From NCBI GenBank assembly GCA_947034895.1, contig OX344761.1, forward strand, positions 90,471,447 to 90,535,446: DNA of 64,000 nucleotides, read 5' to 3'. This DNA comes from Rhytidiadelphus loreus. Lineage: Eukaryota; Streptophyta; Bryopsida; Hypnales; Hylocomiaceae. Shown one piece after another: positions 1-64,000 of this stretch. Positions within the stretch are counted from its first letter, which is position 1. Every line of letters starts with the position of its first letter. The notes beneath the pieces are model-generated. The model had not been told where the DNA came from and made no database searches. It saw only the letters and a program-made list of their open reading frames with translations. Position numbers and translations under genes: made by a program.

Positions 1-390
1 CTAGTACAAAAATGCTGAAAAATGGATAGACAAATGTATCACTAGTATTGCAAATGTCTGGAATGTTTTGCATAATTTGTAGCAAATATTCCTACCAAAC
101 ACTGTTACCTTGTTGTATTCTATGTCTCAAGGAAAAAAATATAGAAGAAAAGATTTGCAAACATATCTGCATAGTTGTCAGTACATACAAGCTTACCTTA
201 GGTCTTTCAATGACTCAAGGGAAAAATAAGTTGTATATGTTTTGGAAAAAAATGGGAGGGTGAGATATGATCTATCTGACTTTTGAAAAAAATAGGTGTA
301 GTCATCTTCATGATAAGAAGCATCAAGATGAGCAGTAGATAGAATATTGCCTTAAACAAAGGATGTTCCAGTACAAGACTTTTTTTTTAG
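1..390. other. AT-rich sequence, no gene seen
   Basis: AT-rich DNA with only short open frames that resemble no protein family. Nothing supportable before the palindromic repeats that start at about 391. Confidence 0.6.
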
Positions 391-752
391 GTACCAAAAA
401 CAGGGGTACCACCAAGTAGCTCGAGAAACCCCGTCAGGTCCGATTGAGGTTTTTGAGCTACCAATCGGACCCCCTATTTTTGGTCAATAATTATTTTTTT
501 TTTTTTTAATTTTTTTTGGGTACCAAAAACGGGAGTTCCACCAAGTAGCTTGAGAAACCCCGTCGGGTCCGATTGAGGTTTTCGAGCTACCAGCTGGACC
601 CCCTATTTTCGGTCAAGAATTTTTTATTTTTTTAAATTTTTTTAAATTTTTTTCGGGTACCAAAAACGGGGGTACCACCAAGTAGCTCGAGAACCCCCGT
701 TGGCTCTGACTAAGGTTTTTGAGCTACCAGCTGGACCCCCTATTTTCGGTCA
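391..752 (+). repeat. Three 96-bp palindromic repeat units
   Basis: Three copies at 391-486, 520-615 and 657-752, each 96 bp from GTACCAAAAAC to the final GGTCA, separated by T-rich linkers of about 33-41 bp. Each unit is an imperfect palindrome: the first half reads ACCAAAAACGGGGGT...TAGCTCGAGAAACC and the second half returns as its complement around the centre. Further copies lie at 2102-2197 and, inverted, at 25417-25511. The family is unknown to me; a foldback or hairpin-forming element is the likeliest explanation. Confidence 0.8.
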
Positions 753-1059
753 AGAAAAAACAAACCTCTAGAACATCCTTGGATCAGGCACTGATCTGAT
801 TAAGTCTTTGCTTTTTGAGAGCCACTACTAGATCATAAATCAATAAAAAAATCAGCACTTATCCTATAACCTCTTGGATATTTGTAGACTTGGAAAAAAG
901 CTAACAAGCTATTATACCATTTTAGATCTAAATCCAAGCTTTGCTGTAAAAACTGTAAACCAATCGTTTTCATAACATTATATACAAAGGTGGAGTAATA
1001 AACTCCAAAGTTCATACAAAAGCAACTTATCTATATCTCCTAAGTGTAGGTCATAACAT

Positions 1060-1560
1060 CATTGCATACTTATCAACAAGCAAAAGAATGCAGTCATGAG
1101 AATTTTGGAGTAGGAATTTTTTGTAGCTTGTCAAAAATCCTCCAAGAGTCTATAGACCTCACTTGTGCCCATCCCAGAATATGACAAAAAGGAATGTTAA
1201 TGAGGTACACAAGGTGTCTATAGTCCATAGTACGTGTTATTGCAATCACAAGGAGTTTAAGAAAACAAAACTTACAAAACTTTAAAACGAAATCACATCA
1301 AATAGCACATCTATAAAAACCTGGTTGTTAGAACGTGAAGAAGAAGCCATTTTTTGAGTATTATCATTCCCCTACAGCAAGCAATTTCGAAAATATCAAC
1401 TACTTCAAAGTCAACTGAACTTCCACAGGGTCACTTCGGTGGAGCACCACAACAAGCCAAACCGAAATCCCAAGCTGGCCTCTCTCAACAATAACTTCAG
1501 CCAATATGCCACTACATTAACATGCTAGCAGATCATCAAAATAAAATCCAAAACTAGGTT
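1060..1560 (+). repeat. Dispersed repeat, inverted copy at 63490-64000
   Basis: This stretch is recognisable as the reverse complement of about 63490-64000. Shared landmarks include TTTTTTGTAGCTTGTCAAAAATCC, the TGCAATCACAAGGAGT block and the AACCTGGTTGTTAGAACGTGAAG block, in mirrored order. The copies have diverged by substitutions and small indels. The family is not identified; it could be the end of an LTR or other retroelement whose body lies outside the window. Confidence 0.75.
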
Positions 1561-1569
1561 TGGGCTTGT

Positions 1570-2030
1570 TAAGATATATTGAGAATAGTTGATGTATGAA
1601 CTATAATCTAGTGAGTAGTAAATTTTTCATCTAACTGTAAGTCCATCTTACTTCTACTATTAATTTTGCTGTCATTTTTCCAACCATCCATCATAAGACA
1701 AGTACTAGAAATGAAAGTTAATTTGTCTGTTGTGCAGGTTTTTAGCTGTCATTTGCAACTTCATTTAAGGGAACAATATAAAGTGGCTAAATGGAGGCTA
1801 TTTTGAACATTAGATTATGATTATGCCATCACATTAGAAAGATTCTGTAAAATCCCATTAACTCCACAATGGGAGGGAGGTATTCATTCTTCCTTTTTCT
1901 TTCTATATTTTTTTCTTTTTACTTGTGGCCCTTCTTTTATTTAACAACCTTGGGTGATTCATTTACACATAATTTTTTCTAACTCATAATAGAGTATGAG
2001 CTAAAATAGACATCAAGTATTAAATTAAGA
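1570..2030 (+). repeat. Dispersed repeat, inverted copy at 54585-55030
   Basis: Mirrored similarity to 54585-55030. The segments on GATGTATGAACTATA, CTGTAAGTCCATCTTAC, CAAGTACTAGAAATG, GGAGGCTATTTTGAACATTA and GATTCTGTAAAATCCCATTA recur as complements in reverse order. No coding capacity is visible. It adjoins the repeat at 1060-1560, but the two have different partner locations. Confidence 0.75.
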
Positions 2031-2101
2031 ATCTAATCTTGACATTGAAATCTAGAGAAAAAAATTTTAAAAATAGAAAAATTTATATATATTTTTTTCG
2101 G

Positions 2102-2455
2102 GTACCAAAAACGAGGGTACCACCAGGTAGCTCAAGAAACCCCGTCGGGTCCGATTGAGGTTTTTGAGCTACCACCCAGCCCTCCTAGTTTTGGACAAAA
2201 AAATATAAAAATATAAAAAATTAAAAATTAAATTTCGGGTACTAAAAACAGGGGTATGATCCAGTAGTCCGAAAACCTCAGTTGGACCCGTCTGTCGTTT
2301 TGGAGCTACCCTATTTTTAGTTTAATTTGTTTTTAAGCTTTAAATAAAAATTTTGACCACCGAAAACGGGGGTACAATTAGGCACTCAAAAAACCTCAAT
2401 TGAACCCAATTGAGGTCTTGTATGTACCAATCAGACTTCTCATTTTTGGTATGTG
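2102..2455 (+). repeat. 96-bp palindromic repeat plus two diverged copies
   Basis: A clear 96-bp unit lies at 2102-2197. Two more diverged versions follow at about 2238-2320 and 2355-2455, each with a GGGTAC/ACCGAAAACGGGGGTAC start and a mirrored end. They belong to the same family as 391-752. Confidence 0.7.
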
Positions 2456-2689
2456 AAATAACAAAAACAAAAATCTGGAAATGTCTTTTCTCGATTCCAA
2501 ATTTTAAGAGGGGTATTTTGAGTAATGCAAGGATTATTACGTTTTTAATGAATGTAAGTATGGTAATGCATTTCATGTTTCATTTTCTTAATAAAACTTA
2601 AATTTGATTTGATTCCATAAAGTCAAGTAGAGACTTTTGCAAGATCACTTGGGTCCAATTGACCTTGGAAGAGTCTATTTTGGACCTCT

Positions 2690-2968
2690 TGGAATTGGGT
2701 TAAGATTTGGTAACCTTGTTGTAAATCTCGAAGCTGTGGTTTAGAGAATAAAATAATACGGATGCCTCTTTGTTTTGCTTCAAGGCTAGTAGAATTTGAA
2801 TTACTAGTTTCAAATTTTAGTTCAAATCAATGATTGTGGTTTGGATTGAAGAGCATGAAGCTTGGTAACTTTGGATTAAAGTTTAATATGTTATTGAAAA
2901 TGAAATGTAATGAATGTATGGAAATTTAAACAAAAACCAATCGGTTACCGATTCTTGGGGGGACATTG
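2690..2968 (+). repeat. Dispersed repeat, inverted copy at 25195-25415
   Basis: The blocks GCCTCTTTGTTTTGCTTCAAG, AGATTGTGGTTTGGATTGAAGAG-like, AAGCTTGGTAACTTTGGATT and the run ending in GATTCTTGGGGGG recur, complemented and in reverse order, at 25195-25415. In both places the repeat adjoins 96-bp palindromic units, so palindromes and repeat probably form one composite mobile sequence that inserted twice in opposite orientations. Confidence 0.75.
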
Positions 2969-3428
2969 TAGCGGTGCTATTTTGTGAGCCTATGAGCATT
3001 GAGTAGGGATTATGTGAGCGTTGAGCTTAGAAATTTGAAGAAGCACAAAAAAACTTAATATATATTTCTAACAATAGACTTCATTTTTAGTAAATTTTAG
3101 TACCTATTACTACAGACCTATTACCATGGTTATGTAGAATTCACATGGAAATTATAATTTTCAATGTTGTCTAAAATATTAGAAGTATACATTTTTAAAA
3201 TGATGAACTTAATTGATGTGAAAGATAAATGGAGATGGAAATAAGTTTGTACAAAATATTGGTTGATCACTATCCTATAGCAATGTGACTCCTCTCGGGG
3301 CTAATAAAAAAATACCAATAATTTTCTTTTGATGCATTGTTATTCGACTTGTTTAGATTTTAGAAAAAAATTGTTGATAAGAACTACTATCCTATAGTAG
3401 CGTGGGACCTCACCAAATAGCAACCCTG
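2969..3428. mobile_element. Candidate short non-autonomous element with CAGGGTTGCTATTT-like ends
   Basis: The right end reads, on the minus strand, CAGGGTTGCTATTTGGTGAGG (ending at 3428). The left end TAGCGGTGCTATTTTGTGAGCC (from 2969) aligns to it with three mismatches in the first 14 positions. GTGAGC-type subterminal words follow on the left. About 460 bp, no coding capacity. I do not see a matching 8-bp target duplication, so the boundaries are tentative. The end sequence links it to the nested element at 22638 and the small element at 27033. Confidence 0.5.
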
Positions 3429-5294
3429 CACTAGAGCAAAGCTAAAGGAGAAAGACAAAATTTGGGTATAAAACTTAAACTCACTATACTTTGTATTAAT
3501 TGAGATCAATTGCCCTAGAATTGACAGACCTAGGCAATTTGCATTAGATTTGCTTATGGCGAGCACTTACTGGACTATTTGACCTACACACATAAGAATG
3601 ATATAATTAATGAATTATGTGTACTATTTTCAAAGCATTGTTTTGGAATGATTAAGTCCTAGATCATTCATTGCATAAGACGATTTATCTATCTTGATCT
3701 ATCGCGCAGACCAATTGACCTCCTTATAGAATTCTAGATAGGACCGGTACTTCATATATTGTGTCTACATACATTGGTAAAGGACTAAGAACAAAATTCA
3801 AATCCTTAGGAATAAGAGTGTTTGTAAATTACAAGACTAAAAGCAGGTATTTTGAAGTTTTAAGTATTATTCTATTTGAAAAGTGACATTAGTTACATAA
3901 ATGATAGACTGATTCTACCTTTTTCTATAAGAACCTCTATACTTGTGTTTACCTGGGTTTGGGGAATCGAACAAAATCCTAAATTACAAAAAGTTATGTA
4001 CAAAATTTAGAGCATTTGCTTGAAAATGTCAAAGGAAGAATCCCTTCCAACCCCTCTACGAAATTTGTCCATAATTTTTGAATGGACACACAATATTTCA
4101 AACAAATTTTTGAAGACAAAATTTAGCTCGATTCTACACATTAACTTAGTCCAAATTTAAAAAAAAAAAAATCCTACTATGCCTAAATGAGGTTTGAAAT
4201 TCTACTTTAAACACTATTTTTACTTTTGATTAAACTAAGAGCAATTGAGCTCCTACTATGGTAAGTGAGCCCATCACAGGCAAAAATATAGTAATGGTCT
4301 ACATTCTAGTTCAGAAATGTGCACCACTAGAATAATTTTGTCTATGATGGGCTCCATCCCATTTTGCTTATCATAGGCAAAGTTACCTTAATCCTATTTT
4401 ACATATTGTATCCCACATGGGTTGTTTTACTTCCTACCACTCCACTTGTATAAATCTTGTCTTCTCATGTCTAATTCACATAAGCAACATTATTTGTGAT
4501 TAGGATACACTAAAATTTTAATGTAATGTATCAATTTCCAAAATAGAACAATTTTTTTGTGACATTGATTTTGCACCTCCAAGTCATTGTAGTAATTATA
4601 CAAATGAGTTCGGTTGTAATATTCACTCATTCCACTAAAATATGCTAATTTGTACAACATAAAAATGAACCCTCAATAAATTTAAAAAAAAATTTAATCC
4701 ATGATTGTGGGAATATTATTTTGGCAAACATGTAACATTTGTGAAATCAACTTGTAAACAACTTGAGATCCTTGTAGGATAGTCTACACATCAATTTTAG
4801 AATATTTTTTATATTGAGAACATTATAAGTCTTGTACAAATGACCTATCAATGATGAATGTCTATCCTCCTCTACACAACTCAAAAACTCACTATTGTAG
4901 TATACTATAAATTTTGTATTTGAAAATACAATTTCAATGTGTCTTTTTGTATGAAAAGGTTTTTTAGGATGTAGGTACGTACTGACATCCTAAAAAAACT
5001 TTTCATACAAAAAGACACATTGAAATTGTATTTTCAAATACAAAATTTAGCTTGACAAATGTATTTTTTGAAGGCTTACAAACATAACATTTACAAAAAA
5101 ATTGAGCTACTACTCAACATAGAAGATGTTATTCTCAACATTTTTAGAAGAATAAGCCTTCACAAATAGGTTTAATATGTAAGGCTTCACCTTTGAAGGA
5201 ACTTTGTGTATTGAAATGTCCCAAAAAATGAAGATGTGTTATTAAGAAGAAATAAAAAAATTAAACTTACAAATCACTTTCAAACAAAACTTGT
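3429..5294. other. AT-rich DNA with foldback-element remnant
   Basis: No gene is visible. About 4000-4260 resembles one arm of the foldback elements at 52930-53330 and 56930-57360 (shared CCTACTATGCCTAAATGAGG and GTCCATAA.TTTTGA blocks). A long hairpin lies at 4911-5046 and is listed separately. The rest is AT-rich with short meaningless frames. Confidence 0.6.
4911..5046. repeat. Near-perfect 62-bp inverted repeat (foldback)
   Basis: Arms at 4911-4972 and 4985-5046 are almost perfect reverse complements around a 12-bp loop (AGGTACGTACTG). The stem contains TACAATTTCAATGTGTC and its complement. The near-identity of the arms suggests a recent foldback MITE or an inverted duplication. No gene. 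Confidence 0.9.
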
Positions 5295-5299
5295 TAACC

Positions 5300-5532
5300 T
5301 ATAACAGACTTAAGATATAAAACAAGGCAAAAAGGGTTCTGGATAACAAGACTCAATATTATAATATAAAAGGTACAATACTAAGCAAGAGCTAAGACTC
5401 AAGAGGTGTGTTTTCGAGACTAAAGGACTCTTCAGCCTCGACCCCTATATATACTCTAATCTAAAATAAAAGGAACTAATATTAATCCAAAGTAAAAGGA
5501 ACTAGAAGGTTTTAGAAATCATATCCCTAATA
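5300..5532 (-). repeat. 3' LTR of the chromovirus
   Basis: 233 bp, matching 10310-10538 along its length with scattered substitutions and one rearranged block around 5436-5460. Its ends have decayed from TG...CA to TA...TA, while the other LTR keeps TG...CA. Confidence 0.9.
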
Positions 5533-5579
5533 TTATTTCCCTCTCAAGCGACGAGTTCCAAGAGGAGCACTAGGCTTAT

Positions 5580-8500
5580 CCGGATAAAGTCGATGAAATT
5601 CCTGTACCAATTCAGACGCGTTCATAAGGTTTTCAGCTGGTTCCCACGTTCATTCATTAATATCATAACCGGTCCAGTGTACCGGATACTCCAACTTGCC
5701 CCACCTTTGTCGCAAGTCCAATACTTTTTCCACATCATATTCTTCGTGATTCTCAACCTCAATACTAGGCAGTGGCTATTATACTCTTTTTGGGAAGGAT
5801 GATTCTCGATAAGGTTCTAAAAGAGAGACATGAAAAAGTGGATGTACCTTCATGGAAGGTGGTAGCTCAATACGAAATGCCACTGGATTGATTTGTTTTT
5901 GGATGATGAATGGTCCCAATCTCTGATAGTAACTTGTCACAAGGTCGCTTGGTTTTGATATTCTGTCGAAGAAGCCATACTTTATTTCCAACTTGAAAAG
6001 CAAGTGCTTGGTTGCAAAATTTGTCTGCAGATGTCTTGTAAGATTCTTGGACGGCTTGCAGTTGAAGCTTTAGAATATCTTGAATTTGCGATAGTTGTTG
6101 TGCGAAGTCATCCGCTATCGGATTACTATTTGCTGGTGAACTCAATAGATCAAGCTTCGGATGATAACCATAATTGGAATAAAATGGCGTTTGCTGAGTT
6201 GAAGCATGAAGATTGAAGAGTATTGTTGTACGCAAACTCCGCTAGCGGCAAGTATGTCGTCTAGTTGTCTTGCTGATAGTTGATACTACATCGTAAATAC
6301 TGATCAAGAACTTGATTAACCCATTTTGTTTGACCATCAGTTTGAGGATAGAAAGCTAAAGAGAGGTTGATATCCACTCTCAATATCTCAAAAAGAGATC
6401 TCCAAAACTTTGATACAAATTGGGTTCCCCGATCAGATATGATATTGTCTGGAAGACCATGATATCGATACACATTATCAAGAAATAGTCTTGCCGTATC
6501 TTCACTTGACGAAGACTTTTTGCAAGGGACAAAGTGCACCATTTTTGTGAGTTGATCCACCACAACAAAAATGCTATCAAATGAATTTGATGACGGCAAA
6601 CCTATAATGAAATCCACAAAGACCAAAGACCATGGCCGGTGTGCAATACGCAATGGCTATAAAAGCCCGTAAGGGCGATGTTGAGGATTCTTGGACTTTG
6701 AACAAATGTCACAAGAGGTAACAAAATTTTTTATGTCCTTCCACATTTTGGGCCACCAAAAATCTTTGGAAAGAAGTTCCAAAGTCTTGTTGTATCCAAA
6801 ATGATCCACAGCTGGGAAGTCATGGCGGAATTGAAGAACTTGAAGCCGTATTGAACCTTCTGGGATGAATAAACGTTCTTCAAAATATAATAGATCTCCC
6901 TCCACCTTAAATTTGTCGTCTTTACCGAGGCGACGCTTGATGTCGAGGGCCACAAGATCTTCATTGGTTGCAACATGCACTTGATTAAGGAAGTCAACAT
7001 CAATTGGTACTAGTATAATAGTGGCACAAAGACGAAATAATTCTGGTTTCAACAAAGTTCTATACTGTTGATCAAATGCTGCTTTTCTAGCCTTGGACGC
7101 AAGATACGATCTCCTCAATAGGGCATCAAATAAACCTTGTTGCTTCCTCGGTCGATAAGTGATAACAAAATCAAACCGGGATAGCGACATAATCCATCGT
7201 GCTTGGCGTCGATTCAAAACACGAGATGACATGAAGTACTCCAAATTCTTGTGATTTGTATATACAATCATGGAATGCACAGCTCCTTCAAGGAAATGAT
7301 GCCTTTTGAAAATAATCCACAATAACAAGAAGCTCTTTATTATAGATCTCATAATTAATCTCGGCAGCAGAAAACTTACGAGAGTAAAACGCAATTGGAT
7401 GAAGCTTCTCGTCTTCCCCCATTTGTGAAGGTACAACTCCCAACGCAAAATCTGAGGCATCAATCTCCAAATAGAATGTCTTTGTGAAATTTGGGTGTAC
7501 CAAGATGGGCGCGGTTGTAAATGCCGTCTTAAGATCTTGAAATGCCTTCTTTGCTCATGGCCTCCAATCAAGCTTGTTCTTGCATGTCAACCACATAAGC
7601 GGAGTAGCCACTACTGAATAATTCTTGATGAAAATCCGATAGAAGTTAGCAAAGCCAAGAAAACACTATACGTCTCAAACCGTCTTCGGAACTTCCCACA
7701 ACACTATAGCTTCCACCTTCTTCGATTCCATCTTCAATCCTTCCGTAGTTGTGATGAATTCCAAAAACTCCATTTCAGTTTGGTGAAATAAACACTTCTC
7801 TGGCTTGGCGTAAAGTCCTCGCTCGCGTAATTTTTCAAGGACCAAACGAACATGCTTCTCATGATCTTCTTCATTGTTGGAAAATATCAAAATATCATCT
7901 AAATAGATGGTAACAAAGTCGTCAAGGTGCTCCCGAAAAATGTCATTCATCATGTGCTGAAAAAGTGTTGGGCCATTCATAAGGCCGAAAGGCATGACAT
8001 TGTACTCGAAATGGCCATATCTTGCACGAAAAGTTGTCTTCCATTCGTCTCCTTCTTTGATTCGTAAGAGGTCATAAGCTCCGCGCAAGTCAATCTAAAT
8101 AAAGATCTTTGCACTCTCGAGTTGTTCCAAAAGTCCAGAGACCAAGGACAATGGATAGCGATTTTTCTTTGTCACCTTGTTGAGATCTCGATAATCCACA
8201 CACATTTATAATGAGCCATCTTTCTTTTTTACAAACAGAATAGGCGCTCCAGTTGGGGACTTGGAGTAGTGAATGAAGTTCTTGGCTAGATTCTCATCAA
8301 TATACTTCTGTAATTCCACCAATTTTGTTTGCGATAGGTTGTAAATCGGGCCAAAAGGCAGTTGCATTCCTTCCAAATCAATTGCACAATCATATGGACG
8401 GTGCTCCGGGAGTATGTCGGCATTCTTCTTCAAAAATACATCTTCAAAATCCTTATATTGCTCTGGAATACTGGCTGTTGAAGTCTTCTCTTCACTATTT

Positions 8501-10184
8501 GGAGCCGCATAGATGACAAATGATGTGCCCTCTTTGAATGCTCTTACAAACGCCCTTGCTCCAATAAAGAGGGGTTTCTTCATTTGTGATTTTTTAACAA
8601 GTTTGCTAACAGGTTTTCTAACAGGGTTATTGTCTGAATGTTCTAAAAAGAAGGGAAAAGTCATCTTTCGCAACTTCCAATCTACAAATGGGTTGTATTT
8701 TTCTAACCAAGAGAGACCAAGAATAATAGGATTTGATGGGGTTCTAATGACATTGAAGATAATTTGGCTATTATAGCCTTCAAATGCCACCTCTAAAGGC
8801 ATTGTTTCATGGGTAATACTGCCTGAGGACAAAGATTGTCCATCTATCACTTCTACATGGATGGGCTAAGATTTTTGAACTATAGGGAATTTATGACTCG
8901 ACAAATTCTTCATCTACTACAAGAAAATGGGGGTATAAATGACTTGTCCACAATGACTGCACTGACAACAATGACTTCAAATTAGTCATTTTGCAGTCAC
9001 TTTGAAGTCATTGTTGTCAGTGCAGTCATTGTGGACAAGTCATTTATACCCCTATTTTCTTGTAGTGATCTAGAAAACAAGTAGATGCTCCTGAATCTAA
9101 CAAAGCAGTGGTTTTAAGTTTTTGAGGACCAAAAAACAAGGGAACTGTAAAACAAGGTGCAAATTGAGCGGAAAGAGAGGAACCTAAATGTTGTTGTGAA
9201 ATTGAACGGTCTAGCCACATGGTTCCTATTGTGGCTGGCCACCTTCATTTTCCTAAACTATAGCAACTCTGGTCTTGATAATACGTTGATTTGGCTTCTT
9301 TGGGCAGTTGAGGACTATGTGACCTCCTTCGCCGCAATACAAGCATAGTCCTTCCTCCATCTGACGCTTCTTCTCTTCTGGAGTAAGATGTTTGACACGT
9401 TATACGTCAATTTGCATATCTGCAACCTCCAAATGAGAATTCGGGTTGCTCACTGATAGAGAAGAGGTCTGTTGGGTCATATGTTTCCTTGATGGAGTCC
9501 ATGGGCTCTGGTCTTGAAGACGTTGGAAAAGTCGGTTGTCGCACTTGACCACTTGACTAATCGCCTCATTGAGTGTTTGCAGATCAGGGAGTGACAACAA
9601 TAAATCCTTTACAGTAGTCTTTAAACCCCAATAGAATTGACTCATAAGTGTTGCTTCATCCCAGTTGATGTCGCACACAAGTTGTCAAAAATCCGAGCAT
9701 AAGAGGATGGAGAATGTGTCCCTTGTTGTAGGGACTGAATCTTTGTTGTTGCCCAACGAGTATGTTCTCCAAAAGCTTCTCCCATAAAAGTGTCAAAGTT
9801 GTTCAAGATGGATGAACTCTTCTCAAACAAAGGAGCAAACCATGATAAAGCTTGTCATGTAAGTAATGTCCCAATCAATCCGATTCGTGATTCTTCTGTT
9901 GAGTAGCGCTTCGACTGTAAGGCAATTATTAATCAAATTTGATTGACAAAACCTCAAAATTTGGAGCGCATGCCATCGAATTTTTCAGGTAGGCTTATAC
10001 GAGGTTCCTTCCGTTGTTGTGGTGGATCTTATTGAATTATAGGCGGAGCTCCTCCCTCTTGATTGGTGGTAGATTGATGTTGTTGAAGGCCACCAATGAC
10101 TCCTTCAATCGTTGTGGTCTGTACCGATAACGTTTTAATAGTATTAAGAATAGCCTCTAATTTTGCCTCGGCGGATTCAAGCAT
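5580..10184 (-). pseudogene. Broken gag-pol polyprotein of the chromovirus
   Basis: Reading on the minus strand from an ATG at 10184. Gag ends with a CCHC zinc knuckle (CLYCGEGGHIVLNC, about 9303-9345). The protease active site LLDSGAST lies at about 9080-9112. Reverse transcriptase has YLDD at about 7900. RNase H covers about 7130-7570. The integrase H2C2 zinc finger (CDICSK) is near 6690-6850, and the core with ISDRGTQF lies at 6261-6653. The chromodomain (WEPAENL) is at about 5590-5760. In-frame stops occur at 6657-6659, 8206-8208 and near 8094, with frame changes elsewhere. In the integrase core the usual third catalytic residue, Glu in TERVNQ, reads Lys (TKWVNQ). The 153-bp MITE at 8915-9067 splits the protease. 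The gene cannot function. Confidence 0.93.
8915..9067. mobile_element. CACTA-type MITE inserted in the retrotransposon protease
   Basis: A 153-bp near-perfect inverted repeat whose right end, read on the minus strand, begins CACTACAAGAAAATAGGGG, the classic CACTA (En/Spm) terminus. The left end is TACTACAAGAAAATGGGGG, with one base changed. It is flanked by the 3-bp direct repeat ATC (8912-8914 and 9068-9070), the usual CACTA target duplication. No coding capacity. It interrupts the gypsy protease just after the DSGAST motif, so it postdates the retrotransposon. Confidence 0.93.
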
Positions 10185-10309
10185 AATAAAGTCCTGAGTC
10201 CCAACTATACTGAAAGACAAGAATAACCGAGAATAAAATCTTGAATGATAAATTGCAACCTCAAGAAGGACCCTCACTCTGATACTCAAATGAGTCAGTC
10301 TCGACAAAC

Positions 10310-10538
10310 TGTAATGGACACAAGATATAAAATAAGGCAAGAAGGGTTTTGGATAACAAGACACAATATTATAATATAAAAGGTACAATATTAAGCAAGA
10401 GCTAAGAATCAAGAGGTGTGTTGTCGAGACTAAAGGAACTATATATACTCTAATATATACTCTAATCTAAAATAAAATGAACTAATATTAATCCAAAGAA
10501 AAAGGAACTAGAAGGTTTTAGAGATCATATCCCTAACA
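10310..10538 (-). repeat. 5' LTR of the chromovirus
   Basis: 229 bp starting TGTAATGG and ending CCCTAACA, so it keeps TG...CA. It is followed directly by TAACC, matching the left flank. Given the minus-strand coding direction this is the 5' LTR. Confidence 0.9.
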
Positions 10539-10543
10539 TAACC

Positions 10544-11906
10544 TCTAAAGTTCTTTGACTATGGAGTTTTGACCAAAAATGCTCCAAACTACCATTTCTA
10601 GTACAAGTACCACATTTTTGGACATATGAAATCATAGGATTTTGTAGTATGCTAGTTTCAGAAGATGTGAAAATTTTTCAAAAATTACCATGATGCAAAT
10701 TGCAAAATTTTAGTGATTGAAATGACAAAAATCCGTTTTCTGGCCTTGCAAAAAATAGGATAGCTGCACTTCACAAGGTCTCATTTGTATGAAAAAACGT
10801 CCATGTTGTTGGTGCTTCTTTAGATTTATTCTTCAAGGCAAATTGGCTATATGCTTGAAAAATTTCAGATTATTTAGAATTGTACAACCTATAGGAAAAA
10901 AATAGTAAATAGAAAAAAGTAGATAATGATTCAAAATACTAAATTGTTTAGGATTTAGTTATAGAATTGAAGAATGTCAATTCTAATGGTTGCAATATTA
11001 TAATAAACAATCTATCCTATGCTCAAGTTAGATTTGTTAAAAAATAATTCAAAATATAAATAAATATGTCATATAATGAAATTTTCAAAAATAATAACAT
11101 GACATAATTGAATTGTGTAGAAATTTTAATGAATAATTTTGAATTCTAAAAATGAAAACCAATGAAAAATGAAAACCAATATAATACTAAAGTGGGAGAA
11201 CCACATCATTTTGTAGGCTAAAATTTTGTAATCTAGAATTTTGCACATTAGAATTTTAATTTTACAACTATTTTTAAATTTTCTATGGAATAAATTTTAA
11301 TCTTTTCAATCCAGAAATAATAATGCAGGGTAAGACTTCAATAACTATTACAAGAAAAAACTATTGTATAGAAAATATTTAAAATTTTATTTTATATTTA
11401 ATTAATTAAAAAAAATTAGTTTAAATTGATTTAGCAATATCATGTATATAAAAGATGAGATTTTTTCTAGATTTATATGCACATGGAAAGATTTGAATCA
11501 TCCCATTTTGATCAATGAAATGAAAGTTATGAGGAATTTTAGTTTGCGAGCAGTTATGGATTCTCTACTCTAAAATAAACTTTGAAGTCGTTTATTTAAT
11601 TCATTATTCAATACTTTTGGAAAAGAATAAAACCATAGGATGTACCATACATTGGGGTTTGATTCATAAGACCTCATCCAAAATCATTTCTTTTTGCGTG
11701 GAATTCTTTTCATTAACAAGATTCTGTTTCACCTAATTAACGATATATTTTGTGACCTTGAGCACTATCAACACCAGTATGTGGCTGAGAATATTATTAG
11801 ATTATCACTAATAGATTATGATTGTTGTTGTATTTATCATAGGAATAGCTTTATCCAACTATTTGGTTAATTTTTGCTTCTAAAGCATTATAAAAAGAAG
11901 AAAAAG
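10544..11906. other. Dispersed repeats, no gene
   Basis: 10545-10990 is a diverged inverted copy of about 51660-52145 (shared GTGCTTCTTTAGATTT-like, AAATTTCAGAT and AGCTGCACTTCACAAG blocks). 11430-11655 matches 51430-51640 in direct orientation (CTCTAAAATAAACTTTGA, ATAGGATGTAC). The family has other members at 34985-35240, 37820-38080 and 45905-46115, so it is common inside and outside the giant elements. No coding potential. Confidence 0.7.
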
Positions 11907-11914
11907 CATTCAAA
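11907..11914. repeat. Target-site duplication of giant element 1 (left)
   Basis: CATTCAAA directly precedes the CAGGGTTG terminus and recurs at 36236-36243 directly after TAACCCTG. Eight bases is the hAT-type duplication length. Confidence 0.9.
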
Positions 11915-12213
11915 CAGGGTTGATGAATTGGAGCGTCCAGCCCAAAATCACGTCCAAAAAGCGGACGTCCGGACGCGAGGACGTCCAGATGTGACGGACG
12001 CGGGGGATGCTGGGTAAAACGGAGCCGTCCGTCCGATTTACCTCGGGGTAAATTCCGGCGTTGGAATTCCGACGCTGCCTTGGCCGTCCGAATTTCGACG
12101 CTACCTCGGGCCGTCGGAATTCCGACGCTACCTTGGCCGTCCGAATTCCGACGCTGCCTCGGGCCGTCGGAATTCCGACGCAGTCGCAGCTGTCCTCCTG
12201 AATTGCAACCCTG
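11915..12213. promoter_or_regulatory. Left subterminal repeat region of giant element 1
   Basis: Strongly CpG-rich against an AT-rich background. It begins CAGGGTTGATGAATTGG, then has GGACGTCCGGACG words (11940-11995), then four to five tandem GCCGTCSGAATTCCGACG units (about 12050-12185). A complementary CAACCCTG closes it at 12206-12213, so an internal copy of the terminus is also present. Such arrays are the expected binding sites of a hAT transposase. The 3' end of the transposase gene starts about 340 bp inward. Confidence 0.8.
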
Positions 12214-12552
12214 GTTGAAACAGGATTAACAATCATATCATCATGATCCTCTAGCCTTTCAAAAGCATTTCAATTACCACAAGTATGAAGCCAAATTTTT
12301 TAATTTTTTTCATCATCTTGCAATATATCATGCTTCATTGTAGAAAAGCAACATACAAATGACACAATCAATTGATATTTTGGATTGAAATCATCTTTGG
12401 TTAAGTGCCCCCTTCAAAAATAATGGTATTACCACCATCAATAAGTTTAGGAGTATTACAATCAAAGTCTCTAACAATCAATTGTCAGTACGACAATTTG
12501 TGCTTTATGTAATATGAGCACATGAACATTTAAGCCTATGTCCTTTCTATTT
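12214..12552. other. Spacer between left terminus and transposase stop
   Basis: AT-rich, no gene. It probably contains the 3' UTR and polyadenylation region of the minus-strand transposase gene. Confidence 0.5.
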
Positions 12553-15500
12553 CTAAGGATTGTAATCAAAATCTCCTTTCACCTCTGCCCCACTACTCTC
12601 ACACCCATTTCCCAATCTTGCGTCTTCGTCGTCGGATGTGTCTTCCATATCATCTGATGAAGAGCCTAGACATGTCGTTCTTCCCTCTTGTACTTGCGTG
12701 GATGAAAGGCTTCTTCTTCGTTTGTCCTTTTTGAGTTCTTCTTTTACTCTTAATAAGGATTTCCCATTTTGTTCCTTAATGCCAACAACACTTTTCATTT
12801 TCCTCTTTGAAACATGTGGACGTGCATCAAGAGGGTTTCCAATGGCTCTTGTTTTTTTCAATGGGGATATTGCAAAAGGTTGCATGACTCTCTTCTTATT
12901 GGCTCTAGGTGATCCCCCGCCCTCTAATTTTATTGTTGAGGGCCCTCCACTGCCTCCATGAATGATTATCTTCGGTGAGATTGAAGATTGTAGTTTAGGC
13001 ACTGACATTGTTGGGGGCCGTCGTGGTGGTGCATTACGAGAATGCCGAATGAACATTGAAGCCAATGTCTCATCCTTGTCATCGTCCGTGGACGATAAAA
13101 TACCTTGACTAGGCCGCCTTTCTTTTGAAATATTTGCAATCCGTTTTCCAAGCCCTAAGCTCCCAACGCCATCCAAAATTTGACTAGGGGTTTTCAATTG
13201 TGCACGTGGAGGGATGCTAGATGGTGGTACTTCAAAATCTTGCATGAGTTCCTTCTTGGCTTCTCCATTGATGCACAAAATTGGACTTCTAAACCCCACC
13301 ACACATAGATCAACATTCTTCTCCGCTTCATTTGCCTTAGGGATTGGAATACTTGGGTGACCACTGTTTGCACTTGCCAATACAATGGTTGACTCAACAC
13401 TCGTGTTGCCAACGTTCATTTTGACATTCACCTCCCAAGGCTCACGTCCTCCCGTGCCGATGTGTTTGTCATTTTCTTCCGCTCGCAACACTCCTCTAAA
13501 CGGAGATTCAAGTGGAAAAAGATCTTCATCCATTCTTTGCGTCCCATCATTGGGAATCGTTCTCTCATTGGCCTCTACATAAGCGTCTTCTTTTTCCGAT
13601 AGAACTTTTTCGCTACTCATGAACCCACTTCCATCCACAAATCTAGCTATGGAAGGTACATCTTCATCATACCCATCATTATCCTCATCCAATGGAAAGT
13701 CATAGATGTCTCGATCATTGGCTCGAAGATCTTCATTGGGCCGACTTGGACTATCGAACATTTCATCATCAAAATTGTGCCCGTCGTAATTCATGGCATC
13801 TTCGTCATCCAATAGAGGCCCAACTGACCCACCATCCTCCTCGTTGTCCGATATAAACCCCTCTGAATCTTCCGAATCCACGTTGTCATCGTACCACTTC
13901 TTCTCATCTTTTTCCTTTGATGCTGCCAAGACCTTGGAATTGGTGTACACATACACCAAGTCTGCCGCCCTTTGCGTTGTCAACTTGTTCCGAGATTTGT
14001 TGTGAACAAAAGAATAACTACTCCAATTTCGTTCACATGAAGATGAGGATACCGGTTGTGCCAAAATTCGCTTGGCTATTGGAGCAATGAGCTTCCCACA
14101 TGCACCTTCAAAATCCCACCAAGCATGCGCCGACAATTGTTGCTCATCTGGATTCAACATGTTGTGAAACGGAGGTTCCCTATGGCGGAAGGCTACAAAT
14201 TCTTTTACCACCGAGGCGTACTCTCCTTGTTTGCAAATTTTCATTAGAACACGCTTGCATGCGTCCATTGCATCTTGGTCGTCGGCTAGATCCTTATCAT
14301 GCAGAAGGTATGGATTCAAAAGAGCTCCTGCATAATGTAAATCTGTCTCCCCCATTCCATGGCGTTTGAAAAAGGATCGCTCCAATGGTTCGGCGAGGTT
14401 TGTTGCCAAACAAAAAGGAGGCCCTTCTAGGCTAAGGACATGTTTCTCTAAATTCCTCATAATATGCAACACCTTACCCATGCATGGCATCTTTGCATCC
14501 AAATCATGTAGACCATATACAACGGGGGCCACCAATTCTCGCAAATTTGTCCACCGGTCCCAATAATGCTCCTCTAAAATGAACCTCTTCACATCACGAG
14601 ACTTTGTGCGAGATTTGGCTTTGCCATTGTCGTTGAGTGTATTCACATATGCCACCCACTGTGGATCCACCACACTTTGTTGCAATGCTCTTTTGACTTC
14701 CAAGTTCCAACAAACGATCAATCATGATAAACACAGAGGCAAATCTTGTTTCCACCGGCTTCAACAAACTGTACTTTGTCTCATACTTCCGAAATATAGC
14801 AAGTGGCATGTGTCTTTTCTTGAAGAAATTCACTACGGTTTGGGCTCTCTTTACCGACTATTCAATCCATTTCTCCTTTCCCCAATCTTTGAGCAACAAA
14901 TTCAAGGCATGCACCACGCATCCTTGAAAAAAAATGTGTGGATATTTAGTGGATACCAAATTCCATGCTGCCGGATTCACTGGAGCATTGTCTGCGCTCA
15001 CTTGCACCACATTCGTAGGACCCACCTGCTCTATGAATTTTTCTAAAATTGTGGCCAAATATTGTGTTGTCTTTTCCACCCCACTAGTATCCACCGATCC
15101 AAGGAATTGCTCACCCGCTGAAGATACAAGCATGGCATTAATCAGTGGACGGTTTGTAACTGAGCTCCATCCATCAATGGACAATGTTGCTCCAAACTTC
15201 CTGACGCTATCTTCGGTCCTTCTATGCACCATCCCCACGACATTTGCCTTGGCTTGATCAAGCAATTTATGCCGTAGATCATGATATGATGGCAGAGTGT
15301 AGGCCTTACCATACTCGGAGGGGTTTTTCACCGCTTCTCTGAAAGCTACGTTTCGGGCCACTGAAAAGGGTATATTTGCCGCATAGAAGAAATTGGCCCA
15401 CACTGCATTCAAATTCTGTTTTTTGGTTTCTTGAAAGCCATCCAAAAGCCTACTTTGTGTTGGAGGCCTACTGCTTGAGGCCCTGCGAATGTCACGTCCG

Positions 15501-15883
15501 CTACATGTTTGCATACTTGGAATTACTTCGGAACCCCCTCCAACGACTTCTTCCGGTGTTGTACAAGAATCTTCTTGCGTAGAACATGGCATGCCCCTCC
15601 CATTTGACATATCACTTTCAACCATAGGCAAGTTGTTGACATCCACATTTCCATGAATAGGTCTTTCTGGAAATGCCCCATTGCATCGAAGAAATAGACT
15701 TCGAGTTTCCGCTGACAATTTGGGACACAAACTCACTCCCCTATCACGAGAACCGGAAATCGATTCATATCCTAAGTGACTCAACATACGGCTCGTTTTC
15801 TTTGAAAACACGTTATTGCAAGCCTTGCATTGTATTTTACTCGCCGAAAGGACGACATACCAAGAGGCAAGATCCTTGCTCAT
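12553..15883 (-). pseudogene. hAT transposase of giant element 1 (BED, DUF659, hAT dimerisation; long C-terminal tail), interrupted
   Basis: The start is taken at the ATG at 15883 (MSKDLASW), because a stop lies just upstream. Order of parts: a BED-like zinc finger (CKACN...HLGY); a DUF659/RNase H-like core with first Asp in SIDGW and second in SADNA, then GCVVHALNL; the L.P.ETRFAS segment; and the hAT dimerisation region with catalytic Glu in SCERNWS and HNKSRNKLT. A tail of roughly 430 residues follows, acidic, then basic (KKDKRRRS), then acidic. The joined length of about 1,110 codons is well above usual plant hAT transposases (about 600-800). Lesions: an in-frame TAG at 14858-14860 and a one-base frame change near 14700-14720. 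This copy should not make full transposase unless supplied by readthrough or another copy. Confidence 0.9.
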
Positions 15884-16120
15884 GGTCACAAGTTCCAAAC
15901 TTGAACTTCTTCAAATTCGCAAGTTTTGGAAAATGTAAACACAAGTGAACCAATGTTTAAAATTGGGTTTACGGTCGTGCATAAAGCCTTGAAATTCAAG
16001 GCCCCCCCTTCCACCAAACGATGCATTACCAAGCAAGGGACACAAAATAAATTGCAGCTCCTAGCCCTTGGAAATCGTAGTGTTCAGTGGATTTGGAGTG
16101 CCTTCATACGCCTTGTTTCT

Positions 16121-16375
16121 TCTACTTATACTTTGCAACTGAATACAGGTGGCGCTGACCGTTATTCAGAAAGATGAATTTTAAAAACAGTATCAACGGA
16201 CTCATTCTCCCCAGAATGGCCCGTCTGATTTGACCATCCCATCCGAACATTTCGTCGGATCGGGCCAACTCGTCAGAATAGGCCAGCTCGTCGGAACAGG
16301 CCGTCTGATCTGACCAGGCCGTCCGAATTGGCCGTCGGATCAGCACGTCCGATCTTTTTATCCGGATTCGGGACT
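16121..16375 (-). promoter_or_regulatory. Transposase promoter with element-1 CpG repeats
   Basis: Reading on the minus strand, repeats of GTCGGAT/GTCCGAT/GTCGGAACAGGCCGTC type fill 16200-16375, followed by a TATAAGTA box at 16123-16130. The box is 240 bp before the transposase ATG. The words match those at the element ends and its other promoters. Confidence 0.65.
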
Positions 16376-16974
16376 TCTCGTAGTTCAGTTTCAAATAGAA
16401 CTGTTTCACACTTTCAGCACAAGTGTCCAAGGCTTATCCAAACATTTGGACTTGCCTTCTTCCAATCGGGGAGGTCGCGGGTTCAAATCCTGGCTCTGAT
16501 TAATACCTTCAAGCATGCGAGTGGTGCACAACACTAATTGTGCAAAGCAATACTAACAAGTTTGTAGGAATTGATTAGAGCCTTTTGTGCCAAAAAATTT
16601 TGGAGTTCATATTTTTGCAATGAAATAATGTTACAATGGAAAAAATACTACATATTCTATGAACAAATCATTATATCATAGCGAAAGAAGAAAAAGCGAC
16701 ATTTGACCAACTGATTCAACAAACTAGCATGCATTGAAAGATCCATACATATCATGAACATTGGAATACAAATAAATAAATATAGTTATATATTTATATA
16801 TATTTATATATATGTATATATAAAAAAGACATACATACGTAGATATTAAAGGCAAAACAAGACATGCCGTGATTACAATTATTTACTACTATTTTCACCT
16901 TGTGACATTAAAACAAAAGTCTATCGAGTATAGAGTTCTATTTCTTCTATTGCAATAGACCTATTGGTCCATTT
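16376..16974. other. AT-rich spacer between RING 3' end and transposase promoter
   Basis: No gene. A tRNA B-box-like GGTTCAAATCC sits at 16480-16490 without a convincing cloverleaf. An alternating TATATTTATATA run lies near 16785-16820. The 3' end of the minus-strand RING gene lies to its left. Confidence 0.5.
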
Positions 16975-19900
16975 CTATTTAATTCTATCATTGTTGCCAT
17001 CTCCCGAACCACCAGACAGACCAGAGGACCCCTCTGTATTGCGTTGCGCCACTTGAGTGGCAATCCTTGGACTTCCGCGACGAGAAATTCCCCCAGGGCT
17101 TGTTGAGCTTAAGAACCGATTTGATTTGGTTGCCCTGTCCACAACGACAAATTGTCGTATTGTTTTCGGTGAATAGTCATCGTCATCTTCAATCTTCCGC
17201 TTCTGTTTGCGCTTCGGAGTCAAATCCACATCCATCGCCTTTAAGGCTCTCAGAGCAGCATCCACTCGATTTACCAACACATTCACCATATGGTCATCAC
17301 TAGGGTTGTTTACCCTAAACCCTTCGGTGACTCCTTCCAATAGGAACGCCCTCCATTGACCTATGATGTCGGCCACCCTCCTATCAAATGCCCCGGCCAC
17401 CTCCACGAACGAATCCCCTTTGTTTGATTCTCCATCTGTTTCCACCTGAACACGAATTGATGCAGCTTCTTCCAGCTTAGATAAAAACAGTGCCTTGCCT
17501 ATGGGAACGTGATTGTATGCCTCGTACTGTTCACTGAAGCCAAGAGGATGCTCCACCTCTATCCAATTCCCATCTGGCCCTTTCTGTACTTCTTTTTCGG
17601 GAAACCAGAAAAATTTATGGTGTTGCATGCTCCAATGCCCTCCCATACTGCGACAAAACAATTCACGAGCCTCGCCATCATCAATGGCACGAGCCCGCAA
17701 CTCCACTTCCATATTTTGGGTCATCCACATGAAGGAATCCACCGGTTGCATGGATGCATCATACAATTCATGCTTCTGTTCCTTTGGATCCCATATGAGG
17801 GGTTTCCCCCAATGCGAATAATTCTGAAATTTGTATGGCCCTTGGTCAAGTGGAAGAGTCCATCTATTGTATTCGTGGCCGGGGGGCATACCTTCCAAGA
17901 TGCCAAACATCTCGTAGAACCTCGGACTCAAAGGAGAACGGCACTCGGCACAAGCGGATCGAAACAGAGATGCTTGCACAATGCATTTGATATGAAAAAC
18001 GTGGCGACAATGGCCCATGGTGAAGGCTCCTTCAGGCCCAAAAGGACCTTGGCAAATGCTACAATGACCCTTCAACATTTCATTGCCTGGATTAGAACCA
18101 TGCACAACTATCTTCTCGTTCTTCTTGATGTGTGTTGAAAGCGTTGTGTAAGGAGTCCATCCTTCTTCTACTTCAAAAGTCCAATTGATGTCGCGATTGT
18201 GGGCTAGCGATTCCTTCTTGGCGTGGTTCAACCGCTCGTACATGGCATCCATGTCTCCCCAACATGTCATTGGCATAGACCCCCAAGAATGTTGCTCGAC
18301 CGCACTTTTGAATTTCTTCAAAGCAGCCTCAACGACATTGCAATCTTCATCCGACTTCATTGCAAGGGTGCGAACCCCGATCATTGCCCGAGATGCTAAA
18401 GACAGTTTGTCTTGAAGTTGTTGTATCCATGTCAACCACCGAGACTCCAATCCGCTCGCCAGTAGACATTCATCCATGTTCTCCACTCGTTTCATCCGGT
18501 CCAACCTCGATTGAAGAAGGGCATTTTCTTGGTTTACCTCATTCAATCTTCGATTCAACTCGCTCCAAGTTGCAACCTCATCCACCTTTCTGGTCTCAAG
18601 CTCCTCCACTGCTTTGGCCTTCTCAAATGGAAGAGAGAGTTGATCGCTTTCTTGAGTTTCTTGCGACCTCGGTAGTTGGATCTCCACTGTAGAGAGGCCC
18701 TTTTCTTCATTTCGTTCCTTCAAATATTTCTCGCTATACTTCTTCCTTGACGCCACCAATTGCCTTCCCAATGACTCACAATTTTCAACGACCCTTCCAT
18801 ACTTTTTACTCCACTCGTCATTCTTCTGCTCTAGCTCCACGATTGTCTTCAAGTAGTTGTACTTCTCATCAAGAAGTGTTAGCGCTCCACTAGCAAACTT
18901 GTGAAAAGCCAATCCACCCTTCAATAGTGGATGCGATAATGTGGATAAATTTCTGGCCAATTCCATAGCCAACGGGGCCATTTCCGCTACAACTTCAGCA
19001 GAACATGTTATTGCTTGAGCGGATGTCACAAAATCGTGAAGCCCAAGTTTGTTTTCGGTTGCCGTAGAGCACTCGGCCTCGTTCAAGGGTTCACCTTCTC
19101 TCGATCCATCCATTTGAGGTGGGTACTCAACTCCGCACCTAAGTATGATTTCAAGATGCTCCGGATTTGGGATTTGACCCACATATTGCAATCTTCTTGG
19201 AGTTAAAGTGCACAAGAGCAGATACTTGCGCACAATCTCCTCGCCATCAATATTGGAGGTCGTTGCCACGTTTTGAAGTCGCTCTACGAACAGACCTGAC
19301 GGTTGAACTTCACGGATCGAGCTCAATATTGGACTAGGTGGCGTTGGCGAGTTCACGTTTGGAGGAATGTACTTCAAACTATCGAGAGCATCGCTGTCTA
19401 TAAGCCGTTCAATTGTAGCATTTGCTCTTGCAACTTTGTCTTCATCCATGTCTTCTTGCGACGAGGAAGAGGGGGCAACTTCTTTCACGAGGTCGTGCTT
19501 GTTTGGAGCAATGCTTTGCTCACCCGTGATTGGTACATGAATCGAGGTGGGTAAACAAGTCTCCGGATCCTTGAAATTGACCTTCCGAAATACACCTCCC
19601 GAAGAGGCATTGGTGGCCTCCGCTCCTAGTTGTGTGGGGTCCAACTGTACTGCGTCGCCTACACCCTGTGAAACCTTCATTGTAGGTGTTCTAGTATTTT
19701 TGAATACTATTTTAGATTCAGCCGTTTGTGCCCCGTGGTTGTATAAATCGGGAATATCCTTTTGATTTTTCGGAAGTTGAAGCGGCAATTGCGATGTCGT
19801 TGGAAACGTGCTCCAATCCACCTTCCAACCCAATATGAGTTCTGCATACACCATAGATGCCGTGCTGTAATTTATGTATCCTTTACTCCTTGCCTTGTTG

Positions 19901-20229
19901 CCGAAGAGGGCCTTCTACACCTCGTCTGATTGATGTACAAAATGACTATCCTTGCAAGTCCACGGCTTACAATTGAAATATCTTGTGTGGGCTGCGTGGC
20001 AATCCCGAGGCCACAACTTGTTAATGTGGTACATTTTGACAAATTGTTTGCACATTTTAGAGCTCCAATATTCGGCCTCCACTTTCTCCCAGTCAGGCTC
20101 CGCTTTGATGTTCGGATCATCTAAAATGTCATACTGCAACGCATGTCCGGCCCCCCTTGTTTTAATTTTCTTCGGTGGAGGTTGTGTTGAAGTCGTCCCA
20201 ATAGCCCCTCCATCACCTTCCGCGGCCAT
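16975..20229 (-). CDS. Coiled-coil RING-H2 protein of giant element 1 (one in-frame TAG)
   Basis: Begins at the ATG at 20229. An N-terminal domain (CKQFVKMYHINKLWP ... AELILGWKVDWST) is shared with the 30010-31014 protein and the RING protein of element 2. It is followed by a Ser/Pro-rich region, then long coiled coils (LEQKNDEWSKKYG; ELNRRLNEVNQENALLQSRL). A RING-H2 finger of C3H2C3 type follows (CSIC, HCRHVFHIKC, CAEC) at about residues 720-767 of 1,085. After it comes a conserved FYEMFG...MPP..EYN block and a GHW region, then a basic C-terminus (KRKQKRKIEDDDD). The RING suggests an E3 ubiquitin ligase; the target is unknown. A TAG at 19915-19917 lies inside the N-terminal domain. The remaining 959-residue frame is open, with an internal ATG at 19854. 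Confidence 0.88.
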
Positions 20230-20439
20230 GCTTGGTACTTTGAATTGAAGAACAATTCAAAGTAAAAAATTCGGTCAATTGAAATATACGTGTAGGTAAT
20301 TTAAATCTGCCAAAGTCACACCGTAATAAAATATGTTGGACCCCTTCTCTCCACCAAGTAAGAGCAACTAGCGCCAGAGGCAACAGCAGCACATCTGACT
20401 TGGCAAGCTTGGAGAGAAGAAGTGAAAAGAAATGAAGGG

Positions 20440-20870
20440 CCCGTCCGATCATATAGCCATCCGAAACCAACCCTAATACCGGTTCGGTTCCGGACCGCGA
20501 CCCGTCCGACTTTGGGCCGTCGGATCGGACCTAGTTGTCCGATCGGGCGGACCGAACAGGCCGTCGCCGTCCGATGAGGGCGTCGGAAGAGGCCATCGGA
20601 TCCGACGTCACCGGCCGATGAGGCCATCGAATCGAACACTGCCGTCGGATCGAACACGCCGGGGCTGTCGGATCGGGGCGTCGGATCAGGCCGTCGGATC
20701 GGGCCGTTGGAAGACCAAGTTTCGGAGTCGCCTGCGCCCGATCAGGCGGACCAAACAGGCCGTGGCCATCGGATTAGGCTGTCGGATCAAGCCGTCGGAT
20801 GGATTTTAGGTCTTTAGGTCTTCGATCAGGCCATCGTCTCCTCTGCACGGACCTGCTGAACTGTCATCCT
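20440..20870 (-). promoter_or_regulatory. RING-gene promoter with dense GTCGGATC repeats
   Basis: The densest array in element 1: GGCCGTCGGATCGG and GCCATCGGAT words repeat through 20440-20830. A TATAT box on the minus strand lies at about 20449-20457, 220 bp before the RING ATG. The words are the same as those at the right terminus (35905-36170) and the kinase promoter. Confidence 0.8.
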
Positions 20871-22627
20871 CCAGCTGTGTACGCACTGTTCAAACAACGG
20901 ATCCTTGAAATAGTTAAATCACTGTAAAAAATAATCAATGAAATGTAGAAAGCATCCAATGTGTGAAAGCTTATTGTTCATTTTCTTCCCTACATTGTGA
21001 GATTGTTTTTAATGCTAAACCCTAGACCCTAAACCCTAAACCCTAAACCCTACAAATTATTAAATTTTCATATTAAATATTCACGTGCTCAACAAAAAAT
21101 TGGTGCAGCATGCGGCATCACTTTTACGATTTCACCGAGTATTCCCACCATCCCAATATCCACTAGTAGCAATTTTGGCTCGCCCTCTATACATGGTTAC
21201 ATGGATACATTATTACATTGCAATTTGAAGACATTTATTTTTTTGGATCCACAAAGTACATGACTTCTTCTATGATTTTAAGATATGATTTAAAAAGTCA
21301 ATGTGGAAATGTTGGTTGAAAATTGAAATGTAATTTGAATGTAGAGACCATTGTGTAATTGATCCATTGAACTTGTAGTCTACATGTGATAATTTAAATG
21401 TGCTATACATGTGAACCTTGTCGACTAATTAGTTATTCATTTCTATGTTTCCGGGTATGAATTATTACATGACACCGTGGAAATTCATAAAGTGAAAGGT
21501 TGTCCCACAAAATTGACAACTGAATATGATGATGAGATGATCACTCATGTACGAGAATTAATAGAAGGAGAACGTCACATATGATCATTTGAAAGTTTTT
21601 TATTTACTTGTAAAATGTACTACTCATTCATGAATTCATGACATTGTAATATGGAAAAAATTTCACCATATACCCTATATTGATATATTTTTTCATTTCA
21701 TTGAGAAGGGGGGGAGAGGGGCCAACTTGAAGGCCTTCACCAATTTTTCTAAAGTTGAATTCATTAATCTATTAATTTAGGTTTCATTAATTATATGTAT
21801 GACGAAATGTTAAGCTTTCATACCTTGCAGTATTGCACAAAAATATATTATATTATAGAATTATGGATAATCTCTTTATTCAAAGTTCTAGTCTATTAGA
21901 GCATGTTCTTGAGTGTTGCCAAAATAAATCTATAAATCGGTAGAGTTCATTTCTGCATGCAATTGCTAGTGAGATTGATAACTATTAACTAGAAAAGAAG
22001 TTCTACATGTTTTTGTGGAACTGAAAGAGAGTGGGCACATTTGAGCAAAAAATAAATATTTCTTCAAATAAATTATGGAAAGGTAGTTTTTCTACTTTTA
22101 CATGGTCAACAATTATGGAATCTCTCTTTCTTTACTCAAAAAATGCAGTTGTAAGTGCCCCATAAGGCCATAACCGTCTTGGGGGGTGCACTTAGTTCTA
22201 CTATATTACTATAACAAATCACGTGTGAACAAGTGGTTCTCTAATAAACTATAATTTCAACCTAAAATTTTGAACATTGTTTAATAATGACTATAGCTTT
22301 CTATTGCCAAAATTTCCAACTCAAATAAAATATGAAATGATTTCTAGAAGAGGTTGAAACTTGAAAATGAACTAAAATGGCATGTTTTTCAATTGAAATA
22401 ATTATAGAGGACACATTTAGATGACCATTGAGTCAATATTCAATTCAAAATGAGCTTTCAATAATGAGTTATTTTTAGGAATTTTTTGTTCATTTTTTAG
22501 ACAATTTTTTCTTATATAATAGAGGGGTGTGAAAGCTATTTTTCAGTTCTACAGTGTATCTTTTTACTTCAAAAATTTGTAACTAATTATTATTAACAAA
22601 TAAAAATATCAATAATTCAAAACATAC
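20871..22627. other. AT-rich spacer with telomere-like CCCTAAA run
   Basis: Around 21015-21052 there are about five tandem copies of the plant telomere unit AAACCCT (one with a G substitution). They could be an interstitial telomeric tract or a telo-box-like promoter motif about 800 bp upstream of the RING start. The remainder is AT-rich and shows no gene. Confidence 0.7.
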
Positions 22628-22999
22628 ACTTTTAAAGCAGGGTTGCTAGCGTGTGAGCCTGTGAGCATGAGCCTGTGAGCTTGTGAGCTTGTGAGCGGGA
22701 ATTCTTTTTTGTAGTATAAACAAGTTGGGACCTATGACTGTGGGTTTATTACATTATAAATTTCAGGAAATGTGAAGTCATTTTAATGAAATTTGACGCA
22801 CTTGCAAATGTATTTTGAAGATATTTTTTGCCACAAGCAAATGCAATTATTTTTTATAGACATTATGATGAAAAAAATCCAAATGAAAATAACAAATGTC
22901 CAAAATGTAGCCATAAAATATACAAATCCACTCATAATTCTAAAATCCACACATTATAATTTGACTCAAGAGATATGTCAATCTCAAGAGTCTAAGTCG

Positions 23000-24660
23000 T
23001 AGTGGACTTGATTGCAAAACCCTCAATTGTTGATGGCTTTGAAGTCTCTCTATCCTTGGAGGCACTACCATCTATAAATCCAAAATTTTCAAAGCATAAG
23101 TATCTTTATGGCGTTTTGGTTTAGAGCAGCCAAAGTCTGCAAATGTTGATGCCATCTGCTCGATAGACACAAGAAGGTGAAAATTCTTCTTTAGACTGAA
23201 AAAAAGGCTTTGTGACTTTATCATCCTATCTACTGATGTCAATTCCATACGGCTAAAAATAGATGTAAAACAATGTTAAACTTACAAGCTTAAAACTTGA
23301 CATGAAGAAAAAGGATATGAAAAATTGCTAGCTTACTTGCAAAATTTTAATTTCCAAGCAAACTTAAGAGGTGCCATAGTCGTAGTGTCTAGATCTTGGA
23401 ATATCACAACTAATAGTGGCGGTCATGTTATTGCTACAACTGAGGTGCATTTCTTCATGCGTTTGACAATGGCGTAAAAAAGGTCCTTGTCCTCTTCCAA
23501 TGCTACAATGTGGTAGCCTATGCCATAACAAACAATAATAGATACACTTGAAATTAATATTATATACATTAGTTCAAAGATTCACTTTGCAAATTAGACT
23601 TAGAATCCATAATAATTGAATTCGATAGTCACCTATAGTTGCGATGCAGTCTAAAATTCTAAAGTGTGTGTGAGCCTCTTCTAAGAACTCAAGACCGTGA
23701 GCAGAGTTATCCACCATGACTAACTTGATCATCTTCAAGTACAACTTGGTGGACTTTTGCTTAGCTCCCAATCTCATGGCATTCGCAATGATGAGTTTAG
23801 GGTTCTTTTTGAAACGGGATTGTCTCATTACACTTTCATTTTGTAGCATCCATTGCAAGTACAATATGTTGTTGTACGATTCAAGTGACTTTTCAATTAG
23901 AAAATAATATAAATTAATCAAACCACAAAATACAAAATAATAATTTGAAAAACAACAATCCTACATAATCTAAATCTCACCTGGAACATGAAAGTTAGAA
24001 AAATATCAATTGGCATCCAGTGTCAAGTTTTTCTAGATGTATGGAAAACATATTTCTTCACATCTAATGTCCTCAACATCTTTATAAACTTGGACAAGGA
24101 TAGAAGATTGTACCTTTGCACTCAATATAATATGTGAACCAATTTGGTCTTTATATGGGAGTCCTCAATGGATTTCAATTTCAATGTGGTGATGAAAAAT
24201 CTTTTTATATACCTTGAATAACAAATAAATTGTAGACGAGTAAAATCCAAATGGGTTTGCAAAAGAAGTCACTCACTTGTTTGTGCCATGCATAACCTGC
24301 ATGATCAATTTGATCTTGTCTTTGGTATTGAGAACAATACAATTCACTGTAATAGGCCAAGACATCTTTGTTGGATGAAGCCTAGAAATATGACTCATTC
24401 ACGCCAATAGACAATGAATTTTGTTCCATACAAAGAATTTCGACTTCTTCAAAGAATAGAATGGAGCATGACTTTAGTAGCTTTCTTAGTTGACTTGTTA
24501 CTAGATATCTTGATGTTTGCATTTGTCGAAGTCATTGTTATAATGGACTTGCCACATCCGCAACAAGAACTATGTTATGATGCACCTTTGAGGTTGAAGC
24601 TTGACCCACATCTCCTCATTGCACTTGAACAATTGAATCTACATGAGACAACAAGACAAT
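23000..24660 (-). pseudogene. Degenerate minus-strand coding remnant in the nested element
   Basis: Minus-strand frames look coding but broken. One exon-like piece (about 23921-23631, SRFKKNPKLIIANAMRLGAK ... FRILDCIATIG) ends at a GTGACT donor-like site. An acceptor-like GCATAG at about 23525-23520 leads to GYHIVALEEDKDLFYAIVKR (about 23520-23460). Joined, the reading resembles the glycine-loop/acidic-residue part of an SAM-dependent methyltransferase, but this is weak. Further pieces lie at about 24360-24275 and 24600-24530 (CCGCGKS). No transposase is recognisable here. Function not assigned. Confidence 0.35.
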
Positions 24661-25194
24661 GTTAATAATTGAACTCTAGACAAGAAAAAAAAAATTCTTG
24701 CAAAGTACAAAATGAAATGTATAATTTTTAAGAAGAAAATTAAAATAATTTATAAAACAAAATCTCTAAGCTATGTTTCTCATCAAATAATCTTGGTTTA
24801 ATATACAGTCACTATAAAGATCATCAATAATATATGCAAAGATGTCACATTAAATGAATTTAAGAAAATCCGAGAATTAATCAATGTCAACAAAAACTAT
24901 CTTAGTACCAGAAACTTCTCAAATTTGCATATAACTAGAAAAAATTAATGAATGAAACCATCCTTGGCCCACAAAAGTATCACTAAATAGTAACGGCCCA
25001 AAATAAACTAAATTCAAATTCAAAAGCATGACGCACCACATGTGTGATGTACCATGCTTATAGCCCCCCCCGCCATGTCTTGCCAATTGACTCCAACATT
25101 GAAAATTCCTAAATTCTTGAAACATGAATCAATTCTAGGAGATTTAGCAAAGGCTTGTCCAAAATTAGTCGGAGGCAATTGACCTAAGAAGAGA

Positions 25195-25640
25195 CTACAA
25201 AGCCCCCCTAAGAATCGATAACTAATTGGTTTTTATTTAAATTTCATCCATCCATTACATTTCATTTTTAAAAACATATTAAACTTTAATCCAAAGTTAC
25301 TAAGCTTCATACTCTTCAATCCAAACCACAATCACTAATTTGAACTAAAATTTAAAACTAGTAATTCAAATTCCACTAGCCTTGAAGCAAAACAAAGAGG
25401 CATTTCTTTCTTTTTTTGACCAAAAATAGGGGTCCGACTAGTAGCTCAAAAACCTCAGTCGGACCCGACGGGGTTCTTCGAGCTACCTGGTGCTACCCCC
25501 GTTTTTGGTACTCGAAAAAAAAATTAAAAAAAAGATTGAAAAATAATAATAATAATAATAATATATATATATATTTATTTATTTTATCAAAAAATAGGAG
25601 GTCCTGCTGGGAGCTCAAAAAACTCAGTCGAGTGTAAGGT
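25195..25640 (-). repeat. Inverted copy of the 2102-2968 composite repeat, with palindromic unit
   Basis: 25195-25415 mirrors 2690-2968. 25417-25511 is one 95-bp palindromic unit of the 391-752 family, and a second, partial unit lies at about 25590-25635. An (AAT)n/(AT)n microsatellite separates them. It lies inside the nested element, so its arrival postdates that insertion or it came along with it. Confidence 0.75.
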
Positions 25641-27032
25641 AGCAATGTTTAAATCAAGTTTGTTTGTCTATGCTAAATGGGTTGTTTGTTTTGGGTAGAA
25701 TGACAAACTACAACCTTTTTCCATCTCTACAGATTGTGTGTGAACAATAGTGCTATATCTTTTAATCTTCATAATCTCACTTCTCAAAATTTGAATATTT
25801 CATTCTACTTTGAGCTATTGTATTTCAATGTCTTGATATAAGTCTTCACCTTAAGTTTGATTGCCCTCTCTCAATTTAACTTTAGTACTCATTGAGAACC
25901 ATCCAACTTTTTTTCAAGATATTGTATGTTGCCTCTGACTTTTCGTGCTCATCATAGCCTTTAGAAATTTCAATAGCTTATTTATGAATCAACAATGCAA
26001 TAGTGATTTGCAGAAAAATATTGTTAACCCATTACAGAATTCAAACAATAGAAAGAATCCAAATTTACACACATGGAAAACTATAACAAGTAAATACGAA
26101 AACCTACCTTCATCATTTATTCCAGTATTGCCTTTGCAACTCTCTAGAACTCTATTTGGAGTTGTACTACCTTATTTGCATTTTCTTTTAATTATTGTAT
26201 TCGTACAACAATCAACCATGTTAAATTTTAATTCAAGTAAATTGTTTGTGATTTTTATACTCTACTTCTATGGCTCTATACATTTAACTTTACTTATAGC
26301 AATCACAAGAATCTCATTTTCAATTTCAGCAACATTCCAAACTAGATGTAAATCACTTTGCAATACCTAGTAATGAAAAAGGTTGTTAAAAAAATCACAA
26401 GACCTAGCGCTACTTGGCATAACCTTTATGACTTTTTTATTACCATTGCTTTCATATTACAAAAGCTAATTCCGCATCGTTGGAATGTTAGGTAATTTAG
26501 CCTATGACAGGCCAACTTTGGACCAACCTAATGTAGGTGAAAAAAAATTTGTGAAGTAAATTTAAGAAGATACATGTATAGCTAAAGAATTCTTGGAGCT
26601 ACAATAAGGTGATCAAAAATTGGCTTGTCAAAGGTTGAGTTATCTTACAACGACTATGGTTGCCACCCAAAGTTGTTATATCCCCATTAGTAGATTTGAA
26701 TGCCGAAATATGAGTTGTTGCACTTGATAAGTTTTTTCTAAAGTGGTTGTCCAAGCTCTCAATGTCTAATTAACCTTCTTCTTCTTTTCACATTTGTAAT
26801 GTAGCCCTTCACCAACCAAACAACAAATTCATCATTGGTAACCTACTTAGATCCATAAATTTTAGAGTATAACAGTACAAGAGTACAACTATATGAAAAC
26901 AAAATTTGCATTGGGATTCAACAATGTATAGGTTGTGCTTGGTTTGGAGCACTTTCCAAACACGTCCTCAATATTTGCGTCAGTGATGAAAGCAATATTT
27001 TTAGCAAACGTAGGATTAGGTTCATTACTACT
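25641..27032. other. AT-rich interior of the nested element
   Basis: Open frames up to 141 codons (25945-26370) have no family resemblance and an AT-driven composition. I see no supportable gene. Confidence 0.5.
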
Positions 27033-27359
27033 CAATGGTGCTAGTATGTGAGCTTATAAGCCTTGAGTCTAGACACATAGGTACTCTACAACTATTGGAG
27101 ATGTCTATAACATACATATTTATAATATAAACATCCTTAAACCATAGAAAGTGCGTATAACATAGACACCTATAAGATAATTAGGCATCTATAATGTAAA
27201 TATCCTATAACCATAAAAGGTGCTTATAACATAAGTACCTACAACATTGACACCTATAATATAAACATCCTATAACTATGAAAGATGCTTAAAACATAGG
27301 AATCTAGGCTTCTATATTCATGGACTCAAGCTCCCTAGGTTCACAAAATAGCAAACGTG
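27033..27359. mobile_element. Candidate 327-bp non-autonomous element with internal tandem repeats
   Basis: The left end CAATGGTGCTAGTATGTGAGC and the right end, read on the minus strand as CACGTTTGCTATTTTGTGAAC, align with each other and with the ends at 2969 and 3428. Inside are imperfect repeats of CACCTATAATATAAACATCC..TATAACATAG. The flanks share TACTAC but no exact 8-bp duplication. Probably a deletion derivative mobilised by the same transposase family as the nested element. Confidence 0.45.
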
Positions 27360-28884
27360 ATCTACTACCTATTGTAACCCCCCTTTTTTGTTTAAAACCT
27401 CTTTGTTTGTGCGTTGTGAAAGGCAATCTCTTCTTCACATTGATTGGAACAAATCTTAATTGAGATGAGACATTAGTACATTACTATTGCAACATATTGG
27501 CTTATGTCTGCAAGAATACCTTACTTTGTCCCCATATCGAGTTTTCAATATGATTAACATATTCAAGAATGTGTTGTATATTCAACCACCTCTACATGAT
27601 GCAAATGTGTATCTAACGGTCCGAAACAATCAAACCATATGGCAAATTGCAAATGCACCAACTACAAAACAACATAACAAGTGGGAGAGTGCTGGCTATG
27701 TCAAAAAAAAAATACTAGGAGTAACATTGTTGCCTTTCCTAGGACTAGGTACAATTGTTTAACTAGAGATTGGATTTGACCTTAATAAAAACGTGTATTG
27801 AATTACAGTGTGTACATAATCCTCATGCACATGCTCAAACTTTACAAACATGACAATTTTAGCCATTGGAGGTCGTCAAAAATACATTAATTGCAAGCAC
27901 ACATACTACCTATACTGGTACTTCTGCAAAATGGACATCTATGAAGATAAATTCATTCATGCACCAAATTATAGTTTCAACGAGGTGAAGTTTCTTTTAG
28001 TTAAAGTAGGAATCATCACAATTTTAGAGTAGTCTTGGCCATATTTTTTTATATACTTCTTTTGTATTGTATTAAAATTTAGTACGATTGAAATGATTTA
28101 AAGTGTATAGAATGCAACAATCCTATGCATCCTTGTTTGTTTCTATTCTTTTTCATTTATTCCTTTAAAAATCATTATTTTTGATTTTTTTTTTGATTTT
28201 TTTGATTTTTTTTTACTGTGCTCTCATTTTTTCCCTTCATTCTCTAATTTAGGAGACATAATTATTTTTAATAATGATTCAGATCTTACAATCCACTGCT
28301 TAGTCATTATTTTTTTTATTAGTCTATTATTTGTATTCCAATTTTTTTCTATTTTTTTGGAAAGATGCCTTTTTCCATTTATATATATTTTTTCTTAAAT
28401 AATGGTCACTACATTAGATTGGAATACATTTGTGAGAGGTTCATGAGACTTGAATGTGGTGACTGAGGTTTGAATCCTATGAGGCCCCAAATTATACTGG
28501 TGCATACAATATCTATAATGAGCTACAAGCAAAGCGTTGATGTAGAGTAGCATTAGTGAATGCTAGGTTATACTTATTATTGTGTTTGTGAGTCACATTA
28601 GCCTAATATATTCTATTGTGTTCTCAAAATAACTTGTGAGTACTTCGACATAAAGATTGTAGTAGTTGAATTGAATACTGAATTGTGTACCACAATATAA
28701 AGTTGTTTTTTGCTAGAAATGAATAGTGACAATTTTTGAAAAAAAATATTGAAATCCACGGTTATAGGAATAACGGTCATAGGTCCTAAAATTTACTAAA
28801 AATAGTATATTTTCTTCTCCATTAAAATTATTTTTCCAAAAAAAATACTTTTTGGTAAAAAAGTTGAAAAAAATAAATTTCAAG
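27360..28884. other. AT-rich interior of the nested element
   Basis: No gene recognised. Poly-T-rich stretches lie at 28160-28390. A GGTTTGAATCC B-box-like word lies near 28468 without a surrounding tRNA. Confidence 0.5.
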
Positions 28885-28966
28885 GCTCCCCGCTCACAAG
28901 CTTCCCGCTCCCCGCTCACAAGCTCCCCGCTCCCCGCTCGCACGCTAGCGTCGTTGACTTTTAAAG

Positions 28967-29454
28967 TAGGAAAATCTATTCATATTTTTTTAATTTTGTT
29001 TTATTTAAAATTCAAAAAATATATAGGGGGTCCAAAGTTTTGTTCGCACTTGGTTTCTAATGGACACTCTAAATGACCCCCCGAGATAACCGTAGTTCAT
29101 GAATTTCTACAATTATTTCAAGAAAGCGAATTAGAGGATGTACATGATTTATTAAAAAAATTATGCATTTCGAAGCAATGGGATCCTAATTTTTCAAGGG
29201 CATAGCCAAACCCTCATGAATTTGGGAATTCAAAAATTCCATACTTCTTTCTTCTTCTTATTTTCCTTCTACATGTTATACAAGGGTTTAGTGTGTTACA
29301 AGCAACATTTTAGATCGTACGGTTCAGTTCCAAAAAATTTCCGTGCTCACAGGGGGGGCCAAAAAAGGGTACGCTGAATTGCCCCCTTCGTTGCCCCTGC
29401 TGCAGGGCAAAGCCTGCAATTTCGAAAGGGGCAAAACTTCCCTTGTTCTCCAAA
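28967..29454. other. Element-1 spacer before the third promoter
   Basis: No gene recognised. It includes a GATCGTACGGTTCAGTTCCAAAA piece of the dispersed family also seen at 45990-46030. Confidence 0.5.
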
Positions 29455-29709
29455 ATTCTCCTCGCCGGACGGCCCCTCCGCCCTTCCGACGCCCCGTCCG
29501 ATATGCCGACGCCCCGTCCGAGCTTCCGACACCCCGTCCGAGCTTCCGACACCCCGTCTGAGCTGTTCGTCCGCATGTCGGTGCGTCCGCACTTTCTCGG
29601 TGACCGTGCAATCCATCGTGCGACAGTTTCGGGCCGCACGATGGGGGCGTCGGAAAACAGGCCGTCGGATTCGGACGGACCCTAAAGCGCCGTCGGAAGC
29701 CATAAATAG
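29455..29709 (+). promoter_or_regulatory. Promoter of the Gly/Tyr-rich gene with CpG repeats
   Basis: Repeated CGCCCCGTCCGA(G/T)CTTCCGACACC units occupy 29485-29570, with further GTCGGA words to 29695. A CATAAATAG TATA-like box lies at 29701-29709, about 300 bp before the ATG at 30010. Open frames running through this GC-rich tract are repeat artefacts. Confidence 0.7.
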
Positions 29710-30009
29710 CGTTTCCGACGCCTCATTTTTCCACAGCCGTTTCCCTCCCGAAGTGGGTTTTCCAGTGCCCGATGTGAATCTGTGGCTCTGCGCGCCCCTT
29801 TCGGTTTGGTGTGTGAACGGTTGTGCTTGGATACTTGGTGGTTTTAAGTGATGTGGTTTGAATAATTTCTTGGATGCGAGGAATTGTGAATTAGAAAACC
29901 ATTTCACTCCATTGCATTTGAATTTTGAAGTGAGAAGCACTTGGTGCACTTGGTGCAATATTTTGGGAAAATTCGGACATCAATTATCTTCATTGTAATC
30001 AAGGTTATC

Positions 30010-31014
30010 ATGTCTCGCCCTAAACCATCAAGTAAGAGTAAGAAAGGGAAATCTCAAGATATGAATTGGGTTGACTGGGAAAACCCTAATTGCGTAGCTG
30101 AAGATGGATGGGAAGAAGAGCCAAAGAAAGTTTGGGACTGCACCACATGCAAGAAGTACGTGAAGATGACTCACCTCTCTAAAATGTGGTCACGAGAACG
30201 TGCTGAAGGCCAAGTTCGTCGATGGGAAGGACAAATGTCCACATGTACGAGCCGACACTTTCTTCACCGTTACGAAGAAGTAACGCGTTTAGCGGGTTTA
30301 CGTGACTCCAAACCTAATATAATGAACTATTCTAACATGGCTATGGTTTGGGCAGAGATTGTACTCCACAAAGATGTGGATTGGCGTACCATTTATGGGA
30401 AACATGTGGATAGTTTGAATCGGAATGATGCAATGATTTATACTAGCTGGACTGCTGCAAGTGATTGCCAGCCAGAGTGGTCCAATCAAGGGCAGTTTGG
30501 ATTTCCTGCAGTTGTGGTGCCACATGGAGAAGATGAATGGTCGAGTGACGGTGATGAGGGTGAAGCTCCAGCACCAGTGACATTGGGAGAGGAGCACGAG
30601 GGTAAAAAAGATCGAGAAGACATTGAATACGAACAACAAATGCAAGAAGCGATGCGTAGAAGCGTAGAGGACCGTGGTCGACAAGATGGGTATGATGGAT
30701 TCTACCAACGTGACCGTGGTGCATATGACCCACCACATGGGTCCTATGGTTCACACTATGGCCATGACCCCCAACATGGCTCTCAAAACGTTGGAGGCTC
30801 TTATTATGGCGGTTCAACTCAAAGAGGATCACTCCACGGTGATTCAATTCCTCCTCCAACTTTTGGAGGTCATTCCTCCGCAAATTATGGACCAGGAGGT
30901 GGGCAAAGCGGATATGTTCCCGACTACTATGGCGGAGGACCATATCTCGGTGTTTATGGTGGTGGTCCTACAGGCCCAAGTCAGAGAGATGACACGGATT
31001 CAGATTCCGAATGA
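30010..31014 (+). CDS. Uninterrupted 334-residue protein: RING-protein N-domain plus Gly/Tyr-rich tail
   Basis: The start is the ATG at 30010 (MSRPKPSSKSKKGK), preferred over the open frame upstream because it follows the promoter tract. A basic N-terminus leads to a domain at about residues 40-130 (VWDCTTCKKYVKMTHLSKMW ... WAEIVLHKDVDWRTIYG). Its pattern, C..(Y/F)V...H(I/L).K ... E(I/L/V).L...VDW, also begins the RING proteins of both giant elements. After an acidic region comes a low-complexity tail rich in Gly, Tyr, His and Ser (about 235-325; SYYGGS, DYYGGGPY). There is no RING, and no catalytic motif is seen. It may bind the same partner as the RING protein and act as competitor or scaffold; this is inference. 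No counterpart stands alone in element 2. Confidence 0.85.
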   Translation: MSRPKPSSKSKKGKSQDMNWVDWENPNCVAEDGWEEEPKKVWDCTTCKKYVKMTHLSKMWSRERAEGQVRRWEGQMSTCTSRHFLHRYEEVTRLAGLRDSKPNIMNYSNMAMVWAEIVLHKDVDWRTIYGKHVDSLNRNDAMIYTSWTAASDCQPEWSNQGQFGFPAVVVPHGEDEWSSDGDEGEAPAPVTLGEEHEGKKDREDIEYEQQMQEAMRRSVEDRGRQDGYDGFYQRDRGAYDPPHGSYGSHYGHDPQHGSQNVGGSYYGGSTQRGSLHGDSIPPPTFGGHSSANYGPGGGQSGYVPDYYGGGPYLGVYGGGPTGPSQRDDTDSDSE

Positions 31015-32430
31015 AGCCGAATCAAACACTAATACACTATTGTATTGTTTGTCTTACAATATGGGCTCTAAATTTAGATTTAGTTGTTTTCCATACAATG
31101 ATGCAATATAGAATGTAGCAAGCATAGTGTAATGGTGTCAATGAGTGGTCGTCAGTCGTCACGTACAATGCAAAACCGCTACAATTGCGATGTATTGAAA
31201 TATATTATTAGAATGATAGATTTCTCATGTTCATGGTATTATTGAATGCCATTGCTATGCAATGGATCAAGCCATGGTGTTTTGGAAGCTAAGTATAGCA
31301 ATGGCCCAGCTTTTACCATTATGTTTTTGTTGGTGTCCGTGCGCAAATTTTTTTGCACCATAACCTATTAACTTCAAAATGGGTGAGACCGAGCAACCCA
31401 AAAAATCCACTAGAAATTTGAATCAAAGATGATTTTTTTTTTCTTGTATATTATATTGGATTTTTCTAAATGGGATGCTTTGATTCATTCCAATTGGATT
31501 CATGATGCGAAAGTTATGGATTTTCTTGTTTTGTGGGCTATCATAGGATTATCTTGAAAGAAATTCTTTTCTTCCACTTGGAATGCTAATTCATGATTTT
31601 AAGTTACAAACTTTGAATGTTCGTATCATGGAAAGTATAATCTAAATGAAGAATTTCATTATATCATTAGCTTGAGTGAAGAATATTGCATGCAAATTGT
31701 CCATTTGTTTCAAGCAAAAAAAAGAAGAATATTGGATGCATTGGTTTAAAAGAAATATTTTTATTAAAATAAATAAAAATCTCCATATAAACTCTTCGAA
31801 ATTGTTGCAAAAATGTGAGTCCGAAAATGGGCTTCTTAGGAAGTAAAGGATTAACCCTTTAGGGCCTAAGGAGCCCCAAGCAAACTCTTGAATTCTTTTG
31901 GAATCAAATTTTCATATCAAAATTTTATCATTTAATTTAATTTATTATTTTTCACAAATAACCATTCATGTCTTCTATCAGATCTGAATTTTTAAAATTT
32001 TTTGGGAAAAAAATGAAATTTATAAGATTTTCTAGAGTTTCTATCTTAGAAAAATCGTAGTAATTACAAAAGAGCTCACTTTACGATGAAATTTTTATAG
32101 AAAATAGGAAAAATTATAATGAACATTATGGTGAAGTTTTCATGCTCCCTTTCGTTATATACAAATAAATTTGATAGAGAAACATGTCCCACAGTGTATT
32201 TTGAAACTTTCTAAATCCCAACTTCAAATTGCCATAGATAAGTCATTATTGCTCCAAATTTGATGGCCAATGGCTCATTGGAAGCGAAATTCCTGTGCCC
32301 TCACATCTCATTTACACCTCACAGTCAAATGAGGTTAGGAAAGTGTTTTAATTTCCAAAATTCTGTTTAAAACGACAAAATTTGGCATGCTCGGCCCCCC
32401 TAACGGATTAAGGGGTGAAAATACCATTTA
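31015..32430. other. AT-rich spacer between Gly/Tyr-rich gene and kinase promoter
   Basis: No gene. It should hold the 3' UTR of the upstream gene. It shares short blocks (GATTTTTCTTGTTTT, CCTTTAGGGCCTAAG) with other spacers in the window. Confidence 0.5.
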
Positions 32431-32625
32431 TCGGAGCCGTCCGATCTGTCGGTCTACCGCGCCGTCCGATCTGTCGCACGGCAGCCCGTCCGCCTCGCGG
32501 GGGCCGTCGGATCGATCGGTTGTCCGATCTGTCGGCCGCGTCGTGGGCGTTGGATTTCCGACGCGGACCGTGCGTCGGAAAAGGGCGTCGGAAAGGTATA
32601 AGAGAGTCGGACGAGCCCGTCCGAT
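32431..32625 (+). promoter_or_regulatory. Kinase promoter with CCGTCCGATCTGTCGG repeats
   Basis: Units of CCGTCCGATCTGTCGG and GTCGGA recur from 32439 to 32625. A TATAAGA box at 32597-32603 lies within the array, 234 bp before the ATG at 32837. The word matches the element ends and the RING promoter. Confidence 0.78.
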
Positions 32626-32836
32626 CCTCACTTTTGTTTTCCCCCTTGCATATTGCAAGAGTGAAGTGGAGAGCTTGGTGGTTCATGCCCCCATTGGTTC
32701 CTCTTCTTGGGAAAGCAAGAGTGCGATTTTGGGGGCCCCTTATTGCCATTTTTTTCAGTTTTGGTTCGAGTTTCACTTGAACTTGAAATTATCATTTCAT
32801 TTTGCGAATATTCATTCGTACAAAAAGTTCATCACG

Positions 32837-34333
32837 ATGCCACGAACAAAGAAGGCTGCAAAGAGGAAACAAATGGAGCATGAAGGAGGTTCACACAATG
32901 AGGCAAGTAGGGACATTCCCTCTGATGCATGCAAGAGATTTTTGATCAAGTTGATCGTCAATTTCTATGAGTCGGAAACAACGATGTCACTACACAACAA
33001 ATACGTTAGGTACAACGAGGAGTGCTCGCAAAAATTCAAGGCGGACATGTGGCAACTGATGATGAATGCGCTTAGCGTTCCGGAATGGCACCACGAGACG
33101 GAGAAGAAAGGCTTTCCAAAATTCTTGGAGAATAAGGTCCACGATGCATTGTGGAATGCATCAATGGTGCTAGCAAGGTACGGCTCTCAATATCGGGAAA
33201 ATGATGAGGATTTTCGTGAAGTCATTCTGAAAGCTGACTTGTTTGTTGCACGATGCAAGCCGTTTGCAAAGAGCCGTAACAGACGAGGATCTTTGGGTTG
33301 GTGGAATAGCACTGATGGAGTGGCTGAACTGGATCGGGGCAGACAACACCTCATAGTGCTTCCCGACACAGCACGAGTAATCGCTCAAGACCAAAAAACC
33401 ATGAAGGGTGGATATGCAACAATTCGTAGGGTTCGAATTGAAGGGTGTCCAGGGATAGCTACATTTTGGGAGTTTGCAGCAAAGCTATCCAATCAACACC
33501 GCACACAGCCTCATCTTGCGAGATTGGAACATCAGAACGAGTCAATGGCAGTGCGGATTCCACATCCTGGAGTTATACGGTTTGCTACAGTTCATGGAAC
33601 AACAAATGAAGGGTATTCGTATTGGTGGAATGGCGGAACACTACGGCACATTATGCACTTGGATAATGATTATCCAGACAACATTGCCATTCGGTTGCAC
33701 TATTCGAGGCCAACAGAGGTAGAGTTGATTGAAGCTTACCGTCTCGGACGATTTAGGAAGAAGCGCACGCAACTCACATGGGCATTATTGCACATCATGA
33801 ATGCGGTGCACATTTCTGAACATCTTCACAATGACATCTCTCCAGACAACATAATGTTTCACTTTCCTGAAGACGAGTCACGCGTGTACATTGGAGTCTG
33901 CGATTGGGGCATGACTACCGTAGCTTCTGAACCAATGAAGTCTTTATACACGTTTATATGTGCGAGGAACATGGAGGAGGCTTTGAGAAAGAGGTGGTGG
34001 GTGGACCCGAAGATTGCATATGTGCACAAAAGAGATGCAGATGGGTCAATCATTCCAAATCTATCACGTGCATCAGAAGAATATGCGGTTTGTAAACTCG
34101 CTCAACGCATCAACAAGGATTGCATGTCTGAAGAATACTACAAGTTGCATCGGGAATCAGCTGAACTGATGAAGTTGAGTCACCACGTTTTGGCCCTTAT
34201 GTTTCACTCATACATGGAGCGGCCTTGCAGTGAAGGTTCGAATTACCGTGGCGGTTTGTCTCACATCATCAATTTCTTTTCCGGTCGGTGCAATTGGCCT
34301 GTGCCGGATGAGCACTTCCACCATTCATATTAG
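32837..34333 (+). CDS. Protein-kinase-like protein of giant element 1 (498 residues, uninterrupted)
   Basis: The ATG at 32837 is chosen; the frame is open further upstream, but only through the promoter repeats and TATA box. A basic N-terminus (KKAAKRKQ) and an unrecognised domain of about 180 residues lead to a kinase fold. A Gly-loop-like KGGYATIRRV lies at about 189-199, a candidate ATP-binding Lys in EFAAKLS at 216 and a hinge-like WWNGGTLRHI at 263-272. The catalytic loop is HLHNDISPDNIM (Asp333, Asn338), and the metal-binding motif is CDWG (Asp356). Arg of HRD is replaced by Asn and Phe of DFG by Trp. Catalytic Asp, Asn and metal Asp are present, so activity is plausible. The APE motif seen in the element-2 homologue is not clear here. 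The role in transposition is unknown. Confidence 0.87.
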   Translation: MPRTKKAAKRKQMEHEGGSHNEASRDIPSDACKRFLIKLIVNFYESETTMSLHNKYVRYNEECSQKFKADMWQLMMNALSVPEWHHETEKKGFPKFLENKVHDALWNASMVLARYGSQYRENDEDFREVILKADLFVARCKPFAKSRNRRGSLGWWNSTDGVAELDRGRQHLIVLPDTARVIAQDQKTMKGGYATIRRVRIEGCPGIATFWEFAAKLSNQHRTQPHLARLEHQNESMAVRIPHPGVIRFATVHGTTNEGYSYWWNGGTLRHIMHLDNDYPDNIAIRLHYSRPTEVELIEAYRLGRFRKKRTQLTWALLHIMNAVHISEHLHNDISPDNIMFHFPEDESRVYIGVCDWGMTTVASEPMKSLYTFICARNMEEALRKRWWVDPKIAYVHKRDADGSIIPNLSRASEEYAVCKLAQRINKDCMSEEYYKLHRESAELMKLSHHVLALMFHSYMERPCSEGSNYRGGLSHIINFFSGRCNWPVPDEHFHHSY

Positions 34334-35904
34334 TACTTCAACGTACTTTATAGTAGCATAGAACTATAGAGGTATGTAGTAAATATAGAATGAGGATGTA
34401 CGCGTGCACACTATGTAGTGCCTAATTATGCAATGTCGAAGTATGACCATATATGTGGAATATGATAATTATACATTTTGAAAGTTCAGTGTATTTGAGT
34501 AAGTACTGCTTATGATTTTTTGTCACATGAAACTATGAAAGATACATATGACTTGAATGAAAAAGGCACTACTTGTTGTTGTTGAATGTTGAGGTGGCAA
34601 TTAGCAAGGGTGTGTGGAGATTGTTTTCATTTTAAGCTTTGTAAACCCCATCGTCCAAGCAGCTTCAAACTTCAGAAGGTCATAGGAATCTCAGATTTTG
34701 AAATTTTCCCAAATAAAAATTTCTTGCTTGTCAAATATAAGTATGCCTTTGTATCCATTGTTCGGATTTTCAAAATCTCAAAGCATGTGGTGGGAAAACT
34801 GATTCAAAGATGACTTAGTGCATTGTCAATATTTGGGACATTGTGGCATAATGGCATTGCAAAATTTTTTTGGAGGTGTTAGGTGTGTTGGATTTCTTTG
34901 AAAATTGGTATGCATATGCCCAACTTCAATACCTACAAGAAAAAATTTTAATTTTATGGTGTGTAGTGCAAAAAAATTGAGCATGAGGCGGTCAAAGGCA
35001 TCTGAAATTCTGGGGCATAGTGAAAAAAAAAAAAAAAAAAGACTTTGAATGCAAATATCTCTTTATCCATACGGTGAAAACTCCCAAAAAGTTTACCACA
35101 CCTTCTCATACAAGTTCACTTCAAGATCTTACGGTTACATTTTCAAAAAAAACATTTTCACAACATCGTGAATGATCGCAGCTGGAATGGCAGTTTTCAG
35201 TGATTTTGGACCCAGAAAATGGCTCGGTCCTTTAGGGCTTAAGAAAGAAATGGTTAGAATAAAAATGCGTTGAATTCTACAGTTGGGAACGATACAGAAT
35301 TTTTAAGAATTTTAATGTTTTTCGAAGTCAAATTACTTTCATGAGTTCAAATGGGGATTCTTTCAGTACTCCCTAAAGTACAAGAATGGGTTAATTTTTG
35401 GGCCTAAATCCTTGTTAATTAAAAAAATGACATTTCTATAAAATCCTAACAAAATAGTACCATCGTGCATTTCGACGCTATTTAGTATTTAGACCTTGAC
35501 CCTTTTTCTTTTTCTTTTTGTTAGAATAATTTCCATAACCGTCAATAGGGACCTTAAACAAAACTTATTGTATACCGAAGTTCAACAATGGGTTCTATTT
35601 CTTTTCATAGCTCATTTGAACCCCTAAAGGACAAAGCGTCCCTTCCGTTGACAAATGGATTTCAGGTTGATACCTATGGGCTGAATTTGTCTCCTGATTT
35701 TCTTAAATTTTTTTTTTAGATAGAAAAATGGAAAACCTTTGTGAAAATATAATTTTTTTTTCAATCGGTACCCCTCTACAAAAGTTATGCCCATGTAACT
35801 CAAAACTTGGGAGACCGGGCAACACAAAGATTTTTCAGAATTAAAATTTTTTATTTCTAAATTTTTTTCACTCATACATTATACTTTTGTCAACGAAAAG
35901 GGCT
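34334..35904. other. Spacer with dispersed repeats, 3' of kinase
   Basis: No gene. About 34985-35240 belongs to the family also at 45905-46115 and 51940-52140 (ACGGTGAAA, ATCCTACGGTT, GGCAGTTTTCAGTGATTTT, GGTCCTTTA). About 35610-35800 is related to 45340-45530 (CCTATGGGCTGAA, ATATAATTTTT, TCAATCGGT). These noncoding blocks are thus shared by both giant elements. Confidence 0.65.
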
Positions 35905-36235
35905 GGATTAAACCAGGCCGTCGGATCGGATGTGGCCATCCGATCAGACCGTCGGAAGAGGATATCCAATCAGACCGTCCGATAAGGCCGTCGGATCGGA
36001 TGTGGCCATCCGATCAGACCGTCGGAAGAGCATACCCGATCGGACTGTTCGATTAGGCCGTCTGATCAAACCTGGCCGTCGGATCAGGCCGTCGGAAGAG
36101 GCCGTCCGATCAGGCCGTCGGATCGGGAGTGGCCGTCTGATCGGCCAGGCCGTCGGAAGGTAACTTTTTATTTACCCTAGGTAAAAAACAGAAAAATTGG
36201 ACGTCCGGGGGGGTCCGGACGTCCTGGTAACCCTG
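35905..36235. promoter_or_regulatory. Right subterminal repeat region of giant element 1
   Basis: Repeats of GGCCGTCGGATCGGATGTGGCCATCCGATCAGACCGTCGG type (here split) run from 35915 to 36160, followed by GGACGTCC...GGTCCGGACGTCC and the terminus TAACCCTG. The GGACGTCC words mirror those at the left end. An open frame across 35930-36163 is a repeat artefact. Confidence 0.82.
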
Positions 36236-36243
36236 CATTCAAA
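36236..36243. repeat. Target-site duplication of giant element 1 (right)
   Basis: CATTCAAA, identical to 11907-11914. Confidence 0.9.
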
Positions 36244-38081
36244 TGCTTTATATATGCTCATATGTTTAGTTAATGCAAAATTTGACATAGGTGCTTAAAA
36301 AGGTATTTTCAAGATCTTTCCAACGGTGTATTATACACCCAGAAATTCAAAAAATTGAGTTCAGAAATCCAAAAAGAAGATTTTGTAGTCGTTTAGGGCC
36401 TGGGCAGAATGGTGGTTAAAAGAACCGCACTCGATTTTGAGTGCGGTTCTTTTTACCAACTTTTGTTATAGTGCATTTTACAACAAACATGGCATAATAT
36501 TTTTGAGGTTCACGGCAGTAAAGAGAAACTCACATGCTTCAACCATTCTTTCTCGCAGTGCAACAAAAATTATGTGGACTCTGAATGAGGTGACCTCTTC
36601 AATGTAGAATTCTGTGTTGCACATTGTTCTAACATTGTTCCTCTTACCCACCCAACAGCAATCTTCGTCAACCCTTGTTCAACCCTAATCGCAACATTCA
36701 TGCCTTCGTAAAAAAATTGGAGAAAACAATGGGCGTGTAGTTCAAAACACTCAGAAATTGAAGAACGTAACCATGCACTGAACACTTCTATTTGGCCTTC
36801 CTCAGTACAGGAAACTAGTCTCAGGGAAGACGAAACATGTCCGCAAAGCAGGAAAGGAAGGACGCTCATAGACAACAATACAGAATGACTAGTGGAACCC
36901 AGAGTCTCTGTACCAAAGCGCTACTGGTGTGATTGGGTGCTCTTACGCTGTCACTCCCATCATCGATCACCGCACCAAAATTTTTTAGTCACTTCAAGTG
37001 TGAACACTGGGGTCACAATTCAAGAAAAATTGCCACCATCCCTGATGATTGTGGGTCCCTCAGGAACGGCCCTTTTTTTATTCATACATCCCTGTGCTAT
37101 CCCGGTCCTATCTTTCAACGCAGATTGCTCACGAACACTAGGTGCGGACGGACCTCAAGTAAGCTTATGCACTTACAACCTGGAGTTAGGAACAGATACC
37201 TGTGAAACTTTCTCCCTACTGGTGAGACAGGATGGAAATGGAAACAAACTGTTTTTTCTTGAATGGAAATAGGCTGAAATTTCTTTTGAACTGGAAACAA
37301 GCTGAGTGTTCTTTCAGAATTAGAGATACCCTACTCAAAGGTCAGCTTCAGTAGAAATTAAGTCATTTTTGTAAAAAAAAATGCTACATGTCATCTTGTG
37401 AATGGTTTGAGGTGATGTGGACCCCCAAGAATCAGACGTGGCACTCAACTGCTGACCCAAACCTTCACATATGATAGGTTGGATTTTCTATGCTGAAAGC
37501 TTAGGGAATTGGTAGCAAGTTGAACTTTGAATGGTGGTTGTAGGCAAGTGTTTGGGATGCAAAAGTAGTAAGGTAGACTATAAGCCTATTATGACCCCAA
37601 TTAGTAATGTGAATATCTTGGAGCCAACTCCAAGAGGGTTACATATCTTTTAGAGGTGTGCCCTCATTTCACAAATCAGACCTATGTGGAATTATAACTT
37701 CATCATTAAAATTAAAATATTTGTAAATTTTTTAAGTGGTCTGCCGCTTAAAACTGCTCAGAGATCGAGTGGAGTCAATGAACATCCTATAAACAACCCT
37801 GATAATTACTCTCTCATGTATCCTATGGTACTTAAGTGTTCACCTAAAGCACTGAGACCATTTTCTCTGGAAAAAACACTCAAAACTACCTCTACTACTA
37901 CGTTCATCAAAATTTTCAACAAAATGTATTTTTTTGAAAATCCAACCATAGGATCTTGTAGTAGACTTGCAAAAGAAGAAGTGGTAAGAATTTCATGACA
38001 TTTGATAGTAGGGATTGAAAGATATAAGTATTTGCAAGGAAAGATTATTTATTTATTTCACTATACAACAATTTTAGATAC
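36244..38081. other. Host spacer between the two giant elements
   Basis: The only sequence between the two elements. 36550-37280 is less AT-rich than its surroundings and has overlapping open frames of 102 (minus) and 126 (plus) codons, but neither resembles a known family. About 37820-38080 belongs to the dispersed family of 10545-10990 and 51660-52145. A hairpin lies at 36418-36453. Confidence 0.55.
36418..36453. repeat. Perfect 15-bp hairpin (AAAAGAACCGCACTC)
   Basis: The arms AAAAGAACCGCACTC and GAGTGCGGTTCTTTT flank a GATTTT loop, and imperfect complementarity (GGTGGTT/ACC) extends outward. It ends in a T-run. It could be a tiny MITE remnant; a bacterial-type terminator makes no sense in this context. 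Confidence 0.8.
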
Positions 38082-38089
38082 CTTTGACC
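38082..38089. repeat. Target-site duplication of giant element 2 (left)
   Basis: CTTTGACC directly before CAGGGTTGTC; identical to 52233-52240. Confidence 0.95.
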
Positions 38090-38250
38090 CAGGGTTGTCA
38101 TACCGGACGGGTCGGAGTGATCGGACGGGATGGACGGACGGTTCGGACGCTTCGGACACCTTTCATTTTTGAAATTTTCCAACACTGAAATCAGGGCGCG
38201 GACGTTTCCGTCACGGCGGGGACGTCTTGGACAGGGCGGGGACGCATCAA
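38090..38250. promoter_or_regulatory. Left terminus and subterminal repeats of giant element 2
   Basis: After the inverted repeat come GGTCGGAGTGATCGGACGGG, GGACGGTTCGGACG and, at 38195-38245, (A/G)GGGCG.GGACGT words. The last type is the word repeated at this element's own promoters. Confidence 0.85.
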
Positions 38251-38825
38251 TTTAATCCGAATTTTTGGAGAATTTTTGTACTTCATTTACGAATTCTTGC
38301 TTTCATAGGGTGAAAAACATTTCCAATATCTTTTTATAGGCAAATCCTTTGAACTTCAAATTTGACCCACATGTTATCAACATAGACATGATCTCATGCC
38401 AAAAAATCTCAGCCCTTCGGAAGGCATCAAAGATGATAGTAGTGAATGTTTTTTTCTACGTGAATGCAAGGATAGTAATAAATTTAGTACACCTTACTTA
38501 CAACATTCAAACTATACAATATAACTACACTCATGAATGTCATCTTCATGCATAGCAAATGTGATAATTCTAAAAACACAATTGGAAACTTTTTTATTTT
38601 AGATAACCAAAAACATTTTTATATTTCAAGCGTTGTTCAGTACAATAACAAGTTCACAACACAATGAATATACTACTCTCAAGATACACCTCCTCTTCTA
38701 CTGGTTATCTAAGATTCTCCTTCTTCTTCTTGTAGATCTTCATTACTTCATGTTTCAATTAGTGCAATTGTCTTGAACTCATGATGAATGAAGGTCTACA
38801 GAACACAGATGCTGTCAGGTGCCCC

Positions 38826-41800
38826 TCAATTGTTGAAACGACTTGATCTGCGAACTTCTTGTGTACCCGGATCTGGTAATGCAACATCTCGAATGACCAC
38901 ATCATCATCTGCTGGTGCCTCATCACAATCAGGGTCGTCTTCATCATCACCAACTTCACTAGTTCCACGTTCATCTTCTCCATCGTCACCGTCTGTGGTC
39001 CATTGGTTTTCTACTTCTGAGTTCTCATTTCGAAGCTCCACAGTTGTTTGACCATGCCTACGACTACATTTAAACCTCTTGTGCCGTTGAGCTCTAGGGT
39101 CCTCCGCGTCAGAATTTATAATGGGGCCTCCTTGTACTCGAGGAACGACATATGCTGGAGTGGACAAAGTTGGTCCTGGGATATACGTATTCAAAAATGG
39201 CTCTATCACCACGTTCGGGTCTCGGACCCCAATTCCTAGAAGAGGGCGTTTAGGGGGCCTCGATGACGACGCTTCGTTATTGTTTCGTCCACCTCTAATA
39301 TCACGGCCTCCAATCGTTGCACGACCTCTTACTCTTCCACGGACGAAACTCCTTCCACGTCCTTGTTGATATTCACCCATAGTGTGGTGAATTGCGGGTT
39401 GAAAGGCGGTACGGTGTCTACCACCCGTTGTAACATTTGAAATGCTTTGAGTCGTCATTGCAACATTTCCCACTGAGCCTAGCACTTCTTCAGAAGGTCG
39501 ACAAGGAGCACTCGAAGTTGCGGGAGATGAAGGGTTAGAAATAATAGTATGCACTGCAACTGGTGGTGGTATATGGGCTTCGTCTTCAAGCGGGTCAGTA
39601 AACGCAAAAACATCATTGTGATCTAAATGTTCAGGGTCAAAACGCGTTCTTCCCACTGCATTAACCTCCACAACATGTCTTGTGATCGGTCGTGCCATCC
39701 TTGTATTTCCAATGTTTTGGCCATGGCGTCTTCCAACAACTCTGTTGCTATCGCGGCCCTCCACTCTTCTGGGCCCCCTATTGCCATCACGATCGCAAAC
39801 GGATCCTTCAGTATTCTGAGTTGCATTGTTCTTCAGATTCTCACTGCCATTTCCATTTCCCCCTTCGTTTTCCAAAGGGAGGTTGTCGTCATTGTTCGAG
39901 ATAACATTATCATCATCGGCGTCCACTGCGGCCGGGTGATCACTCTCGGAAGACGATGACAAAGGTTGCACTTCAGAAACAACTACATTTTCATCGCCAA
40001 TGGGTGTAGGACTTCGGCGAGGATCGGCTCCCCAAGGGCCCCAGCGACCAGGGAGGACTTCCTCTTCCACTTCATGACCATCTCCGTAGTAATTTCTAGC
40101 TTCTACAAGGTGATCAGCCCCCGCCCTCCACAACTCTGGATTTGGTCGGTATTCTCGGGGTGCTCGGTTAGCTTCCACATCAGCCTCCTCTTCTTCCTCA
40201 GCTACCATCGCGTCAAATTCACGATTGCGTTCAGCCATTGGAACAGGGCCAAGGGCATCTGGATCAAAATCCTCCGAGAGGATATTAGCATCATACCAAC
40301 GAACAGGATCGGCCCCTGGTCTTTGCTGAAGTACACGGCTATTGGTATAAATATATACCAATGACTCAGCCTTCTCGGGGGCTAACCGATTCCGGACCTT
40401 GTTGTGGACGAAGGAATACATACTCCAATTCCTTTCACATGAACATGCTGAACACGTCAATGACAAGATACGAACGGCAATCTTAGATAGTGCTCGATCT
40501 CCAACCCTCTGCCACCATTGGTGAGGAAGCATCTGTGTCACTCGGATGTCAGGTGTCTCTGCTGCATTGTATGGCCCCGTGCCCTCCTCAAATTCTGTTA
40601 ATTCCGCCAACACGTTGTTAAACTCCACACCCATTACATTTTCCATTTTGCGGATGACTCGATACAATGCACGGAGTGCAACTCCATCAACCCTAAGTGC
40701 CACGTTATCCAAGAGATACGGATTTAGAAGGGCCCCAGCATAGTGAACATTCGTGAACACCATGTCCTACCTGGATGTGAAAGACTCCTCCATGGTGGTG
40801 GCTATGTCATCTCGTAGGTTGAAGGGTGGCCCTCTTAAAGAAAACACATGCGCCCTCAAATTGTGCATTACGAGCCACGCCCGACCCATAGCTGGTTCTC
40901 GGCCATCAAATATGCGCAATGCCTTCAACACGTTTTCAGTCATGTGCACGTAATTTGTACATCGTTGCCAGAAGCCCACGTCTTCGATAGTTGACACCAC
41001 ATTACGTGAAGTTGTAGCTGCTTGCTCCGCATTTTGTCTGTCTCGCAGACCATCAAAGTAATTTTGAACGCGCGCATGGTCTTTTAACCGCAGCAGTATT
41101 CCGCGAAGTTTCTCCAATCGCTGCAACATGAGAAAATTACAAGCAAAGCGGGTTTCGCTGGGCACTACTAACTGAAGGGTCGGACTCAACTCTCGGAATA
41201 CCGACATGGTCGCGTGATGGTTCCGAATGTACTGGCACAATCTTCTTGCCCTCTGAATTAAATCTTTGAATTCTGGTACTTTGGCCCAATCTTCCAACAT
41301 GAGATCCAAAGCATGTGCCATGCACCCCTGCTTGAAAATGTGTGGATACGTGCGAACGATATCATCCAATGCTCCAAGCATATTCGCTGCATTATCCGTA
41401 CAAACCTGTGTCACGTACTTTGAACCCACTTTCTCAATGAATACCTTCATCTGGTCCGCTATGTAGCGCATGGACTTCTTTTGCCCGGTGGTGTCAATGG
41501 CCCCCCAAAATACATCACCGGTAGGGCACGACATCATTACATTCATTAGAGGCCTCCGGTTCACGTCATCCTAGCCATCAGTGCATATTGTCACCCCATA
41601 ATGTTTCATTGCAAAACCAACTTTGGTTTCAATTTGCTTCTCGATCTGCAACCTCTTCGGTTCAATCAATTTCGTCCTGAACTGATGGTAAGAAGGTGGA
41701 CTGTATTCAAACCTTGCCATTGAGGTTGTCCTCACTGCCTCAATAAAGGCTGGATTTCTTGCCACATTAAATGGCACGTTCGCCTCGTAAAAAAATGATG

Positions 41801-42308
41801 CCCACTTGTCATCCAACTCCTTCCTCTTCGCAACATTAAAAGCATCCTTCATACGTTGCTGAAGTAATGACCCAGATCTTGTGGAATTTGATGCAGCGAG
41901 ACTTTGGGACCTCTGTATTGCATCATTCCCTTCAGGGAGAGTAACCCCTTCAGCTTGGGCGTCACCTGAACCCCCTCCCGTCACTTCGTTTTGAAAGGAT
42001 TGGCTTGAACTTGCAACTGGAGTTGCTCTTGATGGACCAGTGGGAATTGATTCTCCTTCATACATGTCCTCGGGGCTCAATCGTTGAGGAACAAAGTTTG
42101 CACAATTTGCAAATCGGTGGCGCATGGCTCGCGTTGCATTACGACAAATTGACCTCTCGGACTTTGCGCCATATCCAAAGTGAGCAAAAGCGCGCTCGCG
42201 TTTATAGGTGAATGTTGCATTGCAAAATACACAACTCACTTTCCCCCCGTTCTCAGAGAAATTATACCACGGTTCCCATTCTTTTGTTTGCTTTCGTTGA
42301 CTTCCCAT
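38826..42308 (-). pseudogene. hAT transposase of giant element 2, two in-frame TAG stops
   Basis: The start is the ATG at 42308 (MGSQRKQTKEW). A BED-like finger (WYNF...CVFCNATF...HFGYG) is followed by the DUF659/RNase H core with CTDG (first Asp), CTDNAANM (second Asp) and GCMAHALDL, then SETRFACNF. The dimerisation region has WW, SCERNWSMYSF (catalytic Glu) and HNKVRNRL. A tail of some 400 residues is acidic, includes an RG-rich segment (GRGRSFVRGRVRGR), a basic HKRFKCSRRH and an acidic end. About 1,160 codons in one continuous frame. TAG codons lie at 41571-41573, where a Trp is expected after the first catalytic Asp (DGW), and at 40767-40769. A single G-to-A change explains the former. 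All catalytic acids remain. The tail composition parallels element 1. Confidence 0.9.
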
Positions 42309-42558
42309 TGCGTTCACGACGAATGCAAACGTTTTCTTGGAGGAGGTAGAACTGTAGAAGAGGCTATTACACCAAATGAAAAGGACAAAATAGTAGTTAG
42401 CGCCAATCAACTGCTTGAACTGACTTTTACATCACCTCAACAGCTAACTAGGGCCATTTGTCACCCAAGTAGACTCCCAAGGAGCTCAAAGTGAATTGAA
42501 GTCCAAGATGATGAAGCCAAGATGACAAATGTAAAGAAGTCAATCCGACAAGCTTGGC

Positions 42559-42670
42559 TTTATAGCCTGGGAGTGTAGGGGTGCGGACCTCTTCTGCAGG
42601 AGCAGGGACGTCACACAATTCCGACGCGTCCACGCCCCGGCGCGACGCGTCCACGGACGGCAAGAGGGGG
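42559..42670 (-). promoter_or_regulatory. Transposase promoter of giant element 2
   Basis: Read on the minus strand, GGACGCGTCG and GGGGCGTGGACGCGTCGG words (42590-42665) precede a CTATAAAG box at 42558-42565, about 250 bp before the ATG. A diverged second copy of this upstream region lies at 44030-44310. Confidence 0.75.
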
Positions 42671-43320
42671 AGGTCCTACCATAGACTTTGGTACGAATTC
42701 CGTGGTGGGATTCTTCCTTCCCATAGAGAGAGGAGAATCCACTAATGTAGTCAGCTCTTAATTTGAGCACGGGGAATATCTTCAAGTCAATGGCTGCATT
42801 AAGAGGTCCAACTACTTTTTGAGTTCAATGACAACGTATTAAAGCATGTCACTCCCTTCTTGAGGCCAAATTTCAAGTTCTTGCCTTCATCAAGCACTTG
42901 AGAAGTAGGACCCATGTAAAGTTGGAACCCAAAATAAAAATAGAAAATGAAATTGAACTTCCAAACAAGAAAGAATAAATTTGTGTAACTAAAATCCCAA
43001 AGGATTTCGAGTCCTAATGAAAGTCAAGGTACATAATTGTTTAAATTCAAGTTCAAAGTTTATATTTCATTCTTATTAAGAAAAGGTGTTTGTGATTTTG
43101 GATTTGAAGTTTACAAATCAAACTATTACCAACGTATACTTCTCAAGCTTTTGGTTTAAGTCTTCATTTTTTAAATACAAAGCTACAAGGTTTTGGATTT
43201 AAATCAAATACAAATCATAATGCTTTAGAATATGCTTGAAGGGGTTTTTTCCGTGAAAAAGGGTACAAGGATTTAGGGCTTAAAGACTTTAACCAAAATT
43301 TCTTGTAATGGGTAAAATAG

Positions 43321-43865
43321 GAAGGGTGGGTATTGAAATGAAATGCTAGTTAAGTGATTTTTTAATTCAAGGGCAACGGTTCATCTCATTATTTTGGGTA
43401 TGGGGATAGCAAAGCGGTTTGGGTCTTTGGGAATGAAATGAAGCAAAATTGTTTATGATTTCAAATATTCAATCATTAGACTCCACCCTCTAATTTGTAT
43501 AATGGGATCCTAGAGCTCTAAACTCTAAAGCAAGTCTAGGACTTAGGAGGGGTGGGTATTGAAATGAAATACTAGTTAAGTGATTTTTTAATTCAAGGGC
43601 AACGGTTCATCTCATTATTTTGGGTATGGGGATAGCAAAGTGGTTTGGGTCTTTGGGAATGAAATGAAGCAAAATTGTTTATGATTTCAAATATTCAATC
43701 ATTAGACTCCACCCTCTAATTTGTGTAATGGGATCCTAGAGCTCTAAACTCTAAAGCAAGTCTAGGACTTAGGAGGGGTGGGTATTGAAATGAAATACTA
43801 GTTAAGTGATTTTTTAATTCAAGGGCAACGGTTCATTTCATTATTTTGGGTATGGGGATAGCAAA
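43321..43865. repeat. 226-bp tandem repeat, about 2.4 copies
   Basis: The word GGTGGGTATTGAAATGAAAT starts at 43325, 43551 and 43777, exactly 226 bp apart. The units are nearly identical, so the expansion is recent. The third copy is truncated at about 43865, where the 13-bp array begins. It lies in element 2 between the transposase promoter and the RING gene. Confidence 0.95.
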
Positions 43866-43870
43866 CCCTT

Positions 43871-44010
43871 GGAGGGAGTTCAAAATTGGCTTGGAGGGAG
43901 TTCAAGGAGGGAGTTCAAGGAAGGAGTTCAAGGAGGGAGTTCAAGGAGGGAGTTCAAGGAGGGAGTTCAAGGAAGGAGTTCAAGGAGGGAGTTCAAGGAA
44001 GGAGTTCAAA
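43871..44010. repeat. 13-bp minisatellite (GGAGTTCAAGGAG)n
   Basis: About ten tandem copies of GGAGTTCAAGGAG with A/G variants. Because 13 is not a multiple of three, all frames stay open, which produces spurious repetitive open frames here. Confidence 0.95.
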
Positions 44011-44029
44011 ATTGCAATTGGAATTGGAA

Positions 44030-44310
44030 TTGGAATCCGCGGCCGGACGTCCGCGCCCTGGCAGGACGTCCACGCCTTGACGTCCCCGCCCTCACGCCCT
44101 GACCTCGGATGCAAGAACTCTCTCCACCAACGACGGGGGGGAATGGAATTGACCTTGAGATTTGGAATTAGCATGGGATTCTTCCTTCCCATGGAGAGAG
44201 GGAAAGAGGGAAACCAATTAATGCAGTCAGCCATTAATTTGAGCTCGGGGAATTTCTTGAAGTCAATGGCTGTATTAAGAAGTCCAACTACTTTTTGAGT
44301 TGAAAGAGAA
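44030..44310 (-). repeat. Second copy of the transposase upstream region
   Basis: GGACGTCCGCGCCCTGGCAGGACGTCC-type CpG words (44040-44105) are followed by a stretch (44150-44305) matching 42680-42830: GGGATTCTTCCTTCCCAT, ATTTGAGC.CGGGGAAT, TCCAACTACTTTTTGAGTT. The two tandem arrays lie between the copies, so the promoter region was duplicated about 1.45 kb apart in direct orientation. Confidence 0.85.
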
Positions 44311-46819
44311 TTCATGGAAAGATGTGTCTCCTTCATGTATCGCCCTTGGTCTTCTTCGCTTCTCCAAGGACTTGAGAAATAGTCCCCACACCCCAAAAAT
44401 GGGATTTCTAGAGAATTAAAACTAAGTTGCACACTTTCAAGAAAACAAATATAATGAGATGCTAGAAGTTTTAGGATTTGTAATGGTAAACAAGGTACTC
44501 TATTTTGAAAATTCAAGTTGAAGACTTAAAGGATGAATGTTATAGTTCTCCAAAATAGAAGCTAAAAGGGTTTGGAATTCCAAAAAAAAGGGTTTTAGAA
44601 ATGTTTCAACGAAATTTAAGAGAATTTGAGCAAGTATGGAAATTTGGGGTATTCAATGATAACAATTTCAGAAAATTTGAGCAAGTATGGAATGTATTTG
44701 AATTTTTTTATAGAAGCATACCAAAAAAAATCCTACTATATTTAGGATAGTAGGATGTGTGTAATTAATTATAACAAATATTGACTGTTCAAATTTTAGC
44801 TTATAAGAATTTCGGATGATGAATGGTGGAGGCAGAAAATTGTGGTTATTCTATGAATTCATTCTTCATGGCAAGTTGGCTAAATGAGTACATGACTACA
44901 TGCTTCAACATTTTTACAACAATACAACTTTCCCAAAACAATTCCACCCTACATTCTTAATTTAAACTTTACACTTTACAGGCTTACAACACAAATTATG
45001 GATTACTCTAATATATATTTTGTAATTCATATAATTTTATTTCCACCTTTACCTTTAAGAAATCAGAATAATTTTACTTTTATTCCTAAATTATTGTAAA
45101 AACAAAAAATAAGAAGAAAAAATATCGGAGGAACTAGAAAAATGTATATCAATTTTGTATATCAATTACATAAAAGGATTCATTTGGTTTCAACTTCAAG
45201 TTTAGGACGTCAAGATGGAATTCAACTTCAAGTTGTTTCACTTATTTGATACTTTGATGTGGCTTTCTTTTGTGTGAAAAATAAAATAAGCAATTGGATT
45301 TTTTTTTGGTTCACCTCCATTACTACTTGCACCTCCCCCCCAAATTTCAAATTAACCCCTAAAGTCCCATTGTCCCCTGAGGGGACACTTTATAATTCGG
45401 GCAGGTTTCTATGGGCTGAAATTTTATCCTAATTTTGCAAAACTTTTTTTGAAGATAGAAAATGTAATAAGCTTTGTGGGAATATAATTTTTATTTCAAT
45501 CGGTGCCTGGAAGCCAAAGTTATACCACAAGATGTGTAGAATTGAATTCGGTGGGTAGCAAAAGAAATTGAATCTTTAGAATGCAATTTTCAGATTTTTG
45601 GTTTTTTAAAAGGTTATGTTTGTTTGCTAGAACAATCTCACCATTGGGATTATTGTATTTCAATCCCATCTAAGAGCTATTAATTGTTTAGTTTTTCTTT
45701 CAATTTTAAACGTGCTTCTACAGTTCTACACTTGTACTTGACAATTTCTTGAAGTATGAAAATGAAGTTGTTATTTTTTGAATTTTTTTTCATAGACTCC
45801 CAACTCAAGTCTTCAACACAATAAATTTTTAATTCAAATTCCATAGTACACATTTTTTCTACAAATAGCAATAAAAGTCATCTAAAATTGCAGTTTAGTG
45901 TTGAAGAAACCTTGTTTTTTAAACTTTGAATGCTCATATAGTCATATCTTTCAATCTGTACGGTCTAACTTCATGAAATTTTAACCACATAATTTCAAGC
46001 AAGTAAATTTCAAGATCCTACGGTTCAGTTTCAAAAATACAATTTTGTTGGAATCTTGGACAACGTAGTAGAAATGGCAGTTTTTATTGTTTTTAGACAG
46101 AAAAAATGTCATTAGGGAGGTGATTGAATTGTTTTCCTCTTTTTCGTCATATATGATTATATGCTGATTTTCTGCAATAGAAAGTTAGAAATGATAACAA
46201 TTAGAAACATTCGCGAACAAAATTGCAATTTCTGTAAATGATATAGAATTCAAAGTTTTAAGCAATAAAAATACCTGATTGTTATTCAAGCTAAAGTAAG
46301 AAATTTTACCATTTTTGGATGGATCAAGTCATTCAAAGGTTAATGTATCCCTTCATACATTAACATCAATATATTTGTAACAAAATATACATTAATGTTA
46401 AATTGTTAATATCTTTTTAATTTTTATACACATACAATAATATTAATACATATATATTTACATGAATATATACCTTCATACACTCAAAATCCGAAATGCA
46501 CTTATTCTTAGGCCATGAGTACATTATTATATCCACATATCACACATGCCATATCATGCAAAGGAATTCAACAATTGAATATATGTATTTCATATGCATC
46601 ATGTAGTACAAAAATTGAAAAGTATACATTATACAATACTTTTTCCACGAGAAAATATGCATATCCACAAGTCTTTGTCTAATACTGTTTGTAGTACCGA
46701 ACTACCAAAGTAGCAATTCTATAAGCCTCGGTAATGATAAGTGCCAAAGTCTATAACTGTATATGCAAAACATGCTTTGTTAATTAGTAATTACTAGTTT
46801 AGCACACTAAAAAATGCAC
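44311..46819. other. AT-rich spacer with dispersed repeats
   Basis: No gene. 45340-45530 and 45905-46115 are members of repeat families also found in giant element 1 (35610-35800 and 34985-35240). The end near 46820 should contain the RING gene's 3' UTR. Confidence 0.6.
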
Positions 46820-49186
46820 TCAGTCGATGTTCATTGGACTGTTTGCAGTGCCACTAGGTCCAGCCTCGTCGTCGTGTGCGCCGCGTTGCATTGGAAAATC
46901 TTCGTTGGAGCCTAGTTGAAGTCTACGAACCGCAGACCGAGTTCTCCTCGCTGGTCCGTCTTCTTCTAGAATGGCCCTCATGATTTGTGATTGCTTGAGA
47001 CTCTCCAGAGCTCGGCGTGTATCCGGGCTATGTTGTTCAAGCAAAAAATCCAGCCCTTCGTTTCTGAAAGTTTCCCTCCACTCAGATTCCGATAATTGAG
47101 CAAGCTCCGCGGGGTCAGGCATGTCAGGGTCCTCCCCAATACGAATTCCATTGTCATCGGTGACTCGAACTCCATCAACGCCCCATAACCATCGCCGAGG
47201 GTGAGGTCCAAATTGAAACTTGAGTCCAACCTCATCCCAATGTCCATTGAAGCATTGAAAGAAAAAATTCCGCCGTCCTTGGCTATGCTTGTCTTTCATC
47301 GGAATCAAATGGTGGCAGACTTGGACAATTTGATCGGGGTCAGTCTCCCAACCACATTCAGCAGCGACTTGTGTCTTGTCCAACGATGTCATTTGTAATT
47401 TCCAACTCCACACCAAGTTTGTTCCCCACATTCTACGGTGATCTGGGGCATTCGTGGCATTGTATTCCCAATGTGGTGGCATGTATGGGACCAAGCCAAA
47501 CAACTCGTACAAGCGCTCGTGGAAGGGAGCCTTGCACATTGCGCACCGACGACGAACAATCATGAAACTGATGAGGCAAAATGGGTGGTATACATGGTTG
47601 CACGTGCCCAACTGCATTCCACCTTCAGGGCCAAATGGATTCATACAAATGGGACATGTGGTCCTGTCATGCACAAAACTTGAAGGATTTGGCCACTCCA
47701 ACAATGGGTTGCCTTTGTAGTCGACCTTCGACCCAAGTTGGTTTTTGAAATCCCAATTGTGTTTGGACCAATCAATGATTGTTTTTCCACCATCAAGCTC
47801 AATGATTGCCATGTTGGAACTGAAAAGATCATCCACAAGGGCCCATGAAGTCAAGCCAAACACCCTTTCTTGATTGTGCTCACTGTAGTAGTGGTCCAAT
47901 TTCTTGAACTCTGCTACCAGTTGTTGTGTCTTGTCAACGGTGAACACGCATGCCAACTTCCACTAGTAGTACTGCTCCACCAAGGCATGCAAACGATTTT
48001 GTAATGTTTGATTTTCGCCTCGCAAGTTGTTGAGCTCAAGGTTGTTGTCCATACCCATGCCCCGAACTTCAGTCTGCATTGGTACGTTGCCGGTGGCCAT
48101 TATTTCGGGAAAGGCCAATGAATCTTCTTGTGTAGACATGGCAGCATCACCTGGAGCATTTTGCCTCAGAATTTGAGAATCCCGAGGAGGTCCTTGTGCA
48201 TGTCCTCGTGGATCTTGACCTTCGTTCATCATTTGTGCTGCTTGTAGAGCTTGCCGAAGCTCCTCTATGTCACGTGCTTGTTGAGCAATTACTCTGTCTT
48301 TGAGCGTGATGTCTTCTCGTAACTTGCCCACATCTTCATATAGAGAATGTAGTTCATCACCTCGGTCTTGTAACTGCACCCTCAAGCTTTGTATGGTGTC
48401 TGCAGCAGCCATGACATCAACAACTCCAAGAGTTGGTTCATCAGGTGCTTGGAATTGCGCCTGAGCAACTCCAAGTACTGGTTCAACGGGGCCCTGGACC
48501 TCTACACGAATATTTGGTTCTGGAAGTTGTTCACGAGGTGCACGTTGCGCCCTTCTCCTTTGTGCATGTTGTTGTCCTCTGGGGGTTAATTCCACCACAA
48601 CATGAGATCCATCAGAGTCATCGTCAGTAGTAGAATCCGCCGTCTCGTATGTGTCAGGCGGCTCAATACGTGTGATGACCCTGCCCAGCCTTCCTTTGGG
48701 ATATCTCATAACCCCCCTTGGAATCATTCCATTTGCTGGTGTTGGTATCTTGATACCATCTGCTGTGGTTGGCATGCCCTTCAAAGTGGACCAATCCACC
48801 TGCTTGTTCAATCTCACCTCCGCATGTACACCTCGTGCAATGAAAAGGTGAATTTCATTCCTTTTCACAGTGGGTTTTTCGTATAACACTTGGTATACTT
48901 CGATGCATCTTTGTTTAAAGGCCTCATCGATGCAGTGTTTCAAATTCGCTTTATGAAATCGGCGGTGGTAGTTGTGTCGCTCTTCAGGGAAGGCCTTGTC
49001 AATGTGGCACCATTCTACGTAAGTGATGCAAGTTTCGAAACTCCACGGTTCTGGCACGTCATTCCAGCCCCTAAATGCCAGTTTTTCGGGGTTTTGAAGT
49101 ACGTGTAACCTCTTCCGATGTTTGTTACCCTGCCTTAGTCGAGTCCTGTCTCGTTCAGCTTTGTTGGTTCTTGGTGGTGTCGCCAT
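46820..49186 (-). CDS. RING-H2 protein of giant element 2 (one in-frame TAG)
   Basis: The start is the ATG at 49186 (MATPPRT). An N-terminal domain (WSFETCITYVEWCHIDKAFP...HAEVRLNKQVDWST) is homologous to that of the element-1 RING and Gly/Tyr-rich proteins. A Pro/Gln-rich linker and a coiled coil (SLRVQLQDRGDELHSLYEDV) follow. The RING-H2 finger (CPIC, TCNHVYHPFC, CAMC) lies at about residues 510-555 of 788, and the conserved (L/F)YE(L/M)FG...MPP..EYN and GHW regions come after it. A TAG at 47963-47965 separates the N-terminal 407 residues from the RING half. The frame is otherwise open. As it stands two partial products are possible. Probable E3 ubiquitin ligase; substrate unknown. Confidence 0.88.
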
Positions 49187-49249
49187 CGTGAATTTTTTTG
49201 GCAAAAACTTGTATACTGTAAAGGGCCCTGCACAACGCCAACGACCAGC

Positions 49250-49438
49250 TCAATGAAGAGGTGGAGGATTTGGAATATGCAGGGCGGGGACTAATGGGGC
49301 GGGGACGGACTTTTATAGTCCTCACTCTGCCTGTTAGGGCGCGGACGTGTCGGGCGGGGCGGGGCGGGGACGTGTCGAGCCAGGGCGCGGATGTGTGGCG
49401 GCCAGGGCGCGGACGTGGGAGGGGCGGGGACTATAAAT
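49250..49438. promoter_or_regulatory. Bidirectional RING/kinase promoter with GGGCGSGGACG repeats
   Basis: Two TATA boxes point outward. CTATAAAA on the minus strand (49311-49318) lies 125 bp before the RING ATG, and CTATAAAT on the plus strand (49431-49438) lies about 175 bp before the kinase ATG. Between and around them are repeated GGGCGGGGACGTGT and AGGGCGCGGACGTG words, the same as at this element's left end. A symmetric, shared control region is the simplest reading. Confidence 0.85.
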
Positions 49439-49610
49439 CCCATGTGCTCCCTCATTTTTCCTTTGCCAAGTCCACGCCCTACGCCTCACACCTTTGTTTG
49501 CGCAAACGACCCTTGGAAGTGAGTTTGGTGGGTGATTGGGCTTGGCCCACATATTGCACCCGGTTTTTTTTATTTTCTCCGAAACTTTGGTGGTTCTGAA
49601 ATATTGTACA

Positions 49611-51186
49611 ATGGCAGGACAAGGGAGTGGGTCATCGGGTCACCGCTTGGTGTTTGAAGACTTGGATGCAATTTTTGAGGTGGTGCCTCCAGCCACGAAT
49701 GTGGCAGGGGCTTCAGGGTCATCCAATCCCTCATCATCCAGCAGGTCGAAGCGTAAAAACCAACCCAATCCTGACATGCCCCCTCACGAATATGTGCTCG
49801 AGGCTAGAGCAATAGAGGTCAATTTTTACACGCGACGAAGTGTGGGAATGATGTGCAGAGAATACGTGAATTTCAACGAAGAAGGGTACCACAAGTTGAA
49901 TGCTGAAGTGCAGCGAGAGTTGGAGACCAAATTTAGAGCATCCGAATGATTCAACAACTATCAAGATTACTGGTTGCACTCTGAGTGGTTGGATAAACAA
50001 GTGTCGCAGCTGACCACCAATATTGTGGCGAATTGGTGTTATCACACGAAGAAGAAAGATGATGGTAGTGATTGGGACACGCATGACAAGGAATTTGGTT
50101 CAAGATTGTACCAAATTCAGAAGTTCTCCCAACAATTTTCTTCCTCGTGTAGAAAGAAACAAGCACCATGGAAAGCGACGCTTGAAGACCAAATACGAGC
50201 TCATTGTGTGAGCGGAACATTCAAGTGGTTGGAAAGTTGCGTGAAAGTGAATCCCATGCCGAATCAAACTATGACTGGATCATATGGGACTGTGAGGAAG
50301 GTGGTGCTCACGAGACTACAAAGCATTCCCAGTTGGATTTGCTTCGCCGGGAAGACTTTGAAGACCTCGAATGAGAAGGAGAAGCGCCAAGCTATTGTAA
50401 GCGAGGCGGGGGGTGTCCAGTGATACATCCTAGTATCGTAAGACTTGCGTACATCCATCCAAAAACAATGGAAGGCTGTACGCTATGGCAGAATGGAGGG
50501 TCTTTGATTTCTTTCTTGGCCAAGTACAACTCAAAAGTAAGTGAATCGTTGGATGTGGATGACATCACGAGACAACATGATGCAGGGTTGACGCAGGAAG
50601 AACTCGGTTGGGTTGCAACTTATCGCCGAAACCGCGTGAATTTGGCTTTATCATTGCTTGTCATAGTGGGAAAATGCCATGAAGCAAAATATTTACACAA
50701 TGACATTACTCCATCCAACGTTTTGCTCCATTTTGATGAATGGAAAGAAAACACAGTGTACATCGGGATTTGCGATTGGGGGCTTTCTGGTCGAGTTGTA
50801 GAGAAGGAGCCATCAAGGTATGGTTATCGAACCATGGAGGAGCTCCAACGGGAGAAAAAACAACGAAAACATGCAGCCCCTGAGTTGTTCTACATGGAGA
50901 GAAGGGGTCAAAGACCTCACTTGAAGTCATGCAGAAAAAACACTTCTACTCCATGGCTGCTGATGCATATGCAACTGGATGGATAGCATATCAAATTTGG
51001 AAAGAAGAGTGGGATCCAAAGTATTTTACGACCAAAAACCCAGAGCAGTATCAACATTTGAGGATTCAACTACTGAGCCTCCAGAAAATAGATGTAGGCG
51101 AGAGGGCATCTGTGTCTGATGTTCTAGACATTTTGAGGATGGCACCTCACTGTTGGACTATGCCCGACTGTTGTTATCGGACATAA
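49611..51186 (+). pseudogene. Kinase-like protein of giant element 2, broken
   Basis: The ATG is at 49611 (MAGQGSGSSG). Homologous to 32837-34333: the N-terminal VNFY...Y(V)xFNEE region, Gly loop (TGSYGTVRKVVL), candidate Lys in CFAGKTLK, hinge (WQNGGSLISFL), catalytic loop HNDITPSNVLLHF, CDWG, and a clear APE motif (AAPEL) absent from the other copy. Lesions: TGA at 49947-49949; a frame change at the G-run near 50405-50415 together with loss of some 45 residues relative to element 1; and another frame change just before 50929. It cannot make a complete kinase. Confidence 0.87.
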
Positions 51187-52164
51187 TATATTGTTTTTAC
51201 TTTTTGAGCTCTAGTATGTGATAGTTTTATAGGCAGACCACACATTTTTGGTTAGAAGAGCATCAAGCATGTGTATTTCATGGTTGCTACACATTTCATA
51301 CATAAAGATACGGACATATGGTGAAAATCTTGTAATATGCAATTTGGTCTTTCTTCCATCAAGACAGTTGTATGACTTCTGTGAATTTGTGAATGTGTAG
51401 TAAACAAAGTAGCAAACAACTAATTAGATTTGAAATTGATTTTTTAGAGTTTGATATACAGAAAAAGGCAAAAAGCTTAGAATCATTCGGTTTGATCAAT
51501 GAGTAAAAAATTATGAGGATTATGAGGATTTTCTGTTTGCAGGCAGTTTTGGATTTCTTGCTCTAAAATAAACTTTGACATCCTTTATCTTATCTAATTT
51601 TCAATATTTTTGGACAAAAATAAAATTATAGGATGTACATACATTATTACAACATTTCGACCATTGGAATTGTAAATTTTCAATTCCATATTTAAATTGT
51701 AAATAATTTAGTATTTTTAATCATTCTTCTAGTACTACCTACTTACTATTTTTTTAATTTTTTCCTATATGTTGTACTATTCCAAATGATCTGAAATTTT
51801 TCAAGCATGTGGCCAACTTGTCTAGGAAAACAAATCCAAAGAAGCACCACCATTTAGGTCATTTTTTCATAGAAATGTGAGCTTGTGAAGTGCAGCTGCC
51901 CTGCTTTTCGCAGGGTCAAAAAAATGATTTTAGTTAATTTGAAATTTTGAATGCTTATATCTTGCAATCCACCCGGTGGAAATGTCTGAAATTTTTACCA
52001 CAAGTTTTGATACTATATAATACAACATCCTACGGTTAGATATGTCAAAAAAAGTTTTTTATCAAAATTTTGGTAGTTGTACTAGAAATGACAGTTTTAG
52101 AGAGTTTTTGGTGAAAACATAGTGACGGTCCTTTAAGGGTTAAAAAAAGTCAACTTTAGTGTTG
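51187..52164. other. Dispersed repeats at the right side of element 2
   Basis: No gene. 51430-51640 matches 11430-11655 directly, and 51660-52145 mirrors 10545-10990. The same family therefore exists inside element 2 and in host DNA left of element 1. Confidence 0.65.
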
Positions 52165-52232
52165 ACCACATCGGACGGGCGAGACCTCTATCGGACGGGC
52201 GAACCGGACGTCCGTCCGGTATGACAACCCTG
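52165..52232. promoter_or_regulatory. Right terminus of giant element 2
   Basis: Two direct ATCGGACGGGCGA words, a GGACGTCCGTCC palindrome and the terminal inverted repeat ending in ATGACAACCCTG. Followed at once by CTTTGACC. Confidence 0.93.
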
Positions 52233-52240
52233 CTTTGACC
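52233..52240. repeat. Target-site duplication of giant element 2 (right)
   Basis: CTTTGACC, identical to 38082-38089. Confidence 0.95.
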
Positions 52241-54584
52241 ATTGATTGTGGCAAAAAACTTCACTATGGATTTTGAAATTAAAAATCTAGATTACTCAAT
52301 ATGATGTCATTCATGTTTGAAAAAAGTTTCAAGCAAAAAAAAAGATGTGGAGCATATTGAAAAAAATCTTATAATGCAACAATGTCCAAAAGTTCACAAT
52401 ACACAACATAATTTTTTGAGCACATTTACCATCACATAATTTTGAAACTTAGAAATTTGAAAGTGGATTGAAAGATATACCAATGCTTTACAAGGTCAAA
52501 AAATAAAATTTGGAAAAATAAAAATCCTCTACTTCCTATAGAATTTAGAAGGACTATGTGAATAATATACAGACTAAGGCTTAAGGCAAGCTTTGGAAAT
52601 GGGTTTACTTGTGATCTTGGTTTGTTCCCAATTTGTTCCCTCCAATGGGAACTCTAAGCTTGACTTCCTTCCTTCAACTTCCTTCACAGAAACCACATAG
52701 TAAACAAGAAAGGAAGGGGGTAAGTAAGGTAATTTCATTGCTTGAATATTAAACTATTAAAAATTGAAATCCACTAAGAACTACCTCATATAGCTTCAAA
52801 AGCATTTTTAACTTATTTTGAGTTTTCAAGTGAAAACAAAATCTCTTTATATACGTATGGAGGGGTGTAGGAGGTAAAACAACCCATGTAGGATATGTAA
52901 ATTAGATGTAGTAGGACCTCAAACACTCATAGTCAAATCAAACTCAAAAATTGTGTTAGAAGTAGAATTTTGCATAGTAGAATAACTCTTTCCAAAGTTT
53001 GAGGTAAGAGAAGTTGGGAAATCAAGATAAATTTTCATCTCCAAATTTTTTTTTGAGTTTTGATCTTGAATGCAATCAATAGTTATGTACAAATTTCAAA
53101 GAAGGGGTGGAATGGAGTTTTTTTGACATTTTCAAACATCCTCTCTGAATTCTGTCCATAACTTTTGATAGGAGGATAGAAATCTAAAATGGATTTTTGG
53201 AGATGAAATTTATCTTGATTTCCCAACTTCTATTATTTCAAAGTTTTTTGGAATAAGTCATTTTACTATGCCTAAATGAGGTCTGAAATTCTACTTGTAA
53301 CACAATTTCTAAGTTTTGACGATGAGCAGTCAAGCTTTCATCTTCAAATTATCCCATACCCTTAGAGAAAAAAGATGGTGATAAGTTTTTTGCAAAATTT
53401 GGATGTCTATTCCTATCTTGGATATTTATTGGACACAATGGTGGATATTTTTATTTTTGCTAGCAATGACTTGTGTATGTAGCAAAACTCTTGCGTAAGG
53501 GAAAAACTTGCTTATGTCTTGTTGAGACCAAATCTCTCATTCTTAAAGCTCAAAATTGATGTGGATACAGTAATTAGGCCAAGATCTGTTATTATCTAAA
53601 TTTTTGTTTTTAATATGCATAGATTAGATCAAGTTAGTGTTTGTTTTAAGGATATTCCAAAAAAATTACTTTTTTTTACTTTTCCTTTACACTATGTTTA
53701 TTTTTCACTATTTCTTATTTTTTAATTCTTACTATTTTATTTTTTCTTCTATTGGTACTTAGTTTTGTCTTTTTTGGTTATTTGTTTGTGATGGCAATTG
53801 AGATCTCCATGGTCTCTATGATCTTTGAGCCGCTTGAGGTACCACTAATACCATTAGAAAGCTCTCTACATGGATGTAAGCATAAAGTCAATTTTTGTGG
53901 GATTCAATTCCAAAGATGGAGTAGGAGATACTAAATTTCATAGGCAATGGAAACTAGAAAATTGGTTGTGAAGAACCATTAATATTAAAAGCCATTGCTA
54001 TGGATAATTGCTATATTTGAAGAATAAAAAATGGATTTGAAAGGAGATTTAACCCCTAAATGCCCAAGGACTTTTCTGAGCTTCTCAAAATTTTCTCAAA
54101 ATTGAATAAAAAGACAATATTTCAATAATTTTTATCAATTGTTTTTATATATAACAATACAAATTCATAGTAGAGGTATTAGGCATCACATAGGAAAAGA
54201 AAATACAACAATATCATTTATAGATTGAAAGATTATAATGTTTGATCATGAAGGTGTTAAACTTGAGAAAGTGATTTGAAGTCTTTCAATCTTCTTTTTG
54301 CATGTCAAATATAAAAAATTGGTCACCAAAAAACTAATAAATTAAATCCAATAAATTTATAGCTATAGATAAAGCCTATTCTACAATTTTTCAAATTGAA
54401 TTTCTAATGTGATTTTTTCCCCAAGATCTATTCTATTTATGGTTCATTTTCAAGAGCCCTTAACACTAGAAAATTTGCAATGGAAACCCTTGCACAAAAT
54501 CTTGAATAGAAAAATCATAATCATCCATCCACTAAGTTTGTTTGTTTGTTTTTGCTCTCTAGATTTCGACGTCAAGATTAGACT
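52241..54584. other. AT-rich DNA with foldback element, no gene
   Basis: Contains the inverted repeat at about 52930-53330 (listed separately). Open frames near 53752 and 54409 are short and unsupported. Confidence 0.6.
52930..53330. repeat. Foldback element with long inverted arms
   Basis: About 200-bp imperfect arms meet near 53130. AGAAGTTGGGAAATCAAGAT at 52995-53015 returns as its complement at 53205-53225, and GAGGTAAGAG/CTATTATTTC and TGCATAGTAGAATAACT/GTCATTTTACTATGCC blocks also pair. Related copies lie at 56930-57360 and, as one arm, at 4000-4260. MITE-like, no coding capacity. Confidence 0.8.
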
Positions 54585-55030
54585 CTTAAAATAATACTTG
54601 GTGTCTATCTTAGCTTATACTCTATTATAAGTAAGAGAACATTATGTGTAAATGTTTGACATAAGGTTGTCAAATAAAAGAAGTGCCAAGAGTAAAAGAA
54701 AAAAATATAGAAAGAAAAAATTGTAGAAAGAATCCCTCACTCACTCCTTTGGAGTTAATGGGATTTTACAAGATCTTTTTGATGTGATGGCTTAATCATG
54801 ATTTAATGTTCAAAATAGCCTCCATTTAGATACTTTAAATTTGTTCCCTAAAATGAAGCTACAATGACAACTAAACCTACACAATAGACAAATTAGCTTT
54901 TATTTCTAGTACTTGTCCTACAATGGACGTTTGGAAAAATGGCTGCAAATTTAACATTAGTTGTAAGATAGACTTACTGTTAGATGAAAAATTTACTGGT
55001 GGCTAGACTATATTTCATACATCAATTTTC
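54585..55030 (-). repeat. Inverted copy of 1570-2030
   Basis: Mirrored similarity to 1570-2030 over its whole length, with many substitutions. No coding capacity seen. Confidence 0.75.
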
Positions 55031-55512
55031 CTCAATATAACTTACTAAAGGTATGTGCACACCATGCCTTAAAAGATAAAACTTTTGCGTAAGAAAGAAA
55101 TAATCTTTTCTATGGAGCTCAGGTTCGGAATTGTTGTCACAGTTTTTAACTAAGGTAGAACTACCCATTACCACCCTGATTTGCAATCTGACTATATTGG
55201 AGCCACTTCTAGGAAAGACACACATTTTTTAGAGGTGTGCTTTTGTTTCAAGAGTCAAACCCAAGTGGAATTATAATTTTTCAATAAAAATTGTAATTTC
55301 TATGAATTTCTGAAGTGAATTTGCAAAACCACCACTAGACTGGATTCATAAACGTCCTCTTACAACTCAATACTGCTTTCCAATGTATCTAATAGCACTT
55401 GAAGATCCACCAATCATTAATTGACACGTTGTCTTTTAATAGCATTAATAAATTACTCTTGTCAAAATTTGAAGTGAATTTGCATGTTTTTCTGACGGAA
55501 TTGGGACAAAGC

Positions 55513-56059
55513 TAAGGTAAACCAACCTATGACAAGCAGATTGCCTGGTTTGCCTTGTTGACATATTTGAAATTTTGAATTTTTTTTTCCATATAAAGGC
55601 AAACATGAAAAATTGGTAGAACAATTGAAATTTTATTTTTTTGACAAAGTATAAATTTGTTACAGATTTTTGAAGTGAATTGGCTAGATGGCTCAAAACA
55701 GTCTGTAGACTCTCCCACAACCATCAAAAACTATACCCATGGTGGTCATCAAACCACCCAATGCAGTTACAATATTTCCTAACATGGTTGAAATATTTTC
55801 TAACATGGACATGACATAAAGGAATAAAAAAAGTTAGTTCATGTAATGAATTACACTAGAAAGGGACGAGTTCCTAAAACAATCTCTAACATCTCCATCA
55901 CCATCATACAAATCATTGATTTTAGCCATCAACCTACCTAATAAAATTTTGCTTACATTAATTGGAAAAAACCTGGCACAAATTGATGAAAAACTGTAAT
56001 GGGTCGTCTTATAGATGTCTATATTAGGTACTTGGCTTGTCATAGACTGGTCTACCTTA
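55513..56059. mobile_element. TIR element, copy A (about 547 bp)
   Basis: The terminal inverted repeats TAAGGTAAACCAACCTATGA and TCATAGACTGGTCTACCTTA bound a non-coding interior that matches copy B (56146-56693) in direct orientation. The flanks are compatible with a TA or TWA target duplication, which I cannot fix from the sequence alone. Confidence 0.75.
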
Positions 56060-56145
56060 TAGACCATGGAATCAAATCATAGAAGGAATTAGGCAATTCT
56101 ACCTTATCTGCAATTCACACATGACTCAAACTTCTTCAACCACAC

Positions 56146-56693
56146 TAAGGTAAACCAGCCTATGACAGGCAGAATGGCTGGTTTGCCATGTTCACATTTT
56201 TGAAAAAAATTTAAAAAAATTCTCTATGAAGATAAACATGAAAAACGTAGAGAGCAAGTGAAATTTTATTTTTTGGACAAAAAATGAATTTTTTATGAGT
56301 TTTTGAAGTCTGCTGTGCAGTTGGCTTTAAAGAGTCTGTAGACTATTCCAAATCAGCAGAAAAGTGTTTCCATGATGGTCATCCAACCACCTAAAGCAGT
56401 CAAAACATTTTCTAACATGGCTCCAAGATTTCCTAATATGGACATGACATGAAAGAATTACAAAATAACTTTTTACTACCAGTTTACACTGAAAATGGGT
56501 AAGTGTCCTAAAACAGTTACCAATAGCTTCATGACCATTTCCCAAGGCTTTGATTATGGCCACAAATTAATCAAATGCAGTTCTAACCCCATTTATTGGA
56601 AAAAGTTTGTCATGGGTTGATTTAAGACTGTAATGGGTAGTTCTCTAGAAACCTGTCATACGAGATTTGCCTATCATAGGTTGGTTTACCTTA
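56146..56693. mobile_element. TIR element, copy B (about 548 bp)
   Basis: Ends TAAGGTAAACCAGCCTATGA and TCATAGGTTGGTTTACCTTA. The interior is similar to copy A (AGTCTGTAGACT, CATGGTGGTCATC-like, TAATATGGACATGACAT, ACTGTAATGGGT) but clearly diverged. Two independent insertions or an old tandem duplication with about 86 bp between. Confidence 0.75.
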
Positions 56694-56929
56694 TAGCCAA
56701 AGAACACCCTCAACTAAAAATAATTAAAATTTCAAAATCTGAATGATTTTGAAGATTAACAAATCATCTTGCTAAATCCAAAGAAGATTAATCGTCAAGA
56801 AATTCTAAGTCTTGGAAATGAAGTCAAGTCAATTTTATTGCCTTCTCTAAACATTGAGTGGAGAGATCATTTTTATAATGGTATCCATTTTTCATCATGA
56901 ATCCTCAAAGGATATGGGACAATTTGAAG

Positions 56930-57360
56930 ATGAGAGTTTGACCACTCATTGTCAAAACGCAAGAATTATGTTCAATGTAGAACTTTAGATCTCATTTTGT
57001 CATAGTAGAATAATTCTTTTGAAGAAATTTTAAATTAAAAAAAGTTGGTAAATCAAGCTAATTTTCATCTCAAAAAATTCATTAGACATTTCAAGTCTCC
57101 AATTGAAAGTTAGGGACAAAATTCAAAGAAGATGTTTGGAAATGTCAAAGAAAATATCAGTTTGAACCCTTCTTTGAATTTTGTCCCTAACTTTTGATTG
57201 GAGGCTTGAAATCTCTAATGGATTTTTGGAGATGAAATTTATCTTTACTTAACAACTTTTATTGGTTCAAAATTTCCTTAAAAAAATTATTCTACTATAA
57301 AAAAATGAGATCTGAAGTTCTACATTAAACACAAATCTTGCTTTCGACTTAACTAGGTAT
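56930..57360. repeat. Second foldback element
   Basis: Inverted arms pair around about 57150. ATTCAAAGAAGATGTTTGG is answered by CCTTCTTTGAATTTTGTCC, and TTGGTAAATCAAGCTAATTT by ATTTATCTTTACTTAACAA. Same family as 52930-53330, more decayed. Confidence 0.7.
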
Positions 57361-59684
57361 GAGTGATTGAACTTCTACTAATCCTAATCTACATATCCCA
57401 TATGGGTTGTATTACCTCCCATCATCCCACTTGTATAAAAACATTGCCTATACATCCTCTTGATCCCACATGTGTTGAGGGTTTCAAATACATGCAAGGT
57501 GGTTGTTGAAAAATTACAATATTTATTATTTTTCCAAGTGGGTGTGAGTGTTTCTAACTCCACCCTTAAGTTAGAAAGTTGCACACAGGTTCTAGTGGCA
57601 TAAGTTAGCAAATTGTAAGGGTGAAATGTAAACGTAGTGTTCTTTGGCCTTTCAAGCGATGGACACTTTGTTATGTTGATTTTTACTTAATTTAAGTACT
57701 TCAAAACACTCTAATAGTTAAGAAATAAAGGTTGTTGAGGGTTAGTTAATTGTGATTTAAACTTCTAGCTAAACTAAAATTCTATCTAAACTAAATCAAA
57801 GAATACAATTTGCCCTTTCCAAAATGGTAAAGCAAGTTGGATTCTGATATTCCTAATGAAAGTTATGTATGGATGAAATTCGTACCTAATTCTATCCTAA
57901 AAAATTCATCCATCAACTAAAAATAGCAAAATAATGTAAAATAAATCTAGATTTCAGGGTTGAAAGGTTAATTAAGTTATCTAATGGAATTTTTAGAGAA
58001 AACCTAATTTTGACCTATTTTAGGATTTTCATCCAAATTTAGGTCAAATATTCATCCACACTTTTATCCGTCCAAATTAAAATAATTTAAAAAGTAAAAG
58101 GTGGATTTGGAATCTTCAAAAGATTCTCTAAAAGATTATGGTTTCAAAAGATTCCCTAGTCGTGCCTTGAGAATATTCCTAATTGTTCTTTATTTAATCC
58201 TAATTCTAGAGTATTATTCTAATTTTAGTGATTCTTTAGGGTTTTTATGGTTTTTACGGGTAAATGATAAATTATCTTCCTATTAAGGTTAAAAGTAAGA
58301 ATTTAGGACTTTTAGGTGAAAACTTTTAAATGGATGAAAATTCCCCTTAATTGGATGGAATTTGTTCCTTTAATAATTTTCAAGGGAATAAAGAGATAAA
58401 TTAGGTTTTGACTTTCCCTAATTCTTCTATTATTTCCTAAGTTCCTAAATTAAGTTAGATTCCTTTTGAGATTCTTTTGGATGAGATTACTATTTCGTTT
58501 TCCAAATTAATTCAAAGTTAATCTAATTATTACCTTCACGATTTAGTTAAATTTTTAGAAGTTTTCTAATAAATTGTAAATTCTAACAAGCTATCGAGTT
58601 CCTAATTGTTAATTTGGTTGATTTTAATTTTCTAGTCTAATTTTTAAAGCATGAAAGCAAAAGAAAAGACAAAAGACAAGTTTTGAAATTCATACCTTAG
58701 TATCGAGAATGTCGATCGTCCCATCATCGCAAAACACCATCATAATCGTCTCCTCGAAATTCTCCATTGTCTTTCATGAATTTGGAAGAAATCTTAGTAT
58801 TATTGTTTCTAAAACCTATCTAAAAAGTCCAAGTTTGTTAGTTTTGGCAATTTAAAACTAATCCTTTGATTTTAGGAAATTAAATTAAATGATAAATTAA
58901 ATTCATTTTTTCCAAGTTTTCAATGAATAGTAGTTTTATTCATTTGCCAATTGTTTAATAGTTTTTAGTTTAATATTCCAAAGATATTAGTTGTTGTTTG
59001 TTTTTATTGTTTTGGCTTATTAGGCCTAATAAAACAAATTCCCCAAACTACAAACAAACAACTAATTTGGCTTTGGAATCCTAATTAATAATTAAAACCA
59101 ACCAAATGAATAGTATTCTAATAAAATAATCTTAAATAATCTAAACAAATCTATCAATGAATAGTAGAAAGAATAAACCGAATAAACAATACCAAAACAA
59201 TTAATTGATGAATAGTTATATTCTTACCTTAATAGTTTTTTAGTCTTCTAATTCCTTCACGTGTCGAATTCTTCCTTCTTATTCTTCCTTTTTCTTCCTA
59301 ATTCATTCTCTTATTGTTTTGAAACTTCAAAGTTGTTGGCTATGGCGAGAGTTAGTATCCAACCAAAAGAGAATGAGTTGTGAAATTTTCAAAAGGAGAT
59401 GGGAGAGAAGTTTTCGTTTTGGTTAACACCAAAGGTTTTAATGTGGCGATTGTAATCAAGTCCTAGAAGAAATTCAATTGTTAGTATTTTTTGAGATCAA
59501 GCATGCTTGAGTTCTGAATATGATTCACTTACCAGAGTTATGGATTGTGAGTCCAAGCTTTGTTGTTGTTTTAGTTCAGTTTCTGGTTCCAAGCGGAGTT
59601 TGCCCTGGACACTGCTTAGCTAAGCTGCTGGTTGCTTGAGCGAGGGCATACACCTCACTGGCCGCCACGTGTCAAGGCGTTGTT
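57361..59684. other. AT-rich DNA, one possible minus-strand exon
   Basis: A minus-strand ATG near 58769 opens a 24-codon frame (MENFEETIMMVFCDDGTID...) that runs into AAG followed by GTATGA, a splice-donor-like sequence at about 58695. No downstream exon is recognisable, so a gene cannot be supported. Nothing else stands out. Confidence 0.3.
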
Positions 59685-59905
59685 GGTGCATCAGTCGTTC
59701 CCCGGCGTCAGTCATTCCCCAACGTCGTCGTTCCCCAGCCTAGGTCGTTCCCAGTATTGTCGTTTCCCAACGTCAGTCGTTCCCTAGCGTCAGTCGTTCC
59801 CCAGTGTCAGTCGTTCCCCAACGTCGTCGTTCCCCAGCGTCAGTCGTTCCCTAGCCTAAGTCCTCTCCTCAGCGTCAGTCCTCTCCTCAGCATCAGTCCT
59901 CTACT
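59685..59905. repeat. GTCAGTCGTTCCCCAGC minisatellite
   Basis: Tandem GTCAGTCGTTCCCC(A)(A/G)C units of about 15-17 bp, with variants such as GTCGTCGTTCCCC and, at the end, GTCAGTCCTCTCCTCAGC. At least a dozen units. Not coding in any convincing frame. Confidence 0.9.
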
Positions 59906-60258
59906 CGGGCTACCTGAACTTTCACTTTAAGACTGAATTTTTTGGAAAGAATAACGCTAATCTTAATGGACTCAGTTTTTTAATAATTTTAGAAGATATT
60001 CAACTTTTAATAAAAATTAAGCATACCTAAATTAACGGTTATAGAATAATTAGTTTTGTGCATTTGATAAAGACAATACAAGAACAACCAAGTTTGATGA
60101 AATTAAAAGGAAGAAACAAACCAATTTAAATGAACCCAACAACCAATGGCAAGATTGGAGACCAAATACCTCCGTCACGTGTATAACACGAAGAGGAGAG
60201 AAATCAACAAGAGTTGGCCTTTAAATAAGTTTCCAAGGAATCTTATTTTTGTTGGTAA

Positions 60259-60830
60259 GTCAAAGCTTTGCCGTATAAGACCAACTAGGAAATTAGTATT
60301 ATCCACAAAGGTAAATTTTAACTTTAGAAAGTCAAAGCTTCGCCGTGCGGGAGCAACCCCAGGAAATTAACAGACAAATCAAAGTTTCAAGTACCCGTTT
60401 CTAGGTTTCAAAGTCAAGGCTCCGCCGTGCGGGAGCAACCCCAGGAAATTAACAGACAAATCAAAGTTTCAAGTACCCGTTTCCAGGTTTCAAAGTCAAG
60501 GCTCCGCCGTGCGGGAGCAACCCCAGGAAATTAATTGACAACTTTAAGTTTCAAGTACCCGTTTCCAGGTTTCACAGTCAAAGCTCCGCCGTGCGTGAGC
60601 AAATCCAGGAATAACCAGTATCCAAGGATCCAAACTAGTATTTTGAAAACTTAATTCTTAAAGGAGGTACACATGACAGTGTTTAACCGAACATTAAAAA
60701 CTAATTTCCAAAATTCAAAGTAAAGTTTTAAGTTTAATCACTAAAGGAGGTACACATGACAGTGTTTAACCGAACATTAGCAATTATTCAAACCAAACAC
60801 CCGTTATACAACGAGTTTTGGCACGTGGTG
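60259..60830. repeat. 82-bp tandem repeat array
   Basis: GTCAA(A/G)GCTCCGCCGTGCGGGAGC recurs at 60331, 60413, 60495 and 60577, exactly 82 bp apart, with a degenerate first copy at 60259. A different repeated word (AAGGAGGTACACATGACAGTG) follows at 60661 and 60744, 83 bp apart, so the array seems to continue in changed form. A further pair, TTTTGGGGCTTGAAGCCTCC, occurs 100 bp apart near 60989 and 61089. Confidence 0.92.
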
Positions 60831-63489
60831 ATGCTCAAAACCTTTTGGCAAAGTCTAGCCTTGCCGCTTTAAAGTTTTAAGTTCACAAACTATTCTCAAT
60901 TCGCATAAATGGTTGGTTAGTATCCAATAGAACAATAAAATCAAAGTAGAGTTTGGGTACTACTCCCACAACTCCCAAAATATCAAAGTTTTGGGGCTTG
61001 AAGCCTCCAAATTCAAGAAATAAGTTAGTTAACACAAACAATACTAGAGTTAGGGGATTTCCTCCACCTAAACTCTTGAAAAACAAAGTTTTGGGGCTTG
61101 AAGCCTCCAAATTCAAACAAGAAAAGAAAAGAAAGCTTTGAAGGGGCCCTCCGGACCTTCAAAGTACAAGAGAATAGAAGAAAATAGAAGAAAAGAGTCA
61201 AAAATTGGCTTAAAAAGTGCTCCGACAAGTGTTGGTAGCACGACAAGAGCAACAACAAGAATGAAACAAAGAAATGAGGGCCACGAACAACCTCGAGGAA
61301 AGGCCTTATATACTCGCTTCCCCCCCCCCCCGGTATGTTGTTGGTAATATTATCTTTACTTTCAATCTAGATATTTTGCTAAACTACCTAAATGTGTTTT
61401 CTAAATAATCTTTGTTTAATGGAAAGGAAGGTCCTCAAGCGAGTTCCTTCTAGGCCCTAAATGGCCTTAGAATCTTTTCCCAAATCAAATATTTGATTTT
61501 CCCAAAGATATTTTGAAAACCTACCTAATTAATCGAGATATTTTGCATTTTAATCTAAGGTTAGTTCTAAATTGTCTTTCTTTAGTCCAAAAGATGGCTT
61601 CTTACGCAAGACAAGTATCTTGGGCAAATCCAATCTTCGATTTTACAAGAGATATTTGCAAAATCCACCCAGATTAATCCAAAATTACCTTTTAAAAGTC
61701 AAACTAAGGGCTGACCCTCTCTATCTTTTGAAGGACAACTCAAAACTGAAAACGAATTGCGCCATCGCGTTCAAAAGACCCCAATTAGCATAAAAGACCC
61801 CTTACCCCTACCTCTCCAGCCGTTTTAAAGCGCAAATTTGAGTCACGATAACTCAGAACAAAAGTTAAAAAGTTAACTTTTGGAGTTTGCGTCTTTTGAT
61901 GAAACTGTTGGTCCTGGGTGGTTTAGAATATTCGTAGGAGTAAGAATTGACCCTTGAAATGCTCCGTTCGGACACCGCTAGCTCCTGGTTCGCCGGTCAA
62001 CCCGCCGCCAAGTTGTAAATTCTTGTAAAATTCGATGTCGGTCCTGATTCTGGTACTTGGGAATGTCGGAATGTCGGAATGTCTTCAAAATTGAGAGGGC
62101 TCTTTATTGGCACACAAAACACTATACTAATTTTTAGTGAGATTTTACCACAACATTGGTAATTTCTAGGAATTTACGAATGTAGTTTTAAGCGGTTGAC
62201 TTCCCATGGAGTCATCGTGGAGTTTTGTAAAATCCCGAAACTTTTGGGCAATCTTCTACAAGATGTCCATCAACTAAGGGCAAAACCAAATCTCCAATAA
62301 GAATTCTATTTTTATCAATTCTTTAATAATTTCCACCCGGGGGGGAAATTATTCTTGATACCGGGGGAATCTTGGATGATCGGGCTTCTATTTGACCTCC
62401 TGGCATGCTTTGACCTAAAAAAGCACCTCTCTGTATGTTCCAATCACCATTTCCTCCATCTTGGTCTGTGAATGAATGTATTTCTCAAAATTACCTGCAA
62501 ACAATAAATCTAACTCTTTCAAGTTTGATTTGGACTGACCCGGACTAGACTCTAACTTTTAACCAGTTTGTTACATGTATACTTATAGCTGTTGTATTAC
62601 ATGAACAAGAGACTAGGACTGGTTAACTCTCAAATTCTCACTTCGCTCGGAATTACTGACTTAACTACTTATTTTTACTAAAAAGACCTAAACTTGGTGA
62701 AAATGCAACGTTTTTCATGTTTCACGCATTTAAGGCCATTACATACCTCTTCGGTAGGGCCTTCTACCAAAACCCACAATAACTGTATTTTTATATGTTT
62801 TTTCCTATTTTTCACTCAAAAATTGACTAAAAATTGCGAAAAATAAGTTCAGAGTTCCAAGTGCCAACTTGAGGGCTCATAGTGGGGTCCTTTTAATTTC
62901 AAACTTGGGCACCTAGTGCTCTTACGTTAATGGGCTGTTCAGAGCTTCTTTTGATAAGAGTAGTCGTCAAGTGTTGAAATCTTCATTTTTAGAAGATTAC
63001 CAACTTGATGTTATGGACTACTTTTGCTCTGGTGGGCCAACAATAAAAAAGTGATTAATGGTGTAGTATTGCTGTCAAGTCCATTGCCATCTCGGCTGCC
63101 ATGTAGGTTCCGTTGATATTTAAGCATTCAGGCCAGAACGTGCTACGATTTACAGCTGATTTAATGCCTTAATGTTGCCACCATAAGGCCAAGTGTGCAC
63201 ATACCTTAACCCTTGAGCGTCCCAGAGGCCAAAATCTGGCCTCTCCATTTTGAAAAACATTCTTGTTTGACTACTATAATCTTTTGAGTAGTATGGTCAA
63301 AAGATGCGTCTTTTTCTCCACACCTCCAGGTCTTTCCTGACTACCAATTGGTACAACTAGATTATGTGAATCTCTTTTTAAGATAAAGCTTGAGTGGATT
63401 GAAGTTGAAATGGTCTGGATTTCACTGAATTTGTTCTGGGCACTCAAGGGTTAAGTCCAAACTTAGTTTTGGACTCTATTATGATGGTG
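60831..63489. other. Mostly unique non-coding sequence
   Basis: A poly-C run lies at 61321-61333. A TATATACTCG TATA-like word just before it, at about 61306, could mark a promoter or the R region of a retroelement. An AATAATTTCC...GGAAATTATT hairpin lies at about 62326-62352. The open frames (at most 77 codons) show no family. No gene supported. Confidence 0.5.
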
Positions 63490-64000
63490 GCTGCATACTA
63501 TGCGAAATTATTGAATAATTGTTGAATTAGACTGGCCTAAGAGCTCAGTTTTGCTTGCTGTGGAGCTCCACCCAAGTGACCCTGCAGGAGTTTGGCACTC
63601 TGAAAAGAGATGATTGTCTCGAAAGTTCTAGATGTGGGGGAATGATTGTACTCAAAAGATGGCTTCTTCTTCACGTTCTAACAACCAGGTTTTACAAATG
63701 CACTATTTGATGTGATTTTGGTTTAAGTTTTGTTAGTTCTATTTTCTTTACTCCTTGTGATTGCAATAACACGCACTATGGACTGTAGAGACCTCGTGTA
63801 CCTCACTAACATTCCTTTTTGTCATGTTGTAGGATGGGCATAGGTGAGGTCCATAGACTCTCAGAGGATTTTTGACAAGCTACAAAAAATTCCTACTCCA
63901 AAACTCTCATGTTGCATTCTTTTACTTAGTGATAAATTATGCAATGATGTTTTGTCCTACACTTAAGAGATATAAATAGATTGCTTGTATATAAGCTTTG
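63490..64000 (-). repeat. Inverted copy of 1060-1560
   Basis: Mirrored similarity to 1060-1560 as described there. It runs to the window edge and may continue. Confidence 0.75.

Follow-up and report, generated by a model that had tools for sequence, protein, structure and literature searches.

In the moss Rhytidiadelphus loreus, all four genes of a giant hAT transposon (E1) are preceded by arrays of a short motif repeated at the ends of the element, and this placement of the element-end motif is the new point here. E1 was found together with a second large element (E2) in the window, i.e., the whole stretch of 64,000 nucleotides that was analysed. hAT elements are textbook one-gene transposons. 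We propose, with a probability of roughly 0.6, that E1 and E2 are members of a bryophyte hAT family whose elements are large and were originally self-mobile, with a fixed set of transposase, RING and kinase genes as an integral part, regulated as set out below.

E1 extends from 11915 to 36235 (24,321 bp) and E2 from 38090 to 52232 (14,143 bp), each opening with CAGGGTT at its first position and closing with AACCCTG at its last. The flanking target site duplications are:

11907–11914, no strand: left duplication of E1, CATTCAAA
36236–36243, no strand: right duplication of E1, CATTCAAA, 8/8 match to the left copy
38082–38089, no strand: left duplication of E2, CTTTGACC
52233–52240, no strand: right duplication of E2, CTTTGACC, 8/8 match to the left copy

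Among the 13 possible CAGGGTT...AACCCTG pairs of the whole window, two, namely E1 and E2, had flanks identical at 8/8 positions, where 0.0003 were expected; the two elements with these termini and perfect 8-bp repeats, as claimed in the preliminary description, were thereby confirmed. The terminal inverted repeat of E2 is perfect over 21 bp, and that of E1 consists of just the 7 bases common to both ends, CAGGGTT. We take short terminal inverted repeats of the CAGGG type to be a mark of hAT elements, which E1 and E2 fit. The genes of the two elements are:

12553–15910, minus strand: E1 transposase with DUF659, Dimer_Tnp_hAT and a weak BED finger; ATG at 15883
16975–20256, minus strand: E1 coiled-coil RING-H2 protein; ATG at 20229; a single in-frame TAG at 19915–19917, where homologues have Trp
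29929–31014, plus strand: ORF5 of E1, open; ATG at 30010
32837–34333, plus strand: E1 kinase-like protein, intact, 498 aa
38826–42431, minus strand: E2 transposase, in one frame with two in-frame TAG (41571, 40767)
46820–49249, minus strand: E2 RING-H2 protein; in-frame TAG at 47963–47965 (n = 1)
49605–51200, plus strand: E2 kinase-like gene, broken by TGA at 49947 and by frame changes near 50.4 and 50.9 kb

The order transposase (minus), RING (minus), kinase-like (plus) is common to both elements, in agreement with the preliminary description, and ORF5 is a fourth gene of E1 that was absent from the three-gene set given there. The hAT-like nature proposed for the elements was upheld by Pfam, which revealed DUF659 (2.6e-33 and 2e-26) and Dimer_Tnp_hAT (9.5e-09 and 1.6e-09) in the transposases of the two elements, as expected of RNase-H-like hAT transposases with a Dimer_Tnp_hAT C-terminus. 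Reading by eye showed DG, DN and CERNWS blocks in both, presumably the hAT catalytic acidic residues and the CERxW-type block. As judged from the 8-bp duplications, the ends and the transposase domains, E1 and E2 are hAT elements. Their proteins are diverged, as had been stated, with E1–E2 identities of 33% over 356 aa and 41% over 266 aa for the transposase, 26% over 279 aa and 30% over 80 aa for the RING protein, and 33% over 166 aa and 24% over 197 aa for the kinase. Because the same order is found in two diverged elements and the cargo is about as diverged as the transposase, the cargo is probably integral to the element.

Stops or frame changes disrupt five of the seven genes; the E1 kinase gene and ORF5 are open. 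A TAG (14858) interrupts the E1 transposase, as does a frame change near 14.6–14.7 kb, in place of which there may be an unrecognised intron. Reading of TAG as a sense codon (amber recoding) was considered, prompted by five of the six in-frame stops being TAG and one TGA. It was ruled out by conservation of Trp at two TAG sites (E1 RING protein versus P0001, P0002 and P0008; E2 transposase versus that of E1) and by a TAG terminating the E1 RING protein at the end point of its homologues. The in-frame TAGs look like nonsense mutations.

In the kinase alignment A2, the VAIK-type Lys K216, the helix-C Glu E235, D333 of HxD, N338 and D356 of DFG were invariant in 31/31 rows, with the motif variants HND for HxD and DWG for DFG. 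Pfam Pkinase was detected at E ≤ 0.01 in 30/31 rows, and the E1 kinase scored 21.6, below the cut-off of 31.7. By their conserved residues, the kinase-like proteins are candidate atypical kinases. All eight C3H2C3 zinc ligands were invariant in the five rows of the RING alignment A1; the Pfam RING scores of the E1 and E2 proteins were slightly below the curated cut-offs, and comparison of the RING profile with structures gave matches to RING structures, e.g., RNF24. These proteins are E3-ligase-like, with a putative ubiquitin ligase role. ORF5, for which Pfam returned no match, has an N-terminal domain in common with the RING protein (32% identity over 128 aa).

The motif CGTC[C/G]G was derived from the element ends and then counted upstream of the genes. 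Its distribution in the non-genic parts of E1 is:

11915–12552, no strand: E1 left end, 14 CGTC[CG]G sites, including a 26/27-bp tandem array at 12059–12181
21257–28928, no strand: AT-rich middle of E1, 7,672 bp, one motif site, no ORF of 150 aa, dispersed repeats
35686–36235, no strand: E1 right end, 12 CGTC[CG]G sites, including three 70-bp tandem units at 35915–36123

The extra length of E1 is in part non-gene DNA, i.e., the 7.7 kb of this middle, repeats of which recur in the left flank. A nested element behind the size of E1 gained partial support only, from a dispersed repeat at about 25195–25549. A tRNA scan and an Rfam search of the window gave 0 tRNAs and 0 matches, respectively.

Upstream of the E1 genes, the layout is an array, followed by a TATA-like box and the leader word TTGGTGG:

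16253–16351, no strand: array upstream of the E1 transposase, 5 sites; TATA-like box at -247, TTGGTGG at -134
20442–20798, no strand: array upstream of the E1 RING gene, 10 sites; TATA-like box at -226, TTGGTGG at -128
29466–29720, no strand: array upstream of ORF5, 13 sites; CATAAATAG at about -308, TTGGTGG at -175
32438–32623, no strand: array upstream of the E1 kinase gene, 9 sites; TATA-like box at -240, TTGGTGG at -162

In total, the E1 ends (1,188 bp) hold 26 CGTC[CG]G sites and the regions upstream of the four E1 genes (4,064 bp) hold 37, compared with 1 site in the remaining noncoding DNA of E1 (9,846 bp) and 3 in the flanks plus spacer (25,504 bp). The hexamer CGGACG occurred 12 times in the E1 ends, 10 times in the E2 ends and 0 times in 23,666 bp of flank. 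When start positions were drawn at random inside E1, the observed sum of sites was reached in 1 of 20,000 draws, and a minimum of five sites at each of the four starts in 3 of 20,000. TTGGTGG lies on the sense strand 128–175 bp before the ATG in 4/4 E1 genes, a number reached in 0 of 20,000 draws; this test is post hoc, since the word was chosen by eye from the promoters. The upstream regions are not simple copies of each other, as blastn among ten end and upstream regions matched just array units (E1 right end versus E1 RING upstream) and the E2 inverted repeat.

The promoter pattern of E2 is weaker than that of E1:

42621–42659, no strand: two motif sites upstream of the E2 transposase; CTATAAA at 42559 (minus)
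49298–49437, no strand: divergent E2 RING/kinase promoter with four GGCG[CG]GGACG (49298–49415); CTATAAA at 49312 (minus) and 49431 (plus)

Each E2 upstream window contains just two CGTC[CG]G sites, the RING and kinase genes sharing one pair, and TTGGTGG is missing before the transposase and found at -834 for the RING gene. All nine copies of the variant motif GGCG[CG]GGACG in the window lie inside E2, four of them between the RING and kinase genes; a pair at 44048–44090 precedes no identified gene.

The preliminary description had proposed that the RING and kinase proteins serve the element. This idea is fitted by the end-motif array at the E1 RING and kinase promoters, and the roles of the two proteins stay inferred. 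Since end-motif arrays precede the E1 genes, the cargo looks wired into element regulation, which suggests that the RING and kinase genes, with their end-motif promoters, are working parts of the element. In the proposed mechanism, the fixed gene set would comprise the DUF659-type transposase, the coiled-coil RING-H2 protein and the atypical kinase-like protein, with ORF5 as an extra in E1. A single DNA-binding protein encoded by the element, with the BED-finger transposase as the likeliest candidate, would read the CG-containing arrays, its binding leading to excision at the ends and setting the expression level at the promoters. With the same protein acting at both, transposition and gene expression would therefore be coupled. 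More speculatively, the transposase or host silencing proteins might be post-translational targets of the RING and kinase proteins, whose action could set the amount and timing of element movement. A wider version, which we hold only tentatively and with the odds somewhat against it, is a bryophyte giant-hAT regulon, where one DNA-binding protein cuts the ends and switches all genes, a RING-kinase module controls it post-translationally, and about a hundred copies reside on moss sex chromosomes annotated as ordinary genes.

Alternatively, the arrays could be targets of VANC-like anti-silencing, in which an element-encoded RING-family protein or ORF5, via the shared N-terminal domain, strips silent marks from promoters and ends, and the transposase binds the ends separately. 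We consider this rather unlikely. The motifs targeted by VANC are arranged in tandem within noncoding regions of VANDAL elements, and related elements differ in them (PMC5735166, PMC10398659), and the arrays of E1 and E2 are also noncoding, with a different variant per element. The CpG observed/expected ratio, with the motif masked, agrees with such a role in being 0.67–1.06 upstream of the E1 genes versus 0.37 in the E1 middle and 0.46–0.53 in the flanks; however, the right end of E2 reaches just 0.44, a high ratio may stem from the GC richness of promoters, and Pfam finds no VANC relationship. That the arrays are mere GC-rich promoter sequence, their likeness to the ends being compositional, would fit a GC content in array regions that is high for this window (0.38–0.48 versus 0.32–0.35) and the two CpG of the motif. 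This is very improbable, given that first-order Markov expectations from each segment's own dinucleotides were exceeded 8- to 17-fold upstream of the E1 transposase, RING gene, ORF5 and kinase gene (5 versus 0.3, 10 versus 1.2, 13 versus 1.0 and 9 versus 0.6 sites, respectively), that E1 coding sequence of equal GC holds only 5 sites in 9,223 bp, and that the longer GCCGTC[CG]GA was found 11 times at the E1 ends, 12 times upstream of E1 genes and nowhere in the coding sequence of E1, its middle or the flanks.

The RING and kinase genes could also be passengers, captured in a Pack-TE-like manner by an ordinary hAT and useless to it. Precedent for gene-carrying hATs is given by the 14-kb fungal ToxhAT, which carries ToxA, and five broken genes out of seven would suit genes without use. 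We nevertheless judge it improbable: set and order are identical in two elements whose proteins are 24–41% identical, array, TATA-like box and leader word are common to the four E1 promoters, and the homologues are full-length and single-frame, with conserved catalytic and zinc-binding residues. Pack-TEs carry captured fragments of identifiable host genes; the RING and kinase genes are full-length families with multicopy relatives, and the protein matches gave no single-copy host parent. Least probable of all, and hardly to be credited, is a selfish toxin-antidote-like system at the gamete or spore level of the haploid moss life cycle. It draws on analogy to the meiotic drive genes described for the Starship Spok block (PMC10175614) and on the sex-chromosome-like locus tags of named relatives in Ceratodon purpureus, but no toxin-like domain was found, and the transposase promoter shares its design with the cargo promoters, which points to element regulation. 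Ordinary single-copy host genes, the case set against the elements in the preliminary description, are unlikely for RING and kinase, because both families are multicopy in Ceratodon purpureus.

Among known systems, Ac/Ds and other hATs share with E1 and E2 the 8-bp target duplication, short inverted ends and a hexamer repeated at the ends. In the 4.6-kb, one-gene Ac, the hexamer AAACGG recurs in the terminal 200 bp and serves as a transposase binding site (PMC3260210); the hexamer of E1 and E2 contains CG and is a candidate binding site. Unlike Ac, E1 and E2 measure 14–24 kb, carry extra RING and kinase genes, and have the hexamer also before internal genes. The VANDAL/VANC elements (Arabidopsis MULEs) are likewise multi-gene plant DNA transposons, with noncoding tandem motif arrays diverging between relatives (PMC5735166), whereas E1 and E2 have a hAT rather than a MULE transposase (VANA) and RING and kinase cargo, and Pfam gave no match to VANC. 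The KDZ, EnSpm and Sola giants (PMC12477816), the fungal Starships (PMC10175614) and ToxhAT resemble E1 and E2 as large DNA transposons with accessory genes; the KDZ, EnSpm and Sola giants and Starships have other transposases, and ToxhAT is a fungal hAT. No constant RING-kinase set is mentioned in the cited passages on these elements, and no Pfam match to the Starship tyrosine-recombinase captain was obtained among 14 ORFs scanned. The best-ranked papers of the mainly open literature contained no report of a giant hAT with RING and kinase genes; absence from print is not claimed. No relatives were confirmed in viral contigs or in bacterial or archaeal genomes, and RING and kinase matches shared no metagenome contig among the matches listed.

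If the proposed reading is true, the constant RING and kinase set behind an end motif would represent a plant mobile element equipped with a signalling and regulatory circuit of its own and, besides VANDAL/VANC, a second, unrelated system by which transposons coordinate expression, excision and silencing escape.

Ceratodon purpureus is a model for UV sex chromosomes. Its kinase and RING proteins belong to the same families as the E1 and E2 cargo, the kinase cluster numbering 126 sequences and the RING cluster 107, counts that may include two assemblies and isoforms; the evidence consists of protein matches. The kinases KC19_VG055000 and M758_3G001500 show full-length identities of 42% and 50% with the E1 kinase, and M758_UG082900 matched the RING profile at 1.5e-80. 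All three are annotated as plain hypothetical or kinase proteins. If the proposed reading is true, more than 100 annotated kinase and RING sequences of this moss may be transposon genes, a point to weigh when its sex-linked genes are counted. The representative of the RING cluster is a 317-aa model that begins inside the RING.

The 7-mer CAGGGTT is not rare in the window, with 11 matches against 8 expected. Among the 13 possible facing pairs, exactly two showed flanks matching at 8/8 positions, compared with an expectation of 0.0003, which upholds the preliminary description of two elements with CAGGGTT termini and perfect 8-bp direct repeats. These hAT-like elements, E1 and E2, are:

11915-36235: E1, complete-looking insertion with CATTCAAA on either side
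38090-52232: E2, complete-looking insertion with CTTTGACC on either side

The perfect terminal inverted repeat of E2 was found to be 21 bp long; that of E1 is 7 bp.

The transposases of both elements matched DUF659 and Dimer_Tnp_hAT, and by-eye reading revealed the D, D and CERNWS blocks in each. The order transposase (minus), RING (minus) and kinase-like gene (plus) was confirmed for E1 and E2 alike, as was the claimed divergence of the encoded proteins, with identities of 24-41% across the transposase, RING and kinase families. This low identity implies that the set was not recently copied from one element to the other. An additional plus-strand gene, ORF5 (29929-31014), is present in E1 only, and its product is 32% identical over 128 aa to the N-terminal portion of E1 RING. 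Two genes are open, ORF5 and the E1 kinase (498 aa); the remaining five of seven are broken:

14858, minus: E1 transposase, in-frame TAG plus a frame change
19915, minus: E1 RING, single TAG at a conserved Trp
40767 and 41571, minus: E2 transposase, two TAG
47963, minus: E2 RING, single TAG
49947, plus: E2 kinase, TGA plus frame changes

Of the six in-frame stops, five are TAG, two of which replace conserved Trp codons, reflecting either mutational bias or chance.

Complete members of the RING family are single-frame proteins of about 1,120-1,250 aa, composed of an N-terminal domain, a coiled coil, a RING-H2 and a conserved C-terminal region. None of the eight zinc ligands varies across the five-row family alignment, and the RING profile matches solved RING-H2 structures. 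Kinase family members are about 490 aa long, with HND replacing HRD and DWG replacing DFG. In an alignment of the E1 kinase with 30 of its 52 matches, excluding 22 shorter or partial ones, Lys216, Glu235, Asp333, Asn338 and Asp356 are invariant. A Pkinase match at E ≤ 0.01 was obtained for 30/31 members, the E1 kinase itself being under the Pfam cut-off. Even the closest solved kinases are only distantly similar (MAPK, with E = 0.0024), and the E1 kinase alone gave no match below 0.05 to solved structures.

Relatives of both cargo proteins come mostly from metagenome contigs. For RING, at least 14 matches were found in one search, which scored the 7,999 candidates with most shared words, and 18 in another, together at least 31 distinct proteins; for the kinase, 52 were found. 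Apart from one 'Bacilli' record, described below, the matches with an organism name are from the moss Ceratodon purpureus, which contributed 2/52 kinase matches and 1/18 and 0/14 RING matches in the respective searches. Its clusters at 90% identity hold 126 kinase and 107 RING sequences, counts that possibly mix two assemblies and isoforms, and the RING cluster is represented by a truncated model. The VG and UG locus tags of the representatives, which lie on 110- and 112-Mb contigs, were taken to denote the V and U sex chromosomes. By these counts, both families are multicopy to a similar degree in this moss, as would be expected if they travel together. The window itself probably derives from a bryophyte. 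One kinase relative, P0016, with 65% identity to the E1 kinase, is recorded under a 'Bacilli bacterium' MAG and is probably eukaryotic contamination thereof.

Enriched k-mers were learned from the element ends first and then mapped across the window. In the terminal 660 bp, CGGACG occurs 12 times in E1 and 10 times in E2, with no copy in 23,666 bp of flanks. The 90 sites of the end-derived motif CGTC[CG]G are distributed as follows:

Distribution of CGTC[CG]G in the window
E1 ends: 26 sites / 1,188 bp
Upstream of four E1 genes: 37 sites / 4,064 bp
E1 coding: 5 sites / 9,223 bp
Other E1 noncoding: 1 site / 9,846 bp
Flanks and spacer: 3 sites / 25,504 bp
E2, total: 18 sites

Between −600 and −100 from the E1 ATGs, 5, 10, 13 and 9 sites were counted (transposase, RING, ORF5, kinase). 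With random starts, the observed sum was reached in 1/20,000 draws, and at least five sites at all four starts in 3/20,000. The longer unit GCCGTC[CG]GA has 11 copies at the E1 ends, 12 copies before E1 genes and none in E1 coding sequence, the E1 middle or the flanks. Downstream of each E1 array come a TATA-like box and then sense TTGGTGG (−134, −128, −175 and −162), a word chosen post hoc that preceded 4/4 starts in 0/20,000 random draws.

The E2 pattern is weaker, with two CGTC[CG]G sites upstream per gene and TTGGTGG not common to its genes. The E2 form of the motif is GGCG[CG]GGACG, all nine window copies of which lie inside E2:

E2 left end: 3 copies
Near 44.05-44.09 kb: 2 copies
E2 divergent RING/kinase promoter: 4 copies

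This promoter has one CTATAAA per strand. No identified gene follows the 44-kb pair, which may stem from a partly duplicated E2 transposase upstream region. A 130-bp direct repeat (80%; 42726-42855 and 44202-44331) has motif sites near both copies.

Transposases of the hAT superfamily are reported to bind short repeats near the ends, e.g., Ac on AAACGG (PMC3260210), and the arrays are putative binding sites of the element's own transposase. If they are, the transposase could regulate its own gene and the cargo, since every E1 promoter carries an array. Alternatively, a VANC-like anti-silencing protein might read the arrays. VANC targets are described as tandemly repeated motifs in noncoding DNA, with differences from one related element to another (PMC5735166; PMC10398659), and the pattern in E1 and E2, noncoding tandem motifs with a variant differing between elements, is the same. 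Under transposase and VANC-like readings alike, RING and kinase count among the element's own genes. Their products might control transposase amount or timing post-translationally or remove a host silencing factor, roles proposed because they are natural for E3-like and kinase-like proteins.

Accessory genes are already known from giant DNA transposons, including KDZ, EnSpm and Sola-1 (PMC12477816) and Teratorn and Starships (PMC10175614). A fungal hAT with ToxA is known as well. The review 'Giant Transposons in Eukaryotes' does not contain hAT as a whole word, and in the literature searched, with partial coverage, no account was found of a hAT family in which RING and kinase form a constant set.

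Several other features were observed in the window:

About 5779-9684, minus: decayed Ty3/Gypsy-like retroelement, its RT, RNase H, integrase zinc finger and integrase fragments spread across several frames
25195-25549: dispersed repeat in the E1 middle, with left-flank pieces up to 91% identical (380-758, 2089-2310 and 2762-2971) that include a 137-bp tandem array
43318-43865 and 43893-44009: within E2, near-perfect 226-bp tandem repeat and 13-bp array of nine copies (GGAGGGAGTTCAA)
35674-35772 (E1) and 45409-45507 (E2): noncoding, 82% over 100 bp, far above gene similarity, perhaps a shared small repeat
59640-59930 and 60328-60611: right-flank tandem arrays with 17/33-bp and 82-bp units
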